Below, piece by piece: positions 1-42,322 of a DNA stretch of 42,322 nucleotides. Source of the DNA: Betaproteobacteria bacterium. GTDB taxonomy: Bacteria > Pseudomonadota > Gammaproteobacteria > Burkholderiales > Usitatibacteraceae. The translations under genes were made by a program, and so were the position numbers. The notes under the pieces are model-generated. The model was not told the origin of the DNA and did no database searches. It was given only the letters and a program-made list of their open reading frames with translations. The DNA lies in NCBI GenBank assembly GCA_025362705.1, contig JANYFH010000111.1:1-42322 (forward strand), in the 5' to 3' direction. How positions within the stretch are numbered: the first letter of the stretch is position 1; each line of letters starts with the position of its first letter.

Positions 1-429
1 GAAAATGCCGGGATCCTTGATGCGAATGGTGTAAATGCCGAACGCGGTCGCGCGCACGATGCCGAATTCCTTGTCGCGCATCGTTGCAGGTCCTGGCGTG
101 CCCCACTTCATGTCGGTGAATTTTCGCGTCGAGACGAAATACACTTCGGCCTTGAAGGGCGATTCAAAGCCGTATTTCCAACCCTTCAAGGTCGCGAGGA
201 TCGGCATGTTTTGCGTGGTGAGCGTATACATGCCGGGTTTGTAAACGTCGGCAATCTGGCCCTCGTTGATAAACACCGCCATCTGCCCTTCGCGTACGGT
301 GAGCTTGGCCCCGTACTTGATCTCGTTATTCAGCCGCTCAAAACGATAGACAAGCGTGTTGTTTGAATCATCCAGCCATTGGATGATGTCAATTAATTCG
401 CCCGTGAGTTTCTTTACCCAATCAACCAT
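1..429 (-). CDS. SPFH/band-7 domain protein (COG4260-like), 5' part only
   Basis: This is the first 143 codons of a minus-strand gene that runs off the left edge of the window. The ATG at 429 has an AGGAG about six bases upstream. The protein begins MVDWVKKLTGELIDIIQWLD and continues through YRFERLNNEIKYGAKLTVRE and KWGTPGPATMRDKEFG. This is the N-terminal pattern of the stomatin/prohibitin-like proteins of the COG4260 family, which often end in a zinc ribbon; that end is outside the window. There is no signal peptide or obvious membrane helix in the visible part. Members are generally thought to form membrane-associated oligomers, sometimes near tellurium-resistance or phage-shock-type genes, but no such neighbour is visible here. 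The family call is firm; the cellular role is unknown. It diverges from the MOSC gene. Confidence 0.85.
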   Translation of the reverse strand, partial: MVDWVKKLTGELIDIIQWLDDSNNTLVYRFERLNNEIKYGAKLTVREGQMAVFINEGQIADVYKPGMYTLTTQNMPILATLKGWKYGFESPFKAEVYFVSTRKFTDMKWGTPGPATMRDKEFGIVRATAFGIYTIRIKDPGIF

Positions 430-467
430 GTAGTGCTCCTGTTCTGCAAGAAGTCTTAACCACGAAA

Positions 468-487
468 GCGCGCCGTATTCGGCGCGC
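468..487. other. Perfect GC-rich hairpin between divergent genes
   Basis: GCGCGCCG and CGGCGCGC form a perfect 8-bp inverted repeat around the loop TATT. It lies in the 105-bp gap between the divergent SPFH and MOSC genes. No T-tract follows on either strand, so it is not a standard terminator. It could be an operator or a leader structure; no specific regulator can be named. Confidence 0.4.
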
Positions 488-534
488 AGCTATACTGCAC
501 TGCTACGTTATCACGTTTAATTGTCTACTACACA

Positions 535-1344
535 ATGACTATCTCCCTTCACGCAATCCACATTTATCCTGTCAAGGCGCTCGGCGTGATTTCACTCGCT
601 GAGTCACTTGTTACCCCGCGCGGTTTGCAATACGACCGACGCTTCATGGTAGTTGATCCGCACGACAAGTGCCTGACCCAGCGTGATCACCCGAAGATGG
701 CGACGGTATGGGTTGAAATCAATAATGGCGAGGCAACTTTTTCAGCGCCTGATGTTGAGAGCATTTCATTTCCCGCCACGCCAGGAGTCCTGCCGACGCG
801 CAAAGTGCAGGTGTGGAACAGCGTCGTGCACGCCCATGCCGTGAACGACCAGGTCGATCAATGGCTGTCCTATTATCTGGGCAGCGAGGTACGGCTGGTT
901 TACATGCCCGATTCTGCCGAGCGCCGCGTCGATGCCAACTACGCAACGAACAATGAGGTCGTCAGCTTTGCCGACGGTTACCCGCTGCTGATTGCGTCTC
1001 TCGAGTCGCTCAACGATCTCAATGCGCGCGTTGTCGGCGATGGCGGCGTTGCATTGCCGATGAATCGTTTCCGCCCCAATCTTGTCATCAGCGGTTGCGC
1101 GGCTTATGCGGAAGATCGGCTCGGCGAAATCGTGATCGGTGATGCAACGTTTCGTGCCGTGAAGCCGTGCGCACGTTGTCAGGTGACGACAACCGATCAA
1201 GCTGCGGGCGTGGTGATGGGGCCGGAACCGTTGAAGACTCTTGCCACCTACCGCGACTCACCAAATGGTGTTTTGTTTGGGATGAATTTGATACCCGTCA
1301 GGCTCGGTACGGTACGAGTGGGTGACGTGGTCGCTCTGGCCTGA
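535..1344 (+). CDS. MOSC-domain protein (YcbX/mARC-like)
   Basis: A 269-residue protein with an N-terminal MOSC beta-barrel region (residues about 1-120, with IYPVKALGV and RGLQYDRRFMVVD) followed by the MOSC domain. The molybdenum-liganding cysteine is visible near residue 212 in the family motif KPCARCQVTTTD. Such proteins bind molybdenum cofactor and, in the YcbX and mARC branches, reduce N-hydroxylated compounds using electrons from a ferredoxin-like partner. There is no C-terminal 2Fe-2S ferredoxin domain as in E. coli YcbX, so the electron donor must be encoded elsewhere. No Shine-Dalgarno sequence precedes the ATG. The gene stands alone, converging on the RND gene. Family call firm; substrate unknown. 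Confidence 0.88.
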   Translation: MTISLHAIHIYPVKALGVISLAESLVTPRGLQYDRRFMVVDPHDKCLTQRDHPKMATVWVEINNGEATFSAPDVESISFPATPGVLPTRKVQVWNSVVHAHAVNDQVDQWLSYYLGSEVRLVYMPDSAERRVDANYATNNEVVSFADGYPLLIASLESLNDLNARVVGDGGVALPMNRFRPNLVISGCAAYAEDRLGEIVIGDATFRAVKPCARCQVTTTDQAAGVVMGPEPLKTLATYRDSPNGVLFGMNLIPVRLGTVRVGDVVALA

Positions 1345-1368
1345 TGTCATACCCGCAAAATAATGCCG

Positions 1369-1433
1369 AACTCTAGTACCGGCGCGGATTTCATGGATAT
1401 TTATGCCAGAAAGCCGCACCAGATATAGACTTT
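1369..1433. repeat. Stem-loop repeat, copy A
   Basis: An imperfect inverted repeat (ACTCTAGTACCGGCGCGG against CCGCACCAGATATAGACT) lies between the convergent MOSC and RND genes and abuts the RND stop codon. It resembles the elements at 12564-12625 and 19971-20034 in arm sequence, size and orientation. It may double as the 3' end structure of the RND transcript. Confidence 0.5.
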
Positions 1434-1434
1434 T

Positions 1435-3774
1435 CTATACGGCTTTCTTATGCGGTTTTAACAGGAACGTTGCCAGCGCCGGCAACAAAAAGATCGCGCC
1501 CAACATATTCAGGAAGAACATGAACGCGAGCAAAACACCCATGTCCGCCTGAAATTTCAGCGCCGACATCGCCCATGTGCCAACACCCAGGGTCATCGTC
1601 ACTGCAGTGAAAACCATCGCGGCGCCACGTTCTTTGAGCGCTTCAAAAAAAGCCGCGCCCAGTTCCATGCCTTCTTCGAGATGCACTTCGAGGCGATCGA
1701 ACAGGTAGATGCCGTAGTCAACACCGACACCGACGCCTAACGCAATAACCGGCAGGGTTGATACCTTGAGTCCAATACCCAGCAGCGGCATCAATGCCTC
1801 ACAGAGTATCGACACAATGGCCAGCGGGATCAGAATGCAAAGCGTCGCGCGCAGGCTCCTGAAAGTGGCCCAGCACATCAATAACAGCGCACCGAAAATG
1901 GCAGCGTGCATTTCGTAGCGCGCACTGTCAACGGCTTCATTGGTCGCCGCCGCCACTCCCATGTTGCCGGTGGCGAGTTTGAATTCCAGTTTGTCGCTGT
2001 TGCTTTCCTTAGTGATGTTTTTCACTTCGCTGACCAGGCGTTTCAATGTTTCACCCTGCTGGTCTGTCGTGTTCACCAGCAACTGCATGGCCGAGCAATC
2101 CGGATTCAACAGGCCGGTGGCGGTATCGATCGGTGTCACACTTTGCGCCATCATCGAAGGGTCGCGCGGCAACTGGCGCCACTTGAGATTGCCTTCATTG
2201 AAGCCGGCATTGATGTTGCGCGCAAGACCTGGCAATGACATCACGGACTGCGTGCCTTCGACGTTTTGCATATACCAGTCGAATTTCTCGATGGTCGACA
2301 TGATGTCGTAGTTAGTGCACGCACCTTGCACACCCTTGGTTTGTGCAACTACGCCTAGTGTATTCACGCCGACCGCGAACTTCTGCACGATAACGCCGTT
2401 ATCAACGTTGTAACGCGAAGTGGCGCGTAGTTCAGGCACACCGGAACCGTAATCACCGACTTTGAGGTCGTGCGCTTTCCATAGTCCAAGCGCCAGCACA
2501 ACGGCCGCAATCGCGACAATGACGGTGGCGCGCTTTTTTTGTACGCAGCTCGATGCCGTGTGCCAGATCCGCTCAACGCGATGTTCCTGCGTTACTTCTT
2601 TGCCAAGCGCGCTCTTCGACATGGAAAGATAGGAGAGCAGGATGGGCAATAACATTTTATTGGTGATGATCATCCACGCTACACCCAGCGATGCCGTGAT
2701 ACCGAGCTCGCGCACGATGTCGATCGGGATCAGCATGATCACAGCAAAGCCGAGCACATTGGTTACCAGCGCCAGCGTGCCGGGAATAAAAATAGTGGCA
2801 AACGAATGCTTGGCCGCGGTAAGGCTGTCAGCCCCACCTATAACCTCGTGCTCCCACGATTTGGTCATTTGCACTGCGTGCGAAACACCGATGGAAAATA
2901 TCAGGAATGGCACCAGAATCGACAGGGGATCGATACCGAAGCCGATGATAGGCAACGTCCCCAGCAACCACAACACCGGCATCATCGCAACGACCAGTGC
3001 GACCAGCGTTAATTTCAGATCTTTCACGAACCAAAGCATCAGCACCGCCGTAATGACGAATGCGATCAGGAAAAACATGATCACACCGCGCGCACCCGCA
3101 GAGATGTCGCCTACCGCTTTGGCAAAACCGATGACGTGAATGCTGTGGTTCGGCCCTTCGTACTTGGCGCGCAATTCGTCGAGCTTGTTCGACAAATCAA
3201 AATAATTGAGCTTCTCGATCCGGCCTCCGTCCTTCGGGATCGCTTCCAGCAAGCCGGCCATCACCAGCGCGCCGGTGAAGTCGGTGGCAACGGTACGACC
3301 GATCTCGTTGGATTTTTGCACGTTGCCGCGCACAATGATCATGTCGGCCGACGTGCCCTGGAAGGTGGCGGGGATGACATTACCACCGGCGAAACCCTCT
3401 TCAACGACCTCGATGAATCTGGTGTTAGGTGTGAACAGCGAACGCACGCTGGGTTTGTCGACCCCTTCGAGCGCCATGATGTCGTTGGTTAAGGCTTTCA
3501 GTTTGGCCATGAACTCCGGGTTGTAGATATCACCCTGCTTCTGCACCAGCGCAATGGCGATCCGGTTGGCACCACCGAACACGGTTTCATATTCCTTGTA
3601 CACCTTCATGTACGGATGCTTCAACGGCACCATCTTGTTGAAGCCCGCATCGACCTTCAACTGGCTCGCGGAAATGGCGAAACCGACCGTGACAAAAGCA
3701 AAAACAATCAGCCAAATCTTGCGATTATTGAAAATGATTGCGGAAAATTTTTCGATGAGTTTTTGTAAGTTCAT
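1435..3774 (-). CDS. MMPL/RND-family transporter (HAE3-like, COG1033)
   Basis: A 779-residue inner-membrane protein with the duplicated RND topology. A first membrane helix (residues about 17-37) is followed by a large periplasmic loop, a helix bundle (about 230-390), a second single helix (about 415-433), a second periplasmic loop and a final bundle (about 625-770). The two bundles carry the sterol-sensing-like MMPL pattern, including GVGVGVDYGIYLFDRL. Related transporters move hydrophobic or lipid-like molecules (hopanoids, mycolate lipids) using proton motive force. No dedicated membrane-fusion protein is adjacent. Instead the gene follows YCF48-like, DUF1329 and DUF1302 genes on the same strand, so it is probably the energised inner-membrane part of that envelope module. 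The substrate is not known; a fatty-acyl compound is an inference from the adjoining beta-oxidation genes. Only a weak ribosome binding site is visible. Confidence 0.88.
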   Translation of the reverse strand: MNLQKLIEKFSAIIFNNRKIWLIVFAFVTVGFAISASQLKVDAGFNKMVPLKHPYMKVYKEYETVFGGANRIAIALVQKQGDIYNPEFMAKLKALTNDIMALEGVDKPSVRSLFTPNTRFIEVVEEGFAGGNVIPATFQGTSADMIIVRGNVQKSNEIGRTVATDFTGALVMAGLLEAIPKDGGRIEKLNYFDLSNKLDELRAKYEGPNHSIHVIGFAKAVGDISAGARGVIMFFLIAFVITAVLMLWFVKDLKLTLVALVVAMMPVLWLLGTLPIIGFGIDPLSILVPFLIFSIGVSHAVQMTKSWEHEVIGGADSLTAAKHSFATIFIPGTLALVTNVLGFAVIMLIPIDIVRELGITASLGVAWMIITNKMLLPILLSYLSMSKSALGKEVTQEHRVERIWHTASSCVQKKRATVIVAIAAVVLALGLWKAHDLKVGDYGSGVPELRATSRYNVDNGVIVQKFAVGVNTLGVVAQTKGVQGACTNYDIMSTIEKFDWYMQNVEGTQSVMSLPGLARNINAGFNEGNLKWRQLPRDPSMMAQSVTPIDTATGLLNPDCSAMQLLVNTTDQQGETLKRLVSEVKNITKESNSDKLEFKLATGNMGVAAATNEAVDSARYEMHAAIFGALLLMCWATFRSLRATLCILIPLAIVSILCEALMPLLGIGLKVSTLPVIALGVGVGVDYGIYLFDRLEVHLEEGMELGAAFFEALKERGAAMVFTAVTMTLGVGTWAMSALKFQADMGVLLAFMFFLNMLGAIFLLPALATFLLKPHKKAV

Positions 3775-3828
3775 GGCGCGCTCAATTGGTGAGACTACAA
3801 GTGGTGTCAGCGGAAATTCTGTGGCCGT

Positions 3829-4929
3829 CTATTGCTTGGCAGGTGCAGCCGCAGCGAACAGCACCTCGCGCACCCCCGCTTCGCCGATCAGCAACAACGC
3901 GTTTGGCGCGCCCAGCAGAGGAGCAGAAAGCGCTTTGGTTGATCCGGATGACAGCGGAGAGAACGACTCGCCGTTATCTCGTGATACCAGCACCGTTCCG
4001 GAAAGCCCCGCCAGCACGAGTGCGCCATCGGGTAGACGGGTAGAACCCATCAGCGACGCAACCGATTTGTTTTCAATCTGCTTCCAATTATTCAACGACG
4101 GATCGGTACTACGATAAATTCTGCCGCGCAATCCGTAGATAAGCACTGCTCCGTCCTTTGCCTGAATCGCGCCAAAAAAGGAGCCCTTGTATGGTGACGC
4201 GATCTTTATCCAGGTCTTGCCACCATCGTCGGATTTGGCAAGCATGCCCGCTTCACCCGCAACAAACAGTTTATTTTCTCCGAGTTTCACAATAGCGTTC
4301 AGATGTTTGTCAGCATCGCCACCTTTGCCCCCTGCGTCGTCATCTACGGCCTTTTTATTGCCAACACTCTCGTATTTGCCTTTCTTGGACGTACTAACCT
4401 GAGCCGCCGTTTTCGGGGGGGCGAACATCGTGCGCATGCCCCAGACCTTACCGCCATCGGTGGTCGCGTAGAACGCACCGTATGCGCCTACAGCAAAGCC
4501 CGTATTGGCGTCGACGAAGGTAACATCCATCAACGGTTTTTGATCCTCTGCTGCTGAAAAGGCTTTAACCCACGACTCACCCCGATCAGTCGAGGTAAGA
4601 ATGGTGCTGTCGTGACCCACCGCCCAGCCGACCTTGTCATCAAGGAAATACACCGCTGTCAGCAACGGTGTATTCGGCGGTGTCATGGCGCGCTGCCACG
4701 ACTCGCCGTTGCTGTCAGAGTAAACGATATAGCCACGATCCCCGACGGCCACCACGCGGTTGCCAATGCGGGTGGCATCGGTCAATAGCAGACGGGACAT
4801 CGTTTGTTTGGTGAGTGGCCCAGACACGGGCATCACGGCAGGATTGATTTGTGCGCGCACATCGAACGACACGCAGGTGGTTAGCACCACGCCTGCAACA
4901 ATGGCGGCAAGTACAATGAATTTTGTCAT
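3829..4929 (-). CDS. YCF48-like BNR-repeat exported protein
   Basis: A 366-residue protein with an N-terminal signal peptide, probably cleaved after VRA around residue 26. The mature part contains at least five Asp-box/BNR motifs of the form S/T-x-D-x-G-x-S/T-W/F: SDSNGESW, STDRGESW, TTDGGKVW, SDDGGKTW and SRDNGESF. They indicate a beta-propeller related to the photosystem II assembly factor YCF48. In non-photosynthetic bacteria these proteins have no settled function; a scaffold or assembly factor for a membrane complex is the reasonable guess. It lies 54 bp upstream of the RND gene and downstream of DUF1329, and is part of the same envelope module. A GAGG lies about nine bases before the ATG. 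A Lys/Gly-rich insertion (KGKYESVGNKKAVDDD region) separates the third and fourth repeats. Confidence 0.85.
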   Translation of the reverse strand: MTKFIVLAAIVAGVVLTTCVSFDVRAQINPAVMPVSGPLTKQTMSRLLLTDATRIGNRVVAVGDRGYIVYSDSNGESWQRAMTPPNTPLLTAVYFLDDKVGWAVGHDSTILTSTDRGESWVKAFSAAEDQKPLMDVTFVDANTGFAVGAYGAFYATTDGGKVWGMRTMFAPPKTAAQVSTSKKGKYESVGNKKAVDDDAGGKGGDADKHLNAIVKLGENKLFVAGEAGMLAKSDDGGKTWIKIASPYKGSFFGAIQAKDGAVLIYGLRGRIYRSTDPSLNNWKQIENKSVASLMGSTRLPDGALVLAGLSGTVLVSRDNGESFSPLSSGSTKALSAPLLGAPNALLLIGEAGVREVLFAAAAPAKQ

Positions 4930-5036
4930 GTGAATACAGCCTCGGCGAACAGTGAGCGGTGAGCGACGTTGAATGCAGATCGATTATTGAATTGCCGACT
5001 CTGTGGCGTCAATCGAAAAAGCCGCCTCCAAAAACA

Positions 5037-5065
5037 ATTCGGGGACAAAATAATTGTCCCCGAAT
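5037..5065 (-). terminator. Hairpin with T-rich tail after the DUF1329 gene
   Basis: A perfect 12-bp inverted repeat (ATTCGGGGACAA and TTGTCCCCGAAT) encloses a 5-base loop. On the minus strand it is followed by TTGTTTTTGG, so it has the form of a Rho-independent terminator 38 bp past the DUF1329 stop. It lies inside the co-directional array and could reduce expression of the YCF48-like and RND genes relative to the genes before it. Confidence 0.65.
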
Positions 5066-5103
5066 ATTTACAGCCTGAAATACGCTAGATCTTCACCTTC
5101 CAA

Positions 5104-6477
5104 TCAACGCGTACCCAGATTGCGCAGGTTTTGCGGAGTGTAGTCGGCAGCAGTGCGCTTGATCGGCTGATAGATGACTTTCTCTTCCGAACGCAGGCCC
5201 ATCGCGATGTAGCGACGCGACTGAAGGTCATGGTGTACTTCGATCGTGCCAAACCACATCGGGACGTCGTACCAGTTCTCGCTGTGCTGCTCGGAGAAAC
5301 GCCACAATTGTCCGCGACCATCATATTTGTCGATCAGCACAACGTTCCAGCTATCTTCGTCGATGTAAAAGGTACGGCGCGCGTAGATGTGCGAGGTGCC
5401 AGCCTTCAACGTCGCATCCACCACCCAAACGCGATGCAGTTCATAGCGTGCCAGATCCTGGTTCAAGTGGCCCGGGCGTAGCAGATCGCCATACTTAAGC
5501 TTCGGATCCGTCATGCGATACGAGTTGTAGGGAATATACATTTCTCTCTTGCCGACCAGCTTCCATTCATAGCGATCAGTCGCACCGTTGTACATGCCGA
5601 AGTCGTCATTGGTACGTAGTCCGTCAGCAGCAGTACCGGGGTTGTCGTACGCCACGTTTGGCGCCAGACGCACGCGACGCTGTCCAGGGTTATACGTCCA
5701 CGCCGAACGCGGCTCCTTTGCCTGGTCAACGGTCTCGTGTACTAATAGAATCTGTCCGGCAAGGCGCGCTGGTGCAGTGGTGACTTGCAAATAATTGAGA
5801 ACCTTGTTGGGCTCGCGTTGCGCCGCTGTTTTCGACAGGTTGCCATATTGCAAATCATATTCGTACTCAAATTTCACGAGTGCAAAATCGCCAGTTGCAG
5901 TAACTGCAGCCTGTGCCCAGTTTTGGGCGAAAGTGTCACCCTTGTAATGCAAGATCATGTTCCAGATTGCTTCATTGCCGTCCTTGGGGATGGGAAACGG
6001 AACTCCGCCCGTGCAACCGACAACGCCGTTGCCACCGGTCGCAAGCTTGGCTTTGGCAGCACACTCTTTGGTTTCCTTGTAGTTTCCTTCCGGGTACGCC
6101 GCCGTGCGGCGCGTGGCGAAAACATTCAACTTGTAGGTTGGATACTGCTTCAGCATGGCCATCTGACCCGGCGAAAGATTGTCCTTGTATTTGTCGGCCG
6201 TCGCAGCCGTGATTGTAAACAGCGCCTTGTCAGTCGGGAACGGATCGGGATAAGTGCCTCCCGTTTTGAATGCCAAACCCGCCGGTACCTTAGTGATGCC
6301 GCCATCCCATGCGGGGATGGTGCCTGCAGCATTTCCGGCTTTCTCCGCGCCCATGGGTGTCAGTGTGGTGCCGAGTTTCGCCAGGTCGCTTGCGCCAAGC
6401 TCGGCATAGGCTCCGACCGAAATGGCCAGAGCCCCTACCGTGGCCGATGCCAACATCGTCAATCGTTTCACGTTCAT
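5104..6477 (-). CDS. DUF1329 periplasmic protein
   Basis: A 457-residue protein with a clear Sec signal peptide (MNVKRLTMLASATVGALAIS..., cleavage probably after AYA near residue 25). The mature sequence has the DUF1329 features: ELGASDLAKLGTTLTPMGAE and IPAWDGG near the start, and NPGQRRVRLAPNVAYDNP and FYIDEDSWNVVLIDKYDGRG in the second half. The family has been described as outer-membrane lipoprotein-sorting-like, and a lipid or hydrophobic-ligand carrier role in the periplasm is plausible but unproven. The ribosome binding site is strong (GGAGGAAAC directly before ATG). It follows the DUF1302 gene by 142 bp, the usual partner order for these two families, and precedes the YCF48-like and RND genes. 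Confidence 0.88.
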   Translation of the reverse strand: MNVKRLTMLASATVGALAISVGAYAELGASDLAKLGTTLTPMGAEKAGNAAGTIPAWDGGITKVPAGLAFKTGGTYPDPFPTDKALFTITAATADKYKDNLSPGQMAMLKQYPTYKLNVFATRRTAAYPEGNYKETKECAAKAKLATGGNGVVGCTGGVPFPIPKDGNEAIWNMILHYKGDTFAQNWAQAAVTATGDFALVKFEYEYDLQYGNLSKTAAQREPNKVLNYLQVTTAPARLAGQILLVHETVDQAKEPRSAWTYNPGQRRVRLAPNVAYDNPGTAADGLRTNDDFGMYNGATDRYEWKLVGKREMYIPYNSYRMTDPKLKYGDLLRPGHLNQDLARYELHRVWVVDATLKAGTSHIYARRTFYIDEDSWNVVLIDKYDGRGQLWRFSEQHSENWYDVPMWFGTIEVHHDLQSRRYIAMGLRSEEKVIYQPIKRTAADYTPQNLRNLGTR

Positions 6478-6619
6478 GTTTCCTCCAGATAGTTATCGTA
6501 ATTCTTTGCAAAATCCTGATTTCAAACGCCAGCCATTGTCTGTTGCAATGATCCAACGTTGACGATGGTTAGCCGCCGACTCCTGGGTTTGGAATTCGGC
6601 GGACTTTCCAGAACTCGGG

Positions 6620-8599
6620 CTAGAACGAGTAAGACACTACAAACGAGTAGAAATCACGGTCCTTGATCGGGTTAGCGCTGGAACAGAAGTTAGCGCCCTG
6701 TCCCGCAATGCCCAACGCGGGTATACCAGTGATCTGCGGGGAAAGCGAAGTTTGCCCGGCATTGGTGACCTGATCGGTACCACAGAACACTCTTCCACCG
6801 AAGAACGTGTTGTAGGAAATGTCGAAACTCAAGCGTCGCTGAAACTCAAGGTTGGCGCCGACCGAAACCGATTTCACTCCCTCGTTAAACGTCTGCGACA
6901 CACCCTTCACGTCATGACTGAAGGCAACACGTGGCGCCAGATTGCCGCCGAACAGCGCGTTGGCGTAATCAAGGCGCCCGACCAAACGGTAACCCCAGGA
7001 ATTTTCAGTTGTGTAACCGCCTGGCTGCACCGACCCCGCCTGTCCCGCTACGGCACCTTCAGCCGTCGCTGGCAGACCAGCCGCCGGGCCGCTGAATTTC
7101 TGGCCGTTGGTCAGTCCGTTGTACTTGGTATAACCGATCTCACCAACAACCACGCCCTGATCAGAGTGGAATATGTTCGGGAACGATTTGGTAGCCGTCA
7201 TCTGGAACTGCGTCTGCTTGACGCGACGCCAGCCGGTGATCTCCGTACCATTGGGAACCAAAGCCGCCGCAGAAGCACCGAAAGGGTTCGTCGCACTAAC
7301 CGTTCCAGGAATAGTCGCAAAACCAGTCACCAGATTTGGTGCGCTCAGAACAGCAAGAATCACCTCCGCGCTGGCTAGTTGCAAAGGCTGATTGGGACGG
7401 TACGAAACTTCACCTTGCAAGGCAATCCCGGCCGGCCCCTGCGTGTTAAATGAGAAGCCGTACATTTTGATGTCTTCCGGATACTCAACGAAATAACTCG
7501 CGGTACCCGTATGACCCACGGCTGCCGCCAACGGCCCGCCCGTTACGATGGATGTCGGCGTACCTTTCACGCCAGAGAGCACTGGAGTACGGCTATGGTA
7601 ATTCACGAAATAAGTGCCGAATTCGGTGTTGTTCAATTCCGTGGCGAGATAGCGAAATGCCGCGCCATATTGGCCGGTATCCTTGGCATTGCGATCTGCG
7701 GTGCGCGGCACCCATACCGCAGCGGCTGGATCAAATGGACCGTAACCCAACAACTGCGTCGTTGGGAACGCAGGGGATGTTGGCGGCACCAGGTTAGTTG
7801 GCTTTTGATGGAACAAATCCTTGCGCCGACCGAAACTGACAATTATCTCCGTGGAATCATCCGACGCCGAATCGTTATTGCTGAAATACGAACCTCTCGG
7901 GTCAAGCTTGAATTTGTCGTGGTTGAACAGCATGAAGGTTTCCAGGCTGGCCTGTTTGGTCAATTCAAATGAAGCGTAGAGCGTACTGGTCGGAATGAAT
8001 GCCTCTTTGAGTTCTGAGCCAGGAACACGCAGCTTGGAAACATCCACCGCGTTGATTATATTGATACCGTTCGGAATGAATGTCGATTCACCCCAGGAAA
8101 TCACCTGCTTACCCGCACGAACGTTGATGTTTTTATCGCCGAATTCAAATGTGCGCGCAACGAAGGCATCGAGAAACTTCGCATCTTCGGCGAGACGATC
8201 CCGACCGATCGGACCGAGGCTGTTGGCTCTGCGGGCTTCCGTGTCGACAAAGTATGAACCGCGCACCAGCATGCTCCAGCCGTCGTACTTGCCGGATAGC
8301 TCGTGGGTACCCTTCAGCAATTGTGAGAACGGACGGTTCTTCGCGTAAAAGCGGTCGCCATCGTCTTCATTCGTGGAACGCGACGTACCGCCGTTGGCAA
8401 TACCGATCAGGCTCGGGTCGATCTTGTCAGCTCGTACCGAGATGCCATATGAAAATGTCGAATCAAAGCTGCCTGTAAAGCCATTATCGTAGCTGAACTG
8501 TCCGGCATTGGCGGTACCTGTGAGCGCTAATGCCACGGCGATTGCCGACGCTTTCAGCACGGGCGAGAGTGCGCAAGCGCTCTTGGATAAATTCCTCAT
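6620..8599 (-). CDS. DUF1302 outer-membrane protein
   Basis: A 659-residue exported protein with a signal peptide ending near residue 32 (TGTANA followed by GQFSYDNGFTGSFDST). The C terminus FYSFVVSYSF has the alternating aromatic pattern and terminal phenylalanine of outer-membrane beta-barrels. The body is rich in glycine, aromatic residues and alternating strand-like segments. These features match the DUF1302 family, regarded as outer-membrane proteins, possibly channels for hydrophobic compounds. GAGGAG lies about nine bases upstream of the ATG. It is the first gene of the envelope module after a 300-bp gap from the thiolase, so it may have its own promoter. Two cysteines near the C terminus (VFCGTD and NFCSSAN) could form a disulfide in an external loop. 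Confidence 0.87.
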   Translation of the reverse strand: MRNLSKSACALSPVLKASAIAVALALTGTANAGQFSYDNGFTGSFDSTFSYGISVRADKIDPSLIGIANGGTSRSTNEDDGDRFYAKNRPFSQLLKGTHELSGKYDGWSMLVRGSYFVDTEARRANSLGPIGRDRLAEDAKFLDAFVARTFEFGDKNINVRAGKQVISWGESTFIPNGINIINAVDVSKLRVPGSELKEAFIPTSTLYASFELTKQASLETFMLFNHDKFKLDPRGSYFSNNDSASDDSTEIIVSFGRRKDLFHQKPTNLVPPTSPAFPTTQLLGYGPFDPAAAVWVPRTADRNAKDTGQYGAAFRYLATELNNTEFGTYFVNYHSRTPVLSGVKGTPTSIVTGGPLAAAVGHTGTASYFVEYPEDIKMYGFSFNTQGPAGIALQGEVSYRPNQPLQLASAEVILAVLSAPNLVTGFATIPGTVSATNPFGASAAALVPNGTEITGWRRVKQTQFQMTATKSFPNIFHSDQGVVVGEIGYTKYNGLTNGQKFSGPAAGLPATAEGAVAGQAGSVQPGGYTTENSWGYRLVGRLDYANALFGGNLAPRVAFSHDVKGVSQTFNEGVKSVSVGANLEFQRRLSFDISYNTFFGGRVFCGTDQVTNAGQTSLSPQITGIPALGIAGQGANFCSSANPIKDRDFYSFVVSYSF

Positions 8600-8709
8600 C
8601 TGATGCTCTCCTCAAGGGTGGTATTGAAACTTATATTCGGCGATAACCTGGCTGCCAGTTACAGTCATTCGACTGACATTCATACCAAGATCACCATCTT
8701 TTAATTACT

Positions 8710-8738
8710 GTACAGGAAAATGTTTGCGTACAGGCAAA
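8710..8738. promoter_or_regulatory. Direct repeat GTACAGGnAAA upstream of DUF1302
   Basis: GTACAGGAAAA (8710-8720) and GTACAGGCAAA (8728-8738) are spaced 18 bp start to start, within the 300-bp gap 8600-8899 ahead of the DUF1302 gene. The second copy also forms an inverted repeat TTTGC-n6-GCAAA. Helical phasing and location suggest a regulator site, but the regulator is unknown. Nothing else, gene or terminator, was recognised in this gap. Confidence 0.35.
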
Positions 8739-8899
8739 TTACGGGTTGTGCAGTGCAGCGTAAAAATTGGTGCCGCTGTCTATAACAAATCAATTACAGC
8801 ATGGCTACGCCAATGCCCTAGCGGAAATGCGCACGACTTGCCTTTGCAGCACCGATGCAGGCTCTGCGCAGACCGTTGTTTTTATACAACGTCGAGGGC

Positions 8900-10099
8900 T
8901 CATAGCGCCTCAAATAATCCCGCCGCACCCATGCCAGTGCCGATACACATCGACACCATTCCCCACTTTTGTTTGTTGCGGCGCATCCCGTGCAGCAATG
9001 TTGCCGCGCGGATCGCACCGGTCGCACCCAAAGGGTGGCCGAGCGCGATGGCACCGCCCTGCGGGTTGATTTTGTCCGCGTTCAAACCGAGATCCTTGAT
9101 CACCGCCAGTGCTTGTGCGGCAAACGCTTCATTGAGTTCGATCCAATCGAGATCATCGGCCTTGATGCCCGCCTGGCTCAACACTTTCGGAATCGCCTTG
9201 ATCGGACCGATGCCCATGATTTCCGGCGGCACGCCCGCGACTGCGAACGACACAAAACGTGCGATCGGTTGAACATTGTATTTTTTCAACGCTTTCTCGC
9301 TCATCAGTAAAACCGCGCCGGCACCATCGGACATTTGCGAGGAATTACCGGCAGTCACGCTTCCTTTGGCCGCAAACACGGTGCGCAATTTTGCGAGTGA
9401 TTCGAGTGTTGAATCAGCGCGTGGGCCTTCGTCGGTGTCAGCCATTTTCTTTTTGTGTTTGATCGCGCCACTCATCAGGTCCGGTACCGATGATTCAATT
9501 TCATAAGCGAGAATTTCATCCTTGAAGCCACCTGCTGCGATCGCCTTTGAGGCCTTCATGTGCGATGCCACCGCGAATGCATCCTGCTCTTCGCGCGTCA
9601 CTTTCCATTGTTTGGCGACGTTCTCTGCGGTGATGCCCATGCCGTAAGCGATAGCCACGTGTTCGTTATTGTGAAATACGTTTTGATTAAGCGCGATCTT
9701 GTTGCCCATCATCGGCACCATCGACATGCTTTCCGTCCCCGCAGCGATCACGACATCATCATCGCCGGTGCGAATGCGGTCCGCCGCCATGCTGATTGCC
9801 TGCAAGCCCGACGAACAGAAGCGATTGATCGTCACCGCCGGTACATTGTCAGGCAGGCCCGCGAGCAACACGCCAATGCGCGCCACGTTCATGCCCTGCT
9901 CACCCTCCGGCATTGCACAACCGACGACGACGTCACCGATGTCGTGCGGATCGAGTCCCGGTACGTGGGCGATCACGCCGCGCAGCACGTGCGCGAGCAT
10001 GTCGTCGGGGCGAATATTTTTGAACATGCCGCGTGGCGCTTTACCGACCGGGGTGCGGACGGCAGCGACGATATAGGCTTCTTGAATTTGTTTGGTCAT
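8900..10099 (-). CDS. Acetyl-CoA C-acyltransferase (FadA-type thiolase)
   Basis: A 399-residue thiolase catalysing thiolytic cleavage of 3-ketoacyl-CoA in beta-oxidation. The nucleophilic cysteine is in INRFCSSGLQAI (about residue 92), the catalytic histidine in GGAIALGHPLGATGA (about residue 353), and the second active-site cysteine in MCIGTGMGAAGLFE near the C terminus. Length is normal for the family. It begins 54 bp after the FadB/FadN-like gene, with TGGAG about seven bases before the ATG. The pair probably acts as the second of two beta-oxidation complexes in this locus. Degradative rather than biosynthetic use is inferred from the neighbouring dehydrogenase fusion and acyl-CoA synthetase. 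Confidence 0.93.
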   Translation of the reverse strand: MTKQIQEAYIVAAVRTPVGKAPRGMFKNIRPDDMLAHVLRGVIAHVPGLDPHDIGDVVVGCAMPEGEQGMNVARIGVLLAGLPDNVPAVTINRFCSSGLQAISMAADRIRTGDDDVVIAAGTESMSMVPMMGNKIALNQNVFHNNEHVAIAYGMGITAENVAKQWKVTREEQDAFAVASHMKASKAIAAGGFKDEILAYEIESSVPDLMSGAIKHKKKMADTDEGPRADSTLESLAKLRTVFAAKGSVTAGNSSQMSDGAGAVLLMSEKALKKYNVQPIARFVSFAVAGVPPEIMGIGPIKAIPKVLSQAGIKADDLDWIELNEAFAAQALAVIKDLGLNADKINPQGGAIALGHPLGATGAIRAATLLHGMRRNKQKWGMVSMCIGTGMGAAGLFEAL

Positions 10100-10153
10100 T
10101 TTAATTCTCCAGATATGAGGCGATCTCTTGCACGAGCGAGGATGGCAGGTGCT

Positions 10154-12526
10154 TTAATTGCGTAACGGCTTCCCAGTCTTGAGCATATGCTCAATCCTCG
10201 CCTGCGTTTTCTCAGTCTTGGCCAGCTCACAGAAATGCTTCCTCTCCAGCGCGAGCATCCAGTTTTCATCCACCATCGAGCCCGGCTCGATTTCACCTCC
10301 ACACAAACAGGCCGCGATGCGCGAACTGATATCGTAATCGTGATCCGAAATGAAACCGCCCTCTTTCATGTTGATGAGCATCATCTTCAAGGTCGCGATA
10401 CCGGTGTTGCCCGCCACGGGGAATGCGGTTGGTGCCAAGGGCGGACGATAGCTTGCGTTGGCCATTGCGCGCGCAGTTTCGAGTGCGACGAAAAGCAATT
10501 CTTCACGATTGAAAATGATGATGTCGCGCCAGCGCATATGGCCCATTTCCTTGGCCTCCTGCGCGCTTTTGGAAACTTCTCCCATCGCGGCGAGCTTGAA
10601 GCTCTTTTGAATCGCAGGCAATACATCCCCGCCGTTGGCGGAGAGTGCCGCACGCAGAGCCATTTCTTTTAAGCCACCCCCAGCAGGCAGCAGACCGACA
10701 CCGACTTCAACCAGGCCAATGTAGCTTTCGAGCGAAGCAACGACCCGGTCCGAATGCATCTGGAATTCGCAGCCACCGCCGAGCGCCATGCCATCAACCG
10801 CAGACACGACAGGAATCATGCTGTATTTAATGCGCTGGGACGTTGCCTGAAACGTCGCGACCATCGCTTCAAATTCCGCAAATTGTCCGAGCTTCAACGC
10901 TTCCAATGCTTTCACCAGATTGGCGCCCGCCGCGAACGGCGGCTCGGTCTGCCAGATGACGAGTGCTTGGTAATTTGCTTCCGCCAAATCGATGGCCTTG
11001 TTCAAGCCCTCGAGTACATCGCTGCCGATGGAATGCATTTTTGTTTTGAATGAAACGATGGCGATGTCATCGTGACCTTTGGTGCTCCACATGCGCACGG
11101 CATCTGTTTCGAAAATCGTTGTGCCCTTCTCGGCTTTTTCGCCGAGCAGCAATTCCGGATAAAGCTGGCGTTGATACACGGGCAATGTGGAACGCGCGAC
11201 CAGCTTTCCGGTTTTGCCGGAGAGCGATCCTTCATTGGAGTGAACGCCCTTTCTTCCATCCGTGACCCACGCAGGCAACGGTGCGTTCGACATGGTTTTT
11301 CCAGCGGCGATGTCTTCACCAATCCATTTCGCAACTTGTTCCCAACCTGCGGCCTGCCAGGTTTCAAACGGCCCCATCTTCCAGCCGAATCCCCAGCGAA
11401 TCGCGAAATCGATGTCGCGCGCAGAGCTTGCGACATCACCAAGATGCACAGCAATGTAATGAAAGACGTCGCGGAAAATCGCCCACAGGAACTGCGCCTG
11501 CGGGTGCGTGCTGGCGCGCAGCGCGGCGAATTGTTCAGCGGGATTTCTGATCTTCAAAATGGCCGCAACTTCATCCGCGACCTTGGCATCTGACACACGG
11601 TAATCCTGCTTGGCGAGATCGACCACGAGAATGTCTTTACCTTTTTTCGTAAAAAAACCGACCTTGGTTTTTTGTCCGAGCGCGCCTTTTTCGATCAACG
11701 CTTTCAGGAAGGCGGGCACGGCGTAATACTTGTGCCACGGGTCGTTGGGCAAATTGTCGTCCATCGTTTTGAACGTGTGCGCGAGCGTGTCAAGACCGAC
11801 CACATCGGCAGTACGATAAGTAGCACTCTTGGCGCGGCCAATCGCAGGACCGGTGAGCGCATCGACTTCATCGAAGCCCAGCTTGAATTGCATCGTGTGA
11901 TGCATGGTCGCGGCGATGGAAAACACGCCGATGCGGTTCGCCACAAAGTTGGGCGTGTCGTTAGCGCGGATCACGCCTTTGCCGACAGTCGTGACGAGGA
12001 AAGTCTCGAGTTGATCAAGAATGGCTGCATCGGTAACTGGTGTCGGGATCAACTCGACCAGCTTCATGTAGCGCGGCGGATTGAAAAAATGCACGCCGCA
12101 GAAACGATGTCGCAGCGCTTCGGGAAAAACTTTTGACAATTCGGTGATCGACAAGCCGGACGTATTGGACGCGAAAATCGCGTCGGCGCGCATGAAGGGC
12201 GCGACTTTTTCGTAAAGCGATTTTTTCCAATCCATGCGCTCGGAAATGGCTTCGACAATCAGATCGCAGTCCTTTAACCAGTCGAGATTGTCGTCGTAGT
12301 TGGCGGGGGTGATTTGGGTCGCGCGCGCTTTGGTGGCGAATGGCGCGGGTTGCAGCTTGGACATCGCGTCAATGGCTTTCAACACGATGCCGTTCTTTGG
12401 TCCTTCCTTGGCAGGCAAGTCAAACAGAATGCATTTGACGTTGGCATTGGTGAGGTGGGCCGCGATTTGCGCGCCCATCACGCCTGCGCCGAGGACGGCG
12501 ACTTTTTTGATATGAAAATTGCTCAC
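10154..12526 (-). CDS. 3-hydroxyacyl-CoA dehydrogenase / enoyl-CoA hydratase fusion (dehydrogenase first)
   Basis: A 790-residue cytoplasmic enzyme. The NAD-binding 3-hydroxyacyl-CoA dehydrogenase domain is N-terminal (VAVLGAGVMGAQIAAHL at residues about 9-25; HFFNPPRYMKLVELIP around 145), followed by its C-terminal domain. The enoyl-CoA hydratase/crotonase domain comes last (from about residue 490), with both catalytic glutamates preserved in ALGGGCEF and LVEVGVGLLPAGGG. This order is that of B. subtilis FadN and is the reverse of E. coli FadB/FadJ. The start codon is GTG with GGGAG six bases upstream. It precedes the FadA-type thiolase, the probable partner subunit. A stem-loop repeat lies just upstream (12564-12625). 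Confidence 0.93.
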   Translation of the reverse strand: MSNFHIKKVAVLGAGVMGAQIAAHLTNANVKCILFDLPAKEGPKNGIVLKAIDAMSKLQPAPFATKARATQITPANYDDNLDWLKDCDLIVEAISERMDWKKSLYEKVAPFMRADAIFASNTSGLSITELSKVFPEALRHRFCGVHFFNPPRYMKLVELIPTPVTDAAILDQLETFLVTTVGKGVIRANDTPNFVANRIGVFSIAATMHHTMQFKLGFDEVDALTGPAIGRAKSATYRTADVVGLDTLAHTFKTMDDNLPNDPWHKYYAVPAFLKALIEKGALGQKTKVGFFTKKGKDILVVDLAKQDYRVSDAKVADEVAAILKIRNPAEQFAALRASTHPQAQFLWAIFRDVFHYIAVHLGDVASSARDIDFAIRWGFGWKMGPFETWQAAGWEQVAKWIGEDIAAGKTMSNAPLPAWVTDGRKGVHSNEGSLSGKTGKLVARSTLPVYQRQLYPELLLGEKAEKGTTIFETDAVRMWSTKGHDDIAIVSFKTKMHSIGSDVLEGLNKAIDLAEANYQALVIWQTEPPFAAGANLVKALEALKLGQFAEFEAMVATFQATSQRIKYSMIPVVSAVDGMALGGGCEFQMHSDRVVASLESYIGLVEVGVGLLPAGGGLKEMALRAALSANGGDVLPAIQKSFKLAAMGEVSKSAQEAKEMGHMRWRDIIIFNREELLFVALETARAMANASYRPPLAPTAFPVAGNTGIATLKMMLINMKEGGFISDHDYDISSRIAACLCGGEIEPGSMVDENWMLALERKHFCELAKTEKTQARIEHMLKTGKPLRN

Positions 12527-12563
12527 TTGAAACTCCCGAGTTTACGATTGAATAATTATTTAA

Positions 12564-12625
12564 ACTCTAGCACTGGCGCGCTTCTACAGCCTGAAATGCC
12601 TTGAAACACCCGCCAATGCTAGTAT
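12564..12625. repeat. Stem-loop repeat, copy B
   Basis: ACTCTAGCACTGGCG and CGCCAATGCTAGTAT form arms that match at 12 of 15 positions. The element sits in the 126-bp gap between the thioesterase and the dehydrogenase/hydratase gene, and shares its left arm (ACTCTAGnACnGGCGCG) with copy A and closely with copy C. Confidence 0.6.
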
Positions 12626-12652
12626 TTTTCCTGTTTGTGCTATGTAATCATT

Positions 12653-13072
12653 TCAGTCCGCTGGTACTGGTCGCGGCTTCCTCTGGTCATCCACCGCGAC
12701 ATACGTCAACTGCGCTTCCGTCACCTTCACGACCTCGGCACCAAATCGCTGGCGTTGCGCATAAACCTCGACGTCGACAGTCAGCGACGTACGCCCGACC
12801 TTGACGACATCAGCATAAAAACTCACCAGGTCGCCGACCAGCACGGGCTGTTTAAACTGGAACGAATTCACCGAGACTGTGACGACCTTGCCGCGAGCGC
12901 GCACTGTGGCCGGGACGCTGCCCGCCAGATCAACCTGCGCCATCACCCAGCCGCCAAAGATCGTCCCGTGCGCATTGGTATCGGCCGGCATCGGGATGAT
13001 GCGAATGACAGGCTGCCGGTCTTTCGGCAGATGTGTCACTTCGCAAAAAGGCTCGGTGGTTTCATTCGTCAC
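12653..13072 (-). CDS. YciA-like acyl-CoA thioesterase (hotdog fold)
   Basis: A 139-residue hotdog-fold protein with the acyl-CoA thioesterase signature MPADTNAHGTIFGGWVMAQVDLAG near residues 25-48, including the Asn-x-His and Gly-Gly elements of the YciA/BFIT family. It hydrolyses acyl-CoA to free acid and CoA, perhaps relieving CoA trapping during fatty-acid degradation. The open frame extends further upstream to 13180 but overlaps the synthetase gene there. I prefer the GTG at 13072, whose GTGA overlaps the stop of the acyl-CoA synthetase by four bases and has AAGGGG upstream, because it gives normal family length and tight translational coupling. Confidence 0.85.
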   Translation of the reverse strand: MTNETTEPFCEVTHLPKDRQPVIRIIPMPADTNAHGTIFGGWVMAQVDLAGSVPATVRARGKVVTVSVNSFQFKQPVLVGDLVSFYADVVKVGRTSLTVDVEVYAQRQRFGAEVVKVTEAQLTYVAVDDQRKPRPVPAD

Positions 13073-15033
13073 AGTGCATGCCCCTTGTACATATCGTCGA
13101 TCGCGTTCGCATATTTTTGCAAAATAACATTGCGCTTCAGCTTCAACGTCGGCGTAATCATGCCATTGTCGATAGTCCATTTTTCGCGCGCGACCGCGAC
13201 TTTGCGAATGGCAGCATAACCCGGAAAATCCTTGGTCTGCCTGCCGATGCGCTGCACCAGAAATTTTTCCGCTTTCTCGCGGCTATCGCCGTCGAGACGC
13301 GCATCCAGTTTCGCTTCGGCAGCGGCGCGACCCCATTCTTCATCATTCAATACCACGATTGCCGACAGGTAAGGTTTTGCTTCGCCATACACCAGCGCCT
13401 GTTCAAACAGCGGGTCCATCTGAATGGCCATCTCCATATCAACGGGTGGCACTTTTTCGCCGTTGCCGAGAACGATAATTTCCTTGATGCGTCCGGTGAT
13501 GTGAATGAAACCCTGCGAATCGATCTTCACCTGGTCGCCCGTATTGAGCCAGCCATCTTCCGACAGCACCGCGCGTGTAGCCTCTGGATTGTTCCAATAG
13601 CCCATCATGATATTAGGCCCCTTGGCGAGCAGCACATTGTTCTCACCGATGCGCGTTTGCACACCCGGAACAGCGGGGCCGACCGAATTCGGGTCATTCC
13701 GTTCGAGCAGATTGACTGCCAGCAGGGGCGACGCTTCCGTCATCCCGTAGCCCTGGCAAATTGGCAAACCGAGTCCGACAAATACTTTGGACACCGCGGG
13801 CGACAAGGCGGCACCGCCGGCCACCGCAAAGCGAAGCCTGCCGCCAAATCGCGCCAACAGTTTTTCGGCAACGAGTTTTTTCAGGATCGGCCACAGCAAA
13901 AAAGAAATCTTCCACGGTCCGCGCTGGTTTTGATATTCGAAACGGCTCCAGCCAACGTTCACGGCAAGATCGAACAATTTGCGTTTGCTCGGTGAGGATT
14001 TTTTTAATTGTTCGTTGATGGCGGCGAGGAAGCGTTCATAAATTCGCGGCACCGAAAAAATGATAGTCGGCTGGACAATGCGAAAATCCTCTGCAAGCGC
14101 CGGAATCGAACGCGAAAATACGATAGATGCCCCTGACACCATGTTCAAATAATAATCCGCCGTGCGCTCGAACATATGCGACAGCGGCAGGAACGATAAA
14201 AAAACATCGTCCGAAAAAACGTCATAAACCGCGAGGCCCGATTGCACGTTCGACAATATATTGCGATGTGAAAGCATCACGCCTTTTGGTTTACCGGTGG
14301 TGCCGCTGGTATAGACAATAGTCGCCAGATCGGTGGCTTTGGTGGGCAAGCGATCGTGTGCGCCCGGCGCTGAAGGTAGCCAATCGGCCAGCAATTTCAA
14401 ACGTGGCTCCTCCGGATCGTTGACTGGCTTCACGGTAAGAATGCAATGTAATGAACCGAGGCGCTCCTGTACGGTCTTCAACCGTTTCCAATGTTCTTCG
14501 CCGTCAATAACGATCAGTTTCACAGTGGCGTCGCAGAGGATGTAGGCAACATTGTCGGGGCGATCATCGACAAACAGCGGTACCGTGACCAAACCCGCAG
14601 CGAACGCACCCTGGTCGGCGACGACCCAGTTGATACTGTTTTTGAGCATCACCGCGATCCGCTCGCCCGGCTGCAACCCTTCGCGGCGCAAGCCTTCGCG
14701 CATGCGTGCAACACGCTCGCCGGCTTCGCGCCAGTCGATGCCTATCCATTCTTTGGTACTGCTATCGAATTGGCGATACGCCGGCGCGTTCGGCGAGGTG
14801 CGGCATCTCAACGCGAACACGTCGGCGACGGTTGCCGCGTCGTCGAACATCAGGTAACGCGTGCCGTGACGGTTTTGCAGGATCGATGATTCTGCCAACG
14901 GAGTCTCCTCGTGTGTTCGCGGTGACGAAATGTGTTCGCCCCCGACAGGTACGACGCTTGGGCTTGCCAATTGCGCGTCCTTGACACTACGCAGAATTAT
15001 ACGTTCCCGCCGCGCAAAGCTTGCGGCGCTCAT
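13069..15033 (-). CDS. Long-chain acyl-CoA synthetase (AMP-forming)
   Basis: A 654-residue adenylate-forming ligase that activates fatty acids to acyl-CoA through an acyl-AMP. The motifs are complete: the phosphate loop IVYTSGTTGKPKGVMLSH (about residues 239-256), YGMTEASP (about 427), and GWLNTGDQ and ITGRIKEIIVLGNGEK (about 510-540). The C-terminal LKLKRNVILQKY resembles eukaryotic-type long-chain synthetases (COG1022) rather than E. coli FadD. The ATG overlaps the M48 protease stop by four bases, with GGAG seven bases upstream. The N-terminal 40-50 residues are not conserved-looking, so a later start remains possible. It feeds the two beta-oxidation sets on either side. Confidence 0.92.
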   Translation of the reverse strand: MSAASFARRERIILRSVKDAQLASPSVVPVGGEHISSPRTHEETPLAESSILQNRHGTRYLMFDDAATVADVFALRCRTSPNAPAYRQFDSSTKEWIGIDWREAGERVARMREGLRREGLQPGERIAVMLKNSINWVVADQGAFAAGLVTVPLFVDDRPDNVAYILCDATVKLIVIDGEEHWKRLKTVQERLGSLHCILTVKPVNDPEEPRLKLLADWLPSAPGAHDRLPTKATDLATIVYTSGTTGKPKGVMLSHRNILSNVQSGLAVYDVFSDDVFLSFLPLSHMFERTADYYLNMVSGASIVFSRSIPALAEDFRIVQPTIIFSVPRIYERFLAAINEQLKKSSPSKRKLFDLAVNVGWSRFEYQNQRGPWKISFLLWPILKKLVAEKLLARFGGRLRFAVAGGAALSPAVSKVFVGLGLPICQGYGMTEASPLLAVNLLERNDPNSVGPAVPGVQTRIGENNVLLAKGPNIMMGYWNNPEATRAVLSEDGWLNTGDQVKIDSQGFIHITGRIKEIIVLGNGEKVPPVDMEMAIQMDPLFEQALVYGEAKPYLSAIVVLNDEEWGRAAAEAKLDARLDGDSREKAEKFLVQRIGRQTKDFPGYAAIRKVAVAREKWTIDNGMITPTLKLKRNVILQKYANAIDDMYKGHAL

Positions 15034-16145
15034 GGCGTATCTCCGGCGGCCTCGGCGGCGCGAATACGATCCTCGGTCGCGGGATGCGTAGAGAGGTAGC
15101 CGAAATCGCCGCCTTTGCCGGCATCGGGTTTCTTCGGCCCATCGGGTGCATCAGATGATGAAGGCTTGGCATCCGGCAACCCAAGTTTCTTGCGCAGCAT
15201 GTTTTCCTTGCGGCGGTCTTTTTGCATGCCTTCCAATGCGCGCATCGCGGTCGCAAATGTTTTCGGTGAGCGTCCGGTTTTTTTCAATAACGCGAAGGCG
15301 AAAGCATCAGCTTCACGTTCGAAATAGCGCGAATACCCATTGTGTAAAAGTGCTGTCGGTATCGTCACGGCAATACCGGTAAGCGAGGCGACATCGCCAT
15401 AAATTGCTGCGGCTGCGAGCGCCGAAATGGAAGTCTGCAGTAGATGCCGCAAACTGTGACGATGCTGTACATGCCCAAGCTCATGGGCGAGTACCGCTGC
15501 GGTCTCATCCACACCCGGCATGGCTTGTACCAATTGATCAGTGACCACGATCACACCACCCGGCAATGCAAAGGCGTTGGCGCCAATCCAGCCGCCGTCG
15601 CGAAACTCCAGCCGTACTGTCGAGGGCAACTCTGCAGCAGTTCGCAGCGCGACAAATGCGGTGGAGATTTTCGCGCGCATGTCTGCATCCAGCGCGGAAG
15701 GTTCAAAGACCGCCTGGTCGAGCGATTTCATTCCGGCATCGGCGATCTGCGATTCAATGCTGATCGGAAGGCGCTGCGAAATTTCGCGCGCCACCCACGG
15801 CACGCCATAGAGGTAACCGAGCACCACTGCTACAATTACGCCAGGCAACGCAGTAAAGACGAAACCCAGATGCGATTCCAGACGATGCGCAAGCGTTTGC
15901 GACGAGCCTACGCCGAACAACGCGTCGACCGCAGCGTGATCATTTACGATAGCCGCTGAACCGTCGGTAAATTCGATACGACGTGGTGCTCCCTTAAGTT
16001 GCGGTTGCACCCGCACCGACGACAATGTGTATTGCATCGAAGCGCCATCATGCGCAACGACGACGATATCGCCGGTCACCATGATGCTGGCTGCGATGCG
16101 CCTGGCGCTTTTCCCGTCGTAATAGTCGGCGCTAAGCGGGATCAT
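15030..16145 (-). CDS. M48-family membrane metalloprotease
   Basis: A 371-residue protein. The N-terminal part (about 1-85) is a small non-catalytic beta-rich domain. A membrane helix follows (FVFTALPGVIVAVVLGYLYG, about 95-115), then the M48 peptidase domain with the zinc motif AHELGHVQHRH near residue 240 and the third ligand in YFEREADAFAFAL. It is an Oma1/LoiP-like zinc protease probably acting at the membrane. It starts one base after the stop of the DUF898 gene and ends in a four-base overlap with the acyl-CoA synthetase, so the three are translationally linked. DUF898 and M48 genes are often neighbours, which argues for a joint function; why they sit in a fatty-acid locus is not clear. 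Confidence 0.9.
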   Translation of the reverse strand: MIPLSADYYDGKSARRIAASIMVTGDIVVVAHDGASMQYTLSSVRVQPQLKGAPRRIEFTDGSAAIVNDHAAVDALFGVGSSQTLAHRLESHLGFVFTALPGVIVAVVLGYLYGVPWVAREISQRLPISIESQIADAGMKSLDQAVFEPSALDADMRAKISTAFVALRTAAELPSTVRLEFRDGGWIGANAFALPGGVIVVTDQLVQAMPGVDETAAVLAHELGHVQHRHSLRHLLQTSISALAAAAIYGDVASLTGIAVTIPTALLHNGYSRYFEREADAFAFALLKKTGRSPKTFATAMRALEGMQKDRRKENMLRKKLGLPDAKPSSSDAPDGPKKPDAGKGGDFGYLSTHPATEDRIRAAEAAGDTP

Positions 16146-16146
16146 G

Positions 16147-17331
16147 CTAAAGCGATAGATCGATGCTGAAAAACTCGCCCAGCTCTTCGCCGGTGGCGCC
16201 TACCTGCGCGCTCACGCCACCGACGAATTCGTCCAGTGACGACTCTGATTCGAGTGACAAACATTCTGCACGGTAGCGCATCACCCGCACGACGGCCCAG
16301 GGAATCGCCAGGCCGAGCGAGAACAGGATGGCGAACATGTTCACAAAGTACAGCCACGCCAACCCTCGCAGCTTCAATGTACTGACAAATGAAACCTGTC
16401 TATCGAGACGCGTATTGTTGAACACCAGATTGCCAATACGCGACTTCGTGTATCCAAACATGAGTGATCCGATCGCGAAGTAAGCCAGTGAAAATACCAG
16501 CGCCAGCAAGACCGCCGCAAACACACCGCCCTTTGCACCGATGGCGGCACTGGCGGCGACGACAATACCGACAACGATGCCAATGACAACGATAACGCCA
16601 AAGGCAAGCAACATCGTTAAAAGATAAATCTTGTAGAACGCACCAATACCGACATCGATGGAAAATGGCGCGGCGCCGTACTTCGAATGATTGACGTGCA
16701 GTTTTTTCAATGAACCGATTGCGAACGGATAGACCGCAAAAATCGCCAGCATCTGTAGGCCAACGAGCACGAAGAACAGGGTGGGCGGCGGCACCTTGCC
16801 TGCCTTGTCAATCTCGGGCATCAAGAACGGAAACACCAGCACCAGCGCGACTGGCCATATCGTTTTCAGCACGTCCATATAGGTGGCCTGGAATCGAAAG
16901 CGAATATTTCGATAGCTCGAGTTGAAAGCGTTGAACGCCATAGAACGGGCGATGAACCATGGCGCAGCGACAAACAAACCCAGCGCCAGCCCCGCTGCCA
17001 CTTTTGGCATGAAATAGTTAATGCCGGAGTACGTACCAAATGCCGCTGCCGCGATCAACCGTCCCTTGAGGATGGCAATCGGGTTGCCGTGATATTCGAA
17101 ATTGGCGTCGGCAACCCAGGTGTGGCCGTAAAAATAGCGCTTCTTGCGAACTTTGGCCCAGGCGGAATAAATGCCCAGGGTGATGATGGTCAGAAAGAGG
17201 TTGACAATCCAGATGCCGAAAAATCCGCCCGTTGTGCCGGTGAAAGAGAAGGGATGCGACTCGCACGGCGCGCCGGTCGCTGGTTCAATCTGGGCGAAAG
17301 CGTCGCCGCCGCCCAAAGAAATATCCTGCAT
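16147..17331 (-). CDS. DUF898 (YjgN-like) membrane protein
   Basis: A 394-residue multi-pass inner-membrane protein of the YjgN/DUF898 family. Family patterns include HPFSFTGTTGGFFGIWIVNLFLTIITLGIYSAWAKVRKKRYF near residues 25-65 and YTKSRIGNLVFNNTRL in the second half. About eight hydrophobic segments can be seen. The function of the family is unknown. The ATG has GGGAGAG about six bases upstream. The gene follows the DUF4442 thioesterase by 78 bp and is immediately followed by the M48 protease gene. The pair interrupts a run of fatty-acid genes but is transcribed with them; regulation of membrane composition or protein quality is conceivable but only a guess. Confidence 0.88.
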   Translation of the reverse strand: MQDISLGGGDAFAQIEPATGAPCESHPFSFTGTTGGFFGIWIVNLFLTIITLGIYSAWAKVRKKRYFYGHTWVADANFEYHGNPIAILKGRLIAAAAFGTYSGINYFMPKVAAGLALGLFVAAPWFIARSMAFNAFNSSYRNIRFRFQATYMDVLKTIWPVALVLVFPFLMPEIDKAGKVPPPTLFFVLVGLQMLAIFAVYPFAIGSLKKLHVNHSKYGAAPFSIDVGIGAFYKIYLLTMLLAFGVIVVIGIVVGIVVAASAAIGAKGGVFAAVLLALVFSLAYFAIGSLMFGYTKSRIGNLVFNNTRLDRQVSFVSTLKLRGLAWLYFVNMFAILFSLGLAIPWAVVRVMRYRAECLSLESESSLDEFVGGVSAQVGATGEELGEFFSIDLSL

Positions 17332-17409
17332 TAATTCTCTCCCGTTTTTATTGATAGCTTAGTCGGCACTGCAAGCAAGTGTATTGTTTTTCTTTCAAGG
17401 CACAACAAG

Positions 17410-17877
17410 CTACGCTGCTTTTTTTCGTGGACTGATATACATCGTTATATCGGCATGCACCACGATATTGCCGCCAGTGTCTTTCACATCCACACTGACG
17501 ATCACGTCGCGGGCGGGGCCGTCACCAAAATCGGCAGCAGTGCACTCGGCAGTCAAATCGGTTTCGGATTTTTTAAGGTACTGCACATTCATGCTCTTGG
17601 GTAACCAGCGCATCGACGGCGGCAGGCTCGCTTCCATCAACGTGCCAGCGCCGCACTCGGCCAGATTGCACACGGCGATCGCGTGGACTGTACCGATATG
17701 ATTCTCGACCGCACGCCGCTTTTTCATGCTTACGCGGGCATAGCCGGGTTTGAATTCCTCAAAGCGCGGCTTGATGGTCGAAAAATATGGCGCGGTAAAA
17801 CAAATGGCTTTTCCAAATAGCCATTTGCCCATTGGTTTAGTGGATAGCCTCCCCCACAACGCCATCACGTACGCCAT
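17410..17877 (-). CDS. DUF4442 hotdog-fold thioesterase-like protein
   Basis: A 155-residue protein of the DUF4442 family, which has the hotdog fold of acyl-CoA thioesterases. Visible elements are FKPGYARVSMKKRRAVENHIGTVHAIAVCNLAECGAGTLME and the C-terminal strand region VIVSVDVKDTGGNIVV. Activity on acyl-CoA is inferred from the fold and context. The ATG at 17877 lies two bases past the stop of the FadJ-like gene; a second in-frame ATG four codons later is possible, and neither has a good Shine-Dalgarno sequence. It is the second thioesterase in the cluster and is unrelated in sequence to the YciA-like one at 12653. Confidence 0.82.
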   Translation of the reverse strand: MAYVMALWGRLSTKPMGKWLFGKAICFTAPYFSTIKPRFEEFKPGYARVSMKKRRAVENHIGTVHAIAVCNLAECGAGTLMEASLPPSMRWLPKSMNVQYLKKSETDLTAECTAADFGDGPARDVIVSVDVKDTGGNIVVHADITMYISPRKKAA

Positions 17878-17879
17878 GG

Positions 17880-19895
17880 TTAATACTGGCTCCAGCCAGC
17901 ATCTGGCGCAAATCGTGCGCCATGCTTTTGTTCAAGCAGCTTCATTTCCGCCAGCAGTTTTTCCTTGCCTGCGCTCTTCAGGTAATTGAGCGGGCCGCCA
18001 CGATGCGGCGCAAAGCCGGTTCCGAAAATTACACCCGCATCGCAAAGATCCGCATCGACGACAATGCCTTCACGCACACAGGCGACTGCCTCGTTCACAG
18101 CGGGCAGTGTCATGCGCATCCACAAAGGTGCCAGATCCGATATGCCAAAACCGCCGGCTTTTTGTGGCCTGCCGTTAACCCATTTGTAAAACCCTTCGCC
18201 GGATTTCTTGCCGAGTTTTTTGGCGGCAACCAATTCCTGAATTTTCTTGGGCTCAGGTCCACCGGGCTTGGCGAGTTCCTTGCCTACGGCGAGACCCACA
18301 TCCAGGCCAACGGTATCGGCCAACTCAATCGGACCCATCGGCATACCAAATTCACGCGCCGCGGCATCAATGGTTTCTGCCGAAAACCCTTCTTCCAGCA
18401 TCACTTGTGCCTCTGTCATGTAGGGCGTAAGAATGCGATTGACCAAAAAGCCGGGGGCGGATTTCACCGGGAGTGGCAGCTTGTCGATTTTTTTCACAAA
18501 TGCCTGCGAGAGCTTCATCACGTCTGCTGATGTTTGCGGGCCCTCGACAATTTCAACCAGCATCATCTGCGCGACGGGGTTGAAGAAATGGATGCCAACC
18601 AGACGTTCTGGTCTCGCCAGTCCAAGCGACAATTCCTGCAAGGGAATGGATGACGTGTTGGTCGCAAGAATGGCCGACATTTTCAGTTTCGGCTCAATCT
18701 GCGCGTAAAGTTTTTTCTTGATTTCCGCGTTCTCGACAATGGCCTCAATCACGAGATCGCAGTGATTCACGCCATCACCCTTGATATCCGGAATCAACCG
18801 GTCCATCGCGGCCTGAATGAGGTGCGGTTGCTTGAGACGTTTCTTGTACATGTCCGCGGCGCGTTTGATCGCGGGTGCGATTCGCGCGTGATCGAGATCC
18901 TGCAGCGTCACCGTGAATCCTTTTAGCGCGCACCACGCGGCGATATCGCCACCCATCACACCCGCGCCGACGACATGAACGTGCTTGATGTTCACATCGC
19001 TCGCGCCTAGCGCCTTCAAGCGATCCTGCAATTTGAAAATGCGGATGAGATTTGCGGTAGTCGGATGCTTGAACATTCCGGCGATCGAATAGGGTTGGTC
19101 TTGCGGAACATTGCGCGGATCGCCACCGTAGTTCTGCCACAGATCGATGATCGCGTAGGGTGCCGGGTAATGATCCTTGCGCGCCCTCTTCGCGACTTGC
19201 TTGAGCGAAGCACTCGCAACAAAACCACGCACGATGGGCCAATTGGTGATGGCATCCTTGAATGCCGGCTGATGCATTGCCGGCGGTTTGCCAAGCAACA
19301 TTGTTGCCGCGTTGGTGAAATGCCGGCGTGGCGCGATGACATCCACAAGGCCCATGTTCTTTGCACGTCTGCCATCGACTGCACGACCAGTCAGCATCAG
19401 GTCGAGCGCCTGCGCTGCCCCGATCAGCAGTGGCATGCGTTTGGCGCCGCCCCAGCCGGGCACGATGCCGAGCATTACTTCCGGCAACGCCATTTTTGTT
19501 TTTGCGCCGTCGTCAGCGATGCGATATTTACATGCAAGTGCGAGCTCAGTTCCGCCACCCATGCAGAAGCCATGTATCAACGCGACTGTCGGGAATGGCA
19601 ATGCGGCGACTTGGTCGAATACATCGTTGCCGAGTTTGGTGAATGCAAAGGCTTCATCACTGTTTTTAAGTGTCGTGAATTCATCGATGTCGGCACCTGC
19701 AGCGAAGCCGTTTTCTTTTGCCGAGAGAATGGCCAAGCCCTTCGGCGGCTGCGCTGCAAGCTGCGCACAAATCTCGCCCAGCTCGCGCAGCGCTTCGCTG
19801 GAAAACGTGTTGGTCGATGAATTCGCACGGTCAAATGTGAGCCACGCCAGTTGCGCGGCATCGACATCGAGTCGCCAGTGTTTCCAATTCGACAT
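17880..19895 (-). CDS. Enoyl-CoA hydratase / 3-hydroxyacyl-CoA dehydrogenase fusion (hydratase first, FadJ-like)
   Basis: A 671-residue multifunctional beta-oxidation enzyme. The crotonase domain is N-terminal (residues about 1-190), with the oxyanion-hole motif AKENGFAAGADIDEF and both catalytic glutamates in FCMGGGTELA and LPEVMLGIVPGWGG. The NAD-binding domain begins near residue 310 (VHVVGAGVMGGDIAAWCA), with IHFFNPVAQMMLVEIVEGP further on. This is the FadB/FadJ order, opposite to the fusion at 10154. The ATG is preceded by GAGGGA at about nine bases. The gene lies between a thiolase and a thioesterase and probably forms a trifunctional complex with the thiolase at 20044. It is somewhat shorter than E. 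coli FadJ (714 residues). Confidence 0.93.
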   Translation of the reverse strand: MSNWKHWRLDVDAAQLAWLTFDRANSSTNTFSSEALRELGEICAQLAAQPPKGLAILSAKENGFAAGADIDEFTTLKNSDEAFAFTKLGNDVFDQVAALPFPTVALIHGFCMGGGTELALACKYRIADDGAKTKMALPEVMLGIVPGWGGAKRMPLLIGAAQALDLMLTGRAVDGRRAKNMGLVDVIAPRRHFTNAATMLLGKPPAMHQPAFKDAITNWPIVRGFVASASLKQVAKRARKDHYPAPYAIIDLWQNYGGDPRNVPQDQPYSIAGMFKHPTTANLIRIFKLQDRLKALGASDVNIKHVHVVGAGVMGGDIAAWCALKGFTVTLQDLDHARIAPAIKRAADMYKKRLKQPHLIQAAMDRLIPDIKGDGVNHCDLVIEAIVENAEIKKKLYAQIEPKLKMSAILATNTSSIPLQELSLGLARPERLVGIHFFNPVAQMMLVEIVEGPQTSADVMKLSQAFVKKIDKLPLPVKSAPGFLVNRILTPYMTEAQVMLEEGFSAETIDAAAREFGMPMGPIELADTVGLDVGLAVGKELAKPGGPEPKKIQELVAAKKLGKKSGEGFYKWVNGRPQKAGGFGISDLAPLWMRMTLPAVNEAVACVREGIVVDADLCDAGVIFGTGFAPHRGGPLNYLKSAGKEKLLAEMKLLEQKHGARFAPDAGWSQY

Positions 19896-19970
19896 GGTGC
19901 TATTCCCTCAATCCGAAAGTGTGTTGCTGATTTATTGTTGCAGGCTGCGCTGCCCAGCGAAATTTAGAAA

Positions 19971-20034
19971 AACTCAAGCGCTGGCGCGCCTTTTCAGCCA
20001 CTTTGTGCCCATGAGCCTCGCCAATACTGGAGTT
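19971..20034. repeat. Stem-loop repeat, copy C
   Basis: AACTCAAGCGCTGGCG and CGCCAATACTGGAGTT form the arms of an imperfect inverted repeat just past the thiolase stop, in the 148-bp gap to the FadJ-like gene. The element shares TGGCGCGC in its left arm and CGCCAATnCT in its right arm with copy B. Confidence 0.6.
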
Positions 20035-20043
20035 TGTACTTTT

Positions 20044-21324
20044 TCAAGCTCTCTCAAGCAACATCGCGCCACCCTGCCCACCACCAATGCAAAGCGACGC
20101 CGCAGCACGTTTGCCGCCGGTGCGTGCTAGCGTTTTGAGCGCATGCAGAACGACGCGCGCGCCAGACGCGCCGATGGGATGGCCGATGGCAATTGCGCCA
20201 CCATCGACATTAAATTTCGCACGATCCATTTTGCCAAATGCCTTGTCGAGCCCAAGTTTTTCCCTGCAGTAGGCATCCGACTCCCACGCGGCGAGACAAC
20301 CCAGCGCCTGTGCGGCAAACGCTTCGTTTATTTCGAGGGCATCGAGATCATTCAGGCCAAGACCGTTGCGCTGCAGCATCGGTGTGATCGCGTGCACGGG
20401 CCCGAGTCCCATCTCGCTTGGGTCGAGTGCGCTCCACTGCGAATCGACAATCGCGCCCAAAGGTTGGAGATTGTACTTGGCGACGGCTGCCTCAGAGGCG
20501 AGGATCAGCATCGCCGCACCATCGGTTACCTGTGAGGCGTTGCCGGCGGTGACGGTGCCATAGGTCTTGTCAAAAACTGGGCGCGGTTTAGCGAGACCTG
20601 CGAGCGTGGAATCGGCGCGGACACCGTCGTCATCCTTGTAAACATTGCCCCTGCTGTCGATCAGGGCCTCAATCTCGCTGAAGTGTCCAGCTGCGCGACC
20701 AGCGACTACTTTTTGATGCGACTCGTTCGCGAATTCGTCCATCATCAGTCGCGTAATGCCGAAACGCTTCGCGACGATTTCTGCGGTCTGGCCCATCGAC
20801 AGCTTTACGATCGGATCGGTGAGTCCTTTGAGAATGGCGATAACGGGCGCCAGATACGCAGGCCGAAATTTCACCATCAACCCGGCGCGCTGGCCGAACG
20901 ATTTTGCGGCGGACCAATCTGCCAGCCAACTTACCATCGCCGGCCCGAACAATAGCGGCGCATGGCTCATCGCATCGGTGCCACCGGCCAACACCAGATT
21001 CGCGCGGCTCGCAAGAATATTCATGCACGCTGAATCAAGTGCCTGCATGCCCGAAGCGCAATTTCGCATCACCGTCCACGCCGGTACTTTATCGCCGCAG
21101 CCAAGACGCAACGCGACCACGCGGCCAATGTTGGCTTCGTCTGCCGAAGGCATCGCGGCACCAACGATGACTTCATCGAACTCTGTCGGCGCGAATTTCT
21201 GCCGCGCCAGCAAAGGTCGCCCGCAACCTACCGCCAAATCTCCGCCAGAGAACGGGCCGGGTTTGTTCCGGGCTTTGAGGAATGGCGTGCGTGCACCGTC
21301 GACCACATAAACTTTTCCGCTCAT
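20044..21324 (-). CDS. Acetyl-CoA C-acetyltransferase (FadI-like thiolase)
   Basis: A 426-residue thiolase. The active-site cysteine lies in MRNCASGMQALDSA (about residue 89), the histidine in GGAIAIGHPIGASGARV (about 378), and the second cysteine in SLCIGGGQGGAMLLE at the C terminus. The length and the long insertion around residues 125-180 match FadI-type rather than FadA-type thiolases, consistent with the FadJ-like partner downstream. The ATG overlaps the FadE stop by four bases (ATGA), so translation of the two is coupled. It catalyses the last step of a beta-oxidation round, releasing acetyl-CoA. Confidence 0.92.
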   Translation of the reverse strand: MSGKVYVVDGARTPFLKARNKPGPFSGGDLAVGCGRPLLARQKFAPTEFDEVIVGAAMPSADEANIGRVVALRLGCGDKVPAWTVMRNCASGMQALDSACMNILASRANLVLAGGTDAMSHAPLLFGPAMVSWLADWSAAKSFGQRAGLMVKFRPAYLAPVIAILKGLTDPIVKLSMGQTAEIVAKRFGITRLMMDEFANESHQKVVAGRAAGHFSEIEALIDSRGNVYKDDDGVRADSTLAGLAKPRPVFDKTYGTVTAGNASQVTDGAAMLILASEAAVAKYNLQPLGAIVDSQWSALDPSEMGLGPVHAITPMLQRNGLGLNDLDALEINEAFAAQALGCLAAWESDAYCREKLGLDKAFGKMDRAKFNVDGGAIAIGHPIGASGARVVLHALKTLARTGGKRAAASLCIGGGQGGAMLLERA

Positions 21325-23786
21325 TCGGCAGCCTCGGCTTGTTGCCAGACTGGCGGCACGCTACTCGCCTGCTTGCCAAAGTGTTTATCGAAATCATCGA
21401 CCATGATGATTTCGTGTTGCAGCACGCGCGCACGCTTCCAAAGCGCCAATTCCGTCTCGGTGATCACCGAGAGTTTCATGGCCTCTTCATATTGCGCATC
21501 TGCGCCGTGACCGCTCAGGCGACCCGCTTTTTTTGCGACGCGCACTTTCGCCTCGATGGGTTCAGCTGCGATCACAGCGTGCATCGCCGCCTCCAGCTTG
21601 CCGATCAAATCGGTATCACTCTTTGGCAAATACATTCCGGCGATCAGGCGACTACGTGCCGCCGACGGCTGGATCAGGAGATCGGCAACTTCATGGCCCA
21701 TCTGGTCGCTCGGCTGAATCAGGGTGAGGCCACGCGGGAATACGAGCCTTCTCAACACAAACGCGACTGCGCGATTTGGGAAGTTGTCGATGATGCCGTC
21801 CATTGCCACCTGGATCTTGAACGCGGAATCGTACAAAGCCCAGCGCAGAAACGGCAGTTCGTCGGTTTGACGCCCCCGCTGATCGTAGAACTTCAATGCG
21901 CACGACGAGAGATACAAAAGTGAAAGTACGTCGCCCAGTCGCGCTGATAATTTTTCTTTGCGTTTCAGCGAGCCGCCGATGACGAACATGCTGACGTCAG
22001 CCAACAATGCAAAGGCGGTCGAAAAACGCGTGAGCTGTTGGTAATAGCGCTTCGTGTCGTCACACGCGGGGGCAGGTAATCCACGCGCGCCGGAAATGCC
22101 GGTCCACATCGCGCGCGCCGCATTCGAGATCGTGAAGGAAATGTGATTCCAGAAAGCGTCGTCGAATTTTTCGACCGAGTCTTCCTGCGCGGCTTTCATT
22201 TCCTTCAGGACCCACGGATGGCATCGAATTGCGCCTTGACCGAAAATGATGAGTGAACGGGTGAGAATGTTGGCGCCTTCGACGGTGATCGCAACCGGAA
22301 TCATCTGGTATGCGCGACCGAGGTAGTTGTTCGGTCCCAGACAAATACCCTTGCCGCCATGTACGTCCATCGCATCGTTGAGCACAATGCGCATACGTTC
22401 GGTCATGTGATATTTCGAGATGGCCGAGAGTACTGAAGGCTTCTCTCCCATGTCGAGCGCGCCTGCAGTAACGGTGCGACATGCATCCATCAGGTAGGTA
22501 TAGCCACCGATGCGCGCCAGGGGTTCTTCGATGCCTTCAAATTTGCCGATCGGTGTTTTGAATTGTTGGCGCACGCGTGAATAGGCACCTGTAGCCATCG
22601 AGGCAAACTTGCCGGCAGCAATCGATTGTGCAGGCAATGAAATTGAACGGCCCGCTGCGAGGCACTCCATCAGCATGCGCCAGCCCTGCCCAATCATCGG
22701 TTGCCCGCCGATCACCCAATCCATGGGAATGAATACATCTTTGCCTGAATTCGGACCGTTCATGAATGCCGCGTTTAACGGGAAGTGGCGGCGACCGATG
22801 TTTACGCCCTTATGCGAGGTCGGAATCAACGCACAGGTAATGCCGAGATCGCTCACCTCGCCAATCAGTTTGTCGGGATCAAAACATTTGAATGCAAGTC
22901 CGAGAATCGTAGCAACAGGCCCCAGCGTGATGTAGCGCTTTTCCCATGTGACGCGCAGGCCGAGCGTTTCCTTTCCTTCCCACATTTGTTTGCAAATAAT
23001 ACCGACGTCCGGCATTGAGGCGGCGTCTGAGCCGGCGTCTGGCGCGGTCAGCGCAAAGCACGGCAATTCCAGACCCTTGGCGAGGCGAGGAAGATAGTGA
23101 CTCTTCTGTTCTGGTGTGCCGTAGTGCATCAGCAATTCGCCCGGCCCCAACGAATTTGGGACCATTACGGATACCGCCGCAGTGCCACTGCGCGTGGAAA
23201 TTTTCATCACCACTTGCGAATGCGCGTAAGCTGAAAATCCCAAGCCACCGTACTCCTTGGGGATGATCATTCCCAGGAACCCTTTGTCTTTGATGAACTG
23301 CCAAACATTGGGCGGCAAATCGTAGCGTTCGTGCGAAATTTCCCATTCGTTGGCCATCGCGCACAACTCTTCGGTCGAGCCATCGATGAAAGCCTGTTCT
23401 TCCGGGGTTAATTTTGGTGCCGGGTAATCGAGCAGTTTGTTCCAGTCGGGCTTGCCGCTGAAAAGATCGCCATCCCACCAAACGGTGCCGGCATCGAGCG
23501 CCTCGCGTTCGGTTTGCGACATTTGCGGAAGCAGGTTCTTATAGATCTTGAAGATTGGCGCTGTCACCAAACTTTGGCGCAATGACTTGAGATTGCTGAC
23601 GACCGCAAAAGCGATGAACGCAATCCACAGCAGACCCGCAAATACCCCCATCAACACGCCGCCAGCCGAGAGCCCGAGAAGGCCTATACCTACCACCAGC
23701 GACCATGCGGCAGCACTTGCCGCGTGATAGGCGAGTATCCATATGATGGCGATTGCTACAACGATGGATAGCAGAATTGTGATCAT
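21321..23786 (-). CDS. fadE: FadE-type acyl-CoA dehydrogenase (with DUF1974)
   Basis: An 821-residue flavoprotein close in length to E. coli FadE (814). It starts with two or three membrane helices (residues about 1-65: ILLSIVVAIAIIWILAYH and GLLGLSAGGVLMGVFAGLLW). The acyl-CoA dehydrogenase core follows (about 130-500: PKEYGGLGFSAYAHSQVV, CFALTAPDAGSDAASMPD, VHGGKGICLGPNNYLGRAYQ), then the long C-terminal DUF1974 region typical of FadE. It performs the first oxidation of beta-oxidation and passes electrons to the respiratory chain through ETF. AAGGGA lies six bases before the ATG. It begins 12 bp after the TetR gene and overlaps the thiolase gene, placing all three in one transcription unit. 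Confidence 0.95.
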   Translation of the reverse strand: MITILLSIVVAIAIIWILAYHAASAAAWSLVVGIGLLGLSAGGVLMGVFAGLLWIAFIAFAVVSNLKSLRQSLVTAPIFKIYKNLLPQMSQTEREALDAGTVWWDGDLFSGKPDWNKLLDYPAPKLTPEEQAFIDGSTEELCAMANEWEISHERYDLPPNVWQFIKDKGFLGMIIPKEYGGLGFSAYAHSQVVMKISTRSGTAAVSVMVPNSLGPGELLMHYGTPEQKSHYLPRLAKGLELPCFALTAPDAGSDAASMPDVGIICKQMWEGKETLGLRVTWEKRYITLGPVATILGLAFKCFDPDKLIGEVSDLGITCALIPTSHKGVNIGRRHFPLNAAFMNGPNSGKDVFIPMDWVIGGQPMIGQGWRMLMECLAAGRSISLPAQSIAAGKFASMATGAYSRVRQQFKTPIGKFEGIEEPLARIGGYTYLMDACRTVTAGALDMGEKPSVLSAISKYHMTERMRIVLNDAMDVHGGKGICLGPNNYLGRAYQMIPVAITVEGANILTRSLIIFGQGAIRCHPWVLKEMKAAQEDSVEKFDDAFWNHISFTISNAARAMWTGISGARGLPAPACDDTKRYYQQLTRFSTAFALLADVSMFVIGGSLKRKEKLSARLGDVLSLLYLSSCALKFYDQRGRQTDELPFLRWALYDSAFKIQVAMDGIIDNFPNRAVAFVLRRLVFPRGLTLIQPSDQMGHEVADLLIQPSAARSRLIAGMYLPKSDTDLIGKLEAAMHAVIAAEPIEAKVRVAKKAGRLSGHGADAQYEEAMKLSVITETELALWKRARVLQHEIIMVDDFDKHFGKQASSVPPVWQQAEAAE

Positions 23787-23798
23787 TGTTTTCCCTTT

Positions 23799-24542
23799 CT
23801 AAGCTTCCTGAAATAAATGGTTTCCGTCATCTTCCACTGAGCTCGGTGCGCTGGGTGAACGCAAGCCAGCCGCCAAAAATGGAGCGAGCCGCTTCAAAAG
23901 CAACTCGTCGTTGGTTGTTTCTTCCGGATGTGGCTGCGAAATTATCTTCAGCATATCGGCACCTGCCAACGTATAGGACAAAGCGCCCATCACGAAATGC
24001 AAACGCCACGACAATTCCTCACGCGGGATGTGCGGCAGGGCACGGCTGAATGCGCTGCGAAACCGCGCAATCATTTCCCGATACTGGTTCGAAAGAAATT
24101 CGCGGATAAATGGTGCCGGGTCGGCGTACGCGCGTCCCAGCAACCGCAAAAAATTCTTTCCGCCCTGTTCGTAGTCGCGCGCGAGCTTCAAGGCGGGAAT
24201 GAACATTGCAGCTAAAATCTTTTCGCAAGTTAGCGGTTTGCCCGCTGCAGCGATCTCGTACGCCGAAAGCAATTGCATGCGATCATGGTTCATCGGATCC
24301 AGTCTGCGCGTGAGTACCGCCTGAAACAATTCTTCTTTTGAGCCAAAGTGGTAGTTCACGGCAGCCAGATTCACACCAGCCGCGGTTGTGATTAGGCGCA
24401 AGGACGTGGCTTCGAAGCCGTGTTCCATAAAAAGCTCCTCGGCCGCATCGAGAATTTTCGACTTTGTATCGGTCGGTTCAACCACTCCTTCGGCTGTTAC
24501 ATTGCCGTTACGCGGTAATCGTTGGATTGAGCTTGGAGCCAT
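23799..24542 (-). CDS. TetR-family regulator, PsrA-like
   Basis: A 247-residue TetR/AcrR regulator. The helix-turn-helix domain spans residues about 25-75 (KSKILDAAEELFMEHGFEATSLRLITTAAGVNLAAVNYHFGSKEELFQAV). The segment LRLIT..AGVNLAAVNYHFGSK is close to that of Pseudomonas PsrA, which senses long-chain acyl groups and represses fatty-acid degradation genes; the C-terminal ligand domain fits the same group by length. It is the first gene of the locus, 12 bp ahead of fadE. A palindrome at 24586-24599 beside a promoter-like sequence upstream suggests autorepression relieved by acyl-CoA or free fatty acid. The ATG has a weak ribosome binding site. Identity as a PsrA orthologue is an inference. 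Confidence 0.88.
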   Translation of the reverse strand: MAPSSIQRLPRNGNVTAEGVVEPTDTKSKILDAAEELFMEHGFEATSLRLITTAAGVNLAAVNYHFGSKEELFQAVLTRRLDPMNHDRMQLLSAYEIAAAGKPLTCEKILAAMFIPALKLARDYEQGGKNFLRLLGRAYADPAPFIREFLSNQYREMIARFRSAFSRALPHIPREELSWRLHFVMGALSYTLAGADMLKIISQPHPEETTNDELLLKRLAPFLAAGLRSPSAPSSVEDDGNHLFQEA

Positions 24543-24585
24543 TTAGCATTAGCAATCAGTGAGTTATATGTTTTTCGGATGAATT

Positions 24586-24599
24586 CAAACGTTCGTTTA
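24586..24599. promoter_or_regulatory. Candidate TetR/PsrA-type operator
   Basis: CAAACGTTCGTTTA contains the half sites AAACG and CGTTT around a central TT. This resembles the reported PsrA consensus of the type (G/C)AAAC-n2-4-GTTT(G/C). It lies 44 bp upstream of the TetR start codon, just after the putative -10 element, where a repressor would block initiation. Confidence 0.55.
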
Positions 24600-24604
24600 A
24601 ATTG

Positions 24605-24633
24605 AGCGTATTACTGGACTCAAAATGTGTCAA
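24605..24633 (-). promoter_or_regulatory. Candidate sigma70 promoter for the tetR-fadE operon
   Basis: On the minus strand TTGACA (24633-24628) is followed after 17 bases by TACGCT (24610-24605). The -35 is a perfect match and the -10 is weak. The predicted transcription start near 24598 falls inside the palindrome at 24586-24599. Confidence 0.45.
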
Positions 24634-24703
24634 TGACTTTCGATGCTGCAATGCAACATGCATCGTCCTAATCTGATCCCGACGGGGACACTTTGAGCAG
24701 ACG

Positions 24704-24738
24704 AAAAAAAACCGCCGGATGACTCCGGCGGTTTTTTT
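24704..24738 (-). terminator. Bidirectional Rho-independent terminator
   Basis: ACCGCCGGA and TCCGGCGGT form a 9-bp stem with loop TGAC, flanked by A8 on the left and T7 on the right, so it can act on both strands. It lies about 20 bp past the stop of the 43-residue small gene and ends the DUF6776-bactofilin-erpA unit. Confidence 0.9.
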
Positions 24739-24758
24739 GTCTAGAAACGCGAAACGAA

Positions 24759-24890
24759 TTAAACCTTCTTGATCGTTTCAAGCATCTTGAATGTGGACTT
24801 GTTCGCGCCGATAAAGAGACGCTTGAAGTATTTGCTCAAACATTTGCGCTCCAGCGTATTGCGACGGGTGCGCTTTTTTTCTCCAGCCAT
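24759..24890 (-). CDS. Small basic protein, 43 residues, unknown
   Basis: An ATG at 24890 preceded by AAGAGGT at four to six bases opens a 43-codon frame ending TAA. The peptide begins MAGEKKRTRRNTLERK and ends TFKMLETIKKV. It has 9 Lys and 5 Arg against 3 Glu, no membrane segment and one cysteine (Cys17). A strong terminator follows it by 20 bp and erpA lies 108 bp upstream on the same strand. The good ribosome binding site and terminator make it a likely real gene. I do not recognise the family; the charge suggests binding to RNA, DNA or ribosomes. It does not match ribosomal proteins L33, L34, L36 or THX as I know them. Confidence 0.65.
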   Translation of the reverse strand: MAGEKKRTRRNTLERKCLSKYFKRLFIGANKSTFKMLETIKKV

Positions 24891-24998
24891 GTTTACCTCT
24901 TGAGTGTGATTGCAGTTGCGAACAGCATTGAATTATAAACAAAAATGGCTGCTATTGCAGCCATTTCTAGTGTGCCCGTGCGAGCGTTGATTGCCGCG

Positions 24999-25349
24999 CT
25001 ACACTGAAAATGAAGACCCGCAGCCACAGGTGCTGGACGCATTTGGATTCTTGATGACGAACTGGGCGCCTTCAAGACCTTCGGTATAGTCGATTTCAGC
25101 GCCGATCAGATATTGGTAGCTCATCGGATCTATCAGCAAATGAACGCCATTTTTCTCAAGAATTGTGTCATCTTCATTGGTGATTTCGTCAAACGTAAAA
25201 CCGTACTGTAATCCGGAGCAACCGCCGCCAGTGACGAATACGCGAAGCTTGAGATCATCGTTCCCTTCTTCAACGATCAGCGCCTTCACCTTGTCAGCAG
25301 CGCTATCGGAAAACAACAGCGGGGAAGGCATCATCGACATATCATTCAT
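24999..25349 (-). CDS. erpA: Iron-sulfur cluster insertion protein ErpA
   Basis: A 116-residue A-type iron-sulfur carrier. The three conserved cysteines are present in [10 protein letters not shown] and in STCGCGSSF at the C terminus, spaced as in ErpA/IscA. It receives Fe-S clusters from the Isc machinery and delivers them to apoproteins, including isoprenoid and respiratory enzymes. The choice of ErpA over IscA rests on the N-terminal sequence ([16 protein letters not shown]), on [25 protein letters not shown], and on the position away from isc genes next to a bactofilin, as in other betaproteobacteria. AGGAG lies eight bases before the ATG. It follows the bactofilin gene by 48 bp. Confidence 0.93.
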
Positions 25350-25397
25350 TTTTCATCTCCTAGCAATACAGCATATATCAGGGCACACGGGTCAAAT

Positions 25398-25814
25398 TCA
25401 ATTCCCCAAGGCAGGCTTGAACTCTATCACCTTATCGGCAAGCAATCTGGATTCCCCTTCATGGACCATGCGTCCCATGACGATGGCGCCGACGTGGATT
25501 TCGATTGTTTTATAGCTAACATCCCCTGTGACCCGCGCCTTTGGCAGGAGTTCGAGATACTCTTTGGCACGCACGGGACCCGCTACCGTACCATTGACAA
25601 CCACATGACCTACGTCTATCTCGCCTTCCACTTTCGCCAACTCTGAGAGCACTAACGTGCCTGGCTTGTCACCTACCGCCCTGATATTACCCTTGACCAC
25701 GCCATCGACTCTCAGCCCACCGGTGAAATTCACGTCGCCGTTGATCGTGGTACCGGCGCCGATCAAGCTATCGATCGCACTGGCTTTGTTGGATTTGTTG
25801 GCAAAAAAACTCAT
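25398..25814 (-). CDS. Bactofilin (polymer-forming cytoskeletal protein)
   Basis: A 138-residue bactofilin. The central region (about 15-115) is a right-handed beta-helix with the repeating glycine/valine pattern of the family: IGAGTTINGDVNFTGGLRVDGVVKGNI, AKVEGEIDVGHVVVNGTVAGPV and ARVTGDVSYKTIEIHVGAIVMG. Bactofilins polymerise without nucleotide into membrane-associated filaments with roles in cell shape and in placing cell-wall enzymes. The short N-terminal tail (MSFFANKSNK) may contact the membrane. AAGGAG is well placed before the ATG, which lies 11 bp past the stop of the coiled-coil membrane protein gene, so the two are co-transcribed and may work together. Confidence 0.92.
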   Translation of the reverse strand: MSFFANKSNKASAIDSLIGAGTTINGDVNFTGGLRVDGVVKGNIRAVGDKPGTLVLSELAKVEGEIDVGHVVVNGTVAGPVRAKEYLELLPKARVTGDVSYKTIEIHVGAIVMGRMVHEGESRLLADKVIEFKPALGN

Positions 25815-25825
25815 GACTCACTCCT

Positions 25826-26590
25826 TCAGAGATTGACGCTTTTCTGGCTACGAACCTCGTAGCCAGGTAGCGCAAGGACACGGACCTGAATACTTTTTAA
25901 CTGCGCGCCTTGTGGAATTTTAAACCGACCGTCTACTTTTTGATAATAGCGGAAATCAATTTCACCCCCCGGACCGCGTATCTCAGCGTCCGATGGAAAG
26001 CTGAGAGCGGTTTGTTGCGTACCCATTTGAATCCGTGCAATCACCTGCACTTTACCCTTGAAATCCTGCTTGCGCTGTCCACCCTGGGTCAGGAGCATGC
26101 GAAAGCGAAATTCATTCGGTAGCGCATCTGCTTCGATTTTCAGGTTGGCAATATTTAAGCCTTCGGGCACGTTTCCTGAGGACATGATATTGCGCAAAAA
26201 AGCCAAGTCCTCTTTGAGGCCCGAATTCTCGTCCTGAATCTGGCCAAGGTTTTTGGCAAGTTCCGACTGCGCGGATTGCTCAACCTTGAGTTGACCTTCG
26301 CGCTCGTTAAGCAACGTTTTGGTGAGATCGAATTCACGTTTGATGCGCTCATTCTCACTGGTCAGCTTGGCAATTTGTGCTGTCGCCTCTTCGCGGTTAA
26401 AGCCGGTAATCTTGTAACTATTGTCCACTAAGTACCATGCGACAGCGCCCGCAACGCCCATCATCAGACCGTATCCCGCAAATTTCATGTACCAGGGCGA
26501 GTGGCGCTTGATTGCCACCTTTTCGGAGCGAATTCCGATCTTGGAACGAATTTTTCGCCATGCACCACGAAGCTTCATTTCGCTCAACAT
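25826..26590 (-). CDS. Single-pass coiled-coil membrane protein (DUF6776-like)
   Basis: A 254-residue protein. A basic N-terminal tail (about 1-33) is followed by one membrane helix (FAGYGLMMGVAGAVAWYLV, about 34-52). A coiled coil comes next (about 65-125, EEATAQIAKLTSENERIKRE onwards), then a C-terminal beta-rich domain (about 145-254) with FRYYQKVDGRFKIPQGAQLKSIQVRVLALPG. By order and neighbours it matches the DUF6776 family found beside bactofilin and erpA in betaproteobacteria. The C-terminal domain should lie in the periplasm. Its coupling to the bactofilin gene suggests it anchors the filament or links it to the cell wall, which is inference. AGGAG lies 11 bases before the first ATG; a second ATG four codons later is possible. 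Confidence 0.75.
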   Translation of the reverse strand: MLSEMKLRGAWRKIRSKIGIRSEKVAIKRHSPWYMKFAGYGLMMGVAGAVAWYLVDNSYKITGFNREEATAQIAKLTSENERIKREFDLTKTLLNEREGQLKVEQSAQSELAKNLGQIQDENSGLKEDLAFLRNIMSSGNVPEGLNIANLKIEADALPNEFRFRMLLTQGGQRKQDFKGKVQVIARIQMGTQQTALSFPSDAEIRGPGGEIDFRYYQKVDGRFKIPQGAQLKSIQVRVLALPGYEVRSQKSVNL

Positions 26591-26656
26591 TGGAGAGCTT
26601 GCTCCTTTGACCTAATTGATGCCTGTGAAACCACTGGTACGCGCACTTCCAAATAA

Positions 26657-26684
26657 GGAAAAAGCCGCGACAGCGGCTTTTTCC
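26657..26684 (-). terminator. Terminator of rplM-rpsI
   Basis: GGAAAAAGCCGC and GCGGCTTTTTCC make a perfect 12-bp stem with loop GACA, 20 bp past the rpsI stop. The T-run lies within the 3' arm, giving a bidirectional form. Confidence 0.88.
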
Positions 26685-26704
26685 ATTGAAAAAGCACGTT
26701 GCGC

Positions 26705-27097
26705 TTAGCGTTTCGAGAACTGTTTGCGACGACGCGCTTTGTGGAAACCAACTTTCTTGCGTTCCACTTCACGTGCATCGCGTGTAACCAGACCCGCCTT
26801 GGAGAGTTGCGGTTTCAAGGTTGCATCATAGTCAATCAGTGCACGCGTAATGCCATGACGCACCGCACCAGCCTGACCAGATTCGCCGCCGCCAAGTACC
26901 GTGACCATAATGTCGAACTTGTCTACGCTGCCAACAAGTTCCAAAGGCTGGCGCACCACCATGCGACCAGTTTCGCGGGAAAAATATATATCCAGCGGCT
27001 TGTCGTTGACCACGATGTCGCCCTTGCCAGGCTTCATGAATACACGTGCCACCGCGCTCTTGCGACGGCCCGTTCCGTAATGATATTTACCGACCAT
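26705..27097 (-). CDS. rpsI: 30S ribosomal protein S9
   Basis: A 130-residue ribosomal protein uS9, the normal bacterial length. The sequence [35 protein letters not shown] at the start and the Arg/Lys tail [13 protein letters not shown] at the end are diagnostic; the tail reaches the P-site tRNA on the small subunit. It follows rplM by 18 bp and shares its promoter at 27715-27744. A strong terminator follows. Confidence 0.97.
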
Positions 27098-27115
27098 ATT
27101 CGCTGTTCCTTAGGC

Positions 27116-27544
27116 TTAGATCTTGAGTTCTTTGGGTTGCTGGGCACTGTGCGGATGCGTACCACCTGCATACACTTTCAGCTTCTTGATCATTGCGTAG
27201 CCCAGCGGACCTTTCGGTAACATTCCCTTGACGGCCTTTTCGAGGACGCGCTCAGGATGCTTTTGCTGGAGCTTGTTGAAGTTAGTTTCGTAGATGCCGC
27301 CTGGATATCCAGTGTGGCGGTAGTAGGTCTTTTGCTCACCTTTGTTGCCGGTGACACGCAGTTTTTCCACGTTCGTGACGACGATAAAATCACCAGTATC
27401 GACGTGTGGTGTGTACTCGGGCTTATGCTTGCCGCGCAAACGCAGGGCTACGGCTGAAGCAAGACGACCCAGGATTTGGTCGGTCGCATCAACGTGGAGC
27501 CAGTCATGCACGACTTCGTGTGGCTTGGCAGAAAATGTTTTCAT
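27116..27544 (-). CDS. rplM: 50S ribosomal protein L13
   Basis: A 142-residue uL13, the same length as in E. coli, starting [20 protein letters not shown] with the core [21 protein letters not shown] and [13 protein letters not shown]. The open frame extends 42 codons upstream to 27670, but that extension has no similarity to L13 and lies in the leader, so the ATG at 27544 is chosen. The leader from the predicted promoter is about 160 nt long, enough for the autoregulation known for this operon in E. coli, though no L13-binding structure was identified. Operon with rpsI. Confidence 0.96.
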
Positions 27545-27714
27545 TGCAGTACTCGCTAGTATGGCGCTGCGTGGTTTATGGCTACCACCGGGCAGCTGAC
27601 CGGATGCTTGTAAATAATTGTCGGAAATCCATGCTGTTTGGACACCCTTGCGGGGACACCACGGCAACAATCCTTATCGCCAAGCAAACGGGGGGGTACT
27701 TGGCAGAACTCGAA

Positions 27715-27744
27715 ATTATAGTAAATTCAAGCACTCCGTGTCAA
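27715..27744 (-). promoter_or_regulatory. Consensus sigma70 promoter for rplM-rpsI
   Basis: On the minus strand TTGACA (27744-27739) and TATAAT (27720-27715) are both perfect, separated by 18 bases. The predicted start is near 27708, about 160 nt before the rplM ATG. It is placed in the divergent region with the OsmC-like gene. Confidence 0.85.
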
Positions 27745-27820
27745 TTTTGTCTTGGTCGGCTCAGTTACGCTCAAATCCCGGTTGCGTTGGATATACACTA
27801 TGGAACCTCTGGAGGAATCT

Positions 27821-28249
27821 TTGAAAGCACGCATTAAATGGATTGAAAACGTCGCTTTTTTGGGCGAAAGCGAAAGCGGCCATGCTTTCGTCATGGATGG
27901 CTCGCCTGAGGCCGGCGGACGAAATCTCGGTCCACGTCCGATGGAAACGGTACTCATCGGAACCGGTGCCTGTAGCGCCTACGATGTCGTGCATATCCTC
28001 AAGAAAGGACGTGAACAGGTAACAGACTGCGTGGTAGAGCTACAGGCGGAAAGAGCGCCCATTGACCCTAAGGTCTTTGTCTCGATCCATTTTCATTTTA
28101 TTGTGAGTGGCAATGGCTTGAATCCTGGCAAAGTCGAACGTGCCGTCAAACTGTCCGCAGAAGTCTATTGTTCTGCTTCAGCGATGCTAGCCAAAACGGC
28201 ACAAATTACCCACGACTTCGAAATCCGGCAAGCGGCCACCACCAGTTAG
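27821..28249 (+). CDS. OsmC-family protein (YhfA-like)
   Basis: A 142-residue OsmC-superfamily protein closest to E. coli YhfA. Shared elements are ARIKWIENVAFLGESESGH at the start, PRPMETVLIGTGACSAYDVV, ILKKGREQVTDCVVEL and VERAVKLSAEVYCSASAML. The two cysteines of the OsmC peroxidase pair are present (GACSAYD and VYCSAS). The exact substrate of this branch is unknown. I choose the TTG at 27821 because GGAGG stands five bases before it and the resulting protein aligns with YhfA from its first residue (LKARIKW against MQARVKW). An ATG at 27800 and an earlier frame opening at 27752 lack a ribosome binding site. It converges on coq7 with only five bases between stops. Confidence 0.87.
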   Translation: MKARIKWIENVAFLGESESGHAFVMDGSPEAGGRNLGPRPMETVLIGTGACSAYDVVHILKKGREQVTDCVVELQAERAPIDPKVFVSIHFHFIVSGNGLNPGKVERAVKLSAEVYCSASAMLAKTAQITHDFEIRQAATTS

Positions 28250-28254
28250 CGCGA

Positions 28255-28905
28255 TCAAATCCAGTATGTGGATCCGGTCATCACGCGCGAGAACATGGAC
28301 ATCGCCGTCTTAATCGGTCTTGGTAGTGGCATTGCTCCGAGTTGCGAACCAGATTGACCGTGGCGAATCTCGTCTTCGCGCATTGTTTCAATAATTACGC
28401 GACTACGCGTGTCGGTTGGAGAAATGCGTCCGAGATGGTTATGCAGATGTGTTTCTACCTGTCGCTCGGTCTCGACCAGGAATCCCATACTCCATTTGTC
28501 CCCCAATAATCCAGACACAACGCCAACGCTGAAGGCACCCGCATAAAACAAAGGGAGCAATCGACTCTTGTCACCACCCATTTCTCCGAGGCGTGACTCG
28601 CACCAGGCAAGGTGGTCGTGCTCCTCCTTCGCTGCCTGAACAAGCAGCGATCTCGTCTGATCTGCCATTGCGACCAGCGCCTGGCCTTGGTATAGCGCCT
28701 GCGCACAGACCTCTCCACAATGGTTCACGCGCATGAGCCGGATAGACTCTGCAATCGCCGCCTTATCGGCTACCGGATCAGCAGCATCGGGATTAGCAAT
28801 GGATGGCAACGGCTGGGGTCGCCCGGAACGTGCTTTTGCAAACATAGTTCTCATGCCGGTATCCAGCTCACAAATCAGGCGGTCTCGCAAATTCATTTTT
28901 TGCAT
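28255..28905 (-). CDS. coq7: Ubiquinone biosynthesis hydroxylase Coq7 (di-iron)
   Basis: A 216-residue di-iron carboxylate hydroxylase that adds the C6 hydroxyl to demethoxyubiquinone. Iron-ligand motifs are visible in order: NHCGEVCAQALYQGQAL, AKEEHDHLAW, LVETERQVETHLHNHL and REDEIRHGQSG. It replaces E. coli UbiF in many alpha- and betaproteobacteria. The ATG at 28905 lies directly after the T-tract of the porin terminator, and a second in-frame ATG (28896) lies three codons inside; neither has a Shine-Dalgarno sequence. Expression therefore must come from read-through or from a promoter within the porin gene end. It converges on the OsmC-like gene. Confidence 0.94.
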   Translation of the reverse strand: MQKMNLRDRLICELDTGMRTMFAKARSGRPQPLPSIANPDAADPVADKAAIAESIRLMRVNHCGEVCAQALYQGQALVAMADQTRSLLVQAAKEEHDHLAWCESRLGEMGGDKSRLLPLFYAGAFSVGVVSGLLGDKWSMGFLVETERQVETHLHNHLGRISPTDTRSRVIIETMREDEIRHGQSGSQLGAMPLPRPIKTAMSMFSRVMTGSTYWI

Positions 28906-28911
28906 TCAAAA

Positions 28912-28941
28912 AAAAACGGGCACCCAAAGGTGCCCGTTTTT
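28912..28941 (-). terminator. Porin terminator adjoining the coq7 start
   Basis: AAAAACGGGCACC and GGTGCCCGTTTTT form a perfect 13-bp stem with loop CAAA, 20 bp past the porin stop. The minus-strand T-run ends only a few bases before the coq7 ATG. Confidence 0.9.
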
Positions 28942-28961
28942 GTGGTCTCAAACTAAACGGT

Positions 28962-30059
28962 TTAGAACGTGTGGCGCAGACCTACACCCATACCCTTTGG
29001 ATCAGCATCAACTACAATGCCCGGCAATCCAGATGCATTCAAGCCAACGTTTGCCGCCACATTGTTCTTGAGCGAAGCATAGCGTGCCATGAAGGTCGTT
29101 CTCTTGGAGAAGTTGTAGTTATATCCAACGGTCGAAAGTTTGCTTTCCGGCTGAATAACACCGGCCGTCGTCAAGCCACCGTCCTTTAACCGCCCAACCG
29201 TGGCCATGAACTGATGCATGCCGACGGTATAGGTAAGTGAGGCTTGATACGCTTTCTTGTCCGTGCGGTCGGTCGACCTGATTTTCTGCGTCAACGCACC
29301 GATTTTGAACGGGCCGAAGACAAAAGTCGCTGCGAGATTTTGCCCCTTTTCGGTCACACCAGCAGTAACCGCCGCTCCACGCGTGTCTTTATGCTTCTCG
29401 TTAGCGTAATTGATTCTGAACGGGCCAGCAGCGTAGTCGATGCTTGCGCTGACGGAGTTCGGATTGGTCGTCGCGGTTTTACCTTCATCTGCGCCGTACA
29501 TCGCACGAAGTGAAAAACCATTGATGTTCGGCGACCAGTATTGAACCATGTTGACTTCACGGCGATTAAAATCGCTCGTATTGATCACTGCCAACTGATT
29601 GCCGATGGTGTTCTGCTCATAAGGATCGACGAAAATCGCGGAGAGTTTGAACGGGCTGTCCCAACGTCCGATGATGACGCTACCGAAGCCACCTTGCAGA
29701 CCAACACCGCTATTACGTCCGGAAACAGGGCTGTTGTTGATATTGATAGGGGTTGCGGCTGGAGCGGGGTTCAATGCGCTCACAGACGTGACGTTTTCTT
29801 CCGGAGTGAAACCCATTTCCAGTTGGAAGAACGCTTTCAGTCCACCGCCGACATCTTCAGTACCGCGAATACCGATCAAGGATGACTCGTTTACCACCGT
29901 TGTCCTTCTTGACACCGATGTCGCACCACCTTCGGCTTTCACGCTGTTGACCATTTCCCAGGCGCGACCATAGAGGGTCACGGGGTTAGCCGATTGCGCC
30001 ATGACGGCCGGGGCGAATGTTGCGCCAGCGACAGCGAGTGCGATCAATTTTTTGTTCAT
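28962..30059 (-). CDS. General porin (betaproteobacterial type)
   Basis: A 365-residue outer-membrane porin. The signal peptide MNKKLIALAVAGATFAPAVM is cleaved after AMA or thereabouts, the mature protein starting QSANPVTLYGRAW, and the C terminus GVGLRHTF ends in phenylalanine as required for BAM-mediated insertion. Internal motifs SSLIGIRGTEDVGGGLKAFFQLE and GFGSVIIGRWDSP are those of the trimeric 16-stranded general porins of Neisseria and Burkholderia. The open frame extends to 30188, but the ATG at 30059 has AAGGAGA seven bases upstream and starts the signal peptide, so it is preferred. It carries its own terminator and, judging from the 290-bp gap behind trpC, its own promoter. Confidence 0.94.
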   Translation of the reverse strand: MNKKLIALAVAGATFAPAVMAQSANPVTLYGRAWEMVNSVKAEGGATSVSRRTTVVNESSLIGIRGTEDVGGGLKAFFQLEMGFTPEENVTSVSALNPAPAATPININNSPVSGRNSGVGLQGGFGSVIIGRWDSPFKLSAIFVDPYEQNTIGNQLAVINTSDFNRREVNMVQYWSPNINGFSLRAMYGADEGKTATTNPNSVSASIDYAAGPFRINYANEKHKDTRGAAVTAGVTEKGQNLAATFVFGPFKIGALTQKIRSTDRTDKKAYQASLTYTVGMHQFMATVGRLKDGGLTTAGVIQPESKLSTVGYNYNFSKRTTFMARYASLKNNVAANVGLNASGLPGIVVDADPKGMGVGLRHTF

Positions 30060-30283
30060 CAAAAATCTCCTTAGGGTTAAGTTGAGGCTTTTTAATTCTT
30101 CACAACACAAAAACCTCTTGGGGTAGAGCATGCCACCTGTACGTTGCGCCAAACCGGCTAACACCCACGTAGCAACTTCTCCCACCATCGTAATGCCAAA
30201 ATCTTTTGAGAAGCCGCCGTCATATTGCCAAATTTAGCGCACTTGCTCAAGTGAACACTGTGAAATTAGCCACAGCAAAGGCA

Positions 30284-30307
30284 GCCTGTTGCGTTTGCGC
30301 AACAGGC
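30284..30307 (-). terminator. Hairpin past trpC, possible weak terminator
   Basis: GCCTGTTGCG and CGCAACAGGC form a perfect 10-bp stem with loop TTTG, 42 bp past the trpC stop. The T-run on the minus strand is short (CCTTTG), so it may instead protect the 3' end or mark Rho-dependent release. The rest of the gap 30060-30349 holds a possible hairpin (30084-30117) in the porin leader and no gene. Confidence 0.45.
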
Positions 30308-30349
30308 ACGCTTATCGCCGCAATACACGACACCTCAATCACAGGCAAG

Positions 30350-31171
30350 TTATCGCAGTGTGTCTGCAAAGAGCATCATGAGGGCAGCACCCGGATCGGA
30401 TGATTCCATCAACGCACCTCCAACAAGGTAAGTGCCTACTCCGCAACCGTACATCTTCTTCACGATGGCAATATCGGAAATGCCGCTTTCAGTCACCAAA
30501 ATTCTATCCGGAGGAACAAGCTCCTTTAGCGTTAGCGTAGTTTCAATATTTGTCTTGAATTGCTTCAGATCGCGATTATTAATGCCAATCAATGGCGTCT
30601 TGAGCATGAGTGCTTGTTGCAGTTCATCTGCTTGATGAGACTCCGCAAGCACAGCCAGGCCAAGTCCTGCAGCAAGTGCCTCCCATTCCACAAACGCTTC
30701 AACGGGCACCGCCCCCATGATAAACAGAACCGCATCAGCGCCCATCGCCCGGGCTTCGACGATTTGATACGGATCCACAATAAAGTCTTTCCGAAGCACC
30801 GGCAAACGGCAAGCCGCACGCGCTGCGACCAAGTCTTCCATTGATCCTTGAAAGTACTCACTGTCGGTGAGTACTGAAAGGCAGGCAGCACCGTGCGCCT
30901 CATAGCTTTGCGCAAATCTGGCCGGCTCAAACGTTGCGCCGACTCCCGCAAGGCCTGCGCGGAAAACCCCGGCGCTGGGACTGGCTTTCTTGATTTCTGC
31001 AATCACCGCCGCCTTACCTGCCGCGCGCTTGGCGCGAATCGCGCCAACAAAATCGCGCGTTGGTTGCATATCCCTGACGAGTGCTTCTATTTCCGCCAGT
31101 GGCCGCCTCAGCTTCGCCTCGACAACTTCGCGACGCTTGGTCGCAAGGATTTTTTTCAGGATATCCGACAT
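30350..31171 (-). CDS. trpC: Indole-3-glycerol phosphate synthase
   Basis: A 273-residue single-domain indole-glycerol-phosphate synthase (not fused to TrpF). TIM-barrel motifs: IAEIKKASPSAGVFR (about 57-71), VLRKDFIVDPYQI (about 124-136), LIGINNRDLKQF and VTESGIS. It converts carboxyphenylaminodeoxyribulose 5-phosphate to indole-3-glycerol phosphate. It lies 35 bp past trpD and ends the trpEGDC unit. GGAG lies about ten bases from the ATG. Confidence 0.96.
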   Translation of the reverse strand: MSDILKKILATKRREVVEAKLRRPLAEIEALVRDMQPTRDFVGAIRAKRAAGKAAVIAEIKKASPSAGVFRAGLAGVGATFEPARFAQSYEAHGAACLSVLTDSEYFQGSMEDLVAARAACRLPVLRKDFIVDPYQIVEARAMGADAVLFIMGAVPVEAFVEWEALAAGLGLAVLAESHQADELQQALMLKTPLIGINNRDLKQFKTNIETTLTLKELVPPDRILVTESGISDIAIVKKMYGCGVGTYLVGGALMESSDPGAALMMLFADTLR

Positions 31172-31206
31172 GCGTAGCGGTCTCCGGCCAGCCTTTCGAA
31201 GGAAAT

Positions 31207-32229
31207 CTAAATTGCCGACGAGAATTTGACGAGCGCGTCAAGCTTCGCACGTGCTTTTCCGCTCTCGATCATTTCGCGCGCCTTGGTGACACCACCCCAC
31301 AAATCATTTGCCAAACCCGCAACATAGATCGCCGCCCCGGCATTGAGCATCACGATGTCCTTTGCCGGGCCGGACTTATTGTCCAGCACACCCAGCACCA
31401 TTTCTTTCGACGACTCTTTGTCCTTCGCCTTGATCGCCTCAATCGGAGCGATATCGAGCCCGAATTGCTTGGGTTCAATTTTGAACTCAGTGACAAAACC
31501 GTGTTTTAGTTCGGCCACCAGAGTGGGCCCTGAAATCGTGATCTCGTCGAGTCCATCTTCTCCATGTACTACCATGACATGTTTCGAACCCAGCTCTTTC
31601 AACACGCGCGCCTGAATACCGACCAGATCGCTGTGAAATACGCCCATCAACTGGTTAGGGGCACCGGCTGGATTCGTCAACGGGCCAAGAATATTGAGAA
31701 TCGTGCGCATACCCAGTTCTTTCCTAATCGGCGCAGCGTATTTCATCGCGGGGTGATGAATTGGCGCGAACATGAAACCCAATCCAACCTGTTTGATCGA
31801 CTCTGCAACCTGCGCGGGCGACAGATTCACATTCACGCCCAGTACTTCCAATACGTCGGCGCTACCTGATTGCGAGGACACCGAGCGACCCCCGTGTTTC
31901 GCAACGCGTGCGCCAGCAGCAGCAGCGACGAACGCTGTGGCAGTTGAAATGTTAAACGTATGCGATTTATCACCGCCTGTGCCACAGGTATCCACCAGAT
32001 TCGGCAAGTCACCAACATCAACTTTGGTGGAGAATTCGCGCATCACTTTCGCGGCAGCCGCAATTTCGGACACCGTCTCGGTCTTCACATGCAGGCCCAT
32101 GAGAATTGCGGAAAGTTGTACCGGTGTGACCTTGCCTTCCATGACTTGACGGAACAGATCGACCATTTCATCGAAGAATATCTCGCGTTTATCGGAAAGA
32201 CGGCTGATGGCTTCCTGTGCAGTAAACAT
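31207..32229 (-). CDS. trpD: Anthranilate phosphoribosyltransferase
   Basis: A 340-residue enzyme joining PRPP to anthranilate. Motifs: [19 protein letters not shown] (PRPP-binding loop, about 78-96), [19 protein letters not shown], the anthranilate contact region around [10 protein letters not shown], and HGEDGLDEI. The frame can be opened two codons earlier by a TTG at 32235 overlapping the trpG stop, but the ATG at 32229 is preferred because AAGG stands seven bases upstream of it. The gap to trpG is then two bases, so translation is likely coupled. No N-terminal TrpG fusion. Confidence 0.95.
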
Positions 32230-32231
32230 AT

Positions 32232-32801
32232 TCAAACCTTCATCCTTAGAAAATTCTCCAATAACGCATGACCATGTTCGGTCATGATCGATTCAGGATG
32301 GAACTGCACGCCCTCCACAGCGAGCGTCTTGTGCCGCAATCCCATGATCTCGCCGTCGTCGGTCCACGCAGTCACTTCAAGACAATCAGGACAAGTTTCG
32401 CGCTCGATCACCAGCGAGTGGTAACGAGTGATTCGGTACGGTGATGGCAGGTCCGAGAATACACCTGCGCCGGTGTGGGTCATCTGCGAGGTTTTCCCAT
32501 GCATCAGCGTTTTCGCATGCACCACTCTGCCGCCAAACGCCTGCCCGATGCTTTGGTGTCCCAGGCACACACCCAGAATCGGGATTTTCCCCGCAAATTT
32601 TTCAACAGTGGGTACGGAAATCCCCGCCTCCGTCGGTGAACAAGGCCCCGGTGAAATCACGATTCGCGCAGGTGCGAGTTTTTCGATATCCAGCAGCGAA
32701 ATTTCATCGTTTCGCTTGACCAGCACATCTTCGCCCAGTTCGCCAAAATACTGAACCAGGTTGAACGTAAAGCTATCGTAGTTATCGATCATGAGTAACA
32801 T
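32232..32801 (-). CDS. trpG: Anthranilate synthase component II (glutamine amidotransferase)
   Basis: A 189-residue class I glutamine amidotransferase supplying ammonia to TrpE. The catalytic triad is in [15 protein letters not shown] (Cys at about residue 79) and [11 protein letters not shown]. It begins [24 protein letters not shown], the usual start; the frame runs 88 codons further upstream into trpE but that part is unrelated. GAGGAG lies seven to eight bases before the ATG. It starts ten bases after the trpE stop. It may also serve folate synthesis as PabA. Confidence 0.96.
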
Positions 32802-32811
32802 TTTTCTCTCC

Positions 32812-34314
32812 TCACGATGGATTGGTGTCGATGCCGAGCGACACCATTTCGGCCGCGCGCAGCAGGGCACGTGCCTTGTTTTCGGTTTCCTGCCATTCGA
32901 GTTCTGGCACCGAATCGGCAACGATGCCCGCTGCCGCCTGCACGTAAAGCGTGCCGTCTTTGACAACACCGGTACGAATCGCAATCGCCAAATCCATGTT
33001 GCCGTTAAATCCAAGATACCCCGCTGCACCCGCATAAACGCCACGTTTGCTGGGTTCGAGTTCATCGATGATTTCCATCGCGCGCACTTTCGGCGTGCCC
33101 GCTACCGTACCGGCCGGAAAAGTCGCCCGCAGCAAATCGATCGGGCCAACGTCATCGCGAATTTCCGCGTCAACATTCGACACCAGATGCATCACATGCG
33201 AGTAACGCTCCACCACCATTTGTTCAGTCACTTTCACGCTGCCGGTTTTTGCGATGCGACCCAGGTCATTGCGACCAAGATCAATCAGCATCAAATGTTC
33301 CGCCAGTTCCTTGGGATCATTTTTCAATTCAATTTCGAGGGCGAGGTCGCGCTCAGTGGTATCGCCACGTTTGCGCGTGCCGGCAATCGGACGTACCGTC
33401 ACTTTGCTGCCTTCCTGGCGCACCAGAATTTCCGGCGAGGCGCCGACGATATGGAAGTCACCCATGTCGAAATAAAACATGTAGGGCGAAGGATTGATTG
33501 AGCGCAATGCCCGATACAGGTTGATCGGCGGCGCATCGAAGGATTGCGAAATCCGCTGCGAAATTTGCACTTGCATGATGTCGCCATCGACGATGTACTG
33601 CTTGCATTTCGCAACCGCCTTCAGAAATGCTTCCTTACCGATTTCGGATACCGGCTCTTGCGCCACAGCACCAGGCACGTACACGGGAAGCGGCGCGTGT
33701 TCGCGCAAACCCAGTCGCAGCGTGGTCAAACGTCGCTGCGCATTTACGAAAGCATTCTCGCGGGCGGGATCGGCGTATACGATCAAATGCAGCTTGCCGG
33801 AAAGATTGTCCACCACCGCAAGTTCGTCCGACAGCATCAATAAAATATCGGGTGTGCCGATCACGTCTTTTTTCAGGGCGTGCTCATCGAGTTCGAGCTT
33901 GTGCTCGACGTAGCGCACCGTGTCATAGCCAAAATAGCCGGCCAGCCCGCCGGCGAATCGGAGCGCGCCCTCAATCGGCGCTGCGTTGAAGCGCTTGCGA
34001 TATTTTTCAACAAACACCAGTGGGTCCTTGACGAAAACATGCTCCAGCGTCTCGGTCTGTCCGCCCGTTTTTGCCCGCACAATCGCGCATTCCTTGCCTT
34101 TTACCCGCAGCCATTCGCGCGCAGGCAAGCCGATGATTGAATAGCGCCCGAATCGCTCGCCGCCAATGACGGATTCGAGCAGATACGAAAACGGTTTATT
34201 GGCCAGCTTGAGATAGATCGACAGCGGCGTATCCAGGTCCGCGAAGGTCTCAAGCGTGACGGGGATTCGGTTGTAGCCCTGCGCGGCGAGTGCCGCGAAT
34301 TGAGTTTCGTTCAT
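32812..34314 (-). CDS. trpE: Anthranilate synthase component I
   Basis: A 500-residue chorismate-using enzyme. The N-terminal half has the feedback site element [17 protein letters not shown], with the LLES-S type motif for Trp binding (about residues 38-55). The C-terminal chorismate-binding domain has [30 protein letters not shown] and [21 protein letters not shown], with [14 protein letters not shown] near the end. It makes anthranilate from chorismate with TrpG. The ribosome binding site GGAAAA is weak and lies within the 3' strand of the long-range inverted repeat described under trpL, which suggests translational control by tryptophan supply. Confidence 0.97.
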
Positions 34315-34317
34315 GAT

Positions 34318-34413
34318 TTTCCAGCAAAGGTTGTATTGGACAGCGGGACAACACGGCAGCTAATTACTTAGCGCCAGTTATGCCATCGCCACGTCCAAAC
34401 CTGTTTGCTGAAA
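34318..34413 (-). promoter_or_regulatory. Long-range inverted repeat: candidate trp translational attenuator
   Basis: The segment 34393-34413, inside the leader peptide frame, and the segment 34318-34341, just before trpE, are complementary in order over TTTC, AGCAAA, GGTT and TGGAC (19 pairs), with bulges of 1, 2 and 4 bases. The helix would cover the trpE ribosome binding site. Between them lies the hairpin GGCGCTAA-GTAA-TTAGC-T-GCC (34355-34375), which includes the leader stop codon. No hairpin followed by a T-run was found, so a transcription terminator is not evident. Confidence 0.6.
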
Positions 34414-34418
34414 GTCAT
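34368..34418 (-). CDS. trpL: Tryptophan operon leader peptide, 16 residues with four Trp
   Basis: Between gph and trpE, an ATG at 34418 opens a 16-codon frame: MTFSKQVWTWRWHNWR, stop TAA at 34370-34368. Four of sixteen residues are tryptophan, at positions 8, 10, 12 and 15, as expected for a leader peptide that measures charged tRNA-Trp by ribosome stalling. It sits 54 bp ahead of trpE. There is no clear Shine-Dalgarno sequence; it starts 18 bp past the gph stop, so translation could be coupled to gph or start near the 5' end of a short transcript (a weak TTGTTA-n17-TAACTT lies at 34462-34434). Its 5' half is complementary to the trpE ribosome binding region. Confidence 0.8.
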   Translation of the reverse strand: MTFSKQVWTWRWHNWR

Positions 34419-34436
34419 GTTGAATTGGGGAAGAAG

Positions 34437-35276
34437 TTAATGCGGAGGCATCACTTTAACAAATTTTAGCGCCGAAGGAATATCGTCGATAAATGCGTCG
34501 CAGTCCAGCCCGCGAAGTTCCTGGCCTTCGTTGTAGCCGTAGGGAACGATAAACACGGGGCAACCTGCCGCGCGCGCCGCTTCGGCGTCGTTCACCGAAT
34601 CGCCGATCAGCAGCAACTCGGCGGTGTTGCAGTCAAAAAACTTCGCCGCGTGTTGGAGCGGCAGCGGATGTGGTTTCTTTTCGGGCAGGGAGTCACCGGA
34701 AAGAACGAGTTCGACATAACCGCTGAGGCCCGATTTTTCCAGTAGCGGCAAGGTGAATTTTTCAGCTTTGTTAGTGACACATCCGAGCCGGAATCCTTTG
34801 TCCCGCAACGCATTCAGGCCATCGATCACACCGGGAAAAGGAATCGAGGTGTCGCCAAAACACTTGTCATACTGTCGCTCAAAATTCGCAACAGCGACTT
34901 TCAGCGCAGTGGGGCCAACTTCGCCGACGGCATCTTTGAGCGTCTTCGCAACAAGATTCGCAATACCTTTGCCGACATAAGTTTTAATCAGCGCAGGATC
35001 CAGCGGCACAAAGCCGAGCGCCGCACGCATCATGTTCGCCGCAGTCGCGATGTCGCCCACGGTATCCAGCAATGTGCCATCGAGATCCAACAGCACCGCT
35101 CTGAGCGGAACGGGAAACGCAAATTTGGGCTTCGCGCGCAGCTTGGGTTTCTTGACAACGACATCCCCGTCCGCAGGCACATCGGCCTGAGAGCCAATAT
35201 CCACGCCGCTCTCCATGGCAATGCCGCCGGGAGCCGCGCCAGTGCTGGGGTTTGGCGCATCCAACTCAACGGTCAT
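34437..35276 (-). CDS. gph: Phosphoglycolate phosphatase
   Basis: A 279-residue HAD-superfamily phosphatase. Motif [16 protein letters not shown] is at residues about 62-76, the TNKAEKF motif at about 175, and [15 protein letters not shown] at about 230. It removes 2-phosphoglycolate, for example from DNA repair. The first 57 residues, rich in Ala, Gly, Asp and Lys, have no counterpart in typical Gph proteins (about 220-230 residues). The ATG chosen overlaps the rpe stop (ATGA) and is the only one with that coupling; an ATG at residue 21 is an alternative. The order rpe-gph-trpE is common in beta- and gammaproteobacteria. Confidence 0.9.
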
Positions 35277-35971
35277 ACACGTGCCTTTGCCAATTCGCCG
35301 CGCATTGCGCTGATCGTCGCAAGATAATCGGCTTGCCCAAAAATCGCCGAGCCTGCAACAAATGTGTCGGCACCGGCTCTGGCGATATCGGCAATATTTT
35401 CTGTCTTCACACCACCATCGACTTCAAGCCAGATTTCACGCCCGGATTTTGCAACTTCCGCGGTGATCCGTTTTTTCGCCTCTGCCAATTTCGCCAATGC
35501 TGAAGGTATGAATTTTTGTCCGCCGAATCCGGGGTTAACCGACATGATGAGGATCAGATCCACTTTGTCCATCACGTGATCGAGATAGCTGAGTGGCGTC
35601 GCCGGGTTGAACACAAGTCCCGCTTTACAGCCGTTTTCGCGAATCAGTGCGAGCGTGCGATCAATATGGTCAGACGCCTCGGGGTGAAAACTGATGATAT
35701 CCGCACCCGCCTTTGCAAAGTCAGGCACGATCCGATCCACCGGTTTGACCATCAAATGCACATCAATGGGAATTTTGCTGCCATCCACGCGTTTGCTATG
35801 CGGTCGCACCGCCTCGCAAACCATCGGGCCGATAGTGAGATTCGGTACGAAATGATTGTCCATGACGTCGAAATGAATCAAGTCTGCGCCAGCCGCAATG
35901 ACGGCGCCGACCTCTTCACCCAGTTGGGAAAAATCGGCGGAAAGAATCGAGGGAGCAATACGAAAAGTCAT
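35273..35971 (-). CDS. rpe: Ribulose-phosphate 3-epimerase
   Basis: A 232-residue TIM-barrel epimerase interconverting ribulose 5-phosphate and xylulose 5-phosphate. Metal and catalytic motifs: [16 protein letters not shown] at the start, [17 protein letters not shown] (about 34-50), [27 protein letters not shown] (about 140-155) and [12 protein letters not shown]. It diverges from apaG over only 48 bp, which must hold both promoters. Translationally coupled to gph. Confidence 0.97.
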
Positions 35972-36019
35972 GAAAACGCTTTCAGGAATGCGTACATTTT
36001 AGCGTGTTAGCATTGTTTT

Positions 36020-36403
36020 ATGAATGAGACAAAAAAATACGCAATCGACGTCACCGCGCAGGCGTTTTATCTTCCCGAACAGTCCGATGAAGAGAACGAC
36101 CAGTATGTTTTTGCCTACGCGATTCGTATTTTCAATACCGGCCAGGTATCAGCAAAAGTCGTTAGCCGCCACTGGGTCATCACCGACTCGGACAATCAGG
36201 TACAGGAAGTGCGCGGCATGGGTGTAGTCGGCGAACAGCCGACGATCAAACCCGGCTCATCGTATGAGTACACATCAGGTTCGTCATTGAGCACGATGGT
36301 CGGCACCATGCGCGGCACCTACCAGATGCTTGCGGAAGACGGTACCAGGTTCGACGCAGTGATACCGGAGTTCACACTTTCGGTGCCACGCGTGTTGCAC
36401 TAA
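36020..36403 (+). CDS. apaG: ApaG protein
   Basis: A 127-residue protein, normal for ApaG. Typical elements are VFAYAIRIFNTGQVSAKVVSRHWVITDSDN and GVVGEQPTIKPGSSYEYTSGSSLSTMVGTMRGTYQM. It has a fibronectin type III-like fold. It has been linked to cobalt and magnesium handling and to diadenosine tetraphosphate turnover, but its biochemical function is unsettled. Its stop overlaps, on the opposite strand, the end of the 45-residue membrane protein gene. Confidence 0.95.
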   Translation: MNETKKYAIDVTAQAFYLPEQSDEENDQYVFAYAIRIFNTGQVSAKVVSRHWVITDSDNQVQEVRGMGVVGEQPTIKPGSSYEYTSGSSLSTMVGTMRGTYQMLAEDGTRFDAVIPEFTLSVPRVLH

Positions 36404-36537
36404 AGCTTGCTTTTTTCGTCGGCATCCTTGCCGCGAACTTCAGGTGGTTTCGGTTTCTTCTTCTTCGGAAACGTCCACCAGACAATAAACACCGCCAGCG
36501 CGAACGCTAGAAATACCTGCGCAAATACCCAGACCAT
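36400..36537 (-). CDS. Small single-pass membrane protein, 45 residues, unknown
   Basis: An ATG at 36537 with GGAG eight bases upstream opens a 45-codon frame ending TAG. The peptide has one membrane helix (VWVFAQVFLAFALAVFIVWW, residues 2-21), then a strongly basic stretch (PKKKKPKPPEVRGKD), giving an N-out, C-in orientation by the positive-inside rule. Its last codons overlap the apaG stop by four bases in convergent orientation. No family is recognised. The helix, charge pattern and ribosome binding site all support a real gene. Confidence 0.7.
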   Translation of the reverse strand: MVWVFAQVFLAFALAVFIVWWTFPKKKKPKPPEVRGKDADEKSKL

Positions 36538-36626
36538 CTATTTCTCCAATATTCAACGCTGACTAAAATGCCAAAGCGATTCGGCCAAACGGCACGCGTC
36601 AACGCGATTGATATACTCGCGGCAAC

Positions 36627-38012
36627 ATGAGACCGACGCAAAACTACATGATTGGCCTGATTCGTTCCGCGCACGTGCAATTTCGTATTTTGCACTTTTG
36701 CATTTTGCACTTTCGTATTTTGCATTCTCGCATTTCATTCGCCCTCGCGGGCACTGCCATTCTTGCGAGCTGTGCGAGTGCGCCTCAATACATCCCACCG
36801 CCCGCACCCAAATGTGCGGCCTGCGAGGTCTGTAACGTCTGCACGGCACCAGTGACGGCTGCGCCGGCCATCGCGATACTTGAATCGGTTGCGCCAATAC
36901 CAACGCCACCGGAACCCGTTCGTGGTCGACTCGAACGCGCGCCGTGGGAAGGCCTGCCCAGCTTCAATGCCGATGACCCCACCGATGCGCTCGCCGCGTT
37001 TTTGCAGGGCTGCACGACGCTCGCAGCAAAACCAGAATGGAGCGCGGCGTGTGCTGCGGGCTCTGCCGTCCCACCAAAAGCACGCCCGGAAATAATTCGC
37101 CGATACTTTCGTGAAAATTTTGACCCCTTCAAAGTCGTCAACGCGGACGAATCCGATACTGGATTGGTGACCGGTTACTACGAACCGCTGCTGCACGGCT
37201 CACGCGTGCGTACCGAAACATTCAAATATCCGATCTACGGACAGCCGCAGGATCTGGTGTCGGTCGATTTAAGCGACGTTTATCCGGATCTTAAATTCAA
37301 ACGATTGCGCGGCCGCATCGTCGGCAACAAACTGGTGCCGTATTTTGATCGCAGCGAAATTGAATCCAGCGGCGCGCCACTCAAGGGTCTCGAGCTTGCA
37401 TGGGTGGAAGACGCAGTGGAATTATTTTTCCTGCAGATTCAGGGTTCCGGACAGATTCTGTTGCCCGATGGCACCCGCATGCGCGTAGGCTATGCCGATC
37501 AAAACGGCCATCCGTTTCGATCCCTCGGCGGTGCCTTGATTCGCCGCAGTCAAATCAGGGCCGAGCATGCGTCCATGCAAGGTATCAAGGAATGGGCGCG
37601 TCGCAACCCATCGAAAATCCAGGCCTTCATGAACATCAATCCCAGCTATGTTTTTTTCAAGGAATTACCGGGCGAACAAAGTGGTCCGATCGGCACACTG
37701 GGCGTGCCATTGACCGGCGAGCGAAGCATCGCGGTGGATCAGCGTGTGGTGCCGTTGGGTGTTCCGGTGTTTCTGTCGACAACTTTCCCCAATACGAAAA
37801 CGGCGCTGAACCGTTTGATGGTTGCGCAGGATACGGGCGGCGCAATTAACGGCGCGGTGCGTGCCGATTTCTACTGGGGATTTGGCGACGAAGCCGGTGC
37901 AGTGGCGGGCAAGATGAAACAGCAGGGGCGCATGTGGGTGTTGCTGCCGAAGGGTTATGACCCCAATACGGTCATGCTAACGCAACCGCCTGCGCCGCCC
38001 AAGACACCGTAG
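36627..38012 (+). CDS. mltA: Membrane-bound lytic murein transglycosylase A
   Basis: A 461-residue lipoprotein with the MltA domain (GYYEPLLHGS near residue 190) and C-terminal 3D domain (LMVAQDTGGAINGAVRADFYWG, about 397-418, containing the catalytic aspartate of the AQD motif). It cleaves peptidoglycan glycan strands with formation of anhydro-muramyl ends, from the outer membrane. The lipobox LASC places the lipidated cysteine at about residue 49. The stretch before it is unusually long and contains a 5-residue repeat encoded by 15-bp units (36681-36740). After the lipobox comes a CxxCxxCxxC cluster (residues about 63-72). The ATG at 36627 has no good ribosome binding site; an ATG at 36648 is possible. 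Confidence 0.92.
   Translation: MRPTQNYMIGLIRSAHVQFRILHFCILHFRILHSRISFALAGTAILASCASAPQYIPPPAPKCAACEVCNVCTAPVTAAPAIAILESVAPIPTPPEPVRGRLERAPWEGLPSFNADDPTDALAAFLQGCTTLAAKPEWSAACAAGSAVPPKARPEIIRRYFRENFDPFKVVNADESDTGLVTGYYEPLLHGSRVRTETFKYPIYGQPQDLVSVDLSDVYPDLKFKRLRGRIVGNKLVPYFDRSEIESSGAPLKGLELAWVEDAVELFFLQIQGSGQILLPDGTRMRVGYADQNGHPFRSLGGALIRRSQIRAEHASMQGIKEWARRNPSKIQAFMNINPSYVFFKELPGEQSGPIGTLGVPLTGERSIAVDQRVVPLGVPVFLSTTFPNTKTALNRLMVAQDTGGAINGAVRADFYWGFGDEAGAVAGKMKQQGRMWVLLPKGYDPNTVMLTQPPAPPKTP
36681..36740 (+). repeat. 15-bp tandem repeat in the mltA signal region
   Basis: Four units of 15 bp: TTTCGTATTTTGCAC, then TTTTGCATTTTGCAC, then TTTCGTATTTTGCAT, then a diverged TCTCGCATTTCATTC. They encode FRILH, FCILH, FRILH and SRISF in frame with mltA. 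Confidence 0.85.
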
Positions 38013-38020
38013 CGCAATAG

Positions 38021-38035
38021 TCGGGGTTGCCCCGA
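38021..38035. other. Hairpin between convergent mltA and dsbC
   Basis: TCGGGG and CCCCGA form a 6-bp stem with loop TTG, with ATAG and CTAT as possible outer pairs. It fills the 25-bp gap between the two stop codons. There is no T-run on either strand, so it is at best a weak terminator. Confidence 0.35.
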
Positions 38036-38037
38036 AA

Positions 38038-38766
38038 CTATCGTTTCGCTTCAACCGTAGGCATAACCTTCGCCGCCACCAGCTTGGCTTCCATACGGTC
38101 TTTCGCCATCGCGCCGGAGATGCGCTCGCCGTCTTCAAAAAACGTCGTCGGCGTGCCGGTAATATTCAATTTGTGGCCCAATGCGAGCACCTTATCGACA
38201 GGCGTGTCGCAGGTTGCCTTGGCGGTCGGCGCTTTCTCGCGCAACATCTGATCCTGCCAGGCTTTCAGGCGATCCGTCGAGCACCATATCGATTTGGATT
38301 TTTCCATAGAATCCTGCGCAAGAATTGGATAGGTAAAAATGTAGGCTGTGATGTTGTCAGTCGAATTCACATCCTGTTCAAAGCGTTTGCAGTAACCACA
38401 ATTGGGATCTTCAAAAATCGCCATGCGGCGGCTACCGTTGCCACGAACCAGCTTGATCGCCTGATCCAGCGGCAGATCGTTGAAATTGATGGCAGTGAGC
38501 TTTTGCAGGCGCGCTTCGCTTACGTTGGCCCGTGTTTGTGCATCGACCAATGTACCCAGCAACAGGAAGGTTACTTTTTCATCGGTATAAATAATCTCGC
38601 CACCGGCAAAAATTTCAAACAGATTGCCGTAGGGCGTTTTGGTGATGCGCTCGGCCTTCACTTCAGGGTATTTTTTTGCCAACTCCGCCTTGACCGTGTC
38701 GTTTGCAAAAGCAGAAGCGGCAAAGGCGGTTAGCACGATTAGTGCAAGATTTTTGATGAGTTTCAC
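38038..38766 (-). CDS. dsbC: Thiol:disulfide interchange protein DsbC
   Basis: A 242-residue periplasmic disulfide isomerase. The signal peptide VKLIKNLALIVLTAFAASAF is followed by AND. An N-terminal dimerisation domain (about 20-80) precedes the thioredoxin domain, with the active site DPNCGYCKRF (about 127-136), a second cysteine pair (SIWCSTD and KATCDTP) and the cis-proline loop GTPTTFF. The frame runs 30 codons further upstream to 38856, but the GTG at 38766 has AGGA eight bases before it and starts a proper signal peptide, so it is preferred. It lies 105 bp past the UbiI-like gene, and a 12-bp tandem duplication (GATTTGCCACAT, 38833-38856) lies in between. Confidence 0.93.
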   Translation of the reverse strand: MKLIKNLALIVLTAFAASAFANDTVKAELAKKYPEVKAERITKTPYGNLFEIFAGGEIIYTDEKVTFLLLGTLVDAQTRANVSEARLQKLTAINFNDLPLDQAIKLVRGNGSRRMAIFEDPNCGYCKRFEQDVNSTDNITAYIFTYPILAQDSMEKSKSIWCSTDRLKAWQDQMLREKAPTAKATCDTPVDKVLALGHKLNITGTPTTFFEDGERISGAMAKDRMEAKLVAAKVMPTVEAKR

Positions 38767-38871
38767 GTGAGTTTTCCTGAAGTAAATGCTGATTCGATGG
38801 GACTTTGAACAGTGGTAGAAGTGTTGGTTCCCGATTTGCCACATGATTTGCCACATATACCAGCTGGAATT

Positions 38872-40035
38872 CTAGCCGATTGCGTAGTCGATTAACGCCG
38901 CCTTGGCGTGAGGCAGCCGATTAAGCAACGTCAAACCCTCGTTGCGTATCCATCCAGCAGCTTTGGCATCACTGAGATATAGCGCCCGTAGTTTATCAGT
39001 GACCTCACTTAACCCAAGCGTCGCCTCACACCGTGCGCGCTCATATTTGCGCAACACAGCCACATCGCCTGGAGCGGAAAACTTGGACCGATTGCGTAAT
39101 ATCTCAACCAATGTACGCGCATCGGCAAAGCCCAGATTCACGCCCTGCCCTGCGAGCGGGTGGATCGCATGTGCAGCGTCACCCATCAACGCGAGACCGG
39201 CTTCAACCCAGTGGCGGGCAAGCACGCGTGCAAGCGGAAAGCGGGCGATGGGCGAGGCCAGCGTCAGCTTGCCCAGCGTGTTGTGTCCTGCGGCTTCGAC
39301 TGCTATACAAAACTCATTGTCGGGGATTTCTTTCAACGCCGCCGATTTCGTTCGCAAAACTGACCAGACGATTGATATCTGGTTCTGCGGAAGCGGCAAA
39401 TACGCCAGCACAGATTCATTCGTGAACCATTGCCGCGCAACATCGCCATGCGCAAATTCGCCATTGAAATTAGCGACGATGCCGTCGCTCTCATAATCTT
39501 TAGTTTCAGTAGCGATACCGGCCCAATCGCGAATTTGCGAGCGGCTGCCATCCGCGCCAACGAGTAAATCTGCCTGTAAAACGCTTCCGTCGGCCATTTC
39601 CAATTCGCGACGATCTCCATTCGTACGCATCGCTTTCAGCACCGCACCGCGCACCACGCGAATGCCCTCGACGCGGGAAACTGCCTGCTCCAGCGCAAAC
39701 ATCAATGCGGTATGTTCAACGATGGTCGCAATCGGCTGGCCCTGCGCCAAATCGAGATGGCTTTGGCGGTTCGCATCGTCACCCCACACTTGCATCGCAC
39801 GGACATGTGCCGCGCGTGCGGGATCGGGCGAGGCGCCAAGCCCACGAAGAAAATCGAGTGACGCCGGTGACAGCGCAAAAACGCGGTGATCGAACATCGA
39901 GGGCGATGTAATTGGTGCAGCGGGCGTTGTGCTGCGCTCAACAACGGTGACTTCCACGTTTGCCAGCCGTGAGGCCGCAAGTGCAAATGCCAAACCCACC
40001 GGGCCACCGCCGACAACGACTAAACTCGCGTTCAT
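38872..40035 (-). CDS. UbiI/UbiF-type FAD-dependent ubiquinone hydroxylase
   Basis: A 387-residue flavoprotein monooxygenase of the UbiH/COQ6 family. It has the FAD dinucleotide motif VVVGGGPVGLAFALAASRL at the N terminus, the DG motif LLVGADGSRSQIRDWAG near residue 165 and GDAAHAIHPLAGQGVNLGFADARTL near residue 285. It hydroxylates the ubiquinone ring. Because Coq7 (C6) and a clear UbiH (C1) are also in the window, the C5 hydroxylation done by UbiI in E. coli is the likely role, but regiospecificity cannot be read from sequence and UbiL or UbiF types are alternatives. The ATG overlaps the ubiH stop by four bases. Confidence 0.88.
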   Translation of the reverse strand: MNASLVVVGGGPVGLAFALAASRLANVEVTVVERSTTPAAPITSPSMFDHRVFALSPASLDFLRGLGASPDPARAAHVRAMQVWGDDANRQSHLDLAQGQPIATIVEHTALMFALEQAVSRVEGIRVVRGAVLKAMRTNGDRRELEMADGSVLQADLLVGADGSRSQIRDWAGIATETKDYESDGIVANFNGEFAHGDVARQWFTNESVLAYLPLPQNQISIVWSVLRTKSAALKEIPDNEFCIAVEAAGHNTLGKLTLASPIARFPLARVLARHWVEAGLALMGDAAHAIHPLAGQGVNLGFADARTLVEILRNRSKFSAPGDVAVLRKYERARCEATLGLSEVTDKLRALYLSDAKAAGWIRNEGLTLLNRLPHAKAALIDYAIG

Positions 40036-41195
40036 TTCAACGCACCAAACAACATGCGTTTAGCCAGCGCACGCCGCGCAAACGGCAGCATGTCCATAGC
40101 CGTCAGCGCCAGCCCGCGCGGCACGCGCATCGCGAGATGGTCGTTCGAAAATGCGCCCACCAGAAAATCGGTAAATCCGACACTGCGTTCCACATCGGTA
40201 TTCCGCGCCAATCCATATTTTTTTAACGCGTCGGAGAAAGCGGCGTCGCCAATTTGTTCGCGTCGCGCATCTGCCAGCAAGCGTGCAAGATCATTCGCAT
40301 CGCGCAGTCCCAGATTGAAACCCTGCCCTGCGACCGGGTGCAAGGCCTGTGCCGCGTTACCGATCACCGCAATATTTCCCGCCACACGCGACGACACGGT
40401 ACGCAAGCGCAACGGATAACTGCGGCGACCAGCAATACGCGCGAAGCGCCCGGCGCGATGGCCAAAATGCTGCTGGAACGCTGCCAGAAATGCGGCGTCA
40501 TCAAGCGCTTTCAGTTCCTCGATACGCGCTGGCGAAGATACCCACACCATCGAATAGTCCTTGGCGCCCCCGTGCGGGAGCAACGCAGCGGGCCCTTCCG
40601 GCGTGAAACGCTCGTACGCGGTACCGCGATGCGGCGTGTCGGTTTCGATATGCCCCAGCAATGCCGCCTGGCTGTAGTCTTTTTCCGCAATAGCAATGGC
40701 GGGGACTTTGCCAAGGTTCGCGCCGCCGTCTGCGAGCACCACCACAGCAGCCTTGCAAACATGCTCGCTACCCACCTGCGTGAAACGAATATCGACGTGG
40801 TCGCCACATTCCACAAACGCCGTGACCGCAGCGCCGCGCTGCACCGTAATGTGCTGTGCTTCAAGTGCTGCATCCAGCGACGTTTGCAAGTCTGCATACG
40901 AGAGCACGTAACCGAGTGCTGGAACGCCGCCGTCCTCGCGGGTGATCAGCGAGCGCCCGAAACCACCTTTTTGCGAAGTGTGAATGGCGTGTATCTCGGT
41001 CGCATGCAAACTTGCACTCCACACATTAGCCGCATCCAGAATATCTCGGCTGCCATGCGAAAGTGCCAACGAGCGCGTCTCACGCGATGGACCCTCACGG
41101 GCCTCCATCAATGAGACGTTCAAGCCTTGGCGTTTAGCAAGGAGTGCAAATGTGGCGCCGACCGGACCAGCGCCGATGACGACGATGTTGTCCAT
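40032..41195 (-). CDS. ubiH: Ubiquinone biosynthesis hydroxylase UbiH
   Basis: A 387-residue FAD-dependent monooxygenase. N-terminal MDNIVVIGAGPVGATFALLA, the segments TAYERFTPEGPAALLPHGG and RRSYPLRLRTVSSRVAGN, and VIGNAAQALHPVAGQGFNLGLRDANDLA match E. coli UbiH better than UbiI or UbiF; UbiH hydroxylates C1 of the ring. The position after pepP and before a second hydroxylase is the E. coli pepP-ubiH-ubiI order. The frame opens 20 codons earlier (41255) inside pepP, but the ATG at 41195 starts the FAD motif directly and lies 14 bp past the pepP stop. The ribosome binding site is poor. Confidence 0.9.
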   Translation of the reverse strand: MDNIVVIGAGPVGATFALLAKRQGLNVSLMEAREGPSRETRSLALSHGSRDILDAANVWSASLHATEIHAIHTSQKGGFGRSLITREDGGVPALGYVLSYADLQTSLDAALEAQHITVQRGAAVTAFVECGDHVDIRFTQVGSEHVCKAAVVVLADGGANLGKVPAIAIAEKDYSQAALLGHIETDTPHRGTAYERFTPEGPAALLPHGGAKDYSMVWVSSPARIEELKALDDAAFLAAFQQHFGHRAGRFARIAGRRSYPLRLRTVSSRVAGNIAVIGNAAQALHPVAGQGFNLGLRDANDLARLLADARREQIGDAAFSDALKKYGLARNTDVERSVGFTDFLVGAFSNDHLAMRVPRGLALTAMDMLPFARRALAKRMLFGALK

Positions 41196-41209
41196 CAAGT
41201 AGTAACGGA

Positions 41210-42322
41210 CTACGCCGCAGTCAACGCTTCCACATCCTTCACCGACTTCGGACAAGACGCTGTAAGGTTGGTATTGCCTTTCTTCGTGATGAGAATATCG
41301 TCCTCAATCCGCACCCCGATATCCCAGAAATGCTTGGGCACATTGTCGGCCGGACGAATGTAGAGCCCCGGTTCAACCGTCAACACCATGCCCGGTTCCA
41401 GCGCCACCCACTTGCCATCGCGATGTTTGTAGTCGCCTACGTCATGTACATCAAGACCCAGCCAATGACCGGCACGATGCATGTAGAACTGCTTGTAAGT
41501 TTCTTTCTCGATCACGCTGCCAAGTGATCCTTTGCACAACTTCAAATCGATCAATCCCTGTGCGAGCACATTGACGGCGACCTCGTGATATTTTCCGAAT
41601 GGCGCGCCCGGCTTCACCGCCTTGATACACGCAATCTGCGATTCGAGCACCAACTCATAAATATCTTTTTGTGGCCCGCTGAATTTGCCCGCAACCGGGA
41701 ATGTGCGCGTGATGTCAGCCGCATAACTTTCCAGCTCGCATCCCGCATCGATCAACATCAGGTCACCTTTTTTCAGCGGCGCCGAATTTTCACGATAGTG
41801 CAGCACACAGGCATTGCCGCCAGTCGCGACGATACTGCCGTAAGCCGGCTGGCGCGCACCGTTCTTCACGAACTCATGCAGTAGCTCCGCTTCAATCTCA
41901 TACTCGAACATCCCAGGCCTGGCCATCCGCATCGCGCGGATATGCGCATCCGACGAAATTTTGTTCGCACGCTGCATGATGTCGATCTCGACTTCATCCT
42001 TGATAAGTCGCATCTGGCCCAATGCCGCGCGCACATCGCGCAATTCGGCCGGTGCCGAGATGCCCTGACGCGCCTTGCTGCGCACGACATTCAGCCAGCG
42101 CGTGACCGAAGCATCCCACTCAGCCGATGCACCGAGCGGCGTATGAATGACTGCGACATTCGACATCAAATCAGGAATACGCGCTTCCAGCTCCGAGATC
42201 GGATAGGTCTCGTCGAAATCAAATACTTCCTTCGCCATCGCCGGACCAAAACGAAAGCCATCCCAGATTTCACGTTCCAGATTCTTCTCGCGACAAAACA
42301 AAATCTGACGCGGCTTTTTACC
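41210..42322 (-). CDS. pepP: Xaa-Pro aminopeptidase PepP, 3' part
   Basis: The last 370 codons of a gene that enters from the right edge; the visible protein starts within GKKPRQILFCREKNLEREIW, so roughly the first 60-80 residues are missing. It is an M24 metallopeptidase that removes an N-terminal residue preceding proline. All metal ligands are visible: the two aspartates in LMLIDAGCELESYAADITRTFP, the histidine in HRAGHWLGLDVHDVG, and the glutamates in VLTVEPGLYI and GVRIEDDILIT. It is the first visible gene of the pepP-ubiH-ubiI-like-dsbC series. Confidence 0.94.
   Translation of the reverse strand, partial: GKKPRQILFCREKNLEREIWDGFRFGPAMAKEVFDFDETYPISELEARIPDLMSNVAVIHTPLGASAEWDASVTRWLNVVRSKARQGISAPAELRDVRAALGQMRLIKDEVEIDIMQRANKISSDAHIRAMRMARPGMFEYEIEAELLHEFVKNGARQPAYGSIVATGGNACVLHYRENSAPLKKGDLMLIDAGCELESYAADITRTFPVAGKFSGPQKDIYELVLESQIACIKAVKPGAPFGKYHEVAVNVLAQGLIDLKLCKGSLGSVIEKETYKQFYMHRAGHWLGLDVHDVGDYKHRDGKWVALEPGMVLTVEPGLYIRPADNVPKHFWDIGVRIEDDILITKKGNTNLTASCPKSVKDVEALTAA

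Follow-up and report, generated by a model that had tools for sequence, protein, structure and literature searches.

A PsrA-headed fatty-acid degradation locus ending in an Ame-type envelope module that probably stands in for FadL

Gene content of the locus

The window analyzed here is a 42,322-nucleotide stretch (contig JANYFH010000111.1, assembly GCA_025362705.1) of a Usitatibacteraceae bacterium. Open reading frame and domain analysis placed fifteen consecutive minus-strand genes at positions 1435–24542 (Table 1), running from a PsrA-type regulator through FadE, FadI- and FadJ-type enzymes, a hotdog protein, a ligase, a thioesterase and FadN- and FadA-type enzymes to a DUF1302–DUF1329–YCF48–RND set, the envelope module. 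The domain searches agreed with the initial annotation of this DNA, recovering its PsrA-like head, its DUF1302, DUF1329, YCF48-like and RND tail, and its acyl-CoA ligase, two dehydrogenase/hydratase fusions, two thiolases, FadE and two hotdog thioesterases. The 4-base overlaps that it had reported number three (21321–21324, 15030–15033 and 13069–13072); the last depends on a GTG start at 13072 for the YciA-type gene, which overlaps the fadD-type stop and from which the domain is intact. It is likely that the fifteen genes form one transcript, with the 300-bp gap before DUF1302 and the hairpin at 5037–5065 as cautions.

A DUF898–M48 pair (15030–17331), left unmentioned in the initial annotation, was rejected as part of the core, because it lies within the locus only in the window, L004, L008/L068, L066 and L067; across relatives the M48 metallopeptidase gene travels with the DUF898 gene. 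A repeat, GCGCCAG(C/T)GCT(A/T)GAGTTT, is present in three gaps (19970, 12562 and 1368) and recurs loosely in some relatives with inconsistent placement; we leave it unexplained.

Table 1. Genes and predicted regulatory features of the locus, in order of transcription
Feature	Position	Strand	Evidence
PhaR/PhbF-type box, candidate, upstream of psrA promoter	24644..24658	(-)	fits TG[N]TGC[N]3GCAA
sigma70-type promoter of psrA, TTGACA-17-TACGCT	24605..24633	(-)	sequence; same arrangement in L007, L010, L012
PsrA operator, predicted, palindrome ATTTAAACGAACGTTTGAAT	24583..24602	(-)	matches P. putida footprint
psrA-type TetR repressor	23799..24542	(-)	PF17939 TetR_C_30 4.8e-33; NCBIfam PsrA 4.8e-56, below cut-off
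fadE, long-chain acyl-CoA dehydrogenase	21321..23786	(-)	PF09317 5.8e-106; PRK09463 above cut-off
fadI-type thiolase	20044..21324	(-)	PRK08170 above cut-off; catalytic Cys and GHP motifs
fadJ-type hydratase-dehydrogenase	17880..19895	(-)	PRK11154 9e-151, below cut-off; catalytic motifs present
DUF4442 hotdog protein, putative thioesterase	17410..17877	(-)	PF14539 3.1e-49
DUF898 membrane protein, accessory	16147..17331	(-)	PF05987 4.5e-103
M48 metallopeptidase with DUF7092	15030..16145	(-)	PF01435, PF23368
fadD-type AMP-binding acyl-CoA ligase	13069..15033	(-)	PF00501, PF23562; FadD11 3e-80, below cut-off
YciA-type hotdog thioesterase, GTG start	12653..13072	(-)	PF03061 1.6e-17; PRK10694 4e-35, below cut-off
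fadN-type dehydrogenase-hydratase, reversed domain order	10154..12526	(-)	both hydratase Glu and HFFNP motif retained
fadA-type thiolase	8900..10099	(-)	PRK09052 above cut-off
Gap before DUF1302, 300 bp	8600..8899	(-)	imperfect PhaR-type box near 8744-8760
DUF1302 outer-membrane barrel, AmeA type, predicted	6620..8599	(-)	PF06980 2.6e-150; low-confidence barrel model
DUF1329 LolA-like periplasmic protein, AmeB type	5104..6477	(-)	PF07044 1.1e-149, PF17131 5e-8
Terminator-like hairpin	5037..5065	(-)	between DUF1302-DUF1329 pair and YCF48-RND pair
YCF48-like propeller protein, AmeC type	3829..4929	(-)	PF14870 2.1e-19
MMPL/RND inner-membrane transporter, AmeD type	1435..3774	(-)	PF03176 6.1e-22; HAE3 model 8e-40, below cut-off

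The four module genes lie on one strand in the order given for AmeABCD in the available part of its report (PMC6394551). The RND protein matched the HAE3 model best, although its 136.5 bits stay below the model's cut-off of 351.9, and its sequence matches to HpnN and multidrug pumps were weak. The DUF1302 protein has a signal peptide-like start and a C-terminal SYSF. AlphaFold models built from 10-row alignments had a mean pLDDT of 34.7 for DUF1329, which was set aside, and of 49.9 for DUF1302, which was used for the presence of a large barrel only; the PDB matches of this weak model were AlgE, OprD-like, MOMP and OmpC-type barrels, with no FadL among the 50 listed. A sequence search of the PDB with DUF1302 and DUF1329 found no convincing relative.

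Predicted control by PsrA

The regulator at the head of the locus scored above the cut-off for TetR_C_30 and reached 189.9 bits against a cut-off of 300 for NCBIfam PsrA. The predicted operator overlies the psrA promoter and matches the P. putida PsrA footprint TTCAAACN4GTTTGAA, quoted in PMC13104628; it is the single such site in the whole window assembly. The candidate PhaR/PhbF-type box upstream of the promoter, whose motif was taken from PMC3206438, is also found in L010 and L012, and the box in the gap before DUF1302, imperfect in the window, is exact in L007, L009, L010, L011 and L012.

In other genera, a second, near-perfect PsrA operator stands directly before a thioesterase–FadN–FadA–DUF1302–DUF1329–YCF48–RND block (10 loci in 9 genomes, all outside the motif training set), while the 300-bp gap before DUF1302 in the window contains none. 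Six of the other PsrA sites in relatives precede etfBA, and we thus read the locus as serving general beta-oxidation and fatty-acid degradation.

FadL and the module across genomes

The initial annotation overlooked both the absence of FadL and the position of the module, which stands where such operons in related bacteria carry FadL. No FadL-family (PF03349) gene was found in six genomes, namely the window assembly, whose 85% completeness limits the reading of this absence, and five relatives including the complete UKL13-2. More widely, a FadL-family gene occurred in 11 of 28 genomes of the family, 2 of 13 of the genus and 0 of 4 single-contig genomes, and DUF1302 in 26 of 28 genomes of the family, in all 13 of the better genomes and in all 4 single-contig ones. 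Among 55 FadE-bearing genomes of the order, 35 carried FadL less than 5 kb downstream of FadE on the same strand; the window's family, represented by 4 genomes in this sample, had no FadL and carried DUF1302 10.5–14.9 kb downstream of FadE. Neither FadL nor the module lay near FadE in 16 of the 55, and some of these have neither anywhere, indicating that other uptake routes exist.

In the class sample, strong FadL matches were found in 4/21 FadE genomes with strong DUF1302 and 44/72 without (p=0.001), a contrast that vanishes when any FadL match at E<=1e-3 is counted (14/21 versus 57/72, p=0.25). The contrast in the order rests on the window's family (without it, 3/5 versus 37/46, p=0.29). Strong DUF1302 means E<1e-100 (13/31 order and 26/45 class genomes with any match) and strong FadL E<=1e-50; the thresholds were set after the lists had been viewed, four FadL thresholds were compared, and G000 is present in both samples.

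The initial annotation had suggested comparing gene order in relatives, with lack of conserved linkage counting against it, and the linkage between envelope and beta-oxidation genes turned out to be conserved. Of the 23 further genomes of the family whose DUF1302 stretch was compared (L048–L070), 22 have FadA2 upstream of DUF1302 and on its strand, the exception being L053, whose stretch ends at a contig edge; the set is therefore not a chance neighbourhood. Linkage was also seen in two other families (L122 and L123/L125), L122 having the order PsrA–FadE–FadN–FadA–DUF1302–DUF1329–YCF48–RND with an operator just before psrA. In a DUF1329 tree the fad-linked groups fell at separate places (3 changes for 3 groups); same-contig FadE–DUF1302 neighbours in the class sample were chosen by eye, and L124, in which the two genes are divergent and 3.7 kb apart and DUF1329 has no match, was excluded from the tree. 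Between FadA and DUF1302 lies a secreted-type lipase gene in L123 and a penicillin-amidase-type acylase gene in L054. Members of this module family were also seen next to catabolic genes of unrelated kinds.

Possible roles of the module and related systems

Textbooks present FadL as the gate through which long-chain fatty acids enter, and to our knowledge uptake by long-chain fatty-acid degraders that have no FadL is largely open. We consider the locus a probable housekeeping system for PsrA-repressed long-chain fatty-acid degradation, with the Ame-type module likely replacing FadL; by its position, the module appears to occupy the slot of FadL and probably serves in uptake in its stead. Several observations weigh against this reading: the monoterpene protection shown for AmeABCD, the FadL-family genes in 11 of 28 genomes of the family, the incompleteness of the window assembly, the dependence of the class contrast on the FadL threshold and of the order contrast on the window's family, the FadE genomes with neither FadL nor the module, the weak protein models, and the occurrence of such modules in other catabolic settings. 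More tentatively, we suggest that it might import long-chain fatty acids across the whole envelope without FadL, possibly by proton-driven RND import, and that it joined the PsrA–fad regulon as many as three times separately. On the probable reading, a long-chain acyl ligand would take PsrA off its operator, allowing the downstream genes to be made; the predicted DUF1302 barrel would let fatty acid through the outer membrane, the LolA-like DUF1329 protein would receive it in the periplasm, and it would reach the inner membrane by way of the YCF48–RND pair; the FadD-type ligase would activate it, and FadE, together with the FadJ/FadI set and the FadN/FadA set, would shorten it. A fad operon that was kept while FadL was exchanged for a four-part transporter points to a likely substrate for that transporter family, makes module function testable by single deletions, and gives reason to re-examine export versus import in the Ame-type RND branch.

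It is rather unlikely that the module is instead a pump, co-induced with beta-oxidation, that expels or detoxifies surplus free fatty acid or other amphiphiles, with uptake occurring through another porin or by diffusion. HAE-type RND transporters usually export, and some FadE genomes have neither FadL nor DUF1302, both of which speak for a pump, but FadL was lost in the lineage where the module became fixed, and envelope acyl-hydrolase genes occur at the FadA–DUF1302 junction. In the accessible part of its description, AmeABCD of Castellaniella defragrans protects against monoterpenes and is read as efflux, its mutants losing monoterpene tolerance and taking up more Nile Red (PMC6394551); by contrast, the four P. 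putida homologues PP_0765/PP_0766 and PP_2018/PP_2019 are needed to grow on Tween 20 and, in the text available, were proposed to form a transport system (PMC10866462).

The initial annotation had proposed a dedicated route and had taken the duplicated enzymes as a sign of an unusual substrate. We retain from it that a hydrophobic acid is both transported and degraded under a single regulator, with conserved linkage; the word "dedicated" and the unusual substrate are not kept. A pathway devoted to a single unusual substrate, such as a branched acid, a steroid side chain or a very long chain, would fit the two enzyme sets, the PF23562 C-terminal domain of the ligase and the occurrence of the module family in other catabolic clusters. 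We nevertheless find it improbable, since UKL13-2 has only two full 3-hydroxyacyl-CoA dehydrogenases (3HCDHs), both in the fad locus, and the only 3HCDH matches above cut-off in L012's genome are the same two locus sets; since the FadE–FadI–FadJ and FadN–FadA pairing recurs in fad loci of other families, with FadL nearby in L106 and without it in L099 and L104; and since PsrA sites precede etfBA and none of the fifteen genes came out of the domain searches as a steroid or terpene enzyme. It is very improbable that the envelope genes form a unit of their own, which lies downstream for historical reasons, has its own promoter and plays no part in fatty-acid metabolism, because the operator-free 300-bp gap and the hairpin inside the module are outweighed by linkage in 22 of 23 genomes of the family and in two other families, and by the PsrA operator heading the module-bearing half in other genera.

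In a literature search, a weak negative, we found no link of the DUF1302–DUF1329–YCF48–RND module to fad operons or FadL loss. The module shares with AmeABCD its DUF1302, DUF1329, YCF48/COG4447-like and RND components in the same order, the RND protein here being putatively of the HAE3 type like that of AmeABCD, as matched by the published description; AmeABCD belongs to a monoterpene island, whereas the module here ends a PsrA-controlled beta-oxidation locus without FadL. The P. putida system likewise comprises DUF1302 and DUF1329 proteins together with a transporter of efflux type and a periplasmic protein (PMC10866462); PP_2018, called periplasmic in that paper, may be YCF48-like. The genes of this system occupy two loci, judging by locus tags, whereas here they form one block joined to fad genes.

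PsrA–fad operons with FadL in the same order (L096, L097 and L106) share PsrA, FadE and a FadN/FadA-type pair with the window, some also having the FadI/FadJ pair or a ligase and thioesterase, but they carry FadL downstream of FadE, which the window's family does not. Finally, Smlt2053–2051 of Stenotrophomonas maltophilia, as described in the accessible part of PMC10304680, responds to long-chain fatty acids and has a PsrA-type autorepressor heading fadB/fadA variants with the same operator type; it consists of three genes without an envelope module, whereas the locus in the window possesses one.

Content and conservation of the locus

The assembly holding the window (2.75 Mb, 421 contigs, 85% complete) carries a run of fifteen genes encoding, in order of transcription, a PsrA-type TetR regulator, FadE, a FadI-type thiolase, a FadJ-type hydratase-dehydrogenase, a DUF4442 hotdog protein, DUF898, an M48 peptidase, a FadD-type ligase, a YciA-type thioesterase, a FadN-type dehydrogenase-hydratase with reversed domain order, a FadA-type thiolase, and the envelope module of DUF1302, DUF1329, YCF48-like and MMPL/RND proteins; these names are family labels for predicted proteins, not functions. 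Three 4-base overlaps join genes of the locus. Catalytic motifs are kept in FadJ, FadN, FadI, FadA and FadD (hydratase glutamates, dehydrogenase HFFNP, thiolase Cys and GHP, ligase TSGTTG), so these genes show no sign of decay; the single motif tried on FadE had no match, which is uninformative either way.

Scanning with the FadN-type protein gave 38 loci. Gene order and identity place L002–L012 in the window's lineage; L010 is the complete chromosome CP012157 ('Betaproteobacteria bacterium UKL13-2'). In L002–L005 and L007–L012 gene order is as in the window up to contig ends, with differing accessory genes; the L006 contig is cut off after FadA. DUF1302 was present in 26 of 28 family genomes (13/13 of the better ones). 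It was followed by DUF1329 in all 23 other family genomes with a fetched stretch and preceded by FadA on the same strand in 22, the remaining one ending at a contig edge. The locus delineated by the initial annotation is thus real and conserved. In one branch (L018/L050, a single genome), opposite-strand genes occupy the place of the FadE-FadI-FadJ half, and the thioesterase-FadN-FadA-DUF1302 half is retained. Separately, an alpha/beta hydrolase gene lies near the DUF898-M48 position in L004 and L011.

Features of the window and of compared loci
Feature	Location	Strand	Remark
Fifteen-gene run	1435-24542	-
Hairpin and T-run	5037-5065		between DUF1302-DUF1329 and YCF48-RND
FadA-DUF1302 gap	8600-8899		imperfect PhbF-type box only
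DUF898 and M48/DUF7092 pair	15030-17331		same spot before ligase in L004, L008/L068, L066, L067; missing in most relatives
Predicted PsrA operator ATTTAAACGAACGTTTGAAT	24583-24602		just downstream of TTGACA-17-TACGCT promoter
Candidate PhbF-type box	24644-24658		before psrA
Strong terminator	24704-24733		after the 43-aa frame, between erpA and psrA
43-aa open frame (MAGEKKRTRRNTLERK...)	24759-24890	-	between erpA and psrA; predicted small basic protein
Word GCGCC(A/G)G(C/T)(G/A)CT(A/T)GAGTT	19970, 12562, 1368	-	three locus gaps; loosely in some relatives
DUF3592 gene	L048 10187-11632; L054 3139-4587		lies between the FadN and FadA genes; family members outside the window's genus
DUF1302-DUF1329 without YCF48-RND	L142 6985-10338		Pseudomonas plasmid; directly after fatty-acid CoA ligase gene
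Second operator	L013, L018, L048, L049, L050, L054, L055, L058, L066, L067		none in training set; L018 and L050 one genome; L013 ends before module

Enzyme sets and predicted PsrA control

The duplicated enzymes had initially been taken to suggest an unusual substrate. Both sets are paired in fad loci of other families, namely L106 (FadE-FadI-FadJ and FadN-FadA, with FadL near) and L104 and L099 (no FadL near). In the complete relative UKL13-2, two genes for 3-hydroxyacyl-CoA dehydrogenase score over the family cut-off, both of them in its fad locus, and a single partial match falls under that cut-off; L012's genome likewise has only the two of the fad locus. Because the two sets are paired in other families and supply the sole full dehydrogenases of these relatives, they give no indication of an unusual substrate, and that reading is abandoned. 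The window assembly has a third such dehydrogenase on contig C190 (29% identity to the window's FadJ) and one FadE (PF09317) match. We read the locus as housekeeping beta-oxidation, not an exotic pathway.

The predicted operator before psrA equals the P. putida footprint TTCAAACN4GTTTGAA, as cited in PMC13104628. Its core, AAAC-N4-GTTT, lies upstream of psrA in 13 of 15 other loci inspected, drawn from the window's family and from fad operons with FadL. The L104 copy carries one change; the stretch of L009 begins too late to show the site, which is present in its genome. The exact pattern occurs once in the entire window assembly, at psrA, and 1-4 times in ten relatives, and a reversed control pattern had zero matches in 10 of 11 genomes. 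Six of 15 further sites directly precede etfB-etfA (L108, L109, L110, L113, L114 and L117; by eye, from protein sequence), one (L119) precedes psrA itself, and some others are plainly within genes. With a weight matrix built on 15 sites including the window's, whose own scores are therefore circular, no second site scoring >9 was found in the window, versus 0.65 expected. L013 and loci from other genera of the family have another near-perfect operator, scoring 25.7-31.5, immediately ahead of the module-bearing thioesterase-FadN-FadA half; in the window's genus none was found at that position. In the window, the overlapping ligase and thioesterase genes fit read-through from psrA. As predicted from sequence, both layouts place the module under PsrA.

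A second regulator may also act here. The Herbaspirillum regulator PhbF, which is related to PhaR, has been footprinted on TG[N]TGC[N]3GCAA (PMC3206438). Candidate boxes precede psrA in the window, L010 and L012 and lie in the FadA-DUF1302 gap of L007, L009, L010, L011 and L012; none occurs anywhere in L004, L006 or L008. Such boxes may tie fatty-acid uptake to polyester storage via the polyester-storage regulator.

Probable exchange of FadL for the envelope module

Neither the window assembly nor five relatives gave a match to FadL (PF03349). In the family sample 11 of 28 genomes did, with 2 of 13 in the genus and none of the four single-contig genomes, all four of which have DUF1302. In the order sample, 55 of 120 genomes have FadE. 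Of these, 35 have a same-strand FadL gene less than 5 kb downstream of it; in four, all in the window's family, DUF1302 lay 10.5-14.9 kb downstream with FadL nowhere; and in 16 neither was near FadE. No strong DUF1302 (E<1e-100) was found within 20 kb of FadE outside the family in this sample. FadL usually sits between FadE and the FadN-FadA pair and the module after FadA, so the shared slot is the operon, not an exact position.

Among the 93 FadE-bearing genomes of the class sample (150 genomes, the window's own included), strong FadL (E<=1e-50; both thresholds picked after the lists were seen) occurred in 4/21 with strong DUF1302 versus 44/72 without (p=0.001; 4/20 versus 44/72, p=0.002, minus the window's own genome). 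Counting any FadL match, the contrast was not significant (14/21 versus 57/72). The order contrast (3/9 versus 37/46, p=0.009) was lost without the window's family (3/5, p=0.29). Since these two changes remove the contrast, the case for FadL exchange is strong within the family and suggestive outside it. In one genus (L089, L091, L093; genomes G069, G105, G134), FadE is present with no DUF1302 among matches; G069 and G105 had no FadL match, and G134 is absent from the FadL matches.

Two class-sample genomes have FadE and the module in a single same-strand run: L122 (PsrA, FadE, FadN, FadA, DUF1302, DUF1329, YCF48, RND, with an operator immediately before the psrA match) and L123 (FadE, FadN, FadA, a secreted-type lipase, module). 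Their family-mates L125 and L133 have FadA upstream of the module at sites close to contig edges, with a gap of ~4 kb in L133. In a DUF1329 tree of 57 rows the window's family forms one clade and the other two linked pairs fall elsewhere; three changes are the minimum forced by the starred branches for the 'unlinked' label, gains and losses being indistinguishable. In L054 a penicillin-amidase-type acylase gene separates FadA from DUF1302; this enzyme and the L123 lipase would be expected to free acyl chains in the envelope. Within the stretches retrieved, some acyl-CoA gene match accompanies 6 of 28 unlinked tree modules (L081, L082, L085, L129, L135, L140), and plasmid-borne modules have mixed catabolic genes as neighbours, in one case with a long-chain acyl-CoA ligase close by; the module family is therefore broader than fatty acids. 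The DUF1302-DUF1329 pair of L142 indicates that this pair can travel alone.

Direction of transport and known systems

A weak model predicts a large AlgE- or OprD-like barrel for DUF1302; DUF1329 matches a LolA-like family, and HAE3 is the nearest model for RND, with a score below its cut-off. Export would agree with AmeABCD, interpreted as monoterpene efflux (PMC6394551). For the P. putida homologues, another study reports predicted contacts of DUF1302 with DUF1329 and of DUF1329 with PP_2018 and PP_2019, and a need for all four genes on Tween 20 (PMC10866462). We moderately favor uptake on three grounds: the lack of FadL, the adjoining genes for envelope hydrolases, and a Tween 20 phenotype in which growth is lost. 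The locus is a new variant assembled from known parts, and is more interesting than ordinary beta-oxidation because FadL is exchanged.

The hairpin inside the window's module recurs in L003, L008, L010 and L012, with different hairpins in L007 and L066 and a weak one in L009; none was found between the module pairs of L005, L048, L054, L122 and L123. As a putative partial terminator, it would yield more barrel and carrier than pump. In P. putida the equivalents of DUF1302-DUF1329 and YCF48-RND are, by locus tag, separate loci, whereas in the window they form one block split by the hairpin.

Follow-up and report, generated by a model that had tools for sequence, protein, structure and literature searches.

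A candidate tryptophan attenuator acting on trpE translation, with a leader start that pairs with the trpE start, in a Betaproteobacteria bacterium

Classical trp attenuators control transcription termination; attenuation of the E. coli trp operon follows this classical transcriptional mechanism, and the transcription attenuator of the enteric trp operon (trpL) carries the Rfam family name Trp_leader. In the translational attenuators of antibiotic-resistance genes (ermC, cat), a ribosome stalled on the leader frees a masked downstream Shine-Dalgarno sequence. Amino-acid-rich leaders are also represented by the polycysteine leaderless upstream open reading frames (uORFs). Attenuation that overlaps the ribosome-binding site is mentioned in section 4 of PMC4833913 as having been outlined before (citing its reference 7); no betaproteobacterial trp operon is among the examples of that section, and what they share with the locus described here is the general idea of attenuation at the ribosome-binding site. 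A stretch of 42,322 nucleotides (the window) from a betaproteobacterial genome was analysed, and we consider it likely that the gap between gph and trpE in this window carries a ribosome-mediated tryptophan attenuator acting on the translation of trpE.

The window, contig 168, belongs to a fragmented genome of 2.75 Mb, about 85% complete. Among named relatives, those closest to it are betaproteobacterial MAGs and 'Betaproteobacteria bacterium UKL13-2', a complete genome. The minus strand carries a run of genes in the order rpe, gph, trpE, trpG, trpD and trpC. The gph gene, encoding phosphoglycolate phosphatase, occupies positions 34437–35276 (minus strand), and its stop codon, which ends at 34437, is separated from the downstream leader ATG by 18 nt. 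The putatively controlled gene, trpE (32812–34314, minus strand; anthranilate synthase component I, TIGR00564), starts at 34314 and is followed in the same direction by trpG (32232–33065, with an open frame that overlaps the trpE end and a homologous part that begins at residue 89), trpD (31207–32235) and trpC (30350–31171). The neighbours encoded in 28255–28905, 28962–30188 and 36020–40035 are ordinary (COQ7, a PorB-like porin, ApaG, MltA, a DsbC-like protein and an FAD-binding oxygenase). No promoter was found at the locus by consensus search. The hidden leader of 16 codons with four Trp codons, which the initial annotation had placed between gph and trpE, was confirmed at 34368–34418 (minus strand): its ATG lies at 34418, its stop codon at 34370–34368, and it encodes MTFSKQVWTWRWHNWR followed by the stop, with Trp at codons 8, 10, 12 and 15.

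Conservation of these Trp codons in relatives, a check named in that annotation, was assessed in trpE upstream regions from the order Burkholderiales. The 173 loci collected were reduced to 158 distinct ones after the removal of 6 unusable and 9 duplicate loci; searching 399 genomes with a degenerate pattern proved much too permissive, and its matches were set aside. A Trp-dense leader, defined as a frame of up to 45 codons before trpE with at least three Trp in nine codons, was present in 96 of the 158 loci, as against 0.5% of 790 shuffles. A further 28 loci had a two-Trp leader, and in the remaining 34 no leader candidate was present. Within the window's family most leaders end in W-R-W-x-x-W-R, with L005 and L010 as exceptions, and the Trp codons around this end have almost invariant bases. 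Relatives thus keep the Trp codons. For eight loci (L030, L039, L065, L118, L120, L132, L142 and L145) the start of the leader was assigned manually; that of L132 was 3 nt off in the pairing, masked-folding, gph-junction, Shine-Dalgarno and terminator tests, and right in the queued-ribosome test. The leader candidates of L119 and L163, which overlap gph deeply and may be false, were retained in the counts. In the close relative L007 the first Trp codon is lost and the last leader residue is changed while the helix described below is kept, a possible case of sensor decay. In Undibacterium (L088, L097, L101, L106 and L110) the leader lies about 307 nt before trpE, and the pairing between the two starts is weak in L097, L106 and L110.

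In the minimum free energy (MFE) fold of the window, the whole gph-trpE gap forms a single long hairpin, in which the leader start and the early codons are paired with the trpE ribosome-binding region and AUG. The segment 34290–34440 had an MFE of -51 kcal/mol, compared with -33 ± 3.7 for shuffles (z -4.9; none of 200 as good). At the base of the hairpin, CAUGA of the leader start pairs with UCAUG of the trpE start, and UUUCAGCAA (codons 2–5) pairs with UUGCUGGAA, the Shine-Dalgarno-like region of trpE; these segments make up the base of the 5' arm (34405–34419, minus strand; MFE pairing and covariation) and of the 3' arm (34312–34327; MFE pairing and Shine-Dalgarno analysis). Above them, AGGUU and UGGAC of codons 6–9, which include W8 (34393–34402), are opposed in the MFE pairing to GUCCA and AACCU (34328–34341). 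Further up, later leader codons pair with the gap, and a tip hairpin (34355–34375) encloses the leader stop codon. The complementarity between 34393–34413 and 34318–34341, reported in the initial annotation, is therefore present as part of a longer hairpin that includes the CAUGA-UCAUG pairing. The duplex between the two starts of the window reached -20.1, whereas 500 shuffles of the leader arm gave -7.4 ± 2.3 and none was as good. Folding together with covariation (see below) predicts that leader RNA masks the trpE ribosome-binding site. The Trp-codon stretch at 34371–34391 (TGGCGATGGC..CTGGCG) is able, in the window and in family relatives, to form a small hairpin of its own, which may act in pausing or may simply follow from the codons. 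Rfam gave no match at gathering level across the window, with chance matches alone in 34250–34480 (E up to 10), and no T-box RNA upstream of the operon was matched by Rfam in the window.

The pairing tests covered 63 short-gap loci (leader ATG 75 to 155 nt before trpE) and 54 long-gap loci with a usable leader candidate (at least two Trp). RNAalifold, applied to MAFFT alignments made for the entire family and for the genus, missed the long helix, reported no covariation and returned the local hairpin of the Trp-codon stretch alone; it recovered the long helix in ten sequences of two other genera. The miss is explained by the divergence of the arms and by differing loop lengths, and hence leader arms were compared with cognate and non-cognate trpE arms. 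In the 63 short-gap loci, pairing with the cognate arm reached -34.6, versus -23.8 with the trpE arms of other loci, and narrow arms gave -20.1 versus -12.2 (p about 5e-5). Two controls showed no clear effect: the leader arm against the inside of trpE (-11.0 versus -10.5, p 0.07) and an upstream segment against the trpE start (p 0.39). The preference for the cognate arm was seen again in the genus alone (10 loci, p 0.0008), in the remaining genera of the family (11 loci) and in a set of 21 loci with a single representative of each other family; some pairing between the starts was also kept in the long-gap relatives (-13.8 versus -11.3; 48 of the 54 loci used). A covariance model built from other genera only placed 34309–34426 first in the window genome (20 bits, E 0.066). 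Column by column, both sides had changed in 3 of 14 pairs of the genus alignment, and pairing fell from 82% to 39–53% on sliding of the strands; taken alone this signal is modest, since 17 of 500 shuffles reached its count of compensating cells. The covariation expected in the gap of relatives was accordingly found in that the arms stay complementary while their sequences change, but it is modest in the columns of the genus alignment. L114 has an almost perfect stem, about 27 pairs long and made of a CACAGAG-like repeat, that connects the opening codons of its leader with the Shine-Dalgarno region of trpE; it looks recently formed.

The divergence of arms that nevertheless stay complementary is unlike the behaviour of a protein-binding site, and we regard it as very improbable that the inverted repeat is a DNA element (a repressor site) or a chance palindrome instead of an RNA switch. 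In the fixed helices G.U pairs outnumbered A.C by 27 to 2, although those helices had been chosen by RNA folding; a symmetric search that allowed both alike gave 32 G.U versus 22 A.C, an unclear strand bias that leaves some room for a DNA element. A repressor site is further disfavoured by the absence of TrpR from the window's family: it was found in none of 28 family genomes, in a survey with a positive E. coli control; the window's own genome is about 85% complete. In the part of PMC5343134 that deals with TrpR, this repressor is described as conserved in gammaproteobacteria but missing from other classes.

No terminator-like site was visible between the leader and trpE on the minus strand of the window. 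An energy-based scan for a hairpin plus U-tract, which supersedes an earlier perfect-stem scan (11 of 54 long-gap and 11 of 63 short-gap loci), was positive in 4 of 22 loci of the window's family, all of them weak, in 2 of the other 41 short-gap loci, and in 31 of 35 loci with the longer Oxalobacteraceae-type leader. The lack of a U-tract terminator, as initially annotated, was thus borne out in the window and in most of its family. The Oxalobacteraceae-type relatives, which have the same kind of leader, lend weight to the reading that the leader governs termination before trpE after all, through an intrinsic terminator too weak to be recognised or through Rho acting on the untranslated gap; classical trp attenuators act in this way, and a masked trpE could undergo Rho polarity. 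Transcription attenuation of this sort is nonetheless unlikely at this locus: the window is without a U-tract terminator, and what is conserved and covaries is base pairing between the leader and the very start of trpE, a feature that a terminator could do without. In three Oxalobacteraceae-type loci (L063, L084 and L161), the Lys codons of the leader, CAAAAAAC, exactly match the reverse complement of the U-tract stretch that precedes trpE, GTTTTTTG; since the two starts pair in these loci too, terminator and mask may be combined there.

The effect of ribosome position was computed by masked folding, in which the ribosome footprint was blocked and the cost of opening trpE from -16 to +6 was calculated. 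L011, nearly identical to L009, was excluded from the family here (21 loci), being grouped with the remaining loci instead, and was included in the terminator scan and the queued-ribosome test (22 loci). The mean opening cost in the 21 family loci was 17.2 without a ribosome, 8.5 with the first Trp codon in the A site, 13.0 with the last, and 16.4 with the stop codon, whereas shuffled sequences gave about 9 in all ribosome states. For the window the cost was 16.6 without a ribosome, 5.3 at the first Trp codon and 16.6 at the stop; it remained at or below 5.3 up to W10 and rose to 10.9 with the A site at codon 11. The W8 value was stable over four footprint sizes, and that of W10 varied with size between 4.3 and 11.8. 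Given these costs, a ribosome stalled at W8 or W10 of the window would free trpE and completion of the leader would mask it. The initial annotation had proposed that stalling at codons 8–15 opens trpE; this range was too wide, W8 and W10 fitting the proposal and W12 and W15 giving partial opening only. In the E. coli control (trpL) a terminator was found, the helix was absent and the opening cost was 2.2 in every ribosome state.

The predicted switch, open with the ribosome at the sensing codons and closed with the ribosome at the stop, was therefore obtained in silico for the window and its family, with little switching in L005 and L009, and was weak outside the family, where one stalled ribosome was usually insufficient. 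There, a single ribosome gave 11.4 at the first Trp codon versus 12.8 at the stop, with a shift of at least 3 kcal/mol in 11 of 41 loci; when a second ribosome was queued ten codons behind, the cost was 7.4 and 31 of the 41 loci shifted. A queue of ribosomes may hence be what opens trpE outside the window's family.

The sequence upstream of the leader matched the anti-Shine-Dalgarno poorly (-1.0, worse than the -2.7 of random windows from the same loci; trpE reached -4.3). In 43 of the 51 short-gap loci with a gph match, the distance between the gph stop and the leader ATG was -4 to +33 nt, and nine of these junctions overlap by four bases. The missing Shine-Dalgarno sequence and the short or overlapping junctions favour reinitiation by ribosomes leaving gph, as had been suggested at the outset, and the leader is probably fed in this way. 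Because the leader start itself lies inside the helix, a closed message would also hamper initiation on the leader, unless ribosomes from gph open it. In many species the leader ATG, which has no Shine-Dalgarno sequence, comes just after the gph stop or overlaps it, as in coupled genes, and the hairpin might accordingly be a constitutive brake or a translational-coupling device that sets the trpE:gph ratio, the Trp codons being no sensor. We hold this to be quite improbable, as Trp codons are dense in most relatives, far above shuffles, and the first Trp codons of the family are placed where a ribosome still opens the helix.

The tryptophan attenuator that we favour would work as follows. Ribosomes leaving gph would reinitiate at the leader, or otherwise start on it, without a Shine-Dalgarno sequence, and would unfold the hairpin at its base as well. 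With plentiful charged tRNA-Trp, they would reach the leader stop and release codons 1 to about 10, which would then pair with the trpE ribosome-binding site and AUG and leave trpE untranslated; the untranslated trp operon may additionally suffer Rho polarity. With scarce charged tRNA-Trp, the ribosome would stall at W8 or W10 and cover the 5' arm, and the trpE start would stay open. The comparative and energetic evidence supports this overall interpretation of the locus, already advanced in the initial annotation, as terminator-free, translational trp attenuation.

A wider scheme for the whole order is offered tentatively, as possible rather than probable: trp control in Burkholderiales may rest on gph ribosomes that reinitiate on a leader without a Shine-Dalgarno sequence, the start of which masks trpE, with a translational output in most families, an added terminator in Oxalobacteraceae, and unmasking by a ribosome queue where the Trp codons come late. 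If true, the mechanism would explain tryptophan control in betaproteobacteria, the window's family being without TrpR. It would also give an example from nature of a leader possibly supplied by reinitiating ribosomes. In textbooks the trp operon stands for transcription attenuation, and the same sensor appears here to be coupled to a different output; with relatives that do have a terminator, it can therefore be asked how a regulatory RNA switches its output while keeping its sensor.

As regards novelty, no title or abstract start in the literature searched, which leaves mostly outside its coverage the subscription papers, described a translational trp attenuator in betaproteobacteria; in the passage concerned, PMC5343134 applies 'translational attenuation' to the E. 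coli trp operon. The proposed combination, a sensor that is that of trp attenuation and an output that is that of translational attenuation, is absent from Rfam and from the searched literature for betaproteobacteria, and its novelty is provisional because many subscription papers lie outside that coverage. The locus resembles the enteric trp attenuator (trpL) in its short leader with clustered Trp codons before trpE and in ribosome stalling as the presumed sensor. It differs in that the window lacks a U-tract terminator and its leader start pairs with the trpE start, the reverse of the situation in E. coli. Of the features of a classical trp attenuator, the window thus shows the clustered Trp codons, with neither an intrinsic terminator nor a match to the RNA family. 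As far as the available description of the polycysteine leaderless uORFs goes, these share an amino-acid-rich leader and no evident terminator with the present system, and differ in amino acid, phylum and start mode and in having no helix between the two starts. With ermC and cat the window system would share a ribosome stalled on the leader that unmasks a downstream Shine-Dalgarno sequence. Here, in contrast, the signal would be an amino acid shortage sensed at Trp codons and the target a biosynthetic operon. The mask also differs, as it is formed by the coding start of the leader itself instead of a separate segment after the leader.
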